Shown piece by piece: positions 1 through 64,000 of a DNA stretch of 64,000 nucleotides. The stretch is from NCBI RefSeq assembly GCF_035083965.1, contig NC_089738.1, forward strand, positions 8,210,734 through 8,274,733, written 5' to 3'. The notes below the pieces were generated by a model that was given only the letters and a program-made list of their open reading frames with translations, made no database searches and was not told the DNA's origin. This stretch comes from Branchiostoma lanceolatum (lineage: Eukaryota; Chordata; Leptocardii; Amphioxiformes; Branchiostomatidae). The translations under genes and the position numbers were made by a program. The number at the start of each line of letters is the position of its first letter. Positions within the stretch are counted from its first letter, which is position 1.

Positions 1-2385
1 CATCAATCCTAGGTTGATAACTCTGGTACTTGTATGTATGACTGATCCTTATTTTTTCTGGCTTGGAACTGGATACTTACTAGCTAGTCGGTACGTCCGC
101 CATTTTTTGTGGTCATATTACTGTACTAGTAATCTGTTGTTAATGAATTTAGCAATAACAGTGAATCAAAACAACTAGCTTGGGAGATCGAATAAAACAA
201 AGATTAAAGAGTTATCCGATATATATTCTAAGATTATGAAGCTAGTAAAATCAACATAGAAAACCAAGAACTTGAAAATAGACTCGAGAGAGTCAACTAG
301 CTATAGATGAAACATTGTATGATGAGATTTTGAATGAATATACTCGAGTTAAATCATATAACTAGAAAGTATATATCAATACAGAGCAAAAGGGACAAAA
401 GTTACATCTATGGATGGAAAAGGGAAAAAATCCAACAAATACTTCCTAAAGCTTTATAACTCCCGCTCGAAACAAAACACCATTACTAAACTAAAGGATG
501 CAAGTAGAAATGAAACAGAATTTAAGCAATGAAATTGAAATTGCATATAAAAAAAGTCCATGGACAAATTTTGGTTGCTTGATGGTGAAATAAATGAAAT
601 AAAGGACAGGAATGAATGAATGAAAAAAAAAACTACCTCGATGTTTTCAAATGAACGGAAATCTTCATCATTCCAGGGGACAGACCGGTAACTGGCGCAG
701 GCGCAGAAGGCCAACTTTTAGCCTTTTAACCTAGGAAATAGGTTTGGTACCCTTGGTAAAGGTAGCTATAAAGGGGCTTTTTTCCAGGATATGTTGATAT
801 TTTGGAGCTGGATTTTACAGGTAAGGGTTTCTACCTTCTTATTAAGTTAAAAAATCAGACTTTCATCCATGTCTGTGGTGTCTGTAGGCCTGCAAAGTTT
901 GCTGTTTTTGTGTGATTATCAGGTGGAGAAGGGGGTCAGAGGTCAACTTTGGTAAACAAGCCCGGATTCGTAGGGGTTCCGCCGATTAGAAAGTTGAAAT
1001 TTTGCTCTAGATTAAAACTTTGGAGGCCTGACAGCCCTGCCAATGCATGTTTTTCATGGACTAAAACTCTGGTAGGTGACTTTTGACAGCTTCTTTCTTA
1101 CATGATTGCCATATATTAAGATAGGAAGCTTCATTACTGTTCTGTGGCCTCCAGGGTGTTATCGCTCCGTTGGAGGAAATACAGTAGTTTATTAGGGGTA
1201 ATTAAATGATCATATCTGCATCGGATCAGATTTAAGCACCCGGTAGCTAAATGGCGTAGATATTAAATTTATCTAAATGACGGCGTTATATTCTAGCAAT
1301 GAAAAACACTAGATTAAAGTCATATATGTTCGTGCCGGTGATATATCCTGTACAGTATTTTCTATTGAATGAAGGTTCCATTACAAAGATTTTACCATGA
1401 TGATCCTCATTTAATAACAGTCAAACATCCATTCACAAAAGCCCAACATAGTCTAAGAGACCTTCAATTTATAACGTTTGACATACATCCAGTGCCTAAT
1501 ATCATATTAGACGCATCTCCTAAGGGGTTATCATTGTGGCTTATTTCATCATTATGTATTTGGATGAATTGTAAATCATATTACATTCAAGCAGTGTGGT
1601 TGATATATAGGGCAAAGAGAAATTTTAAGAAATGTTTTTTACAGCAGAATTTGATTAAAATCCTCCTGATACAATCTGTGTTGTGACTGATCATTATTAC
1701 GAAGGTCGTCATTTGTAGTGTGTCACCCCTAGAGAGATATTACCAGGAATATTGCATCTACAATTCATAACTGTATGAAAACTCGGGTAGGGTCCTGAAA
1801 AGTATTACAAATCAAACGCATATCACATTCAGATATTAAGGTATATTTATTCGTGACGGTGAGCTCACTACCCTAATTGTGTGTATGTTGTCTGTGAAAT
1901 AGACGGGAAACTTAGTTCTCTTCGGAGCTTGCGGAGAAGAGAATATACATTTAGAACTAGAATATATCCCTTGGATAGTATCATTTGATATTTACAGTAA
2001 TTGGTACCGCTGTTTTATCTAAAATTCTGTAAAATTTTCAAACACTGATTATCTGAAAATTTGACCGAAACGATTATGTCCAAAAATGGTGGCAATATTG
2101 GAAGACTTATGAAGAGTAATTCATAGCTGTGAAATGCAATATGGTAGTTGTCTATGATGGAATGCTATTTTTTATGTCACTAAAGTTGACGCGGTGGTGA
2201 TAGAAATGAACGACTTGGATATAAAAGGAAATGTCGACGAACGTAAAAGTAACAGCTTTAGATGCCAAATCAGCACACATGACAAATTTTAGTCAATCTG
2301 CACACTACATGACACTATAATTCACAGCGAAGCATGGCACTACGATTCACAGCTCGAAAATGTGATAGCTACAATTTGTTAACCT
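1..2385. other. gene-less stretch
   Basis: I see no exon, RNA gene or recognisable transposon here. The open frames are short, AT-rich, lack splice context and resemble no family I know. Confidence 0.5.
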
Positions 2386-2791
2386 AAGGCCATGTTGATT
2401 TGATTATATGGATGACATGCGGGCGCGCATCAATTTCCGTCCGTTTCCAAAAAAAGGTTTTCGGCCATACTGTAAATCATACCAAGCAGCTGCAAAATAA
2501 TAAAAAAATAAATGCTGTAAATTACAAAAAAAGAAATATTTCGTCAAACGGATACTAAACTTGTCAATTCCAAGGTCAAACAAGAAGATATGAAAGAACG
2601 AAAATGAAGAATCTATTATCCGATATATCATACATTGTGTGTAAACTTTTGTCATCCTTCCTAAGTCCTGATGGCGTAGATTTCCTTTAAAGGCAATCTT
2701 TTTTTGCCAAACTTTTTTTTATTCGCACGCTCGCATCAGTTTTGCAGTTCCTAGATAATGTCAACCATATAATCAAATCAAATTGGCCTTA
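2386..2791. mobile_element. TIR element (MITE), TAAGGCCA family, copy 1
   Basis: The left end begins TAAGGCCATGTTGATTTGA and the right end is its near-perfect reverse complement, ending in TTGGCCTTA. The terminal match runs about 45 bp, including an inner ATATGG..GACAT block and a GCGTGCG/GCGCGC block. The interior is about 400 bp, AT-rich and non-coding. Two other parts of this window (10588-10978 and about 9830-9930) carry the same ends, so it is a family of non-autonomous DNA transposons. I could not settle the target-site duplication. Confidence 0.75.
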
Positions 2792-3452
2792 ATGTACAGG
2801 TAGAGATACTTCAAATGTAACAAGTCTCGTCTATCTAGCAGTGTGCATTGGCTGTTTAAATCTTGGCAGTAACTCGTAATGAAAAAGGTTCGATACTTGG
2901 AAGGAGCTCAAAGATGCCTGTGAATACTAATGAGCAATCAAGGTACTTTGAACACTTTCTTTAAATCTTGATAATAAAACTCTCTACGTGCGTAGGGAGG
3001 ATATAGTTCAAATGAATTGTGGAGAGCTCGAAAGCCCATGCATGAGAAAAGAGAAGAATTCTTTGAACAAGTTTATAGAGTTTGGCCATAAGGTTTCGCG
3101 CACGCACAATAAAGACGTTTTACAGCTTAGAAGAGCTTTCCAAGACGAATGAACGTCTCTGCGTGCAATGAGAAGGCTGAGCAGCTTAAAGGGACTTGGC
3201 CCAAGGATCTATTAAATGATGTAGGTGTAAACGTCAAGAGAAAGTCTAATCCTTGGAATGAGTTCTGTGAACCTTGATGGTGAGGAGGTATGAAAGAAAG
3301 CCTGAATGATGTCTCTGTACTGAAGATTGAAGTTTGAAAGTCATAATAACAAATCGACTTAAAGGCATAACTCTGAAACGTTGCCAATCATGTTGAACTG
3401 AATGTAAGGAAACGAACACAATTTCTTGGTATACTAGGTCGATATAGTCTTT

Positions 3453-3740
3453 TCGCGGTGGCGTAGTGGCAGGGCGTTTGGCCCAGAGGTCCTGGGCTCG
3501 AATACGGGATCCCCTGTCTTGTCCCGTTGACGTTGTCCAAATTTGGAAAGGCACTGTAAACACATTTCCTGAGGTGAAAATGAGTTCCTAGCTTCGATTG
3601 GGGACGTCCGTCGGATAGGGCGCCCCGTCTTTGAGGAGATCCACACCTCGAGCATGTTAAAGAACCCACCACACTCATCGAAAATAGTAGAGGTCCTTCC
3701 AGGTGTGAGTGGACCAAATAAATCCGTTGCGGGATATGCA
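3453..3740 (+). mobile_element. tRNA-derived SINE, copy 1
   Basis: The head has a tRNA-like A box (TGGCGTAGTGGCAGGGCG) and a B-box-like GGGCTCGAATAC about 35 bp later, followed by a body containing GTTAAAGAACCCACCACAC. The same body recurs at 29960-30190, and a related head at 56425. No acceptor stem closes, so this is a SINE and not a functional tRNA gene. Confidence 0.7.
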
Positions 3741-6378
3741 GCATGTACTCTTCAGTACAAACCTAGTGTGTTACGCCATGAGGCGGTTTGCTGGGGATGC
3801 AATACAAACCAACAAAAATATATCATGATGAAAATAAGCATCCTTCGAGACGAGCCATCAATAAATGACCAGCAGAACAGTTCAACTTGACAGTAGTAAG
3901 TAGAGACCATCAACAACATTTTGCCAAAAGTATTCTTCGGAGAACAATTGGCGTTTGCCCCAACTTTGATGGTATGCACCAGAAGCAATTGTGTGAGGCG
4001 TATATCTATATAGGGATCAGATATCATCTTCTAGGAGGTTAGCGATCTTGAAATTGCACCGGCGCCAATCTGTACACTGATCTGGATAGATGGGATTTAA
4101 AAGATGATTAGTCTGAGCCTCTAGTGAAATCTCACTGCTATTGGTCTATTCCTAATGGCATTGATACCTGATCATGCAAGTTTAGTCGCGTATGTGTGCT
4201 TCAGTAACATTTTGGGGAACAGAGATAGTGGGATTGTGTACGCTTGGGCATGGGGCATGGCACTGGCTGATAAGATTACACGGGGTTTAGTACTCAAGCG
4301 TTGCGATCAGAAAGATGATCCGCTTTGTGCAAAGAATTCTTCTCTATTGTTGTCGATGACGAATGACAGAGATAAGATACCACTGATATTAGTCATGGAT
4401 TCTCTTAGACTTATCCCAAAGTTTTGTCTGAACTTAAGCCATGGCTCTATAGTTTCAAACAGCTAGCGTTGTACCTTTCTTTCGAAAAAGTTGCTAGATA
4501 CGTTTTCCTGTCGCATATTTTCTGTGTCATACCTACATTTTTTCTGTTATAAAGATAAGTGACTTATGAAATATTAAAGATCATTTTCTTCTCAGCGTGC
4601 GGCAAAAATACCCATTCACCGTAACTGTGTCTTCACACAGCAGAAAATATTGCATGTAACAGTTGTGATTTTGAATATGAATAGTTAATAGTTTTTTTCT
4701 GATGAAAACTTGCATACTGCACTCCACATTCATTTTGTGAAGTATTGCCTTTTGCATTTACGTTAAAATGATAATGAGAAATGCACGCGTTCAGGTAGAT
4801 CTTAAATAGGAATTTGTCCACATGGAGGGGTACCTAGTGTGTGTGTTTCGAAAGAAAAGAAATGCACTGTCTGCAATAAAGATGTGTAGTCCAGCGGCAT
4901 AGCTGAAAAATTATGCAAATTTGCCTAAAAGCACTGGTTTTGGTACACATGTACTTAAATGTATTCTAAACAAGTATAGATATGGAGGCATCTCAAATTC
5001 TGCCCAGAATAAATTTGATGGCATTTTTGGCCATTTTCATACCAAAAATGTATATTTAGGGCTCCTGTGCACTGATACTGAAATAAAATTACCTGAAACG
5101 CGGTATGAGTATGACATATGCCTACAGGACTCTGTTCGCATTTCTGGCATAAATCACCTAGCAATTACAAACTAGCGATCACCTAGACTTTTTGTCAGAT
5201 AGTAACGTTATGCCCTCACAAACGAAAAACACAAAACAACAGTAAACTTTCCACGAAAAATTGTAAAGTTTCCTTGAGATGTTACCCTGTATTTGTCAAA
5301 CGTATCATCATGAATTGGTCTATGTTTAAGTACTAATGATGTTAAAGCATAATGTAAGATACATTGTTTACATTATGAAGATTTACGCTTATCATTTGAA
5401 ACCACACTTCTTTATCATACTCATCAGTAGACACGGTCGTGTGTTCTAGCAATGGCTCTTGAATATAGCGGATAACTCGGCAAACTGAAGAGAGGAGTTA
5501 CAAGTCACGACTTGACTAATCGACACATTTGGCAGTAATGGAGTTATACGTAAACACCTCTGGCCAACGGGATTAATGTGAGATTAATCTATTACTGGTT
5601 TCCGTGGGGGAGGATGACCTATGCCAGATACATAGAAGTTTGGTTATTAGAGGTACTTCAGATGTGTAGCGCTAAAGGTGACCCTCGTTAATTTACTAAT
5701 ATCTGCACATGGTGCTAGATTAGCCTCCATTATAGACCCCACCGGACCGGAAACACACTACTATTTTTCAACTACGGGTAGTTTTCTGATGATTACCGGT
5801 TTCTGATCGTTTCCGCCAAGATCTAACTGATGTCTGGACAACCTATTTGATCTCGGCAAGCAGTCATATGTATCCTGGCATCAGCCAGAAAACTGTGCCC
5901 AGTTGAAAAAAATGTCTGTTAGGTTCTGCAACAGAGACTAGTCCAAAATTACCTGTCAGAGAAAGATGTCAACTGGGTTATGATTGAGTAGAAAAGATGG
6001 TCAGCCTTTAGCAACTGTGCTAACTGCCATGCATGCTAACAAAAAATGATTTAATTTATTTAGAACAAGTATACAATGCACAAGATTAATGGCTAAATTA
6101 AACAATCCTAGGACAACCCATTATCATTTTTGGATCAGGACACCCAGGGGGCGCAAGGTATAAAATAAGAAATGCAAATCGTGTGTCTGACTGTTCAGAC
6201 GCACATGCACAGAGACTGCTGTTAATTTTTGTTGAATATATATGATTGATACAGTACAGGAAAACTACATACTAGCATGTTGCACTGTTTGACTATTGCA
6301 CAAGTTATTTCATGTTTCTGTATTCTATTACAAGTGACATGGGCTAGCGTTGCTTCAAAGCCTGAGCAACCACTGATT
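3741..6378. other. gene-less stretch
   Basis: I see no gene. Open frames at 4155-4466 and 4921-5175 are under 105 codons, have no recognisable domain and lack splice context. Confidence 0.45.
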
Positions 6379-6517
6379 TAGAAGCCTATCAGTTTGTCCG
6401 GCGATAGCTGCAAAGCGGATGCCGTCACTAAAAAATAGAGTTCGTGAAATCGATTAGTGGTTGTTGATGACTGCTCTCAATCTTACAGCCAGCGATAGAC
6501 GTCGTAATAGGCTTCTA
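6379..6517. mobile_element. short TIR element (possible MITE)
   Basis: TAGAAGCCTAT at the left end is mirrored by ATAGGCTTCTA at the right end. An inner pair (GCGATAGCTG versus CAGCCAGCGATAG) extends the fold. The element is about 140 bp and non-coding. Target-site duplication was not resolved. Confidence 0.45.
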
Positions 6518-6936
6518 TCTGCTAGTTGACGTCATACACCACAAGTCTACGTGAGAGGAAATACAAAGTTTAACACTATACAGTCACCCTCTTTCATTTC
6601 ATGAAACGCCTTTGAAACGGTAGAGCTGCTAGCCTGCTACTACCAATCGATCTATCCAACAAATTATCTTCCTTTAATCTTTCACAGTTTATTAAGGAGA
6701 CTTTGGCGATTTGCTCGTCCGTCGCGTAGGTTTTACTGGAAGTTATTTTTAGATCATTAGATACTAATTTAACGTAAAACACTAGATTGATTATAGATAT
6801 ACATTTAGATGCGCGGTAGATTGCAATTGTATGTACATGTAATTCTTTTTTTAATTTTGATGTCGGCATGACGAATTTTATACATTATTCATGTTTGAAG
6901 TTCCAGTCATTTACCAAAAGATAATGATTTCTTGAA

Positions 6937-6950
6937 CCAATATAAAGTAT
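6937..6950 (+). promoter_or_regulatory. putative CCAAT/TATA box of the GPCR gene
   Basis: CCAAT directly abuts TATAAAG (TATAAA at 6941). It lies about 210 bp upstream of the first splice-acceptor candidate and 240 bp upstream of the preferred start codon of the receptor gene. No second copy is available for comparison, so this is suggestive only. Confidence 0.3.
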
Positions 6951-7179
6951 GTTCACTTAACATACAAATCCTCTCCAAAGCAAAGGAACATAAGACAAAG
7001 CAATCACCCTGTACCTACAGCTGTTTTGAAGTTTTAGTGACTTTTATAATTGTTTCTTTTCATGTTTCTCATTGAAAAAGGTTGAAAAGGAGAGGGAAAT
7101 TATGTTGCTGGTGTGTCTTTCTGTAATTAACTGTGTGTTTCTTCTCCTTAGTGTGTCTACATCGAGCTGTTGGTGTAAA

Positions 7180-10100
7180 ATGGAGGACTACTACGACTTC
7201 CCCTATGACATCTCCAATTATACTTTCTTTGGCAATGAAACCTATGTACCGAGTCCCTATTCCTGGGGCATCATCATATACAACATAGTGGCTCCCATCA
7301 TCCAGTGTGCCATAGGCATTACGGGACTGGTAGGAAATGGGCTGATTATATATGTCATTATCAAGTACTCAACGATGAAAACTGTCCCAAATATGTATGT
7401 CTTAAACTTGGCTATCTCGGACTTTCTCTACTGCTTAACGTTCCCGATTTGGGCAGCAGACTACATCTTAAGGGTGTGGATTTTCGGACAGGCCATGTGT
7501 AAGATAGTCAGGTCGATCTTCAACATCAACACCTTTGCTAGCATCTACTTTCTGACCGTGATGAGTATAGAACGGTACTACGCCATCTTACACCCCGTCC
7601 GAAACATCCAGAACCGTTCGCTGAAGAAGGCTAAGATCATCAGCGGATGTATCTGGACGGTCGCGCTGATGTGTTCTCTCCCGTACATCGTGTTTGCGGA
7701 GACGGACTACCTTAGTGGAGTTCCAGTCTGCCTGTTCAAGTGGCCGGCCAATGTCCAGAACGAAGATTGGTGGCGAGGGGCTAACGCCGTCTACCTCACT
7801 GCGTTGGCGTTCCTCATCCCTCTCTGCATCATGATCCCCAACTACGTCCTGATCTACCGTAAGCTGCGGAACACTGACTTCGTCCCGCCCGAGAGTCGCC
7901 GAGCGCTGCGGTCTCGTCACCGCGTGACGCGGATGGTCATCGTGGTGGTGGTCATCTTCATTATCTGCTGGATGCCGCTGCACGTGGGCAACATCATCAG
8001 GTTCGTTGATGAAAGTCTTACATCCAGGTCATAAGATACGGAAGAAATTAAAACAAGCAATTAGATATGGTTTTGGAAACGGGTAGATGTATCATGAAGC
8101 ATCAACTACTGTCAAGAACCTGCTGTTCGACAGATCTTAACTTAATCTGACGAAAATAGTGGATGCTATATGAAACGTTACTCAGACAAGCAACAGTTAC
8201 TCATCACAAGCAACTGGATTTGACTTTTGAATTTTGGAAACGGCCAGACGTTTCAGATAGCATCCACAACTGTTAGAAACCTGCTGTTCGACAGATCTTA
8301 CTCAGTGTCACTGACTTATAACATGCAACTGCAACTGGATATGATTTTGGAAACGGTCAGACGTTACAGGTAGCATCCACTTCTGTAGTTAAAGACCTGC
8401 TTTTCGAAAGATCTTGCTCAGTGTCGCTGACGAAAGATAGTGAATGCTACTTGAAACGTCTGACCGTTTCACAAATCATATCTATTCGTTCGAGTAACTG
8501 TTTTGTGGCAACATCTTTAGGTTCGTCTTCGGCTTCAAAGTCAACGCTACCGCCTGGTACTTTCTCAACGTCATCGCTGACGTCAACAGCTGCGTCAACC
8601 CGTTCCTGTATGCCCTGCTCGGACAAAACTTCCGGGCCACCCTGAAGCGCACGCTGTGTGGGTCCAGCTGCTGCCCGGACAGTTTTCGGCAGTAAGTGTC
8701 CAGTTGTGACCTCTCAGACAGGTGTGGCGGATTCGTGTTTACTTGATATACCCGTATCAGATTACTATGTTCCTTAAAGTGACAGGGAAATGGCTTAACG
8801 AAGCTATTGGATCATTTAATATCAGGCTGTTAGGTCATATATAAGAACAACTTAAACCAATCATATCTATTGATTTGGCAGTTACACAGTTGATGTTGTT
8901 CCCCTTTATCAAATTGTGACAAAACATTTTTTCAGACTAAATCTATGAATGAAAATGTGCCTCGATGAATATTCTATTCAGTTCCTTTCACAGGTTTGTA
9001 CATGTACACAAGGGCCATTGTAACATGGGTCATACTCGACGACTTAAATCAACAAAGTGAAGAACAATCTGTAAAGACATCCACCCATTTAATGGAGGCG
9101 TCTTAATCTCCGAAAGGGTTCTAGGGGTTATCATAGTGTCAGCGGCAACAATGTTGATGATTATCAACGTGTAATTTTCAAGGAGATCTGCCGTAGGCAA
9201 GGCATTATCTATGCTCTATGGGCAGTATCTATAAACTACTGACACAATGGGTATCAAATGTAAAGTTGTCCAAATATTAGGTAGCGGGCGTAGTCCAGTG
9301 GCTAGCGGCCCTGCCTCTGGAACTAGAAGTTCGATTCCGGCTGTGTCGCTCATCCGACACATGCACGCTACCGGAAAGGGTCGCAGTCCTTAGGACGGGA
9401 CATTAAGACGTGGTCCAATGTTCATTGTGCTTGTCGAAAAGATCAAGGGAAATTTTCCCGGTACAATGAACCTGTAAATACTGTCCATAGCGTCTGTCTT
9501 CTCTGTCACGACCAGTGGAAGAGTAACTCATCTGTTCATTGAGTTCATTTGAGCTAAACTATAGCTAGTTCGAGATCACTTTCAGTTTCTTTCCAAAGGC
9601 ACAGTGCGACGTATAATTAGAGTAACTGGCCCAGAATCTAGGACGGAAACTAGCAATATGATGAACCAACAAGGACATCCTGACAAATGGTTAATACAAA
9701 CTGTTATCAATAGATGCAGTCCACGACGTTGTGGGCGGATTAATGATATTAAACAAGGGAATCTGAATGCAATGCAAGTAATGATATTGCAAGGACAGGA
9801 AATAACATCAAATCTAATTAAATACAATCACAAGGCCATGTTGATCAATGATATGAATGACATTAGCGCACGCATCAGGTTTTATTAGTTTCCAAAGTTA
9901 CCCAAGGTTTCGACCATAATGTAAATTGAAGCTGCGAAATGGGCATGTGATTGCCGTGAATTGCCCTCTGTCTTCGGGGCAGAAGGGGCTTGCCGCCGCC
10001 GAGGTAGCCTTTGGCGCTCGGTACTAGTTTTACACGTTAGGATTTTTAATATCGTCGATGCCAATTATACTCCTACCGCGTATAAAACAACCAAGGGGTG

Positions 10101-13100
10101 CAAAAGATAACCTAGGCGACATAGAGTGATGTTCATGTAAGCTATTGTTTGACATTCACCAAACATCGTCTGTGATTCTTCCTATAACCTAAGACGGAGA
10201 GACACAACCCGTTTCTAACGACCAATGCTTATGCATATTATTCAACTCATGACTCAATTTTAATCCATAAATGCGAGTTTAAAGATGTTGTATGACGCAC
10301 CAAATCTATTTATCAAATATCATCAGAGATTATTCCAAAAACGGCAAGACACTAACCGTCTTTGATGACCAATACTAAGCTCATATTATTTAAATCATGA
10401 CAATTTGAATTAATAAATGTGATTTTAAAGCTGTTGCATGACGCATAAAAGCTATCTATCAAATATAATCTGTGATTATTTCGAAAACGGCAAGACGCTA
10501 ACCGTCTGCGAGGACCAATATTAAGCTCAATTTAAGTAACTAACTTCATGCTTTAAAGCTCACGATGCTGTAGATTTTCATTCAAATAGGTAAGGCCATT
10601 ATGTGAATGACATCCTCTGGTAACCCCAAAACTGATGTGAGCGTGCGAATAGAAAAAAAGGTAGGCAAAAAATTTGTCTTCATTATGAAATCTATGTAAC
10701 AAATGACTAAACACACCAAATACACCACATGGTATACCAAACAATAGATTATACCTAATAATAGATGCTATATTTTTGGTGTTTCACTTCTTCTTCTTTG
10801 AATTTGGAATTGCTTTTTACGACGTAAGTATCCGTTTCCGACATTTCTTTTGCAATTTACAGCATGCATTTGTTCATGTTGTAGCTGTTTTGTGCGATTT
10901 ACAATTTTTTTTTGAAAACGTACGAAATTGGATGTGCATGTGGATGTCATCCATATTATCGAATCAACATGGCCTTATTAGTTAGGTTACGGTAGATAAG
11001 ATTGTACCAATCGGATAAGGAACAGGATTCACCGAATAATAGATAAGGTCACATTTCCAAACCGGGGCCCGGCCGACATGTTTGCGTGAAGGAAAATTAA
11101 ACGATTCTTATCAAGAACATACACAAACCGTACTCATGATAATTTTTTGCAACTTTTTTGTGTGTTTGTTGTATTTTTTTCATACTTTTCGTTCCCGCAA
11201 ACTTCCCGGCCGGACCCCTGGTTGGGCATTGTGACCTTAGCATAACCATGACGCGTGAACTGATAGCACATCTTGAAATACATCGTTGGCGAGGATAAAA
11301 TACTTAATAATAACTAACTCTGTACGCTGCTTTGTATGATGGTAACATGATATGATTTATACGGCGTGGAGAATTGATTAATGGATTTAGTCATAATCGG
11401 CTACGCCTGTGCCTCTTCGATTAGTGAAATTTAACGGTAATCATATTTCATGATTGACAGTGAGGCATGGCTGTGGATGTATGAATGGTTAGTTTCGAGA
11501 TGGTGCTTAAAGCTTTTGAGCTGTTTGAGTTGCATAGGAAAATCCTGAAGAAATTTTTTATTCATTTTTGAATGAAATAACATGGATGGGCAGTCTCTGA
11601 ATAGATAATCTGGAATCAATTACGCTGTCAATGTAAACCGAAGTCACATTTCGAAAAAAAGTAGTTACAAGCGAATCGCGTGCAACCAAGTTACAAAAAA
11701 ATCGAGTCACGTCCATGCCAAGTCACGTCAAACCAAATCACGTCTAACCAAGTCACGTCCAATCAAGTCACGTCTAACCAAGTCACGTCCAATCAAATCA
11801 CGTCCAATCAAATCGCGTCCAACCAAGTCACGTCTAACAAAGTCACTTCCAACCAACTCACGTCCAACCAAGTCACGTCCAACCAAGTCATGTCCAACCA
11901 AGTCACGTCCAACCAAGTCACGCCAGATCAACCAAGTCAAATCGAAAACATTTTATAATTATTTAATTCTTTAAAATCATGGACAGTTTTTCGAATTCTT
12001 TCAGGCACTCCTAGCTTTTGTATGATAATATTGTCTTCTTTCGAAAAAGGCGATGACCAAATAAGTTCTTCATGTTGAAAGCGACATAAAGTAGTTTCAA
12101 GGCAATCGCCCACAACCAAGTCACAAACATTGAAATCACGTCCAACCAAATCACGTCCAACCAAGTCACGTCCAACCAAATCACGTCCAACCAAGTCACG
12201 TCCAATCAAATCTCGTCTAACCAAATCGATGATATTTTATAATTATTTGATTCTCGGACAGTTTTCACCACTATTTCAGACACTTCTAATAATATTTTCT
12301 TGTTGTGAAAATGGTAATGACCAAATAAGATCTCTATGTTAAAGCAACATGAAGTTGTTTCAAGCGAATCTCGTGGAACCAAGTCACATACAATGAAGTC
12401 ACGTCCTACCAAGTCACGTCCAACCAAGTCACGTACAACCAACCATGAACAACCAAATCACGTCCAAATCAAATGAGATCTTTATCAGATAGTCCATTCC
12501 TCTGTCAAAACCTACGGCAGTGCAAATGACGTCCAGAGCATATGCGTCATTCCGACGTTCCTACAAATGGTATTTTATGTCAAGTCATCTCTGTAAAAAG
12601 AGCCACACATGAGGTGGGCACAGAACGACGGTGTTATTAGCACAGGTATGAGAGTTCCATCAATCAAAGAAACTACTCTCTTTACACTCGTCCCCATAGA
12701 ATCATTAGTAAGGGACCATCGAAGACACCTTTGAACAGTTGATCGGAAACGACGTTGCAATATTCTGTGTGCGAAACATCAAGATGTATTGCTAATGACA
12801 TATACTATATATCATGCAAAATACATTGGGAGGGATCCTGGATATGCTATTAGTTGATAACTTACGAGGTTGACTTATAATGATAATAAGTATGTGGCTT
12901 ATAGAGGTATTCATTTTATGGACTTGTGGACTTTCAGACGCCTACAATAATTGAAAGTGCGTCAGAGTAATTTCCCCTTTACTGCTAATTGAACCTCCCT
13001 TTAACTGTTGTTTGCCTCCAACAAGATTCCAGTCTTCTTGAAATCAACTCAGTCGGTCATACAAATCCGAACAGAAAATGTAAATATTTCATCGTCAAGA

Positions 13101-14846
13101 CGATATGTTCCTTTACATTAGTTCCAAATTTCAACTCATTTCATACTAAAATGAACCTACTATGGTACAGAATGTATTTCATTCTGACTCCCCCTCGTAA
13201 AACAAATTTCTTATCGAAGAATTACTACTTTTGAAGATAGCCCATAAGCCTATAAGAACTGCTTCGATAACATCACGGTAGATTGATTAATGTAGTCCAT
13301 CCAAAACGCCATCTGCAAGGTATAGTAGTTCGTCCCAAAATACGTCTGCAAGTAAATGTTTTTCTTGTAGAGTGGTACATTTCAACATGATGAGAGCCTA
13401 GGTCGTAGTGTTCAAGGTTAGTTTTTGCAAGAGTGAGAAAATCTGATAAAGTCGTGTTCGTCGTGTTCCTTGGGGATCAGGTAGATATACGGTGTCTCTC
13501 ATGAGCCGCTGACCTATTCACTCTGTGAAAGGGAGGCACCAGACAGGCGCCGACATGCCCACACTGCGTACGTCATTCAGTACCGAAACGGTGGACTCTA
13601 GCTAAGTACGTACACACTCACAAACGTACCCTACGTCGCCATCCATTTGAGCTGAATATACCATTAGAATCCTTTTAGCTGTCAAGCTGTTAAGACAATT
13701 TTACAAGTTGTAGGAAAGAAAACTTTCTCAGGATTCAGTTATATTCGTGAGTACTGTATGTACTTGATAACAGGAGGTTTGAAAGGTATGAGCTAATGTG
13801 GGCTAATGGAAGCTCATGTTAGCTTGTGCGTTAAAATATGTCGTAACGATGATATAGAAGTCGCGCGTGGCTAGTGAATCCCCAAAGAGTGTGATGAAAG
13901 ATTGATAGTATCGGTGTACTTGAAAGTGGTCGAAAAGAGCCCATCAAATTCGGGGTCCTTGGATGGAAAGAGACCCTTCAAAGAGCTTCAGGGACGAAAT
14001 ATGAAAGACTTTCATAATGAAGGTGAACCGTGGGGGTTCTTTGGTCCATATACCGTACATGGTTTAACAGTCATGGTTACGATATTTTGTCATTTGAGTC
14101 GGCTTGAAGCATATTTTAGTTCCTGGTCTTGAAAATAAGATTCCCGTATCACAAAGACCAGTCAGTGCGATTTGATAGCAATTGCAGATATATCTGACAG
14201 CATACAAGAAACAAATTCTAAAGTATTGAAGCAGCTTGACAAACTTACTTACTTTACTTTACTTTGGTCGAGCTCCCGCTCGAACCAAACTTGAAAGCTT
14301 TCTCCACTCCACCCTATTTTGACAAACGCATCTCTTTTATGACACGTAATGTATATATACAGTGACAACAGGTTTGATAAAGAAGTGTTATTTCGAACTT
14401 GAGATCTAACATTTACTAACATAATTTCACCAGGGTACATAATTCCACCACCTTGAAAAGATACCTCCAAACAGATCTCCAACTCAATGCCCCCCAGTAC
14501 AATGCATTATTGTATATTTAAACTGTGCATACCTTGCTGCACTTGAGATCTCTCAAACCTATTGTTTTTCAAAATGGCGGATTTATGTTACCGGTGGATT
14601 AATAATTTTAATGGAGGTTACCCATCAAACAGCCACAGTCACTGCTTTTTGCTTATTTCTCGCAGGGAATCACGCAGAGCTAACTTCCGTGATCTGGCCA
14701 GTGTCCGGTCTACCACTACAGCCATAGAGATGACCACTCTCCGTACGAACAACTCCATAGAGTGGCCGGCACGATCGCCGTTGACCTTCCGGACCAGCCG
14801 ACCCTCTCCGCGAAGACAACAGACCGTTCGGGAGGATGGGTTCTAA
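7180..14846 (+). CDS. class A (rhodopsin-family) peptide GPCR, SSTR/RXFP3-like, 3 exons
   Basis: Exons 7180-8000, 8521-8691 and 14666-14846 join in frame to about 390 aa, a normal length for peptide receptors. Seven membrane segments are visible. Key residues, numbered from the ATG at 7180: N-glycosylation sites N13 and N19, D81 (2.50), C107 (3.25), ERY at 131-133 in place of DRY, CWMP in TM6, NPFLY in TM7, then a Cys cluster and a Ser/Thr-rich tail. Position 3.32 is Phe114, not the Asp of true somatostatin/opioid receptors, so the ligand is probably a different peptide. Intron 1 (donor AG/GTTCGT, acceptor TTTAG) falls between TM6 and TM7. Exon 2 ends at CA/GTAAGT; reading through gives an immediate TAA and a 333-residue form. 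An in-frame ATG at 7102 would add 26 hydrophobic residues. I prefer 7180 because an acceptor (CTTCTCCTTAG, ending 7151) separates the two and the context AAAATGG is strong. The family call is firm, the exact subfamily is not. Confidence 0.85.
8040..8470 (+). repeat. three-copy tandem repeat filling receptor intron 1
   Basis: A unit of roughly 120-150 bp containing GATATGRTTTTGGAAACGG and CCTGCTGTTCGACAGATCTT occurs at about 8063, 8217 and 8337. The last part carries the reverse complement (AACGTCTGACCGTTTC) of an earlier segment (GAAACGGTCAGACGTT), so the end can fold back. Confidence 0.65.
9296..9530 (+). mobile_element. tRNA-derived SINE (second family)
   Basis: An A-box-like TAGTCCAGTGGCTAG and a B-box AGTTCGATTCC lie about 40 bp apart, followed by a roughly 170-bp non-tRNA body. 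It sits in receptor intron 2. Its body differs from the SINE at 3453, so it is a separate family. Confidence 0.6.
9830..9930 (+). mobile_element. partial TAAGGCCA-family MITE end
   Basis: CAAGGCCATGTTGATCAA followed by ATGAATGACAT and GCGCACGCATCAGG matches the ends of the elements at 2386 and 10588. No opposite end is visible nearby, so this looks like a truncated copy. Confidence 0.5.
10588..10978. mobile_element. TIR element (MITE), TAAGGCCA family, copy 2
   Basis: The left end starts TAAGGCCATTATGTGAATG and the right end is the mirror of TAAGGCCATGTTGATTCGA. Inner blocks (GATGTGAGCGTGCGAATAG, and GGATGTCATCC near the other end) match the copy at 2386-2791. The interior is A/T-rich and non-coding. 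Confidence 0.7.
11043..11239. mobile_element. TIR element (MITE), GGTCAC/CGGCCGG family
   Basis: The left end reads TAAGGTCACATTTCC then AACCGGGGCCCGGCCG; the right end is the imperfect reverse complement (CCCGGCCGGACCCC ... GTGACCTTA). The element is about 197 bp. A solo end of the same family lies at 34833-34863. Confidence 0.7.
11653..12475. repeat. 15-bp minisatellite in three blocks with conserved spacers
   Basis: The unit is about CCAACCAAGTCACGT (15 bp), arrayed at about 11709-11945, 12114-12226 and 12384-12470. The blocks are separated by two related spacers of about 150-190 bp, each containing TTTTATAATTATTT, GGACAGTTTT and ATGACCAAATAAG, followed by a leader TTTCAAG(G)CGAATC. The structure is therefore a higher-order repeat of leader, array and spacer. 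A 15-bp unit keeps a frame open on both strands (pentapeptides such as NQVTS or RDLVG); this is a side effect of the period and not evidence for a protein. Confidence 0.85.
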
Positions 14847-15059
14847 AACTGGTGTCTGATTAGTGATATGGTCATCATTGAAGGCTACGCCCATTCAAAC
14901 TTTCCACTGCAGGCTGCGACCACTGACAAAAAAAAACAGGTCGCTCAACGAATGTTATAGATAGAGAGCAAATATATTTAACGTTTTGTATGTTGTCTTT
15001 TAAATTTTGTTTTCCTATCGTGCATTATATTTAAATCATAAAGTCAAGGGCCACACAAA

Positions 15060-15660
15060 TTCAACTTGGGTCGCTCAGCGATGTCCGTATAGAGGCTAAA
15101 CCAGGTACTATGTACATGTACTTACCACGATATGATTGATTGTTAGATGCAAATCTTTTATTGATATTTGGTAATTGAAAATTATGGACGGTTTTTGTAA
15201 GACCTTCAGACACTGATATATGTTGAATGTTTATATGGATAATCAAATGGTGTTTAACGCGAGAAATTTTACGGATGATATTGTCTGTATAACCGAATAT
15301 AGATACCATTACTGATAGTAAAATTTTCAAAGTGCCATTCGTAATGTATGTAATGTGATGTTCTGAAGGTATAAAACCAAGATTCAATGTATATTTTAAC
15401 GAATGATATATATATCAATCATTGAAGAAGACGTGTAAGAAACATCGTAAGATAACAAAGAATATCCCTATACATGTATGTTGTGGTATATGTACCATTG
15501 ATCATTGTTAGAAATATGAATTATTATTTTCAATGTTCGTACCGTGATGCTTACGGGTAAAAACCCTAGATTTCATATCTATTTTAAAGATTGATATGTG
15601 GATGATAATGCCGTTATATCTTCAGTCTGTGAAAACGTTAACGTGAAATATAAGGTGTAC
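15060..15660. repeat. diverged repeats related to the minisatellite spacer
   Basis: GAAAATTATGGACGGTTTTT and ACCTTCAGACACT near 15180 match the spacer sequences between the 15-bp arrays at 11.9-12.3 kb. Two further diverged copies about 200 bp apart (around 15375 and 15570) share AACC(A/C)(A)GATTT/CAAT and TATTTTAACGAATGATAT-like stretches. No gene was seen here. Confidence 0.4.
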
Positions 15661-15896
15661 AGTTGATGTAAACGATGTCTTGTGGAAGAGATAAGATGAG
15701 ATGGTCGTTTCAAAATATACTCCGTCCACCTAGAGGGCGTCATAGATCATACCTGTCGTTAGTTGTTATCATACCTTCTGATGACTACTCTTGATGCCGA
15801 CCCTAGTGTCAAATGGGCGCCGACGCCATTATGGAACTCCCTAGATGTTTCATGTAGGCGATCGATTGTAAACATCCTTTCAAGACTTAAAATCGC

Positions 15897-15924
15897 ATTG
15901 GTTCACCTGCTCAGGTGAACCAAT
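15897..15924. repeat. 28-bp perfect hairpin
   Basis: ATTGGTTCACCTG and CAGGTGAACCAAT form perfect 13-bp arms around a CT centre. It stands alone, about 350 bp outside the left end of the inverted duplication, and may be a transposon end. Confidence 0.6.
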
Positions 15925-16784
15925 TAGTATTCTTCTCTTCCTTTCTGCCATAGGCATATATAGTGATGTATTTGCAGCTTTTTTGTATTTGTGTTTTGAT
16001 AACCCGCACGTGATAAGTTCAAACTAGACGCGATGTGTTTCAAACTCAAAAGGAAGGGTGACTTGTATTATAATTTATGGTATGCATAGGAAATCTGCCT
16101 ATTTTCGTGTGACTGCGCGAAGCCCTACCTGTTACCGCAGCGCTAGCTTTTCATCGTGGGCGTCATGCGCTCATGGATTGTCAAAATAAATCAACAAGCT
16201 GGCACTGTATGTCAGTGAGCATGACACTGGTATATATAAGCCCTCGATAAGTCACGGTATATCATCTAACTCAGACTAGGAGACGCGTATAAAACATCGA
16301 CAAACAGTCGAAAAAACATATCCGAAAGAACCTTGAAGGCTCCACTGCGATCACTCCAAAAAACGCTGAAGTGAGCGCAACCATGGTGATCATTGAGCGA
16401 TGCCTGAGAGATGATGGAGCGACCTTAATGGCAATCCTTGAGCACTCACTGAGCACTCTGGCAATTTTAGGTTGTTTAGTGGTCGCAGCGAGGTCGACGT
16501 CTGAGTAGAAAGGGGGTACTAATCATGTACATGTAGCATTCCATTCGTTGGGATGGTTTTGTGGGAATGTTAAATGTGAATGTTCTCATTGTAACTCGGA
16601 TGTTAAGCCGCTCAAATAAGCAGCTTTCACTGTTGAGCGTGAGATGGAAAGAAGAGGAACAAATAATGATGACGTACAATATTCAATTTCCCATGACATC
16701 GACACATGGCATGGTTCGAATGGTTTCTCTCGTCACGTGCGTACATTGACCTTAACTGCACAGTGCTCATGCGGCGTGTTGAGC

Positions 16785-19700
16785 CTAGACGGCAGACAAC
16801 AGAAATCCAGAAAACGAAGATTGATGACCACCACCAGACAGATAGTAGCCACTATGCACCCTGAGATTAACTTCGTCCCCCATATTGAGGTGCAAAATGA
16901 TACTGTTACTAGCAGTGTCGTAGCTATCGCTGCTACCAGTATCGTACACCCACTGATCCTTATACACCGAGCCGTTTATAATGAGATCTATGTATACATC
17001 ATAACTCGAGTATTTGTGACCAGTGAAGAAGAACATGTAGTATCCGTCGAGTGGAGCACGGAACTTCCCGGTGGTTTGGTCATAGTGGCCGCCAACGTTG
17101 GCGTCGATGATGTTGAAGATGGCGTCAGTTTCTGACGAGCCAATCCTACTGTTGAGGCTTGCTGAGAAGCCAGCTTTCCATTCTATAGGAGATGTCACAT
17201 AATAGTGTACGTTATTCCTGCGTCGTCATTTTTTATCTCCAAGCAAAATAGAGATATGTTTGGGTGTGTCTGTGTGTGTGTCTGTGTGTTTGTGTTTCCG
17301 GATTGTTGTAGTCAGCATAACTCAAGAACCTCTGGACGGATTATGATATTTGGTATGTGGGAAGATGTTGAGAAGACGAAGATCAGGGTCGAGTTTGGAC
17401 TCGCTCCCTGGTATCTTTTGACCTGGGCGTGCTATATGTTCTTGATCTTTTGGTGGTAGATAGTTTGTGATGTAAAGAAGAGGAGGTGTAAGCTTGCAGC
17501 TTGCTCTGAGCGTTTTTGTTAAAATCTTCCAAGGAGAACAACTGAAGAAAGAAATGACAGGTTTCCATTATATTTGATATGCAGGTAGCTTGGACAAAGA
17601 TGTGCATAATGAAGTGCAAAGTGGGGCTTTACTCAGTTTGAATCATTACCTAATTCTGAGTCACCAAATAAGACATTCGTAACTGCATAGTAATGACTGA
17701 AACAAAACGGAAAGAAATCTTCAATCAAGATCAAGAAGAGCTTACTATACATACCGTAGCAGACGACCCCGGCATCCTCCTCGTGCTTGCAGTTGTTGTC
17801 ACCCCAGTCCTTGTGAGTGCACTGGGACAGAGACGTCTCGTTCCCGAGGCATTCCATGTCATCCAGCCAGATGATTCCGGTTCCTTCTCCAAACGTTGCA
17901 GCTGCACTTTGGATCGCCTGATTGTTTGGACAAATATAAAACCCTCAGTGTCATCTTCTGATGCCAAACATAATCATGACCAGTCATACTATTCTAATAC
18001 TAATCTCCAAGCAAATCTAACGTTGGCAAAGACTGAATCCGCACCCTTGGGTGGCTATGAAAATTCCTTTTGTCAGTTGGATACGATCTTTGCCACCATT
18101 AGATCTTCTTGGAGATTGTTCTAATACCGCTTAGAAGATATGCTAACATATTGGCTTAACAATTTGTAATTGTACTTTTAAGTAGAAATTGGGTATTCGG
18201 CATATCTTACCTCCTTAGCTTGTGGGAAACCAAGCTCACGACACACTACGTTGGCTTCTTCGAGTCCCCAGCTGTCGTCACATATGGACCCCCATTGTCC
18301 GTCATAGAACACCTCCACGCGCCCTTGGAATGAGGTTGCGTTGGCCCCCGCAAGACGAACTTGAACAACTACAAATGGCAGTGAACTATGAGTACAACGT
18401 GCCCTTGGATTTATTCACAAACTATTTTCTACACAAGAAATTCACATGTGCTACAGTATTTCACCTTAGAAGGGTGAAATTTACCAACAAAGAAGGCATA
18501 CCAATATTACAACACAGGCCTGAGAACCCTTTAAACCCTGTCATGCCTCGTTTTGGTGAATGACCTCGAGCTGACCCCGGAAAATTCAAAATGGCCGCCG
18601 TAACTGGAAATGGTCTATTCGAAAGTGTTCGTTGGCGCATTCGAAAGTTTGTCACCTCCAATAAATTTGGAGCCTTTGAAATGCTTATGTATGCGACTAA
18701 GGCCCAATTTATACTTGTTCAATAAAACTGTAGTACTACACATGGTAGTCTACTACTGTAGTAGACTTCAGATTCATGTCCACTTTACACTCAACACAGG
18801 AAGCCTAGCAGGACACCCCACTGTTCCTGATTGTCACGAAACTGTAGTGACCTATTGTGACCTTTGAAAAATCGCGGGAGGGAATTTCAGCATGTTTCTT
18901 ATTTGTGAAAAGGTAGGGGGTTTATCTGGTGCAAAATACTAAGGAAAAGGGCCTGACAGCTCGGTTTTACTGAGAAAACTAGAGAATGACCACAGATGAC
19001 CCGAAATGGAACACGCGATCAGTTCGAATCACGTCAGATCGAACATGGTTGTTGGCTTCGAAGTGAAGTCTACTACCACTGTACTACATTTTCGCTTTAC
19101 ACCCAGTTCGAAGTCTCGCAGAACCTCCGCCGAAGTGTAGTACTACTACCCCCGAGGTTGTAGTAGACTTCTGCAGTAGTTTTCTTTTTACACACAGAAA
19201 AAAAATGTAGTCTACTACAGTAGTAGACTACCATGTGTAGTACTACAGTTAAAAGGACAAGTGTAAATTGGGCCTAAGTCAACTTGAAAACAAAATACGT
19301 CAAAATACTTTGAGTGATTCAGCAACAGAAAATACGTACTTGACAATTCTCTCAGATCCCCCAGCAGCTGCATGTTTATGTCGAACTCTTGCGACAGCTG
19401 TCCAATTTCGGTCTGTTGAATGCCGTCATACAGTTGAACAGATTCAGCTGTATTCTTCAGCGATTCTAAATACAAAAGCAATAGACAAGTACTTAGAACA
19501 ATGTAGTATCATTCTTAATGATATCTTATTACTATCCGTTATACATGTTTGTAATTCTTATCTAAGATTTTCTAGTTGAAAATAGGTGATCAGCATACAA
19601 CGGCACCCATCGCTAGATTTGGTGTTTGGGCTTCTATCACAAGCGCACAAAAAAAATAAGATCCGTGCTGACCTACCAAGTGTTTGTTGAAGCTGGTCGA

Positions 19701-22532
19701 TGTTCTGCTGCCGCTGCTTGATGAGTTTCGACTGCTGAATGATGTGGAAAGCTTGTTCATTCAGAATCTCCATCAGCTGGAGCTCAGTCGGAGAATCTTA
19801 TAGAAGGTAATGTAATAGAATAATACATTGTGTCACTCATTGAATGACATTGTTAATTCAATTCAAAGAACAAAATACGCTGCCAAATATGACATTTGAA
19901 TGTTATTGGATGCATCGTTTAGAATGTTGTAAAACATAGTTGCTAATGTCTTGTCTTTTACAAATATCAAGCTTAGTAGTGCTGCATGATTGAAATCAGA
20001 GGGGGGCAAGCCATGACACGGAAGAGGGCAGTTCAACGCGACCTCAGTGAGATGGGCTGTACCCGGGAGGGGTTTCAGCGGGTGGCAGCAAACAGGACAG
20101 CATGGACAAAGTGACGGCCCGCCTCAGTGGAAGACTGAAAAGCGGCGAGGATTAGTGATTGAGATGATTGAAATCATATTCCTTACCTAAGCATGCCACC
20201 CCGGCATCCTCCTCATGTTTGCAGTCGGTGACGTTCCATCCGTTGTGGCTGCAGGACTCGATCCTCAGTTCGTCGCCTTTGCAGTCCACGTTGTCTAACC
20301 AGATCGGTCCCGATCCTGAGCCGAACGCTGCTTGATGGTACACGTCTACAACGCCTGGCAAGCCCAGCTGGCGGCACACAACCCGTCCGTCTTCCATGTC
20401 AAACTGGTCATCGCAGACTGAGCCCCAAACACCTTCGTGCAGAACCTCCACACGACCGTAGGTACCGTTGCCACCAACCAGTCTAACTGTCCGACCTTTT
20501 GCAGCCAATGGAAAAACTTATAAGTTCCAAAAGAAACAGTAAGACCGTAACTCAGCATGGAAATTAGTCCTTCCTACCAAGTCATCAATTTCATTCTGAA
20601 ATGGGAAATAAATTTCACAGAAAACTGTAATAAACTCTTCTAGGGTGGATTTAGCAATACTAGACTTCACAAAAGCTTTTGACAAAGACCGCCATGACGG
20701 ACTCGATTATCTCAACACTGGAGAACTGAGGAATTCAATGCACTACACTAGATTCGCAGAAAAAGCAGTGAGCAGACGGTAGGGGTAGAAGGGAGTCCCA
20801 GATAGACTAGCATCGGGAGTTCCACAAGGAATCGTTCTGGGACCATTACTTTTCCTCTTGTATATGAATAAACTACCAGCTTGATTTAAATGTGCGGTTA
20901 TTTGCCAATGACTGCCTGCTACTTGTAGAGTTGTCCACTCACAACTTCTGCAAGAAGATCTGGACGTCCTCGAGGAATGCAAAGCAAATGGTCCATGTGG
21001 TTTAATCCCTAAAACACCTACATTATGCATATAACAAACAAACAAACGTACCACCCACGCAGCTACTTTTGCGGTAAGACTGACCTAAAGTTTTGTCCAT
21101 ATTTCCAAAAGATAAAGCTAAACAGACAGTGGGGACCCGGGTGTTTACACATAATTTGTGTGCATGCCGGGCAGTAATGGTACAATTATGACAATACACA
21201 TCACATTTACGAAGAAAGAAAAAGATAAACTGGAAAGTGTGCACATGTGCAGAATCAAATTGTACGAAACAACTACGAAAGGAGTGCTGGATCTAAATCT
21301 ACAATGGACTTCTAAAACTACAGTGAAATTCACTCCACTACAGAAGCACAAATTCAAGATTATGCATGATGTACAAAATGACTTATGGTGGACGCACCAA
21401 CTACTAAGTATTTGATACCAGCTCAGAAAAGAACAAGGAATACCTGGGTTATCAACCCACGATTGAGGTGTTCAAAATTCGCTTTCGTAGAGTGGAACTC
21501 ATAACCACCAAACAAGGGCAGCAGGAGCATTCTAATTGTGCAAAGGTTAGGTATGATCGTTCGCTTAGTGTAATTCATGCTGCCCCGCTGCGTGTCTAAC
21601 GCGCTGGTGTGATACGCCTATAGCTAAGGGCGGTTATACCTGCTATACAGATACAAATACAGAATCCAAACATATAAACTCACCAGCAAAATGCGCCGGA
21701 GTATCTCGCTCCAATGGATTCACATCCTATAAAACGGAAAAACGTTTTAACTTCAACTGGCTATTCTGTTCGTGTCTTCCCCTGATTTAATAGTACAACT
21801 TTAATGTTCCCTTTAAACATGTTTTGGTTAGTTATTGAGTTGGTAACCCTACGCCAACTTTTACCGCCTTTTAGACTCATTTCCAAACTCCGGCGCCATT
21901 TTGATCCTCTCTCGCGAGAGTACAATCTGGCGAGAGTGCGCGTGATTTGAGCACGGGAGCGGTAACAGCATGGGAGCGGTGGCGTCCCCAGTAGAAATCA
22001 GTGTTAAATCATCTCCGGCTGGGAGTTGAGTTGTTTTTTCTCCTCGGTGAAATTCGTCGATTCATATGCATGCCAAAAGTAGACAGTATTTTTGTGGACA
22101 CTTGTACTCGATATCGGCCAGTAAAATTGTGAATTTCATTTTTTGCACAGTTCCTGACGGGCTGTCGAACGCGCGCTGCAGTGATAGAGAGCATTGTATA
22201 TGATTACACCGCGTGCTTGTAATAGTTTCCACGGATAATGCTAGCTCAAGTCAAGACAAAATCCCACAAAAACGCACACATATCCTTGCAGCTACGTATA
22301 AATATAACAAATCAACTAATCACTTTAAATGTACTTAAATGCAATGATCCCCTAAATGTGTGATACATCTTTGTCATAACAAAAACATGCCCATACGTTA
22401 CTTTATTTTAACAGCTACCACCCCAATGAGGTGACAAATTCTGTTCGGCAAATTCATTTTGCTTACCTGGTCTTCTCGTACAGCAGCAGATTGGACAACG
22501 AAGAGCGACACAGCAATAGCAATAGCTAGCAT
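16785..22532 (-). CDS. gene A: secreted SRCR - coiled coil - SRCR - C1q protein
   Basis: Eight exons, minus strand: 22467-22532, 21684-21726, 20187-20495, 19677-19796, 19340-19465, 18211-18368, 17755-17917, 16785-17182. All junctions are GT-AG and the lengths sum to 461 codons (460 aa). Order: signal peptide (about 1-18, [17 protein letters not shown]), acidic linker, SRCR1 (37-139, six Cys, ending [11 protein letters not shown]), two exons rich in Leu/Gln/Ile that look coiled-coil forming (140-221), SRCR2 split over two exons by a phase-0 intron (222-328), and a C1q head (330-460) ending FSGFLLSAV. There is no collagen repeat and no membrane anchor. SRCR and C1q are ligand-binding folds of innate recognition proteins, so a secreted recognition or agglutinating role is inferred. 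Gene D is the close paralogue. Intron 2 holds an antisense LINE; intron 5 holds a MITE absent from D. Confidence 0.9.
17258..17292. repeat. short TG-rich microsatellite
   Basis: Alternating TG with occasional C (GTGTGTCTGTGTGTGTG) lies just upstream of the gene A C1q exon, inside its last intron. Confidence 0.7.
18701..19274. mobile_element. Harbinger-like MITE in gene A intron 5, with TAA target duplication
   Basis: The 574-bp element has inverted ends GGCCCAATTTAYACTTGT followed by about 45 bp more of pairing rich in GTAGTACTACACATGG and GTAGTCTACTACTG. It is flanked by a direct TAA duplication (18698-18700 and 19275-19277). The corresponding intron of gene D has a single TAA in the same context (GTTGAC TTA GAACATTT read on the gene strand near 39207), an empty site. 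Three-base TWA duplications are typical of PIF/Harbinger elements. The interior has no transposase. Confidence 0.85.
20575..21665 (+). mobile_element. CR1-like LINE remnant in gene A intron 2 (antisense to the gene)
   Basis: Decayed reverse-transcriptase pieces are readable on the plus strand: LDFTKAFDK near 20670, [20 protein letters not shown] near 20813, and FANDCLLL near 20898. About 1 kb downstream is the characteristic 3' end (GTGGAACTC, then CCGCTGCGTGTCTAACG, then GGGCGGTTATACC and a degenerate ATACAGATACA tail). Frameshifts and stops disrupt it. The same element occupies the same intron of gene D, so it predates the inverted duplication. Confidence 0.85.
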
Positions 22533-23124
22533 CTTGTTTGTATTTCTGCAGTCAAAATAGGTAGAAAACAACGCATAATTAAATTGTAAAAAGCTTCTTG
22601 CAACTTTGGTACGTCAGAGTCAGACTGACCAAATACTAATTCAAATGGAACCAAAGTTCTCTTATTGAATATCATTGAACACACGTTTTGGTAGAGAAAA
22701 AATTACAACATCCTTGAATATTATCAATAACATGATAAGACAAAGAAATCACCAATGTCTTATGATACGGTCATTATTGAAAAAGGGGACCCCGCCGGGT
22801 AATTTACGGGCTGCTTTTTGCATTTTGGGGCGTGAACCCTACGTCGCCCCGTGGGTCACCCTGTGGCTACTAGGCTATATGGGGGCACAGCCGGGCGCCT
22901 GGGAGACTTTAACTCAGAATTAAATTCAACCCAGGACGCGGTAGCAAATAAACGCCCTGAGATAATTGTGCGAACACCGAGAGCTCCCCCCCCCCCGATA
23001 CCCGGCAGTCAACCGGGATAAATTTGTGGCTTCGGGGCCCGGCAGGGACTACATGTACACCCCTTGCGGGCACTGAAGCAATTGTGAACGAAGCATTAGT
23101 TGGCAATGTACAAGCCGAACTCAC

Positions 23125-23200
23125 CGTTGTCTGCACTCAATCGTGGTAAGGGTTCCTATGTGAAGACTTAGAACTCGGTGTATAAATATATATAAATACC
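23125..23200 (-). promoter_or_regulatory. gene A core promoter and non-coding first exon
   Basis: Read on the minus strand, a TATA-like stretch (TTTATATATATTTATAC, 23181-23198) is followed by GTTCTAAGTCTTCACATAGG and an exon ending at CAACG/GTGAGT (donor next to 23125). The same order and sequence occur at gene D (35517-35595). The coding exon of A is preceded by an acceptor (GACTGCAG, just above 22546), so this is most likely a 5' UTR exon spliced to the start-codon exon. It is supported by cross-arm conservation only. Confidence 0.7.
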
Positions 23201-23506
23201 TACGTGCGACAGGTGTGTGGACTCCAGGGTTTATCAACACGGGGATGTTTTTTAAACATCGATCCTTTCCCTGTTTCCGCGCTTGTTTGCTCACCTTTCA
23301 CCCTCCCTCTCCCCCACAGTGGTTGTCGACCGGTCATGGCCAGGTCAGTTAACATAATGCTAAATCTACAGGCCTATGAGGAAAAATTATTTTTCGTACT
23401 AAAAACACACCGTAATCCGTAAGAACTGGATTTTGCACAACACACATCGACATGTGTACATGATTATGACCCAATCGAGGACGACAATAGGTACCGCACG
23501 ACAAAC

Positions 23507-23812
23507 AGTACCGCTAAAGCCCCGCCCCGGCCCCGCGGCACGCTGGCAACCTCGCTGCGACGAATTGACAAAGCACTCAACGCATTTCATCGATAAAAAA
23601 CGAATCTTTTTAAGCTTTGTGTTTTTTTTTGTCTTTTAGGTCATAATTGTAAGTTTTGAATTATATTCCTATCATGAAGTCAAGGGTTAAACAAATCCAG
23701 TTTAGAACACATCGACGCCGCCAGCCGTCACGTAAGCCTCTCTTTCACTGGACCCGCGGCACGCTGGCCGCCAGCGTGCCGCGGGTCCAGTGAAAGAGAG
23801 GCTTACGTGACG
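23507..23812. mobile_element. MITE remnant ending in a perfect 87-bp palindrome, between promoters A and B
   Basis: The segment is absent from the equivalent C-D intergenic region, where flanks resembling CGCACGACAAAC and TTACGTGACGTCAAATG are nearly adjacent. The interior (CTTTGTGTTTTT...GTCTTTT, ATGAAGTCAAGGGTT) matches MITEs at 44153 and 58040. The right part, 23726-23812, is a palindrome with 43-bp perfect arms around one base (C23769), including CACTGGACCCGCGGCACGC, which is also the terminal repeat of the 58040 element. Confidence 0.75.
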
Positions 23813-24055
23813 TCAAATGTGTGCCCTCACGGACGCATGAACTTACGGACGCTCGAATTTTCCGTCGCCTGAACTGTCAGAGAGCCGGCCGTGAACCGGT
23901 CAGGGTGACGAAAAACAGGACGAGAGGTGTTTGCTGTGTAAGATACTGGCTATATTCATAACACTTCAAATAAAGATTGCGGACGAAACATCCGTATTCA
24001 AATAAAAAAAAAACTCAACAGGAGAAAAGCACCAACTGTTCATTCACATTAAAAT

Positions 24056-24130
24056 TATATATAGTCTCTGTCTTTCTGTAATTACTACATTAGCCAAGCA
24101 CAACCGGCAAGAATACGTATATCCACAGAG
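24056..24130 (+). promoter_or_regulatory. gene B core promoter and non-coding first exon
   Basis: TATATATAG at 24056-24064 is followed by CTTTCTGTAATTACTACATT and an exon ending CCACAGAG/GTAAGA (donor at 24131). Gene C has the same series on the minus strand (34197-34271). The start-codon exon of B is preceded by an acceptor (TTTCTTTCCAG, ending 24348), so a short 5' UTR intron of about 217 bp is inferred. Gene A's promoter lies about 860 bp away in the opposite direction. Confidence 0.75.
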
Positions 24131-24363
24131 GTAAGAATTTTTTTTCCATTCTCCAACATATCTCACTTTGGCTTCTGCTTGACAGGCTTGATCATTGGAT
24201 GTAATAATTGTCATATATGTACGGTCAGTTTAAGACTCTGATATTGTATCTATTGTTACAGTGTGTCTAGATTAGAACATCTTTAGCCACAGAGCAGGCT
24301 GAAAAATCTGAAACAAGTACAATGTAAATGCAATTCTTTTCTTTCCAGTTACCATCAACCACA

Positions 24364-27300
24364 ATGGGTTTTGCCATTTTCTTCTTCTTCTGTGCGCTCG
24401 CCTGGTCATCAATGCCAGACGTAAGGGTAAGTTTCTGGTTATTTCTTTGCCAGTTCACTAGATGCTTTTTATTAGGGTCTTTGTATTCCATTCCTATGAA
24501 CTTATTACATGCTGGTTTACTTTGTTTTCAGAGCGATGCAGGGGACATAGTGTCCATCTATAGTGCTGATGGTATGTAACCGAACGTATTACAAAATTTA
24601 ATTGTTTGAAGTGGGACTTCGTTTTTTTATGATTGTCGCCACATTTTGCCTGAACTTGAAAATGAGTTTCCTAAATGTCTTAACAAAGTTAGTTTTGCCT
24701 GTGACAGACACCATTAGTTTTATTGAATATGTGCTGATACTGTAGATGTAGTATCACTTATTGTGGCGTCGGTGTGGCGCAACTGTTAGAGCGTTTGACT
24801 CAGAACCAATAGGTCCCGGGTTCGATACACACCGAGTCTCTCCGGCTAATCTCTCAAAATGTGTGCCAAAAACACACTACGGATTTGCTTGCCGATGTGC
24901 CAATATTTATCACATTTTCCACCAAGAACCGTTAATTTTGTATTATTTTTTATTTATTTAGTATCACTTGGGTAGTTAATGTAGATCATATCTTTCGTAC
25001 TCTTCAGCAATCCCCATCCGCCTGCGTGACGGCACCGCCAGCTCCGGTCGTGTGGAGGTCTTCTACAACGAACAATGGGGCACGATCTGCGACGACGGGT
25101 TTGACCTTGACGACGCCAAGGTCATATGCCGTCAGCTTGGATTCGCAAACGCCACGCAAGCCTACACACAGGCACATTTTGGGGAAGGTGCCGACCCGAT
25201 TTGGCTGAGTAACCTCGCCTGCAACGGCGACGAGGAAACGCTGAAGGACTGTCAGCACAGCGGCTGGGGGGTCGCCAACTGTAAACACGAAGAGGACGCC
25301 GGCGTGGAGTGCTCTGGTATTTCTATGTACCGTCTTATTGATTTCTGCGGGAAATACCGTATACGTAGTCAGACGACAGCGATGTTTTTATCTATGGTCG
25401 GGTTTTTATTCAACATTTGCAGACTCACATTCGTAGTGTTTTTGAAGCTTTATTTTTTTATGTGTATGACAGTTGTGTGACTGCTTGGTACAGATCTTAA
25501 ATCGGGCCGCCGCTGCGCAGTGACCGATGACCGCAGTGATTCGGCGCTACCAATATTGTTGTCAAAATTCTATCTAAAAAAAGTTTATGTTAAGGTATAT
25601 TATGAATGCAAATGACAGCTGTGTGCAAGGACTCGGTTTATTTACCTTTCTAATCTAGCAAAGTCAGTGGCGAAAAACACGGCGAACTTATATATCGCTA
25701 ATCGATAACATTTCTTGTCGTCACAGGAACACCATCGACAGCCGAGCTGTTCCAGATGCTGAACGACCAGGCCAACGCTCTGATCCAGCAAACTGCGATA
25801 CTTGACGCTCAGCACACGACAATCACGACCATACAGCACGAACTAGGTAGGAGGCATGTAGTATACCTCTCATTTTGTAATGTCAATGTAAAACTTTAGT
25901 ACTAGCTATAGACTTCCTTGCCTGGCTCACCATTAGTTTACGATGGTCAAATATGGGCGCAAAATTTCCAGACTCTTTTAGACTTCAAACCATGTTCGAT
26001 CATGTTCGAAGTGACGTATTTCAATAGAATGCGCGTTCAATTCGGGGTCACTCGCCGTCGCCGATCATTTGCATGTTTTCAATGTAAATCCGCGCCAAAA
26101 CGGGCTTTCTTTCCGAGGAGCCTTGCATAAGAAGAAAACCCCCTTTATTACAAATAGAAACCATCTTCTGGACAGTATATCTTTGCTGACATTTCGTTGT
26201 CGACATGTAAGATATATATTAATCAAGCTATAGCTACTGGCGCCAATGTTGACGACCTTGAATGTTGCAGGGCTTACTGATATGTGATTACGCCGGCATC
26301 AAGTACCCCCTCCCCCTACATTATTCCAAACTGGTATTTAAAACCCAAGCAAAGTGCGTTCAAACTCACTTATCGAGGGTTTAGCTTAGTGCGATCGAGG
26401 ACTTGCGTTTTAGGGAATTTTTGTATATGGCGGAAGTTTTGAGTTATCGGTGTTTGTGAAAAAATGACTTGTTCGACCTCTTTTCGCCCGTAGAAATGAT
26501 TTGAATGAGAGATCGATAATGATCCTAAGACAGATATTTCAATGTAGCTATTATATTTCAATGTAAGGGTTATATTTAAGAATACACAAAACATCCCGAT
26601 TTTTAGTCACGTTTAGGACCAACTTAGATCAGTTATCTGACTTTTTGTCCACAGAACATCTTTTCTAAAACAGCCAACTTGGCGTATTTAAGAAAACATC
26701 CTGACAGAATTATGCAAACTGCGTAAAACGGTAGGAATTGAGGAAGACACATTTCAATTACAATTGGCGAGACACGTGAGAGAGGTCATTTTTTCTAACT
26801 ATCGCGATCTTTTAAAAGATGTTACAGGGCCGCGGGGGAGTCCCGGTAACCTGATACCCTCGCAGCGGAAAGTTTCCCTAGCAACCGACTGCCGTGTTCT
26901 CTGCTCCAGGTGGATTTCCTAACTTTCTCCTGACCTGGTATCTTTCTAAACAGACCATCTGGCTGCCGACGTGCCGACCCTGGTGCAGGCCAGCACTCTT
27001 CAGAACAACGAGATCAGTCAGCTTCAGCAGCTCATGGGGACCCTGGACTACAAGGTGGACGAACTCAACAACATGGCAGGTACGTTCCATCTGCAAAAGC
27101 CAAAACTGTAACTGATGGCCAAAGTAGCAGCTTTCAACCTGGTTACCTTTGCTCCGTCTAAACGCCGAAAGTCAGATGATATGAAAACTCAGATTATGAA
27201 GAGACACGCTGTTAACGAACAATTGATACTATTGTTTTGGTAACGATTTGTCATCTTGCATGACTTAGTTGTTGATTGATCTTTTGGCAAAGTGATGTCT

Positions 27301-28724
27301 GTCTCAATTTCAATCAATGGACATTCCACTGCAAATACAGGTGTGCGAAGATGGTTTTGTAATAGGAAGCCTTTTTTGTGTCTTCCAGTTTTCCCAATCC
27401 GCCTGATGGGCGGAAACGCGTCACATGGGCGAGTCGAAGTGTGGCACGACGGCCAATGGGGGACGATCTGTGACGATCTGTGGGATATCAACGACGCGAG
27501 GGTGATTTGTAGACAGCTCGGGTACCAGGACGCCATTTCCGCCTCTGTTCATGCCGTGTACGGGGAGGGTACAGGGCCGATCCTGATGGACAGTGTGGAC
27601 TGTACGGGCTCGGAGCCTCACCTGTCCGCTTGTCCACATGAGGGATGGGCCGTGCACGACTGCAAGCACGAGGAAGACGCCGGGGTCGGGTGTCTCTATC
27701 GAGGTAATTGGTTATTCAAACATGTACGCATGCGCAATGTCAAAGGTGAAGGCCCCTGGCTTGTGAATAGTTCTCGTCTCCACATTGTCTCGATTTGCAT
27801 AACAATGTCCAGACGGGTTTTGTTAACGTCTCAGGAGTTGTCACCTTTGACACTGCACATGCGTAATCAAATGAGTGGGCGTATTAGACATGGCTAAGAA
27901 ATTGCATGGTGGCCGTTTCGTAGGTGTTGTTTCTGATGTATTGTGTGCAACATGCACCATATATCTTCAAGACAATCTGAAACTTTATACCAAAGTTTTC
28001 ATCTGTTGGTACAACGCGGTTTTCGACCAAGTTTCAGAGGTTCCCTTGGAGACTCTGGCTTGATTACCGCGCTATGGATTTCCGGGCTCCTTTGATCCAA
28101 TCTTAATGATCTTGTTGTCACGTTTCCAGAAAGTCGTGTCAGAAGTGAGTAGCTTAGAATACGCAATGAGTCGATGAAAAACTGTGTATGGTGAGCATAT
28201 TTTCAAAAGAGAAGATACAAAGATAGATAAGCTATGTCGTCCAGAATGTATAACACAGCTTAGTTTTCTTCCTAATCTGAGATTTTCATTTTTTTTCTGC
28301 AGATGAGCGTGGCACTTGGGCAGCATTCTCGGCTGGCTTTACGACTAGTAACTACAAACCGAGCAGCAGCAGCCAATACACCATCCCTTTCAACCAAGTC
28401 TACACTAACATCGGAGGCCACTACTCCACCAACGGAAGATTCACGGCACCCATTAGTGGCCACTACTTCTTTGTAGTTAATGCTTACTCCCAATACCTCG
28501 GTAGTTACGATGTGCATCTGAACTTCATGATAAACAATAGTGCTTACAAGAGTGGGTGGATTATTGACCATGACAACCACGACAGCTATGATACATCTAG
28601 TAACAGCATAATTGTCCATTTGAACAAAAATGATTATGTTTCCATCAATATTTATAGCACTAGTTATGCTCTGTCTGGGTACGAGAGAACCACCTTCTCT
28701 GGTTTCTTGGTTCAGGCAGATTAG
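24364..28724 (+). CDS. gene B: secreted SRCR - coiled coil - SRCR - C1q protein
   Basis: Seven exons: 24364-24420, 24532-24571, 25008-25316, 25727-25846, 26954-27079, 27389-27703, 28303-28724, summing to 463 codons (462 aa). Order: signal peptide (MGFAIFFFFCALAWSS), linker, SRCR1 (33-135), coiled-coil-like exons (136-217), SRCR2 in a single exon (218-322), C1q head (324-462). Each SRCR has six Cys and ends in HEEDAGV.C. Exon 1 may instead end six bases later (AAGG/GTAAGT at 24426), adding two residues; I follow the position matched in gene C. The exon 3 donor is weak (TCTG/GTATTT). Unlike A and D, SRCR2 has no internal intron. Intron 2 carries a SINE and intron 4 about 1 kb of sequence, both absent from paralogue C. 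The role is inferred to match gene A: soluble recognition or agglutination. Confidence 0.9.
24760..24958 (+). mobile_element. tRNA-derived SINE in gene B intron 2, with 11-bp target duplication
   Basis: A tRNA-like head (A box TGTGGCGCAACTGTTAGAGC, B box GGTTCGATACAC) is followed by a short body and a T/A-rich tail. The direct repeat TAGTATCACTT flanks it (24749-24759 and 24959-24969). Gene C's matching intron carries one copy of the target (GTGGTATCACTTTGC on the gene strand), so the insertion postdates the duplication. Confidence 0.88.
25885..26910. other. ~1 kb segment in gene B intron 4 absent from gene C
   Basis: Intron 4 of B is about 1107 bp; the equivalent in C is 98 bp and matches only both ends (CAATGTA... 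and AACTTTCTCCTRACCTGG). The extra sequence shows no open frame of interest and no clear terminal repeats. It is either an insertion in B or a deletion in C. Confidence 0.6.
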
Positions 28725-29002
28725 CATAATAGCTGACGTAAATAAAAGATGTGAGGCATTATGTGCATGTTGGTCTGAAATTCATATCACAGCTAACATC
28801 ACTTCGAATTTAGGTATTTCGAATGAATGTTAAAATGTTCATTGTATCGCGAAAACTGTGTGCATGAAACACAGGGTACCACGGCTTGCTATCTTGTTTT
28901 GGTGTGTTTATCAACGGCATCAAGAATGAGATAGTCATAACCTACAGTAAGACTGTCACTCTTTTGCAAGATAGATCTGTGTGTTTACATTGTTTTGATT
29001 GA

Positions 29003-29008
29003 AATAAA
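29003..29008 (+). terminator. gene B poly(A) signal
   Basis: AATAAA sits 279 bp after the stop codon, within a 3' UTR conserved with gene C (CACGGCTTGCTA, TTTTGGTGTGTTTA, ATCAAGAATGA, then (A/C)AATAAAGAC). Confidence 0.8.
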
Positions 29009-29169
29009 GACGAATGACGACATTATAAGTCATCATCATTTCCTTTCAAATATTGAAAAAAGCACAGAAAGTATACTTTGATGATTAGAGTCAACTAGAA
29101 GGTAAAAACGTACTAAAGCAACCAATAACCACATCCTACTTACAGATCTAACGTAATCAAAACAAGAAA

Positions 29170-29450
29170 CCAACCTTTACAAGCATTCATTTTTTAGGCA
29201 ATAAACACGGTTACTTCTGATAAAAGATTGAATATTAATTCCAAAAACATCCTACTTTTACATTGTCAGAGCTTCAAACATAGCCAAACAAGTTGATTTT
29301 CACAAATGTCCAAAATTTAGCCTCCTTTTAGGGACAAGTACACAACAACTAAACAAAACACCAACCTTTACAAGCATTCATTCTATAGGCCATACACAGG
29401 GTTACCTTTGACATAGATATGAATAAGATCACTTTTTACTTTCTCATATA
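29170..29450. repeat. two diverged direct repeats downstream of gene B
   Basis: CCAACCTTTACAAGCATTCATT and a following GGTTAC block occur at about 29172 and 29366, roughly 194 bp apart. No coding content is visible. Confidence 0.45.
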
Positions 29451-29791
29451 TATTTTGCTCAACATCACATTTTTCGTCAAACAAGAAAAATTACATATTG
29501 CAACGTCACAACCACGTGACAACAAAAAAAGGTACTAAACTTTGCAAGCATGCACTTCCACTTGTATTTCTGAAAATTTCAAAGCTATTCTAGAAAAGCT
29601 GAAAAGTAAGTTATTTTAGAACAGTTTGTGTTGTTCCGTTAAATTCATGCATATGCTCGTATTCATGTCCCGAAATGAGTCAATTTTCATCTTTTGATAT
29701 GTCCTAATCAGGGAAGATGGCCCCAAAACTTGTTTGGCATGTTACCATAGCAAAAAGTGATTTTGAGCAGAAAGAAAGCTATTGAATAAAT

Positions 29792-29938
29792 GAATCCCAC
29801 TTTTTACTCGATTGTTCCTTATATGGAGATGAGCGACAATCGCTGTTTAAGACAATAGAATTAGACAAGAAAGGTACAAAAATGTCAAAGGAGGACACTT
29901 ATATATACCTGATGTCATATGTAAGAACGAACATATAA
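29792..29938 (+). mobile_element. LINE C-terminal fragment in the palindrome spacer
   Basis: An open stretch of 48 codons ending in TAA reads ESHFLLDCSLYGDERQSLF and continues to MSYVRTNI. The HFLLDC..Y..R..LF pattern is the usual C-terminal end of non-LTR retrotransposon polyproteins after the reverse transcriptase. Nothing upstream remains readable, so this is a 5'-truncated relic. Confidence 0.7.
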
Positions 29939-29959
29939 TAGACAAAGTATGTAGTCATG

Positions 29960-30190
29960 TTTCCTTCGGATTGGACGTTAAATGGAGGTCCCGTGTTTGA
30001 GGAGAGCCGCACGTTAAAGAACCCACCACACCTTTCGAAAACAGTAGGGGCATGCCCCGGTGTGCGATGGTCCAAATCCTTCTGTCTGGAGTTGGTGTTT
30101 CACTACAAATCACCCGGATGGAGGCCTGGCGAAGGGCACAACATCGAGGCGCATGTCCAGACATGTACCTATAGGGCATCGTCCATATGA
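29960..30190 (+). mobile_element. tRNA-derived SINE, copy 2 (head lost)
   Basis: The body matches the SINE at 3453 (GAGGAGAGCCGCACGTTAAAG, AACCCACCACACCTTTCGAAAA). The A and B boxes are missing, so it is a 5'-truncated copy. It lies in the spacer between the two arms. Confidence 0.6.
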
Positions 30191-30450
30191 TAAAGGTATG
30201 TGGAATGTGGTCGTACTGAAGTTAACGCTACGAACTCGGAATGCTCCATTTCTATAGAAACAATTAAACATGCATGTCGAGAATGCTGTTTAATTCTGTG
30301 TACTGTATCTCTTTGTGGGATGGAGCGGGGTATGGTTCAATGGGGAATACTTAAGTACATTAACGATATCCTATCCTTATATAATCGATAAGTCATTGAT
30401 ATGCAAGGCCGCCTTGCGATTCTCCATCTTCATCGGGATTACGTTTGACT
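30177..30450. repeat. block shared by the 3' flanks of genes C and D
   Basis: ATCGTCCATATGATAAAGGT, GGAATGCTCCATTT, ATGCATGTCGAGAAT, GGTATGGTTCAATGGG and CGCCTTGCGAT...CATCGGGATTAC recur in reverse complement at about 41645-41965. Relative to each gene the block lies downstream in the same order. I do not see it beyond genes A or B. Confidence 0.7.
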
Positions 30451-30590
30451 TATATAAGTAGGATGTGGTCACGGCTTGCTTTTGTACGTTGGTAACATGA
30501 CTCTAATAACTAAAGTTAACTTTTCACCTTTTTGTGATTTGTTTTCAAGAGTTGTAAAGAAATGATGATAACACATGTCGGCATTTTGTC

Positions 30591-30596
30591 TTTATT
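30591..30596 (-). terminator. gene C poly(A) signal
   Basis: TTTATT on the plus strand is AATAAA on the minus strand, 286 bp after the stop codon. Its surroundings match the gene B 3' UTR. Confidence 0.8.
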
Positions 30597-30881
30597 TGAA
30601 TCAAAGAAGTCTAATTGCACTTATCTCATCTTGCAATAGAGTGACATCAATGATAGACGTATGACTATTTCATTCTTGATGTTGTTGCTAAACACACCAA
30701 AAGAAGGTAGCAAGCCGTGGTACGCTGTATTCCATGCACACATTTCGCGCGATACGATTAACATGATATCAACATTCATTTATACAAATATCTAAATTCG
30801 AAGTGATGTCAAAGCTGTGATGTGGATTTCAGACAAACATGCACATACTGTTTCACTTTTTTGTCTACTCCAGATGTTCTG

Positions 30882-33800
30882 CTAATCTGCCCGAACCAAG
30901 AAGCCAGAGAAGGTGGTTCTCTCGGACCCAGTCAGAGCATAACTATTGCTTCGAATCCTGATGGAAACATAATCGCTTTTGTCCAAGTGGATAATGATGC
31001 TGTTAGTTGATGTATCATAGCTGTCGTCAGTGTCAGCGTCGTATATCCACTGAGACTTGTAAACGCTGTTGTTTTTCATGAAATCTATATACACTCCGTA
31101 GCTACCAAGGTATCCGGTGTGAGCATTAAGAACAAAGAAATAATGTCCGCCAATGGGTGCCGTGAACCTGCCGTTGGTGGAGTAATGTCCCCCGATGTTT
31201 GTGTAGACCTGGTTGAAAGGGATGATGTAGGCACCGCTCGGGTGGGTGTTACCAGCAGTCCATCCAGCGGAGAATGCTGCCCAGGTGCCCCGCTCATCTG
31301 CAGAAAAAAATGACAATCTCAGTTTAAATGAAAACCAATCTGTGTTATACTTTGTAGACGACATATCTTGTCTATTTCTGTATCTTTCAAAATGTGCTCA
31401 CCATATACATTTTTCATCGACCCATTGGGTATTCTAAGCCACTCACTTCTGACACGACTTTCCAGAAACGTGACGACAAGATTGGATCAAAGGAGCCCGT
31501 AATTCGATAGCGAGGTAATTAGGCCAGATCCCGAGAAGTTGGTCGAAAATAAGTGTTTTGAAAATGTATGGTGCGTGTTGCACACAAGACCATATCAACA
31601 CCCATTGAAGCTTTATCGGTTGCTGAAACACCATAATGAAACACCCACCATGTCTTATAAGCCCACTCGCAAATCGAGACAATGTGGACACGAGAACTGT
31701 GTACTTGAAGCCAGGCGGGTTCACCTTTGACACTGCTCATGCGTACTCAAATCTGCGAGTGGACTTATACATCCTTCGTCATGTTTGATTAACCAGTTAC
31801 CTTGATAGAGACAGCCAACCCCGGCGTCTTCCTCGTGCTTGCAGTCGTGCACGGCCCATCCCTCGTGTGGACAAGCGGACAGGTGAGGCTCTGAGCCGGT
31901 ACACCCGACAGTGTCCATCAGGATCGGTCCTGTACCCTCCCCGTACTCGGCATGAACGGAGGCGGAAATGGCGTCCTGGTACCCGAGCTGTCTACAGATC
32001 ACCCTGGCGTCGTTGATATCCCACAGATCGTCACAGATCGTCCCCCATTGGCCGTCGTGCCACACTTCGACACGCCCATGTGACGCGTTTCCGCCCATCA
32101 GGCGGATTGGGAACACTGCAGAAAACACACAGAAAAGATTTCTTTTACAAAGCCATTTCCACACATGTCTGATTTAAAAACAAATGGCAGTTGAGAAATC
32201 AACAGTTCCGAAAACATCTTCAGCTGCAGGTTGGTAGAATATAGGATATTGGAATCATCATTTTTTACAACGTTGAATATCTGTTACTTACTTACGTTTC
32301 GATGCCTGCCAGACATCATCGTCAGAGCTTCTGACTGTAGTGCTGCTTCTCGCCGCTATCATGGCTATATGTAACTGATATGACCACATCAGCTAGATCG
32401 AAGCTGTTACCAGGAGTCTATTTACAGATGAAACATACCTGCCATGTTGTTGAGTTCGTCCACCTTGTAGTCCAGGGTCCCCATGTGCTGCTGAAGCTGA
32501 CTGATCTCGTTGTTCTGAAGAGTGCTGGCCTGCACCAGGGTCGGCACGTCGGCAGCTAGGTGGTCTGTTGGATATAAAGATGCCAGGTTAGGAGAAAGTT
32601 TGATATGCCTCGATTGTCTACATTGATATACGGAAAAAAGAGGTTTGCTATATGCGTACTACCTAGTCCGTGCTGTATGGTCGTAATTGTCGTTTGCTGG
32701 TCGTCAAGTATCGCAGTATGCTGGATCAGAGCGTTGGCCTGGTCGTTGAGCATCTGGAACAGCTCAGCTGTTGATGGTGTTCCTGTGACGACAAGAAATG
32801 TCATCGATTAGCGATACATAACGACAATAGCCCTAACAAAACACGATTGTTTTGCTGATCTTATGCATAAGTACGTCGTGTTTGTTGCCACCGACTATGC
32901 TGGATTAGAAAGGTAAATATACCATCACACAGCTGTCATTTGCATTAAAATATACTTTAACATATTCCTTCTTTCATTTCTTCTTTTTTTTTAAATAGAA
33001 TTTTGACAACAATGTTAATAGCGCCGAATCACACCGATCACCGGTCACTGCTGTATCAAACAGTCACACAACTATAATACACATGGTAAATAAAAGGTTC
33101 GCAATACACCAAAGACATGCGTTTTCAAATGTTTGTTGAGTAGACACTCGACCATAGAAAAACAAGACAAATATGAATGCCTGCATACGTTATTTCCGGC
33201 AGAAATCGAAAAGATGGTACATGATTGTTCTTACCGGAGCACTCCACTCCGGCGTCCTCCTCGTGTTTACAGTTGGCGACCCCCCAGCCGTTGTGCTGAC
33301 AGTCCTTCAGCGTCTCCTCGTTGCCGTTGCAGGCGAGGTTACTCAGCAAGATGGGGTCCGCACCTTCCCCGAAGTGTGCCTGTGTGTAAGCGTGCGTGGC
33401 ATTTGCGAAACCAAGCTGAAGGCAGATGACCTTGGCGTCGTCAAGGTCAAACCCGTCGTCGCAGATCGTGCCCCATTGTCCGTTGTAGAAGACTTCCACA
33501 CGACCGGAGCTGGCGGTGCCGTCACGCAGACGGATGGGAATGGCTGAAGAGTACGAGCGACATGATCAACATTAACCAGCAAAGTGATACCACATCTACA
33601 GTATTAGCACATATTCAATAAAAGTAGCGGTGTCTGTCACAGGCAAAACAATGGTTGTTAAGACATTTAGGAAAATTTAGTCAAATCATTTTAAGCTTAG
33701 ACGAAATATGTACAGACATAAAAAATAACTAATTGGTCATTTGAAATAATTAGAATTTTGAAAATGTTCGGTTACATACCATCAGCACTATAAATGGACA

Positions 33801-33990
33801 CTATGTCCCCTGCATCGGTCTGAAAACAAAGCAAACCATGGTCGTGTAATAAGTTCATAATAAAGGCATATATACCTGATAAAGAAATAAAAGCACGCCT
33901 TGTGTACTAGCAAAGAAATAACCAGATACTTACGTCTGGAATTGATGACCAGGCGAGCGCACAGGAGAAGAAGAAAAGGACATAACCCAT
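30882..33990 (-). CDS. gene C: secreted SRCR - coiled coil - SRCR - C1q protein
   Basis: Seven exons, minus strand: 33934-33990, 33780-33819, 33235-33543, 32663-32782, 32439-32564, 31801-32115, 30882-31297, summing to 461 codons (460 aa). Order: signal peptide (MGYVLFFFSCALAWSS), SRCR1 (33-135), coiled-coil-like exons (136-217), single-exon SRCR2 (218-322), C1q head (324-460). Exon lengths equal those of gene B except the last. SRCR1 departs from consensus in two places: ICLQLGF where its relatives have ICRQLGF, and PILLSN where B has PIWLSN. All Cys are retained, so the fold should be intact although ligand contacts may differ. The introns are compact (intron 4 is 98 bp). Gene C is convergent with B and divergent from D. 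Confidence 0.9.
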
Positions 33991-34196
33991 TGTGGTCGAT
34001 GGTATCTGGAACCTGTGAAAGAATTGCATTACATTGTTTCAAATTTTGCAGTCTGATTTGTGGCTTAAGATTTTGCAATCTATATACACTGTCGCATGCA
34101 ATACCATAGTTCAAGACTGACCATATAATAATCACTTTATCTCAAGCCAAAGCCAAAATGAGATGTTGGAGAATGTCAAAAAAACACTTTTCTTAC

Positions 34197-34271
34197 CTCT
34201 GTGGAGATACGTATTCTTGCCGGTTGTGCTTGGCCAATGTAGTAATTACAGAAAGACATAGACTATATATA
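34197..34271 (-). promoter_or_regulatory. gene C core promoter and non-coding first exon
   Basis: On the minus strand, TATATATAG (about 34263-34271) is followed by CTTTCTGTAATTACTACATT and an exon ending CCACAGAG/GTAAGA (donor adjoining 34197). This mirrors gene B. Confidence 0.75.
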
Positions 34272-34604
34272 ATGCCAATGAGAAGGAACAGTTGGTGTTT
34301 TTCTCCTGAGTTGTTTTTTTATTTGAATACGGATGTTTCGTCGGCAATCTTTATTTGAAGTGTTATGAATATAGCCCGTATCTTTCACTGCAAACACCCC
34401 TCGTCCTGTTTTCGTCACTCTGACCGGTTCACGGCCGGCTCTCTGACAGTTCAGGCGACTGAAAGTTCGAGCGTCCGTGAGGACACGCATTCGACGTAAC
34501 GTAACTTTTCGTCGTGCGGTATCCATTGTCATCCACGTTGGGTCATGATCATGTAGGGCACATGTCGAGGTGTATTTTGCAATAGCCAGTTCTTAAGAGT
34601 GATT

Positions 34605-35315
34605 AGGAACAAAGTAAGCATGATCCTTAGTCATGACTCTCCCTTATACAAAATAAGAAAATAGGTTTGCATCCAGCGACGCAAAGGAAGTTATATGGAA
34701 GCGTCATGCCTGCCGCAGATCATATGTAATTCGACACCGCGTATTTCAGCAGATTTTTCTAACCCACAGAGTGGCTAGCATCTCTTAAAAGTACCTGTTG
34801 TCTTTTATGTCATACGTTACGTCCCCAAAGACTGCCCGGCCGGGCCCCGGATTAGAAATGTGACCAAAGCTTGAAAGCTTGGAGGAATTCTGAGGCGTTT
34901 GATTTGGGGCTTGATAAATGTGTTGTGTTTAAAAACAAGATCAACCTGTCTGCGATAATTGATTGTACTTGGCAAATTAGCCTTAAGATTCTCATAAAAG
35001 CTTTACTCTTGAATTACATTCAGCGAAGTGACAGGCATTAAGTGGCAAGCGAATACTTTTCTGCATCACAGGGTCTAGGGTTCGAATTTATTGCGGAGTA
35101 GCTTTCTGTTAAAGTGTTAATCTGTCCGTGTAACTAGCTATGGACGGCGTCATGAAGCCGAATGTACCCCAAACATTACACCATTGGATGAAATGGCGAA
35201 ACGATAAAATAAACATTAAAATTTACATATTCTAATGCTAACAAACTAGAGTACTAGTGTTCCGTGGATTTGATTTCTAGTCCTAAGCTAGACTAAATTA
35301 CGTTGAGTGAATTTT
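34605..35315. other. segment between promoters C and D not found between A and B
   Basis: Flanking blocks (AACTGG(C)TATTGC-like at 34580-34600, and GTACGAAAAATAATT at 35318) align with neighbouring positions around 23395-23445 in the other arm, leaving about 710 bp extra here. It contains a solo end of the GGTCAC/CGGCCGG MITE family at 34833-34863 but no gene. Confidence 0.55.
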
Positions 35316-35516
35316 TATACGAAAAATAATTGTACCTCACAGGCCTGTACTTTTAGCATATGTTCACTGACCTGGCCATGACCGGTCGACAACCACTGTG
35401 GGGGAGAGGGAGGGTCAAAGGTGAGCAAACAAGCGCGGAAACAGGGAAAGGATCGATGTTTAAAGAACATCCTCGTGTTGATAAATCCTGGGGCCCGCAC
35501 ACCTGTCGCCAGTAGC

Positions 35517-35595
35517 TAGTTATATATTTTTATGCACCCGGTTCTAAGTCTTCACATAGGAGAAGCCCTGACCACGATACGGAGCGGAGACTACG
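35517..35595 (+). promoter_or_regulatory. gene D core promoter and non-coding first exon
   Basis: TTATATATTTTTATGC is followed by GTTCTAAGTCTTCACATAGG and an exon ending ACTACG/GTGAGT (donor at 35596). This matches gene A. A conserved upstream block (TGACCTGGCCATGACCGG then TCGACAACCACTGTGGGGG, about 35368-35405) is shared with gene A at 23310-23345 and may hold regulatory sites. Confidence 0.7.
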
Positions 35596-36175
35596 GTGAG
35601 TTAGCTTGTACATTGTCAACGAATGCTTCATTCACAATTGCTTTGAAGCCCGCAGTTAGTGTACATGAAGTCCCTGCCGGGCCCCGAAGCCAAAAAAATT
35701 ATCCTGGTAGACTACAAGGTACCGGGGGTAGCTCTCGGTGCTCGCACAATTAGCTCATAGCGTTTATTTGTTACCTGGTCCTTGGTTGAGTTTAAGTTCA
35801 AGTTAAAGTCATCCGGGTGCCTGGCCGTTCCCCAAAATTGCCCGGTAGCCGCAGTGTGTCCCACGGGGCGATGTAGGGTTCATGCCCAAAAGTCCAAAAA
35901 ATTGCCCGTAAACTACCTGGCGTGGTCCCATTTTCCAACTGTGAACGTGATATTAGACAATGATTGTTTCTTTGTCTTGGTATGCTATTGATAACATTGA
36001 AGGATGCTGTCAATTTTTTTGCTCTACCAAAACGTGTGTTCAATGATAGTCAACAATAAAGCTTTGGTTCCATTTGAATTGATATTTCCTCAGTCTGACG
36101 TTCCAAAGTTGCAAGAAGCTTTTAAGAATTTAGGTGTTGTTTTTTACTCTTTCTGACTGCAGAAATACAAACAAG

Positions 36176-40885
<4,710 letters not shown>

Positions 40886-41451
40886 GCTCGACACGCGCAC
40901 GCAACACTGTGCTGTAAAAGTAAAGGTCAATGTGATGTACGCACGTGACAAGAGAATATCTAAACCATGTCATTTGTCGATGTCGTGGGAAATAGAATAT
41001 TGCAAGTCACCATCCATTTTGGTCTTTTTCCTCTTGTTTACATCGCACACTCAACATATAGGAAGCTGCTTACTTGAGCAGGCGTAACGTCTGAGTGACA
41101 TTTAGTACAAGTTTTCTATCGTAGCATTTCATCACACCCGTCCTAAACCATACCACGTGGTTAGTACCCCCCCTTTCCAATAAGACGGCGACCGCGCTGC
41201 GGCCACTGAGCGATGTCCAAGTTGCCAGAGCACTCAGTGAGCGTTCACGGATTGCCAAGGTCGCTCCATCATCTCTCAGGAAACGCTCAACGATGACCAT
41301 GGTCGTCCTCACCTCAGCGACCGTTTTGAATGTTCACAGTGATCGCTGAAGGAGCCTTCTAGGTTCTTTTGGATCTGCTTGTTGATGTTTTATACGCGTC
41401 TCCGAGTCTAAGTAAGGTGATCTACTGTGATTTACAGAGGGCTTACCAGCT

Positions 41452-41560
41452 ATTCTCCAAGCAGAGTTTTCGGTCGGGGGGCCAGGAGTGGCCGGGATTT
41501 CTAACGCTGCCCTACGTAAAAATCCTGGCCACTCTGGACAGAATCCTCTGCTTGGAGAAT
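41452..41560. repeat. hairpin element just outside the right arm
   Basis: ATTCTCCAAGCAGAG (41452-41466) pairs perfectly with CTCTGCTTGGAGAAT (41546-41560). Inside, CCAGGAGTGGCCGGGATTT pairs imperfectly with AAAATCCTGGCCACTCTGG, so most of the 109 bp can fold into one stem. Confidence 0.7.
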
Positions 41561-41644
41561 GCTTATTAGCATCATGCCCTTTGACTTGCAGTGTCGGCTT
41601 GTGGATTTTTTTTATCACAATCCATGACCGCACATCCTACTTGA

Positions 41645-41965
41645 ACAAGTCAAATGTAATCCCGATGAAGGTTTATGGAGCATCGCAAGGCGGCGCTGAA
41701 TATCAAATAAATTGCACAGAAGACTGTGGTTTAATCTCTAAAACACTACATTATGCACATAATGAATTATCGTTATGTTATTTCAGCATTTCCCATTGAA
41801 CCATACCCCACTCCATCCAACAAAGATGTACAGTACAAATCATTCAACAGAATTCTCGACATGCATGCTCAATTTTTTTCTAAAATGGAGCATTCATAGT
41901 ACATAGCGTTTTGTTTTCTTTCAGTACGACCACATACCACATACCTTTATCATATGGACGATGTC
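41645..41965. repeat. 3' flank block of gene D shared with gene C
   Basis: This is the reverse-complement counterpart of 30177-30450 (TAATCCCGATGAAG, ATCGCAAGGCGGCG, CCATACCCCACTCCATCC, ACGACCACATACC, ACCTTTATCATATGGACGAT). It includes AATAAA at 41706, a possible but distant poly(A) signal for gene D. Confidence 0.65.
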
Positions 41966-42070
41966 CTGTAAGTACTCCAAATCTGATGGGAGAGACGTAA
42001 CTACAGCTTACAAAAGAAGTGCTATACTTAAGACACGTTTATGAAGGTTAGACGTACAGGTAACCAATTT

Positions 42071-42165
42071 ATAAAGACAATTCAAACTCTACAAATGGAT
42101 GAAATTCGGAGATTTCCTTCCGGTACACTTCAACTGTCCAGTTGTAGAGTTTGAATTGTCTTTAT
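42071..42165. repeat. perfect 24-bp inverted repeat with 47-bp loop
   Basis: ATAAAGACAATTCAAACTCT plus ACAA at 42071-42094 is exactly complementary to 42142-42165. It is non-coding and may be the ends of a very small foldback element. Confidence 0.75.
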
Positions 42166-43400
42166 TTGCTATACGTAAGGTGAATATCCCTATATCCCTA
42201 TCTAGTATAAACCAGTAGACAAATAGTGAAATTTCTTTTCCATCAAACGTTCAAAAAAGAACATTCCAATAAATGTACAAGTAGGTTTTGAGAAACTGCA
42301 TCAATTCTGATTCTAAATAGAAGTTCTCAATGATATCCAAATCAGTATTGCTTGTTTCCGTCGGGGCCCAAACAAGAAATCACACTATATTTCAAAGTAA
42401 CTACACAGCAAACAGAACAAGAGGCTGTACACTACGTTATAAGATCTTAAGGTTTATCTGTGGACCGGCTCTCCCATCCTTAAACCGACCCCGCCCAGAA
42501 GATCACCTATCATACTTACTGACCAGACGGTGTCTTGGATGGGTCACGTCTTAACAAGGTGAGATTACTAAACACGTTTCACGAGTTATTGTCCCAAATT
42601 ATAATACAAGTTCAGAATAATTTACAGTTATTGTACAGTACCACGAGTAAAATGTCGTGATTATATTTCTACATACTTTTAACGGAACGTTATGGTTAGG
42701 TTGTACTCTCTCTACCAATGGCGCCTGAGAGTGTCGCCAAATTTGCCCTCTTCACATTGCCTTAGAAAAGATATAGCCCCGATAGAAAGAAAGAACCAGA
42801 GAAGACAGGACAAACTATTCACAGGTGGAAGACAGGACAAAGTAGCTACAATGTACTTCATGTACTTGTGCTGTGTTGGGCAGCATATATTTCTATATAG
42901 AGAGAGAACGTTAAAAAATTCACCTCAAATTACAAACAGTGCATTGTTCATTTGTACTGATATTTAATTCGTGTCGAGCTCGTATGCAAACTCAACGCCT
43001 AGTTAATCCAAAGGGTATGTTAATCTGTGGACATTACAGTCACTTTAATCCAGAAACGTGCGGAATATCAGCGCTTTTGGAAATCATTCCGTTTTAAACA
43101 GGATATTTTAGTTTAGAAATACAACCTTTAATCTAAGATTCACGATATAGCCTGGGTAAGTAGGCAAGATGTGCATGTACAAATGAAGAGTTAAGCTAAG
43201 TAACCGTGTTTCTACTTGTCTTTTTTCTCTCGTGGATGTTTACGTACTAGATACCACTGTCCACACACACGGCTCTAGCGCACCCGACCCAGTGCAATCT
43301 AAACAATTCTTGGAGTGGTCTTTATGAGTCTTATAGAGAAGCAGTGTCTGCTTCATCCAAGAATTTCCTCAAAGGTAGGTGGCACTAGATATAAAACGCT
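42166..43400. other. gene-less stretch
   Basis: I recognise no gene or repeat here. Short open frames lack domains. Confidence 0.4.
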
Positions 43401-43407
43401 AGCTGTT

Positions 43408-43780
43408 TTTACTGACCGTACATATCTCTACACATACATAAAAGTCACGGATGTACATGCCAATAACTATGGTTTGAAGTGAGTCTACCGCAAACAACCT
43501 GCAGTTCTTCACAAATCTGCAAGGTGACGCTATATAAGCACCGAGGCTTTCGTAAGATCACTGACCCTGATATGATTGCACTGATGATGAAGACGTTTTT
43601 ACTGACTGTACATATCTCTATACATACATAAACGTCACAGCATCCATGTATGGTTTGAAGTGAGTCTCGCAAAAGTAACCTGCAGTTCTTAACAAACCTG
43701 CAACGTGGCGCTATATAAGCACTAAGGCTTTGCTAAGATCACCGACCCTGATATGATTGCACTGATGATGAAGCGCATGG
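43408..43780 (+). repeat. two-copy tandem duplication (~187 bp)
   Basis: GTTTTTACTGACYGTACATATC begins both copies (about 43408 and 43594). Each continues to GATATGATTGCACTGATGATG. Similarity is high throughout, with small indels. Confidence 0.7.
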
Positions 43781-43959
43781 GACCATAAAACAGAGGCAAT
43801 TCCAGTGCCTTCGTGCCCCGCATCATATCACTGAAACACGTGGATTGCTCAATACTTGAATCATATCAATTTCGTCATTTCACTGGATGTTAGTATGAAG
43901 TATAAATGGATTTATAGTGGTCCATGACTTGCGACACCCCCGCCGCCGGGCACCTATCT

Positions 43960-44760
43960 ATGGGTATGGGGACTTATTGATCATCAATACCACGCATGGC
44001 GTGTCAACAGTTCTAGACACAGGGCAAAACATCGTAACCATGGACTACCATTATTTACTTGGGTCGCCGGGGGGGGGGGGGGGCTTCTTTTTTAGACAAT
44101 ATAAGTAAGCGTACGCTGTAGCTAGCTACGCACAGCTAGTTATTCTTTCATACCCCCATTCCACTAGGGCTGCAACCTCGCTGCAACCTCGCTGCAACCT
44201 TAAAATTTACAGAACGCACAACGATTTTCATAGATAAGACATGAATATTTTTACGCTTTGTGTCTTTTTTTGTCTTTTCCGTTAGACTTTTACATTTTTT
44301 AATGAAATCAAGGGTTATATATATCCAATTTAGAGCACCGCGAGATAACCTTCTAGTGGAATGGGGGCCTAATATCTGTTACACTTTACAATATATTTAT
44401 GAAGAAAGGTGCTATATGGGTATTCGAGTGGTTCACGTATACCGGTCATGGCATGTCAACAGTTCCAAACACAGGCCATAACACTGTAACCCTGGGCACT
44501 AAATATTTACCTGGGACTAGACTGGGAACATCTTTTTGAAGACAATATAACTAAGCCTACATTGTCTTAACAAGTGACATATTTTTTTGTCTTTTACACT
44601 TAACTAAACATGGATGAAGAAAAGTGACATGTGGGTGTCCACGATTCTAAACACAGGCCAAAACACCGTAACTCTGTGTGGTAAATATTGACCAGTGGGC
44701 TGTCATGGTGGACCGTACCAATGGTACGGTAAACATGGAACACAACACCGCGCCCTGACC
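43960..44760 (+). repeat. three diverged repeats interrupted by a MITE
   Basis: GCATGGCGTGTCAACAGTTCTA-like, ACACAGGCCAAAACAYCGTAAC-like and TAAATATTTACCTGGG-like blocks occur at about 43995, 44447 and 44640. The first copy carries a run of 15 G (44069-44083), and a MITE (44153-44367) separates the first from the second. Confidence 0.55.
44153..44367. mobile_element. MITE with 15-bp perfect TIRs
   Basis: CCCCCATTCCACTAG (44153-44167) and its exact reverse complement (44353-44367) bound 215 bp. The inside (CTGCAACCTCGCTGCAACC, CGCTTTGTGTCTTTTTTTGTC, ATGAAATCAAGGGTTATAT) matches the interior of the elements at 23507 and 58040. Confidence 0.8.
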
Positions 44761-45521
44761 ACACCCTGGCATGGTCGTCAGGGGGTGGGGGTGTATGTCG
44801 TTAGCACAAGAAAGCTAAGAGAAGAAATAGAGCAAAAAAAGTCCTAAATTGTCTAAGATTGCACCGTCATTATACAATCCCTCCCTCCTTTTTTTCATTT
44901 CTATTCACATAGTAGTATCTAACAAGTATTGGACAAGAAGCATTAGCTAAATATGCTCCCTCTCTTCCTACGATGTTCTTTGTATAGACTAGTACAACGA
45001 CTGAAATGGTTATGAAAATTGCAATTGTAAGAGTGAAATTGGCAGTTTAATTTTGGCAAAGCTTTGCCATACTGCTGTAACGTTATATCTCATGTTGTGC
45101 CTGTGGCTAGTCATAGTACATACATATGTACGAGTATCATGTATAATAGTATAATGAGTGTTCTCGTAGTGTCTCAATTGTACACTTACTAGTCGTGGCA
45201 GAAATCTTGTTTCTAGTAATCTTTACCTAATGTGTTAATCATTCATTGAACATTGTAAGATGCAAGATACGCAGCTGTTTTCTAAATGTACAAGTCTATA
45301 ATGTGTGGTGACTAAAAAGGTCAGTCTAGCCAAACACGGAACACGTTTCATGTGGTTTATATGTGGGCTTAATCACAGGGAAAGTGCTTAAAGACTTGTC
45401 AATGACTGAGAAACATACTTCCGACAAGGAATTCCCTTGTCGCATGAGTCGGACGATAATTTTCGGTGACCAAACCGTTTCCGTCAAGTTTAGACATTCT
45501 TTGGTGACTTATCCCGACATG

Positions 45522-46095
45522 TCTGAATATATTCGTCTGGTAAAATGATTGATAAGGTTTAGGAATATTTACGACGAAAACAAAACCGGACTAGTGAGAT
45601 TTGTATCCGTCAGACGACTTTTACTCCTTTCTGTCAGAGACCAAATTTGGCGCGAAAACAGCAGCCACGCGGGGTCATTGACCTTTAGAGGCACATGTCT
45701 GTAAAGTGAATGAAAGTATCCACGCAAATTCATCATTATTACTATGTGGCTGCTCTTTTTCAATATTAAAACCTTTTTCGGCACAAAACAAACATTAGAG
45801 TAACTTTGAAAACTTAGGGATGTCTGAATACCTTTTCCTAGTAAAATAACGTTTGGGAATATTTATGACGAAAATAACCCGGACTAGGGAGTGATTCGTA
45901 TTTGTCAGACGACTTTTACTCCTCGCTGTCAGAGAACAAATTTGGCGCGAAAACAGCTGCCATGAGGGGTAGGGGTCATTGACCTTTAAGGTCTGTAAAG
46001 TGTATGAAAGTATCCGCGCAAATTTTACGTTCCTACAGTGCGGTTGTTATTTTTCAGCCTTATAACATTTTTTGCGGCACCCAACGAACTTTGAA
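45522..46095 (+). repeat. two-copy tandem duplication (~300 bp)
   Basis: Both copies contain GAATATTTAYGACGAAAA, CAGACGACTTTTACTCC, AAATTTGGCGCGAAAACAGC and GGGGTCATTGACCTTT, followed by GTATCCRCGCAAATT and a GCGGCAC-like end. No conserved frame is seen. Confidence 0.7.
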
Positions 46096-46479
46096 CATGG
46101 TCCAACTTATGACGAACGCTGTAAAATAGACTTTTTAAAGATCTTGAATTATTCACTTTTGTATGACCCACGTGAAAACTAGATATAGTACATGTGTACC
46201 TAGCTCTTTTACTTTGTAAACGCCTTTGTATAATGTACTTTGTTCACCAGGGCTAGCCCTTTGTAATGGCCCTTGGCTAGTTGGGTAGTGTTTGGGTATG
46301 TTTTTATGTATAAAATCATAAAATCAAATCAAACTAGAGTTCCCCGACCACATTTTCGCCAAATGATTTTAACCTTTATGACTGACGTATCAGGAGTGTT
46401 TGTCATCAATTATAAATCATACCAGTTGATCTTCTTCACCCAAAAAACAAAAGTATGAGCTTAACAAAGAAGGTTATGC

Positions 46480-47380
46480 TAACAAAGTAACATTTATCAC
46501 GAATTATGCAAATGGGCTCCTTATAAGCATAATTTAATTATGCAAATTAGGCCTACATTTGCATATTTTTTATCTATCAAAATTCCTCAGTAACAAATGT
46601 CACATATGTCAATAGTCATATCATGAAACACAGCGGGTTTTTAAAATTGTCTCATTAATTATGCAAATTAGAATCTGATTTGCATAATTATCGTCCAATC
46701 ATACAAAGGAACACGTAAGCTATGTACATACCAAAAATCATTACCATCCATCAAGCCCATCTTGAGTTATAGTATTTTCTCATTAAATATGCAAATGAGG
46801 TCTTCATTTGCATAATTGATATCTATTAATATTTCTCTCTTCTTCAGTTACATATGTCACATGTTTGAGAGTCCTATCGTGGAATTTGGCGGATGTATAA
46901 ACTTTCCTCATTGATTATGCAAATTAGATACTGATTTGCATAATAAGTATCTAATCATGTACATCATCACTCAAGCTATCCACTTACCAAAAATCATCAC
47001 CATCCATCAAGCCCTTCTTGAGTTATTCCCTTTCAAAGTCTGAACCAAAACCTGATCCTGCAGTTCCAAAAAAGCCGCTAGGGGGCCAAAACCTATACCA
47101 CTAACTCTCTGTCCAAAGAGCTATCTACCACTCAAAAATCAGTTCCATAGCTTGTCCAGAACACGAGATATCGAAACAGGAAGTTCTGCTGCAGTACCGT
47201 AACAAGCCGCTAGAGCACCCAAAATCTAATCATTTCCTAGTCTAATCAAGACCTACCCACCTACCAAATATCAAGACAATCCATCCAAGCCTTCTCGAGT
47301 TATGGTGGTCGTTACAAACATACATACATACAAACGCTACCCTCTGCATAACCTACTCGGCGAAGGTAATTATTCACTTC
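46480..47380. repeat. satellite-like repeat rich in ATGCAAAT motifs
   Basis: Units of about 257 bp repeat (AAAAATCATYACCATCCATC at about 46733 and 46990, a weaker copy near 47268). Each unit has paired ATTATGCAAATTAG and TTTGCATAAT boxes in inverted orientation. The right edge has CATACATACATACAAACG, as at the 3' end of many retroelements. It resembles octamer sites, but the regular spacing argues for a repeat and not an enhancer. Confidence 0.6.
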
Positions 47381-47705
47381 TAATCCATGTAGCTATTAAA
47401 CTAATTAAAAGCCATGGACGAAATTCACGTCTGTGGAATAAGTGTTGTTAACTGTCTAGTCTACTATAGCCACTTTCTCGTGTCTTCACCACGTGTCGGG
47501 AGTGTGTCTGGCATATGCATGATCCCAAATTAAAAGACTTCCTAAGAAAACGAAAGGCATATCCGCCACACAAGACGGCCCGTTTTCCTGTTGACTAACC
47601 CTGATGACAGACATGCCCACACCTCCTGTCGCACAGTGTGCCTCTTGGGCACAGACCGACACGTGCAGACGACTAGCCTCAAATCCGCGCTTCCTACATA
47701 TTTGC

Positions 47706-47917
47706 TAGCCTCTACCAGGCTTCACAGGTCGCTGGAAAAATCGTAGAAATTGGCAAAATAGACGGATAACATACCAGAGAAGTTAGTCCGCTATAGAAGT
47801 TGCCCGTGGACGGGATATTTGACCCACTATCCGTACCCGACTCCCTTAGCATACTATTCACTCTATTTGGCCAATTTCTACTATTTTCCAGCCATCCGCG
47901 GGGCCTAGTAGAGGCTA
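47706..47917. mobile_element. TIR element with 9-bp target duplication (Mutator-like MITE)
   Basis: TAGCCTCTACCAGGC begins TIRs of about 60 bp (inner match CTGGAAAA.(T)CGTAGAAATTGGC against GCCAATTTCTACTATTTTCCAG). CATATTTGC is duplicated exactly at both borders (47697-47705 and 47918-47926). Nine-base duplications point to Mutator-like elements. There is no internal gene. Confidence 0.85.
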
Positions 47918-48076
47918 CATATTTGCTAATTCAAGGAAAATATACATTCACAAAAAGTGAGGAAAGTTTTGATATCTTATTAGTTACTTGGTAATCCTCA
48001 AGATTTTCTGCCAATTTGGGGAAATCTTTCGGGTGTAGATGTATTACCATTGATAGGTGGACACGTTTTCTTTTTC

Positions 48077-48233
48077 TAGCCTGGGTGCCATATGCATCCT
48101 TCGTAGTAACCACTGGCTCAATCTTTTCGCTTACTAAACCACACTGTCTCAATTTCAAACAACGGATAGCAAGCGAAAAGATCGAGCCAGCGGTTACTAC
48201 AAAGGATGGTGGTACCCAGGCTATTGCTTTTCT
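48077..48233. mobile_element. foldback MITE, TAGCCTGGGT ends
   Basis: Two arms of about 57 bp (TAGCCTGGGTGCCATATGC ... GGCTCAATCTTTTCGCTT and its complement) are separated by about 40 bp. They differ at roughly one position in seven by eye. Confidence 0.8.
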
Positions 48234-48313
48234 ACGTTCGTCAGCTCAAGCCTACAGTTCAACACTAATGTAGACCCCACATGTATGTACTGGGCTCTTA
48301 GATACTGTGCTCA

Positions 48314-49263
48314 GTTGGGTTAAGGCGGCCCAGGAAGTATTATTCTGTACATATATGATTATACTCTGTAACTATCGATAGCCTTGTCGCACCACGATGA
48401 AACTTCACACAGTTTTAGAACTACTTAAAACACATTGAATAAAGGTGACTTAAGTTTTTCTACTGCTGGATTTTGGGTTAGAAATACACATTTTGGTTTA
48501 AAAAAACGTGTATTTTATGAATTTATGCGCGCAGGCGGTAACATCACCTTTCATCATAATATTTTGCAAGGAAAGAGCTAACCCCATACAAATTATTTTT
48601 GTCCGAGGCTATTTTGTTTGAAATGACGATTACATTGTTTTTTTGGGTCAGAAACATCAGAAACAGCTATTTTGGAGTCATTTTTTATTGAAAATTCGCC
48701 CCAGTTAAAAATAGATAAAATCTATGCAAAATAGCCTCGGACAATTTTGATAAGAAAGTGATAATAAGTTACATTTGATTACTCAAAAGCTGAATTCTGT
48801 TGTTTTGAGCTGCGCGTTATTGCGTAAAAGTCATAACCCAAATCCCACACAAGCAGCTCGTTGTCTCCCGGGTAATCCAACACCTGTGACGTAACGGCCG
48901 TTCCATTCGAACACCATATCGAACATATAGAACTTCCCGTTCTATTTGGAACACCTCCGTCAAAACAGCGCTAGTAGGACTCGGCGCGGCTCATGCAACA
49001 TTCGTGGAGGAGACAACTTCCAAACCATTTGATTGAAACATTTAGAATGTAATACAATCCGAATTCTGGCCTATAAAACAATTTTGTACTTATACGTACA
49101 CCTGAGATGATATATATGATTGTGTTGTGTAATAGACCTTGTGCTCCCCGAAATGCTCCGTGGTGGAACATTTCGAACCGTGTTCGAGTTCGGCCGCGCC
49201 GCTGGCCAGGCACGCGGCCGAACTCGAACACGAATTTTCGAGCCTGGGCTGCCTTAACCCAAC
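48314..49263. mobile_element. ~950-bp TIR element with internal hairpins
   Basis: GTTGGGTTAAGGCGGCCCAGG at 48314-48334 pairs, with one mismatch, with 49243-49263. Inside, GTCCGAGGCTATTTTG (about 48601) pairs perfectly with CAAAATAGCCTCGGAC (48726-48741), and 49179-49232 contains a perfect 20-bp stem (CGTGTTCGAGTTCGGCCGCG) with a 14-base loop. No transposase frame is present and no target duplication was found. Confidence 0.65.
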
Positions 49264-49309
49264 AGAGTGGTTAGCCGCAGGCCGTGTGTACTGAAGTTGA
49301 TACACTTCA

Positions 49310-51580
49310 TGGTGTGTTGAAAGGGTCTGAATCAGAGGTTAAGAGACTACAGAGTTTATCAGATACAGATGTGTACGATAACCCAGGTTCAAAGACGTTG
49401 TCTGTTGAACTTATATGAGCCTAGTTTAAATCATGATCCTTTGAAAACGATTACATGCTATGCAGGATTGTAGGGGGCGTGGGGAAATTTTCATAAAGGA
49501 AATGAAACATTATGCAATCTAAAATGACGTGAGTGACGCAAGCATGGGATTTAGGGGAATCGGCGGAAATCTTTAATCAAAATACTTATTATTGTGCACA
49601 TTTTGATGCTGCAACTAAGAATGACTTGTTAGAAAAAGATGGATGGATTAAGATTTTTTTTAAATCCTAAACCTAAATCCAGACCTCTCTTGTCTGTCCT
49701 TTGAGTTTCTGATACTAGTAGCATTTGTTTCTATATTAAACGGAATCTTTTGTGATCGAAAGTAAGAATGATTATAAACTCAAACTTTCCTTTTCATCAA
49801 ATTCAACTCGTATATCAAACATAAGCTTCTGCAAAAAAAGGGGACTTGCAGGGAAACGATATAACTTTCAAGAATATGAGCGGAAATCGTTGATTAAGAG
49901 GCGTGTGTCTCGTACTACCAAGTGACAAAACCACAAGTTCAGAGGTCACGACTGAAAGTATTCACAGCTGTCGGGACCAGTCAAGGTCATGGCCGAAACA
50001 AAACACTCCCTTCAACATCCCTCCAGCAGCGAAAACCGCACAGATTCCAAACTTATGAAAATCTGAGGAAAAAACGTGCTGATTTAATCGTAACTTTTTT
50101 AGGAGCATGCGAGCTTGGGCCAGCTGTCAGAAAAATACGCACGATATCTTTCCTCGCAACATCTGCTTGGAGATAAGACTTACACACTACTGCTGTCTGT
50201 AAGTCAACGTGAGCTACGTTGTCATAGAAACTACAACAACATTGGCCTCACTCCAAAGTTATCTCTCTCTGGGCATCAACTGTACTTGGCCTTAAAACGC
50301 AGCAAGTAAGAATGTCACAACAACAATGTCCAAGTCAGCCAAATCTTTTCGTTATTTGCAATCGTTGTACATCTTTGGCTTCGAATCTGATAAAGTATAT
50401 TTTGTTAATTATGCACCTTTATGTTTGATAACTTGTTATAGATCGTAGACAAATGTCGTGGCAAGTTGTTTCTAATTACCCAAGACAGTTTGCATAAGAC
50501 GATTGTCATCTAATGACTCAATTTCTACATTTGATACTTTCGTGCCTTCAGGGGGGAGGGGGTCATTGACCTTGCTGTAATGTGTCTGTTACAATCATCG
50601 CCAACTCGTAGGTGTAAAGCAGTGTTCTAAGAAGTGTAGTTATGAGGGATGGGTGAAGAAAGGATAGCGGGCGTGTGTGAAATGGAATTCAAAACACAAA
50701 AGACCTTTTTGGAGACTAAAAAATACACAGGAAACGTTTGATAAGATGACTTGCATTCCCATAAGATAGTTTTCAAGTCGTTCGGTATAATATATCAAGT
50801 AGGCGCAACTATAGATACTTGGTGAACATTAAAGGCGTTTAACAAAAAGACATTGCTAGCCGAAAGTATAATTTTACTGTAGTAAAGAGAACAGAGGCGT
50901 GAAAATAATTATATCAGAGAAGTAGCAGAACCAGAAAGGATAGGGAATGGGTTTGGAGAAAGTAGCAATAGAGTGGTAAGGTGTTGTCTCTGCTATGGTG
51001 ACGACGATTTGATCATTCTATCTATGCTTGATATAAGAAAAAGTAGGTACGTTGTCACATACACTAACGTTAAATCATAAGATACATATTTTCGTGCATT
51101 GAAAGTAGATTAAGTTTGGATCACTCGCCCGAAATGATGATGATTAATTATGAAAGAAAAATGCACGATTCAACATAGACAATCAAGGCCCGTGTATGTT
51201 ACTATGTTTGTGTGTTTGTTTGCTGTCGCTGTCCATGTAACCGGGTTTGATTTTAACCACGATGTTTGCAGAACTGAGCCTTCTCGCAAGTATTTCGCCA
51301 AATATCTTTTCCACGCTTGGGTAGTGTAAATCGCGTCCTACTGACACTACCTGACGTAAAAACGTGTCCGTACTGAATAGAGGATCCGTTGCGTCCAGAC
51401 GCAAGTGTTCGTGTCTTTACTGAGAGGGATATACTCTCGAATGTGTGTTTGTTAAACTGAGTTAAAGGTGAATACAACGTGACAAGAAACTGTTAGAAGA
51501 AGTTAAATACACGAAGTTGTCTTTAAAAAAAGGTGCAAATGACTGTTTGCAGCTAAACGGGTCAGTAGTAATCTATTTCT
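49310..51580. other. gene-less stretch
   Basis: I recognise no gene or repeat. The open frame at 49922-50176 starts at a non-ATG codon, has no domain and lacks splice signals at sensible places. Confidence 0.4.
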
Positions 51581-51584
51581 GTAT

Positions 51585-51690
51585 TTGTATCTATACGGTC
51601 GGAATAACTGCCCTTCGGCGTAACACACCAGCTTCGCAGGCACGCGGCGCGACAGCAGCTGGTTATATTACACCAAACGACCTCTAACAC
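51585..51690 (-). mobile_element. CR1-like LINE 3' end
   Basis: On the minus strand: TAATATAACCAGCTGCTGTC, GCGCCGCGTGCCTGCG, AAGCTGGTGTGTTACGCCGA, GGGCAGTTATTCC, then an ATAGATACAAATACAG tail. It is the same 3' end as the LINEs in gene A and D introns. Confidence 0.75.
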
Positions 51691-51779
51691 TTGAACTGAA
51701 AATATACTGAATGAGGTTTTGGTGTTATTAATCAACAAGAAGCACTAGACAAGAAAATTCATTTTAAGTTCGGGAAAGT

Positions 51780-52010
51780 ACCTGTATCTCTACTATATAG
51801 TCGGTATAAATGCCCGGTGAGGCGTACACACCAGCTTCGCAGGCACGCGGCGCGACAGTAGCTGGTTATATTACACTGAACAACTTGTCACACCTAACCA
51901 TTGCATATCTTTAAAGAAAGGTAAGCGTAGTTCAAAGCCATCTTGTGAGGATATGCTCCTACAGTACTTGCTAGCACCGAATTCCACTCTATGATACTTC
52001 AGTGGGGCGT
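51780..52010 (-). mobile_element. CR1-like LINE 3' end with end of ORF2
   Basis: On the minus strand a piece with ATAGAGTGGAATTCGGTGCT (the EWNSLP-type C-terminal end) is followed by the same UTR (CCAGCTACTGTCGCGCCGCG) and tail. It is broken by stops. Confidence 0.7.
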
Positions 52011-52239
52011 ATATACGAATAGGTATCATTTTTTTAGCAAGTGGACGAGCCCAGCTCTCTTTTCCTGTCTGCAAACTTAACGCATGTGTCATATGTCCCG
52101 GGATGTCGTCTCAACTTCCTCACAATAACGTAACGTTACCACGTACCCAAAGGAGGGGCCGAACCCCATTCATCGGCGTTTTTCATCCACGCCAGCGGGC
52201 GTTTTTTTTCTATGAATCCACGCCCAGAATTGTCTGAAA

Positions 52240-52545
52240 ATACGTAAGGCCGCCAGTAAGTAAATTTGAAGGATGACATCCTTCGCAGACTTCAAATTTG
52301 ATGCGAGAGGGCGAAAAAACATGATGGGCAAAACAATACATGCCATTTTTTTTCAAAATTGACGCTGTAAACGTTGCAACAAGAATTGAAGCGACAAAAC
52401 ATGGTATCACAGCAAACCAGGCTTTTATTCCTGCATTCAAAAAGTGCACAAATTTAAAGTGACACTAATGTTGTAGACTCATATCTAACTTATCATCTCA
52501 AAATCAGACAAAAATTAATGAACGCGGTGATGTCATCCATAAATT
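52240..52545. repeat. interspersed repeat, copy 1 (second at 60345-60600)
   Basis: GATGACATCCT, GCAGACT, ATGCGAGAGGG(C/A)GAAAAAA, TTGCAAC and CTTTTATTCC occur in the same order and spacing in both copies. The function is unknown; it is probably a transposon remnant. Confidence 0.6.
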
Positions 52546-53539
52546 GTATTTGTTGTAGCCTAATCATCTGCTACAAGTGAGAGGAGGTGTGGTACCACAC
52601 CCACCTGATTTGCATAATGCCGTAAGTCCTTTGGACAACACCTGTCAGTTACGATCAAAATCTTATTTCTACCGGAACGTCGTCCAATCGCGTGTCTCCT
52701 TTCAGAAGGGTGGGTCCGTTCTATAGCTTCCAGTATCATACAACTGGGTGGTGTTTTACAGAATGATTCAGTTTTAAAGTTTTTAGAGTACGGTGAACGG
52801 ACACTTAGGCTCGGTGGGTCTCTCGTGCATTTCCGCGGCACACCGTCGTGAAAGAATATCCCTAGCGGAACAAAGTCACCCCCGACCCGTTAAGAAAATT
52901 TTCTCACCCGTTACGAGAGTAACCGACCTTTATCGGATCATCTCACCTAAGACGATTGTCGACTTTAAGAAACCAAGGTGAGCAATTTAACACATTTTCT
53001 TAGATGTTAAGGAAATGGTAATTCTAGAATGGTTTCTTTTTTTGGGCGTTTAAGATTCTTGGAGACTTTTGCCGTTCCTTGTAGTGACGATACTACTACG
53101 GTACATGCTGTGAGTTTTACAGGTCCATTGAAAACCAAGAAGGTGTATTTGGTCTCGTGTTTCTGTTAGTCTATTCACGGTTTAACGGTCCTGCTTTATA
53201 CCTTGCAATTTCTGGCACTAATATTAAGACTATAATTCTATCACTATGGCCATGATATGCTTTTTATTTCACTATTGTTATGACTGAAAGGGTTAGATAG
53301 AAAGTTCAAATAAAAGTTTTGCTTTTTGGTGTTTTTTCCTCACATCTAAATGGAATATGATGTGAACTCGATGGAGGAAAATGGCAAATACAGCTTACTT
53401 ATTTTCGCCATTACCAATAAGTGATATAGGATAAAGTTTAGAAGAGTATACCGCATATAGTACTTCTTTATTGTGTACGCTATATTCCTTCAGGTAAAAT
53501 AGTTATCAACCCTGAATTGAGTTGATTTCGTTTTTCCCT

Positions 53540-53735
53540 CCAACTATCATAGAGTGGAACTCGTTGCCAAGTTCTGTAGGAGCATCCTCACTAGTAGATA
53601 GTTTTAAACAACGCTTGCAGTTATATGTGGAAACAGGTCGAGCGGTGTAATATAACCAGCTGCTTCCGTGCCGCGTGCGTGCGAAGCTGGTGCGTTACAC
53701 CGAAGGGCGGTTATATAGATATAGATACAGACATT
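53540..53735 (+). mobile_element. CR1-like LINE 3' end with end of ORF2
   Basis: The plus strand reads VEWNSLPSSVGASS-like then SFKQRLQLYVETGRAV before a stop, followed by GTAATATAACCAGCTGC, GAAGCTGGTGCGTTACACCG, GGGCGGTTATATAG and ATAGATACAGAC. This is the clearest of the LINE 3' ends in the window. Confidence 0.8.
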
Positions 53736-54921
53736 TTGCTCCTGGCCAGTACCAATTCATGGCAGATAGAATATTATAGTATGGGGCCGAATGACGTGAA
53801 AACAATGGAAACTTTATTTGAAAAAGAAGGGGAATTCTTTTCCTATTGTTAAACTTTATTCTCTAGACTAAAAGTGAGAACTTGCTGACTAACGAATCTA
53901 AAAGTCAAGATCAAGATGACGATGAATCATTATAAGTTTCTTTTTTTCATTTCACCGCCGCTTGTGTATGAGCGGATATGATAGGATACGTCACTTCCGG
54001 TAAATGGAACATGGAAAAATTTCTCAAAGGAAAAGAATCACCATGCCTTTAAAAATCATAAGACAAATACTGCTCAACATTTACAAAAATATACCCTCGC
54101 CAACAATTTCAATTTTTTCAAATTATCTCGAAATAGTTGTAATTCCCTTACACGTGCCGCGCCTTTCTTAAACAAAACGTCATGTGTTTTTTTTTCTCCC
54201 CTAAGAAAGCTTTTTACTTAGAACCATTAGACATGGCTATGGACCCGTGCATTTCTGACAGTTACTGTTTCATTCACTCGTCTTTACAAAAGGGACATCG
54301 ATTACTTAATCACTTGTCAAATAGACTTAGTCGTATCGTTCAATTAACTTTGCCAATAATGCAGTTCTGAAACTGTTTTCCTTTGTAGTAGGACTGTATC
54401 TTTTTGGGTGCACACTAGTGTATCGAGTGTTTTTTTGTCATATTTGTACATTCCGAGTTGTGACGTGTTTTCGCCTTTATTTTTGTATCGGCTGACCGGT
54501 AATTGATAGGTTTTCAGTTCTTGAAATGAATCGTGAAGAAAGAAATGAGGGAACGAACGAATGACAAACGAAGGAAAGAGAGAGATAAAATCAAGATTTT
54601 CTGAGTTAATTGAACTTTTAAAATTCCCAATTAATATGAAACGTCATTGTACAACATTGCGTTATTCTAAATTGATGTGTATCTAAATGAGAGAATTTTT
54701 ACGAATTAATTTGATCGAAAAATCACAATCCTAAAATGCAATCCTAAAACATCGTCATTTTATTTAGATCCACAATTAGCTTTTCAAGACATCATTCCCG
54801 AATAGTTTTTATGATAATCCATTCATCAAAGAATTTCTCAAAAAGCAGATGCGCACAACACCTGTAAAAGGGTGATCTATTCTCTGTCTTCTGACTAAAC
54901 AGAGGACAACAGACGCTAACC

Positions 54922-55030
54922 ATGTACAGTAGACTCTATCCTGAAGAGATCGTACTTATAGACAACAACACACTGGTCCAAGTGTATCGAAGAAGATGGC
55001 GCAGTGGAAATCCACATCACAATTATGTAG
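54922..55030 (+). CDS. possible coding exon, unidentified
   Basis: The acceptor TCTGACTAAACAG ends at 54902, an ATG lies at 54922, and the frame MYSRLYPEEIVLIDNNTLVQ and onwards runs to a possible donor (ATGTAG/GTGAAC at 55031), phase 1. It matches no family I know and I found no convincing next exon. A further donor-like CCAAG/GTGAGC at 52978 could belong to an upstream 5' UTR exon. Treat as a guess. Confidence 0.2.
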
Positions 55031-55259
55031 GTGAACTATTTCTATCCTTTTTCCTCACTCCCAAACACTACAGGGATAGTACAACACGTGGTCTTTGTAA
55101 ACTGATCAGGGGTTGACTTATTTACGTGATGAGGCACACACACATTGGTACGGTTTTTTGGTAGCCATGACAACGGATATTTGCGTACGGATGGTCCAGT
55201 GATGGCGAAAGAAGGGGATTGGCCCAGTGTTCCGGTTGAGGACAAATTCTTCAGCCGCT

Positions 55260-56420
55260 CCTTTTGAAAACACCTTAATTGCTCTCACCCCTTAATTGGA
55301 CGTTAGACATTTAAAACAAATAAAGCTTTTATATCAGTTTAATCTTTGTTTGCTCAAGGTTTACTGATGTATTAATTTCCATAAACAAAATTCTGTCTTG
55401 TTAAATCTTGTTGTTTTTTTCGTGTACTCCAGTGTTGTTGTGAAACACGAAGTTAATCTTGTTAACAAGTTAACTGTTTGGTTAGTAATTTGATAGATCT
55501 AAACCGTTGCCCGCATTTTAAGATTACGTGATATTAGACCTTTTTCTACCTACGATTGATACTTTTCTAGCAGTAATATATCTATGAAATTACAAACTAT
55601 GGTGTTTTACTTTATGTTTTACCACATTTTTTTTCAATCTTTGCTTATAAAATTGTATTAGCGACAAAAGGGAAAATTGATTGACACACGCCCTTCACAA
55701 ACATGATCATGAGAATGAAATACGGTACATTTTTGCAGAATTGTGCCAATTTCTAAAACAGTTATAACTTTGTTGTTAATATGTCTTTGAAAATTAACAA
55801 ACTTATAGATCTTCATCAGTTGACGTTTTTTTATGCATTATCTTTATTTCTGCATATCAATTATGATAATAAATTCATCGTTACATTAATATGTCACTAG
55901 ATTCACGCAAATATCCTAGCCAGAGATAGATACATTTTACTCGTAGCGATCTGTAGAATCTGATAATCAAAATGACGTGTTGTCAAGTCGTTCATGTTAC
56001 CGCAAAAATACGGTTGCTTTTTCTCGAGATGTCTCCGCTGATCTGCCACCTAATCCGTACAACAATAACCGGAATGCTGTTATTTTTGTTTTGTGCACTG
56101 GTGCGAGACCTTAAGCATGTTTTCCCTATAGGTTGTCATGTAACCCGCATACAGATCGTCCAATCAAGACCTCTTGAAGCTTTCATGTGCTTTCTTACGT
56201 TACAAATCCTAAGGTGTTGGTTGATTTCTTGTCAATCACTGTTGACTTGTGAGAGAAAGGGTCCTTAATCCAACAGAAAGACCTCCTACAAGGCTTTGAT
56301 CCGTGAATAAATACATTAGTGTGAAGGTGTTGTCATGATATCGTATCGGGTTCCTGGGTGATTCTTCAGTACTTTGATGGTAGATGGTTCATGTATTTGA
56401 TACCACAGTGGGTCCGTGTG
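55260..56420. other. gene-less stretch
   Basis: AT-rich, with long T and A runs. The 98-codon frame at 55972-56268 has no recognisable domain or splice context. Confidence 0.4.
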
Positions 56421-56424
56421 CATG

Positions 56425-56660
56425 TCGGAAGGGCGTGGCGTTTGGCCCAGAACCCAGAGGTCCTGGGTCCGAATCCAGTAACGTCACCGAGCTTGTGCCC
56501 TGGCCTTGAGAAAGGCACGTACGCTACACGACATTCCTCACTCCACCCAGGTGTAAACTGGGTACCAGACTTTGGTTGGGGAGGTAAAAGGTGGTGGGAG
56601 GAGGGTGATGGGCTCCACCTTCCAATACCGTACCCTAGACACAGTGAATAACAACCCACT
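56425..56660 (+). mobile_element. tRNA-derived SINE, copy 3
   Basis: A degenerate A box (GGGCGTGGCGTTTGGCCC) and B-box GGGTCCGAATCC resemble the head of the SINE at 3453, including CAGAGGTCCTGGG. The body differs (CCACCCAGGTGTAAACTGGG). Confidence 0.6.
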
Positions 56661-58039
56661 GTCCCTATGGTCTCAAAAAGGCTATGGGGCTACCTTTAAG
56701 TAGGTTAGGAAACGCCCCTTTAACATGCGCGAACGTCGTACGAAAGGATCACGACAGCAAGTAGGGGATATTCTTGGGACAGTTGTGTATGTGTCGTACA
56801 AATATAGACTCTCTTCTGTCGGAAATAGTTGTCGTAGGCCCACTGAAGACCGCACGAAATAGAAAATCGTACGACGTCCATATATAGATGTATGACTGCG
56901 GTTTAATTTGTAGACCAATTTTGGTTTATAATTTATATCAGTCTTACCAAGTCATGAATAATTTGAACGCTTGTTGTCTTCTCTTCTCTTACGTTCCCAC
57001 CTTTTTCCCTCGTTGTTTGCAGTAACGGATGGCAATTTGACCTCATTCAAGCTCTGTTCCTTAGAGACCCCCATTTATCAGGATAGGGTAAACAGGTCTC
57101 TCCGTTAGGCCAAAGAAGACAGTTACAGTAAGATCCGCTAGGAGCGCATCATTGCCGTCCTTTTCAAACGTCAATCACCGGTTGTAGGATTTGCAGAAAC
57201 CGCAAGTTGATAGCACATCTAGGGACTATGCAAAACGATTCCATGATAAAGTTTTGTTTCTATTTACTCAATTGTCACCACGTACAAATGTATGTAAGAA
57301 GACACAAAGACCACTTCATTAACGTTACGAGTTCGAATCAGCTTGTTTTCTCCCAAGTCAAAAACATCATGCTACCTTGCGTATGCTACCTTGGTATAGG
57401 CTAAGAAAATAAGTCGTGCCCATTCAACCACAACTATGAAGCTAACGTTATATACTATATACTTCACTAGTAACTTACGGGACATTTCATTCGTGCTAGA
57501 AGACCTCTGTGCCCAGGTTTCAGGGTGTATATCATCGTGAGCATACTGTGTCTTTAGCCTTTCGACAGTAGCAACAACCAAAACCACAGAACTGTTGACA
57601 CCTTGATAGACATCTCGTAAACAATTGATTACATTAAACAGCCACTTGATGATTGGTGCTTACTTATTAGTCAGCAGTCGTCCACCCAATCAAACAAATC
57701 AGTAACGCACAGCACCTATCATCCTTAGCTAGGGGGAGGGGCACGGACTGGTGTAAAAAAACTCGCTCAAATGTACACAAAGGAAATGAGAATTGAATAT
57801 GTTTGTCGTTGTAATATTGACACTCAGATGTGACTATTTACAAATGATTTGCGGTGTATAAACATATCAATGCATCCTTCATCAAGTTATTGCGTTGCTA
57901 TGGTGTCTAAACGCGTGCTCTGTCTTGAATTGAATTAAATTGAACTACGTCATCGGTAAACTACGATAATCTTACAATTGTTGTATCTTACAATTAAGGC
58001 ACGTTTAACGGATGCTTCGCATACCCTCGCTTTGCTTAA

Positions 58040-58275
58040 GCACCTATCTCACTGGACTCGCAACGCGTTGGCGACCTGGCTGCGTGCTAAATTGGATTTA
58101 TGTTACCTTTGACTTCATAATGGGAATATCATGTAAAACGTACAAGTATCAATAAAAGACAACGAAACACACAAAGCGTAAATATATTCGTTTTTCTTCG
58201 ATGAACTTCGTTGAGCGCGCTGCCAAATCGCTCGGTCGCAGCAAGGTCGCCAACGTATCGCGGGTCCAGTGATAT
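58040..58275. mobile_element. MITE with CACTGGAC ends
   Basis: CACTGGACTCGCAACGCGTT then GGCGACCTGGCTGCG at the left end is mirrored at the right (CGCAGCAAGGTCGCC then AACGTATCGCGGGTCCAGTG). The interior, read in reverse, matches the 23507 and 44153 elements (CGCTTTGTGTGTTTCG, GTCTTTTATTG, ATGAAGTCAAAGGT). Confidence 0.75.
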
Positions 58276-58309
58276 AAGCCCCCGACAAGCCAAAAATGTA
58301 CAAAAGCTC

Positions 58310-58750
58310 AACTTGTTTGTTACTGCTAAATACAGTGTAGGGGGTATACCTTGTCAAGGCCATTGAAATTATTTACGTCCCGTCTGTAATTAGCATGCCT
58401 CAATATTGCTTAGAATCAAAATTAGATCCGTTTGTTTCTTATAATTACTGCAATACACACAGTAAAGCGGTGTATATTAAGGCCTTTACTTTTATTTACC
58501 TATCGCTAGCTCCGTTCGTTTGTTACGTACAAACATAGAGCAATCTCCATGTGATTAAATACCTTAATATTGCTTACAAACAAAATGAAACCCTCTTGTC
58601 TGTTACTGCAAAACACACAGTACAAGAATGTATTCTAAGACTTCTACCTTTATATACCTATCAGTGGTGCTTGAAATACTCCCATATTGCTAACATGCAA
58701 AAAACGCCCTATTTGTTTGTTTCGGCAAAACACCTTTTCGGTCTCCAGGT
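58310..58750 (+). repeat. three diverged tandem repeats (~150-160 bp)
   Basis: CTTGTTTGTTACTGC/CTTGTCTGTTACTGC, ACACACAGTA, ATATTGCTTA and CTTTTATTTACCTATC-like boxes recur about every 150-160 bp. No coding content is visible. Confidence 0.5.
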
Positions 58751-58779
58751 ACCACAGGTGAGTTAACAATACGGCAGGT

Positions 58780-60340
58780 GGTCCATCTTCACGTCAGGTG
58801 AGAGTCAATACTGGTCCATTTTGATTGACAGTTGGGAGGGGTCGATTCAACCGGTCCCCTTAAGATCCTGATGTAATTGGGCAGATGTGTACTTAAGGGT
58901 ACGGCGAGGGAATAAACCAATAGTGGAAGGTGTTTTGTACATTTGATAAATTGTTTAGGCCTTGAACTTTCAGGATATGAAAAAGGGCCTTCGATGCCAA
59001 TTACGTATTAGTTAAAATGATACTTAATATTCTAATAGTTTATGTATTAAGCAAGTAAGCAAGGAGGTTTATGTATTGATTACTATATGGACCTTACTTT
59101 TGCGCGTAGGATATGACAAAATGTCAGAATCTAGGCTAGTTTTAAATGAAAGCTCTTGAACGTTTTTAAAAGAACGTCCGCGCTAAATTTGACGTACGTC
59201 CCTTAATTCACAATGTACTGTCCAATGTACAAGTAGGTCTAATACACTGCTATTTTTCTTTATAAAGAGAATGTAAATTGATAGATATATCCTTAGGGAC
59301 TATGCATTTAATTTGATGGGTTGATTGTTAATTTTTAATTTATTGATCAGGATTGCATAAAGACTAGCGTATGAAAAACGTTAAAAAGTACGGCGTGAAA
59401 TTTAAAAAAAATCCTAAGAAAGGACAGATATAGAAACCAGCAGAAATCATTACACAAAAGTTTTCATACAACCAACCATGCTTAGTTGCTCAGTCCTAAA
59501 TCTAGAGCTATCAAACAGATAGAAGGGCGGTTATGCAAATATTGACGGGAGAATCCTAACAAGTTTTTGATTGCCGACTTAGTGACCAATATTCTGTGGT
59601 CGTCTGGTTACACGTAGTCTAGGTAAGCAACAAATACTGTCTAGCTTGGTAACAACCAGTGGCAATCTAGACACAAATATACAGCTATTTCATGTTGACT
59701 AAGTTTTCCGTTTACTAAAAACTAACAAGAAATATAGCATGACAGAAATCATTTTATCAATAGTATTGCAGAAAATTTGCACTTTTTTGGGTTCAGAAGC
59801 AAGTGCGAAGAAATGAAAAAACAAAAACAAATTAAGACCGATCGGAAAATGTTTGTCGTCAAATAGGACATGTCTTCGGATGTTTACTGCCCAACTATCA
59901 GTGTGTACAGGGAAAACGAACGAATTCAGTTACGCTAAGTTTTTTGTGTAATTGTGAATTTAGTTGCCCCAAAATCAATATTTCTGAAAAAAAAATTGTC
60001 GGAAGCAGTGCGTTTATTACTTCTAGTGATGTTCTTTTTCTTCGAATAGATAAGATAATCGGACACATCAACCAACGATTTTATTTTGTTTGTTTTCATT
60101 AAAATCCTTTAAGCTATGTCGTTGATTCTAGTGTGTGTATCTATCAATTTTTATACCAATTCATCTGAAAAGACAAGTTGCTTTGAAATTATTTTTCACA
60201 GAAGACAACGACAAGACAAACAAGACGGATGTTTTGGTCTATCGGCATGGGGATGTGCAAAACATATCAAAACACTTACGTCATCGTCCCTAATGGTTAT
60301 AAAGGCGTCATGAAAGTCTTTATTCAGCTATTCTGTATCT
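58780..60340. other. gene-less stretch
   Basis: I recognise no gene, RNA or transposon structure. Confidence 0.4.
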
Positions 60341-60344
60341 GACA

Positions 60345-60600
60345 TAAGGCATAACAGCAAGCAGATTTTATGGATCACATCCTCGCAACAGCAAGTCAAT
60401 TTTGTAGATGACATCCTATGCAGACTCCAATATTTAATGCGAGAGGGAGAAAAAAACAGGATTGGAGCTACAAAATATGATATTGCAACCAATAAGTCTT
60501 TTATTCCAGTTTTCAAGAACTGCACTGGTGTCACTTACCGAGTTGGCAACTACACGCATGGATACCACACTGGTGCCACTTTTACAAGTACAATAAAAGC
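60345..60600. repeat. interspersed repeat, copy 2 (first at 52240-52545)
   Basis: Shares ATGCGAGAGGGAGAAAAAAA, GACATCCT, GCAGACTCCAA and CTTTTATTCCAG in order with the earlier copy. The 91-codon open frame across it (60437-60712) is not conserved in copy 1, so it is unlikely to be a gene. Confidence 0.6.
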
Positions 60601-60719
60601 TATATTTACAACACGACATATTTCCCCATTTTGGTACTTTCTTGTCATTTTGACCATCTCCGGAGGGAACACAAGTTCTCGTTTTTCTTTAAAAAAAACA
60701 GGCGAAAAATAATGATGTC

Positions 60720-63590
60720 ATCAATAAAATTTACTTGCCGTGGCCTAATTGCTAAAAAAACCCACATCTGAACTTGCTGAGACATTGGCGACTTACAAAA
60801 CCCCAAAATTAACAACTACCGTATAATGTGTGTCCCACTGTTTGCCCCGTCGCAAGACCATCAGCACTAGTCGATAGACCCTTCACAAACATGTGTACCT
60901 GACCTGTCACAGACTAACACCCCAAACGACTCTACTCGAACCCACTTGTGGACTCTAAAGTAGCCTGCACTTTATAGAATACCGGGTCCACCTTTGTCCT
61001 GACCTCTGACAAAAGTGACGAATCATCAATCAACTCTCAAACACATCGTTTACTCAGGGGGAAATAGCAAATGTACACCCTTTTTTCCTCGGGGACCATG
61101 CGTGAGACACTAATCCGTTTCGTGGTGGTCTTTCTCATTGAAGTGAAATTAGGCATTTTATTTACTAATTTGCCAAGGTATTAGTGTAACATCTTTTGAT
61201 TCTTGAACAATCTTTCATCCTTTGACTCTGTCACTGTTACTAATAGTGGAGAAACAAAGCGTTGATATTATGAGGACAGACCCGTCATAATTGTCAAACG
61301 GACTGTCCCTACGAGAGTAAATATGCACTACCCGGCATGCCTCTTCCCAAGGTCCTTGTCGCCAAGAGTCCACATCACCTTGTGATATTGAAGACGTGCG
61401 TACGTCTTAGGAAATGTCTTGAACATTTATCTCTCGCTTTAAGACGAGAATTGTGCTTGTAGTATCCTATAGTTCTGACTGCAAACGTGGTTTAGTATCG
61501 GCGGTTGGCGATGTTTACGCATTCTGAAGGGCTGGCTAGGACAGGTGGTTTTGTACAACTAACTGTGGTGTCGCGACCGGACTGTCTGTGAGTGTTCTTT
61601 ACATTATCATTATTACACTGCACGTGTATATGCTTGGTTCTACGGACGTTAGCGTGTATTTTAGTTGAAGGTGGTATGGCTGATATAATAGAAAACATTG
61701 TTGGAAGAATTCTTAACTATGTATTGGTATCAAAGTATATGTTTCACTTTCAGAAAATATTTTTTTCACATGTTTGTGCAGCATTCGATCGAAATTTCTG
61801 ATATCTTATGTAGGAGTACCATCAAGTCAAAAGTAGCATTTTCCTGCAGCAGTGACTTTTGTAGCATCTTATTTTCATCTTAAACATTCTTCAAAGGTTA
61901 ACATGGACTTAGTTAAGATATACCAGTAAATCTTTTGTAATCTATAAGAATGTTTAGATGTTTGGCTTTGCGTATGTGTATCTGATGTTTTGGACGGAAA
62001 AGTCGGAGACTTGAAACAGAGGGCAACGCGGCTTTTTAGGTCAGTTTGTTCGATTTTTCGATTTTCTTCACAAGTAGCTACTCGCAAGGTTTCATTGATA
62101 AAAAGCTGACCTCCGGACAGGGACGCTTGTCTCTGTAGTAGAAATCTTGGAACGCGAAAGAAAAACTTACATTAACACCAGTGTAGGTAATAGATTTATC
62201 TCAAAAGTTACGTTTACAATTTCTGTCCACATAGTGATTGTACACACAAGTGCTTGAAAATGCCAAGACTCATTAGAGCTTGGTTACATCCGTCGCACGA
62301 TCGTCGTACGATGGCAAACGGATCTATCGTACGAAATTCAGCTGTCTTGTTTCGGAAAAGGCGATTCACACACGCGTTTTTGAGTCGACTTGGACGGTGG
62401 AGTCTATTCAGGACTGTACAAGGAGAACCCTGGGCAATTTAAGTAGCGTTTTCTAGTAGGAAAACTCTACTTGAACATCCCAAAGCTCCTCACACACAGC
62501 CCCGAGTCGACTCTGAAAACTTGTGTGTAAATTGGGCCTTAGATCTTTGTCTGCGACTGGTTCTGTCACAGCCTGCTTGAAAATTCTACGACATCAAAAT
62601 CGTACGACGGCCTACAAATAAAACCTCGCAGTTGCTGTTTCAGATGAACTAGATTCATTAACGTTTTGTACTCTTACGATATGATTGAATCTGATTGACT
62701 ACACATTTTGCTACCGTGACAGTAAGTTCAGAAATATAATGTTAAATCACATAGTTTGTCATTTTCCCTGCAATGGAGAGGGTAGCAAACTATTTTAGTG
62801 AGTGAATATGATCGTTTTTGTTTCTTTCATTGATCTGCAACCCTTAACGTTTAGCAAACTGAAGTACCCGTTTGGCACCCCATTCTCTATTGGTTACAGA
62901 GTTAGGCTGCAAGGAGAAAGTTAAGATGTGATTTTGACAATAGCGTGGTTAATTCTTTTCTTGCAACACAATTACAAACGTTAGGATGCTATTCTTTTGG
63001 TTCCATTGGTTTGTTAATAAACCTAAACATAATCATCGAATACATGTATCTTAATTATTTTCATTAGAGAACAGAGTATAGCTTCAGAAAGAATCAACAG
63101 AAGTTTTGAATAGGAATCTGGACATTCTCTCTTGACGAAAAGCACCTGCTACTAATTAGGCCATCTCTCTACAGAGAACCTGACAATGCACGCAAACTAA
63201 TTAGCCAAGGGTCACTACTTCTTAAGGCATGGGCAGGGCACTGAAGTGAATACGGCCATATTAACAACGCGTTTGACTCATGTACGCATTTCTCAAAATA
63301 GGAGTTTATGTTAACGCTGAGAATCGAAGGGCGTGCCTTTTTTGTGTACTCTTTTCTTAGCTGCGTTGGGAACTATGGTACCGGCACACTATAGAATGAT
63401 TAGTCTCTTTCTTAGTGACGTGTAGTTATGCGTTTGTATATACACTTTAACCACGGAGGAAAAGTAACCAACGCTGTGTATGCAAAAGAAATGAAAGTGT
63501 TTTTTTAACTGTTAGGGTTCTATGAAAATGTCGGGGTTCTTTGCTTACTTTGCTCCCCAGTGGTGACGTTTTTTTTTTTACATTAGATTT
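60720..63590. other. gene-less stretch with one solo TIR end
   Basis: No gene is seen. GTGTGTAAATTGGGCCTTA at about 62521-62539 matches the terminal repeat of the Harbinger-like MITE in gene A intron 5, but I cannot find its partner end. Confidence 0.4.
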
Positions 63591-63594
63591 AAGA

Positions 63595-63822
63595 TTCATT
63601 AAGAAAGGAAAGTAGAGAAGAACATTTGTATGAAGGAAAGTTGAAGCAAGAAAGAAAGAACGAGAGAAAGAAAAAGCATGCGGTGGGAAGAAAGAAAATG
63701 AAAATAGAAAGTTAGAAAGAATGAAAGAACTAAAGAAAAACGAAAGACTGAACAAAGGGAAAGAAAAAAGAAGGAAAGAAAGAAAGAAGGAAAAAAAAGA
63801 AAGAAAGAAAGAAAAAAAGGAC
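63595..63822 (+). repeat. GAAA/GAAAG purine microsatellite
   Basis: About 225 bp of almost pure purine on the plus strand, dominated by AGAAAG and GGAAAG units. Long polypurine mirror tracts can form triplex DNA. The apparent minus-strand Phe/Ser-rich frame is a product of this composition. Confidence 0.85.
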
Positions 63823-64000
63823 AGATATTATGTTCACATATTTTCCTACCTGTTCCACCTGTAATGACGAAAGACAGTTTTCAAATATTTCTTTGCTATA
63901 CTACATCCATCAAGTAAAAACTCCAAGTCATTGTCTTTTGTCACAATTCCTTTGAGATGCCCTGACAACATATCCTAAGAAGGCGACACGTTAATCCCTC

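What the first reader, a model, noticed from the sequence alone, without database searches (positions are those of the whole stretch)
16250..41430. Four-gene inverted cluster of secreted SRCR-coiled coil-SRCR-C1q proteins
Four intact genes share one domain order that I do not recall as a named family: signal peptide, SRCR, coiled-coil-like exons, SRCR, C1q head. They have no collagen stalk, which classical C1q proteins use to trimerise; here the coiled coil could do that job. They are arranged A(-)B(+)C(-)D(+) as a divergent pair and its mirror image. A soluble multivalent recognition or agglutinin system is a reasonable hypothesis, and this is the strongest candidate for an undescribed system in the window.
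Basis: partly seen in the sequence, partly recalled or inferred. Interest (0 to 1): 0.85.

Follow-up and report, generated by a model that had tools for sequence, protein, structure and literature searches.

The report
Secreted SRCR–coiled coil–C1q gene quartet
Four neighbouring animal genes appear to encode secreted proteins that join two scavenger-receptor modules, a rod and a C1q head, with the head changing much faster than the rest, which fits a family of immune recognition proteins but has not been tested by experiment.

Summary
The window has four complete gene models, A(-), B(+), C(-), D(+), each about 460 aa: signal-like start, short linker, SRCR, an 82-residue heptad region, SRCR, C1q; no collagen. 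They sit on two arms of an inverted duplication judged too diverged to be alleles. The fusion is supported: A and B are 42% identical yet share exon order, phases and three exact exon lengths, and the SRCR2-to-C1q intron offers no new signal-like start in 4 of 4 genes. Between arm copies, change concentrates in the C1q head (dN 0.13-0.16, against 0.015-0.029 for the rest), and 8 of 8 SRCR domains keep a D/D/E cation site. Best model: a soluble oligomeric recognition protein with a constant SRCR chassis and differing C1q heads. Coiled coil instead of collagen is already known (PMC6835236). My searches of an open-access library showed no described SRCR+C1q chain, but I opened only 15 papers and no eukaryote protein database was available. 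Species, transcripts, ligands and structure are unknown; relaxed constraint on the head is not excluded.

The parts
22467..22532 (-). Gene A exon 1, signal-like start (coding part; ends phase 0)
21684..21726 (-). Gene A exon 2, 43-nt linker (phase 0 to 1), chosen among candidates
20187..20495 (-). Gene A exon 3, SRCR1 (309 nt, phase 1-1)
19677..19796 (-). Gene A exon 4, rod exon 1 (120 nt, phase 1-1)
19340..19465 (-). Gene A exon 5, rod exon 2 (126 nt, phase 1-1)
18211..18368 (-). Gene A exon 6, SRCR2 first half (phase 1-0)
17755..17917 (-). Gene A exon 7, SRCR2 second half (phase 0-1)
16785..17182 (-). Gene A exon 8, C1q head and stop
24364..24420 (+). Gene B exon 1, signal-like start
24532..24571 (+). 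Gene B exon 2, 40-nt linker, chosen among candidates
25008..25316 (+). Gene B exon 3, SRCR1 (309 nt)
25727..25846 (+). Gene B exon 4, rod exon 1 (120 nt)
26954..27079 (+). Gene B exon 5, rod exon 2 (126 nt)
27389..27703 (+). Gene B exon 6, SRCR2 (one exon)
28303..28724 (+). Gene B exon 7, C1q head and stop
33934..33990 (-). Gene C exon 1, signal-like start
33780..33819 (-). Gene C exon 2, 40-nt linker, chosen among candidates
33235..33543 (-). Gene C exon 3, SRCR1 (309 nt)
32663..32782 (-). Gene C exon 4, rod exon 1 (120 nt)
32439..32564 (-). Gene C exon 5, rod exon 2 (126 nt)
31801..32115 (-). Gene C exon 6, SRCR2 (one exon)
30882..31297 (-). Gene C exon 7, C1q head and stop
36176..36247 (+). 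Gene D exon 1, signal-like start
37016..37058 (+). Gene D exon 2, 43-nt linker, chosen among candidates
38256..38564 (+). Gene D exon 3, SRCR1 (309 nt)
38739..38858 (+). Gene D exon 4, rod exon 1 (120 nt)
39050..39175 (+). Gene D exon 5, rod exon 2 (126 nt)
39550..39707 (+). Gene D exon 6, SRCR2 first half
40189..40351 (+). Gene D exon 7, SRCR2 second half
40491..40885 (+). Gene D exon 8, C1q head and stop
16237..29158 (.). Left arm of the inverted duplication (genes A and B); weak homology reaches 16166
30437..41445 (.). Right arm of the inverted duplication (genes C and D); weak homology reaches 41632

Best explanation
These are four genes of one animal family of secreted pattern-recognition proteins. 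SHOWN by sequence: signal-like start, SRCR1, an 82-residue rod with heptad periodicity, SRCR2 and a C-terminal C1q head in one open reading frame; no collagen; a conserved D/D/E triad, known elsewhere as a cation site, in every SRCR domain; strong constraint on SRCR-rod-SRCR and much faster change in the C1q head between arm copies. INFERRED: the rod and the C1q head hold the chains in trimers, so one particle would carry six SRCR domains and one C1q trimer. The SRCR part does a constant job, such as cation-dependent binding of polyanionic or microbial surfaces or of a fixed host partner. The C1q heads carry the differing specificities. The particle agglutinates or opsonises, as SRCR agglutinins and some invertebrate C1q lectins do. 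The four genes arose when a divergent A/B pair was duplicated and one copy ended up inverted.
For: Complete models, splice sites and Pfam domains in 4 of 4 genes. A and B are 42% identical overall and only 19-30% in the rod, yet keep exon order, intron phases and the exact lengths of SRCR1 (309), rod 1 (120) and rod 2 (126); an accidental join of neighbouring genes would hardly be kept so long (inference). The SRCR2-to-C1q intron has no ATG-plus-hydrophobic start in 4 of 4 genes and is only 139 nt in D; read-through peptides past SRCR2 differ between copies after the first residues. Rod periodicity in 4 of 4. SALSA site-2 residues D1019, D1020 and E1086 (changes D1019A and D1020A abolished binding of three tested ligands; PMC7043408, passages) are D, D, E in 8 of 8 SRCR domains. 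C1q heads: solved relatives are cerebellin-1, adiponectin, complement C1q and C1QL3, which I recall as trimers. Divergence: A/D dN 0.127 in C1q against 0.015 elsewhere, omega 0.45 against 0.08; B/C 0.162 against 0.029, omega 0.31 against 0.15; Fisher tests on rounded nonsynonymous:synonymous counts p = 2.4e-5 and 0.016.
Against: No transcript, protein, oligomer or binding data. Omega in the C1q head stays below 1, so relaxed constraint would explain the pattern without selection for diversity. In B/C the synonymous divergence of the C1q exon is also raised (dS 0.52 against 0.20, p = 2.5e-4), so part of the excess is age, local rate or conversion history. The signal and linker exons also change fast (omega 0.94 and 0.82 on few sites), so the head is not the only fast part. 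Sites that vary in A/D and in B/C do not coincide more than chance (9 of 127 columns, 7.1 expected, p = 0.23); clustering is seen in A/D (86 of 5000 shuffles) but not in B/C (1369 of 5000). Only two gene pairs, so no site test is possible. No structure job was accepted, so variable sites could not be placed on the head. The nearest solved C1q relatives include synaptic organisers. The crinoid C1q lectin OXYL forms tetramers and octamers (PMC6409975, passages), so trimers are not certain.
Confidence: 0.6

Rival explanations
1. Extracellular-matrix or cell-surface organiser: the proteins cross-link host ligands in development or at cell contacts, as cerebellins and C1QL proteins do, and the head differences are partner specificity rather than microbe recognition.
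For: Solved matches of the C1q heads include cerebellin-1, C1QL3 (best single-domain score, 77 bits) and C1QL2; SRCR matches include lysyl oxidase homologue 2 and MAC-2 binding protein.
Against: Solved structures are biased to vertebrate proteins, and the top three rows are chains with several C1q copies, so the ranking says little about function; SRCR and C1q expansions in invertebrates are usually tied to immunity (PMC10855680, PMC6835236, passages).
Confidence: 0.2
2. Relaxed constraint: after duplication the C1q heads mainly drift, and the SRCR-rod-SRCR part is the working portion.
For: Omega 0.31-0.45 in the head, higher than elsewhere but below 1; varied columns of the two pairs do not coincide.
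Against: All four heads are intact and keep 43 invariant residues in an alignment of 140 columns across a 43-46% identity split, with omega below 1, so they are still constrained. Not exclusive with the main reading.
Confidence: 0.3
3. Gene-model artefact: separate SRCR and C1q genes lie side by side and are wrongly joined.
For: Such errors have been argued for lancelet domain combinations, with one fusion refuted by ESTs (PMC4967905, outline with abstract and section 12). No transcripts were available here. Other introns (B 3, B 5, C 3, D 5 and intron 2 of A, B and D) do contain ATG-plus-hydrophobic stretches, so a break at another junction is less firmly excluded.
Against: Same order in two old paralogue lineages, matching phases, no new signal-like start in the SRCR2-C1q intron of 4 of 4 genes, 139-nt intron in D.
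Confidence: 0.05
4. Assembly artefact: the right arm is the other haplotype placed in inverted orientation.
For: Gene content of the arms is the same in mirror order.
Against: Substitution divergence in alignable blocks is 8-26% in 10 of 13 intron pairs (two of these rest on 38 and 47 columns) and 3 of 13 pairs have no alignable block; this exceeds heterozygosity that I recall for animals. Exon divergence follows codon constraint.
Confidence: 0.05

Closest known systems
sC1q-like type II proteins of bivalves (secreted, coiled coil plus C1q)
   Same: Signal peptide, coiled coil in place of collagen, C-terminal C1q, tandem gene duplication (PMC6835236, passages).
   Different: Two SRCR domains flank the rod here; the paper's main text has 0 occurrences of SRCR or scavenger.
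SALSA/DMBT1 and other soluble SRCR proteins
   Same: SRCR domains with the D/D/E cation site used for ligand binding (PMC7043408, passages; here); secreted agglutinin (recalled).
   Different: No C1q head and no coiled-coil rod in those proteins (recalled).
Class A scavenger receptors (SR-AI, MARCO, SCARA5)
   Same: Oligomer stalk plus SRCR domain (recalled); solved SRCR domains of these are among the hits.
   Different: Those are transmembrane, most have collagen and one terminal SRCR (recalled); here there is a signal-like start, two SRCRs and a C1q head.
Complement C1q, adiponectin, C1QL and cerebellin proteins
   Same: C-terminal C1q fold by sequence.
   Different: No run of three Gly-X-Y in the rod, no cysteine in rod or head, SRCR domains present.

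Membership tests
SRCR superfamily, group A type | SRCR domain above the curated cut-off | tested here: met
   Pfam PF00530, two stretches in 4 of 4 proteins, E 3.3e-63 or better
SRCR superfamily, group A type | Six cysteines (group A) rather than eight (group B); the rule is recalled | tested here: met
   6 Cys in 8 of 8 domains
SRCR superfamily, group A type | Domain split over two exons (vertebrate group A, recalled) | tested here: inconclusive
   Split in SRCR2 of A and D only; single exon in the other 6 of 8 domains
C1q-domain-containing proteins | C1q domain above the curated cut-off | tested here: met
   Pfam PF00386 in 4 of 4, E 1.4e-18 or better
sC1q-like type II (secreted coiled coil plus C1q) | Secretion signal | tested here: inconclusive
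   ATG plus hydrophobic start conserved between arm copies; no dedicated signal-peptide predictor was run
sC1q-like type II (secreted coiled coil plus C1q) | Coiled coil ahead of C1q | tested here: met
   3.5-residue periodicity in 4 of 4; COILS itself not run, and an SRCR lies between rod and C1q
sC1q-like type II (secreted coiled coil plus C1q) | No further domains | tested here: not met
   Two SRCR domains in each; by the published scheme (PMC6835236) it would seem to fall under 'other'
Classical C1q / C1q-like type I | Collagen stalk | tested here: not met
   No run of three Gly-X-Y in the rod, Gly+Pro 3.7-4.9%; Pfam lists no collagen family
Class A scavenger receptors | Type II transmembrane anchor | tested here: inconclusive
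   The hydrophobic segment lies at the N terminus, as in a signal peptide; cleavage was not tested
Trimeric C1q/TNF assembly | Forms trimers | not testable with these tools
   Structure jobs were not accepted in twelve calls

The most novel reading that the evidence does not exclude
A germ-line recognition family built like a two-part tool: a constant, cation-binding SRCR-rod-SRCR chassis fused to C1q heads that are diversified by duplication, with the arms of an inverted duplication exchanging sequence so that the chassis stays uniform while the heads at the arm ends drift apart. Heads from different genes could mix in heterotrimers if the near-identical rods of A and D, or of B and C, pair with each other, giving more specificities than genes.
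Probability: 0.2. Interest if true: 0.65.

Novelty: new variant of a known kind. Interest (0 to 1): 0.45.

Why it matters
If the proteins are made as modelled, two of the most expanded invertebrate recognition modules work in one chain, without a collagen stalk. The contrast between a frozen SRCR chassis and a fast-changing C1q head gives a direct test of which module carries specificity, a question that is hard to ask when SRCR and C1q proteins are studied apart. The near-identical rods of paralogues make heterotrimer mixing testable.

Tried and rejected
Tried without result: whole genome of the window (none held); Rfam (0 matches at gathering score); structure prediction of the C1q heads (twelve calls, 37, 42, 48, 53, 56, 59, 63, 65, 68, 71, 74, 76: each answered 'machine is busy', none accepted), so there is no model and no fold search; C1q relatives in IMG/VR (116 pattern stretches, 0 relatives). 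SRCR relatives came from IMG/VR (1 locus) and prokaryote genome contigs (42 loci). At E 0.01 my profiles found SRCR in 42 of these 43 loci and C1q in 0 of 43 (the C1q profile was built from the four window heads only), so no shared architecture was seen within the DNA held.

Considered and rejected: haplotype artefact; false gene fusion at the SRCR2-C1q junction; extra SRCR or C1q exons in the window; shared hot spots of head variation in the two pairs (p = 0.23). Clustering of varied head sites was seen in A/D (86 of 5000 shuffles reach it) but not in B/C (1369 of 5000), so I do not claim variable loops. A tree of the 8 SRCR domains did not resolve the order of their duplication (support 56 of 100). 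Poly-A hexamer counts were not informative. A sleep script only waited for the structure queue.

Papers, all seen in part. Passages: PMC10855680 (plus section 6), PMC11312191, PMC6321704, PMC9334734, PMC2575513, PMC4284660, PMC5787515, PMC6835236, PMC6409975, PMC5752451, PMC13337447, PMC7043408, PMC10672478, PMC4346834 (SRCR only in a figure legend). Outline with abstract, and section 12: PMC4967905. Other papers that hold both terms (for example PMC3308963, PMC5940198, PMC5877582, PMC3308329, PMC3567963) were seen in search listings only. Supplementary tables of SRCR partner domains (PMC10855680, PMC2575513) could not be opened, so an SRCR+C1q entry there cannot be excluded. The tenth search was about the SRCR cation site, not about prior description.
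Full report
What is there. The region 16.2-41.4 kb holds four intact multi-exon gene models. Gene A (-) runs from 22532 to 16785 in 8 coding exons, B (+) from 24364 to 28724 in 7, C (-) from 33990 to 30882 in 7, and D (+) from 36176 to 40885 in 8; the proteins have 460, 462, 460 and 461 residues. The signal exons end in phase 0 while SRCR1 starts in phase 1, so a linker exon was sought; the best candidate at matching places is 40 nt in B and C and 43 nt in A and D, though other candidates exist. Modelled introns have GT donors and AG acceptors. Pfam reports two SRCR stretches and one C1q domain in 4 of 4 proteins. A profile scan of six frames finds no further SRCR, rod or C1q exon in the window.

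Is the chain real? A warning applies: it has been argued that many novel lancelet domain combinations are gene-prediction errors, and one fusion was refuted by ESTs (PMC4967905, abstract and section 12). I do not know the species here; it is an animal by gene content (inference). Three observations speak for a real chain. First, A and B are old paralogues, 42% identical overall and 19-30% in the rod, with synonymous sites mostly saturated, yet they keep exon order, phases and the exact lengths 309, 120 and 126 nt. Second, the SRCR2-to-C1q intron shows no ATG-plus-hydrophobic start in 4 of 4 genes and is 139 nt in D. Third, the read-through peptide past SRCR2 differs in length and, after the first residues, in sequence between arm copies. 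Against this, several other introns (A 2, D 2, D 5, B 2, B 3, B 5, C 3) do contain such starts, so breaks elsewhere are less firmly excluded. Every inner exon unit is phase 1-1 (SRCR2 of A and D is 1-0 plus 0-1), the class favoured in exon shuffling in lancelets and, as an ancient feature, in animals (PMC4284660, passages).

The rod. Hydrophobic power at 3.5 residues exceeds shuffles of the same composition: 14, 7, 0 and 0 of 2000 shuffles reach it for A, D, B and C; the rod has no run of three Gly-X-Y and no cysteine. It is 82 residues in all four although identity between A and B falls to 19-30%, which suggests that length and heptad pattern are what is kept (inference).

SRCR domains. All 8 have six cysteines, the WGxxCDD motif and HEEDAGV. 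The SALSA cation site 2 residues (D1019, D1020, E1086) are D, D, E in 8 of 8. At site 3, D1058 is D in 6 of 8 (S in SRCR1 of B and C), D1059 is D or N in 6 of 8 (S and T in SRCR2 of B and C), N1081 is N or D in 8 of 8. At site 1, D1023 is D in 6 of 8 (G in SRCR2 of A and D) and D1026 is D or E in 8 of 8 (the placement uses the residue spacing given in PMC7043408). In that paper the single changes D1019A and D1020A abolished binding of SRCR8 to its three tested ligands (passages). Cation-dependent binding is therefore plausible here and untested.

C1q heads. Profile search of solved structures gives cerebellin-1, adiponectin and complement C1q first (chains with several C1q copies, which lifts their rank) and C1QL3 as best single domain (29 distinct sequences at E 1e-8 or better). 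Between arm copies the head changes fast and most of the rest hardly at all: A/D amino-acid identity is 77.7% in C1q and 96.7% elsewhere; B/C 75.2% and 93.5%. dN is 0.127 against 0.015 and 0.162 against 0.029; omega 0.45 against 0.08 and 0.31 against 0.15. Fisher tests on rounded nonsynonymous and synonymous counts give p = 2.4e-5 (A/D) and 0.016 (B/C); synonymous change is also higher in the B/C head (p = 2.5e-4) but not clearly in A/D (p = 0.18). The signal and linker exons also change fast (omega 0.94 and 0.82, few sites). Omega below 1 means that diversifying selection is not shown.

The inverted duplication. Arms 16237-29158 and 30437-41445 match in reverse, with weak homology out to 16166 and 41632. 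In ungapped blocks of at least 30 columns and 65% identity, intron divergence is 8-26% in 10 of 13 intron pairs (two of them on only 38 and 47 columns); 3 of 13 pairs had no such block and were dropped. The cut-off biases these figures low. Intron 2 of A/D is less diverged (89 of 1129 columns, 7.9%) than intron 1 (17.6%), the intergenic stretch (14.6%) or the 3' flanks (25% in A/D, 19% in B/C), although it holds a decayed retrotransposon-like relic. Sequence exchange between the arms is the simplest reading (inference). A repeat of about 314-358 bp flanks the right arm in inverted orientation (30165-30478 and 41975-41618, 73% identical); recombination between such copies could have flipped a tandem duplicate into the present mirror order (inference).

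How it probably works. The most likely mechanism is a secreted oligomer, probably a trimer, in which the rod and C1q heads assemble three chains, six SRCR domains give cation-dependent avidity for polyanionic or microbial surfaces or bind a constant partner, and the C1q heads differ in what they recognise. Shown: architecture, conservation and the divergence contrast. Inferred: secretion, oligomer state, ligands, immunity, agglutination.

What is known. Coiled coil plus C1q is the commonest class of eastern oyster C1q genes (262 genes, 55%; PMC6835236, passages). A crinoid C1q lectin, OXYL, aggregates bacteria and was estimated to form tetramers and octamers, without collagen or coiled coil (PMC6409975, passages), so a stalk is not needed for multivalency and trimers are not certain. 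Fusion of a lectin domain with C1q is known (16 sSUEL/C1q genes in the eastern oyster; PMC6835236). [quoted passage not shown] C1q occurs once in that text, as a separate oyster family (PMC10855680). Phrase searches for SRCR-C1q and variants returned 0 papers; the other searches listed papers of which I opened some, and none of the passages that I saw describes an SRCR+C1q chain. Hence 'new variant of a known kind': known modules and a known stalk solution in an architecture that I could not find described.

Noticed in passing
20600-22100 and 36667-38152: Intron 2 of genes A and D and its surroundings hold a decayed reverse-transcriptase-like relic on the strand opposite to the gene, present in both arms; intron 2 differs by only about 8% of columns. 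The RT identification is from recalled motifs in the translation; one piece had no Pfam match.
   Followed up: partly
30165-30478 and 41618-41975: A repeat of about 314-358 bp flanks the right arm in inverted orientation (73% identity) and could have served for an inversion.
   Followed up: partly
7030-8034: Open reading frame of a rhodopsin-type GPCR (Pfam 7tm_1, E 1.7e-59, profile positions 1-228 of 260); the last part of the domain is missing from this frame, perhaps in another exon.
   Followed up: partly
24760-24960: Gene B carries about 200 bp, absent from gene C, between linker exon and SRCR1; part reads like a tRNA-derived short repeat (recalled pattern).
   Followed up: no
11705-12467: Tandem arrays of a 15-bp unit (14.5, 6.3 and 6.1 copies).
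   Followed up: no
L002-L043: SRCR domains 36-55% identical to SRCR1 of gene A occur in contigs binned as Deltaproteobacteria, Myxococcota and other bacteria, up to seven domains in one open frame (L006); no C1q found in the DNA held.
   Followed up: partly
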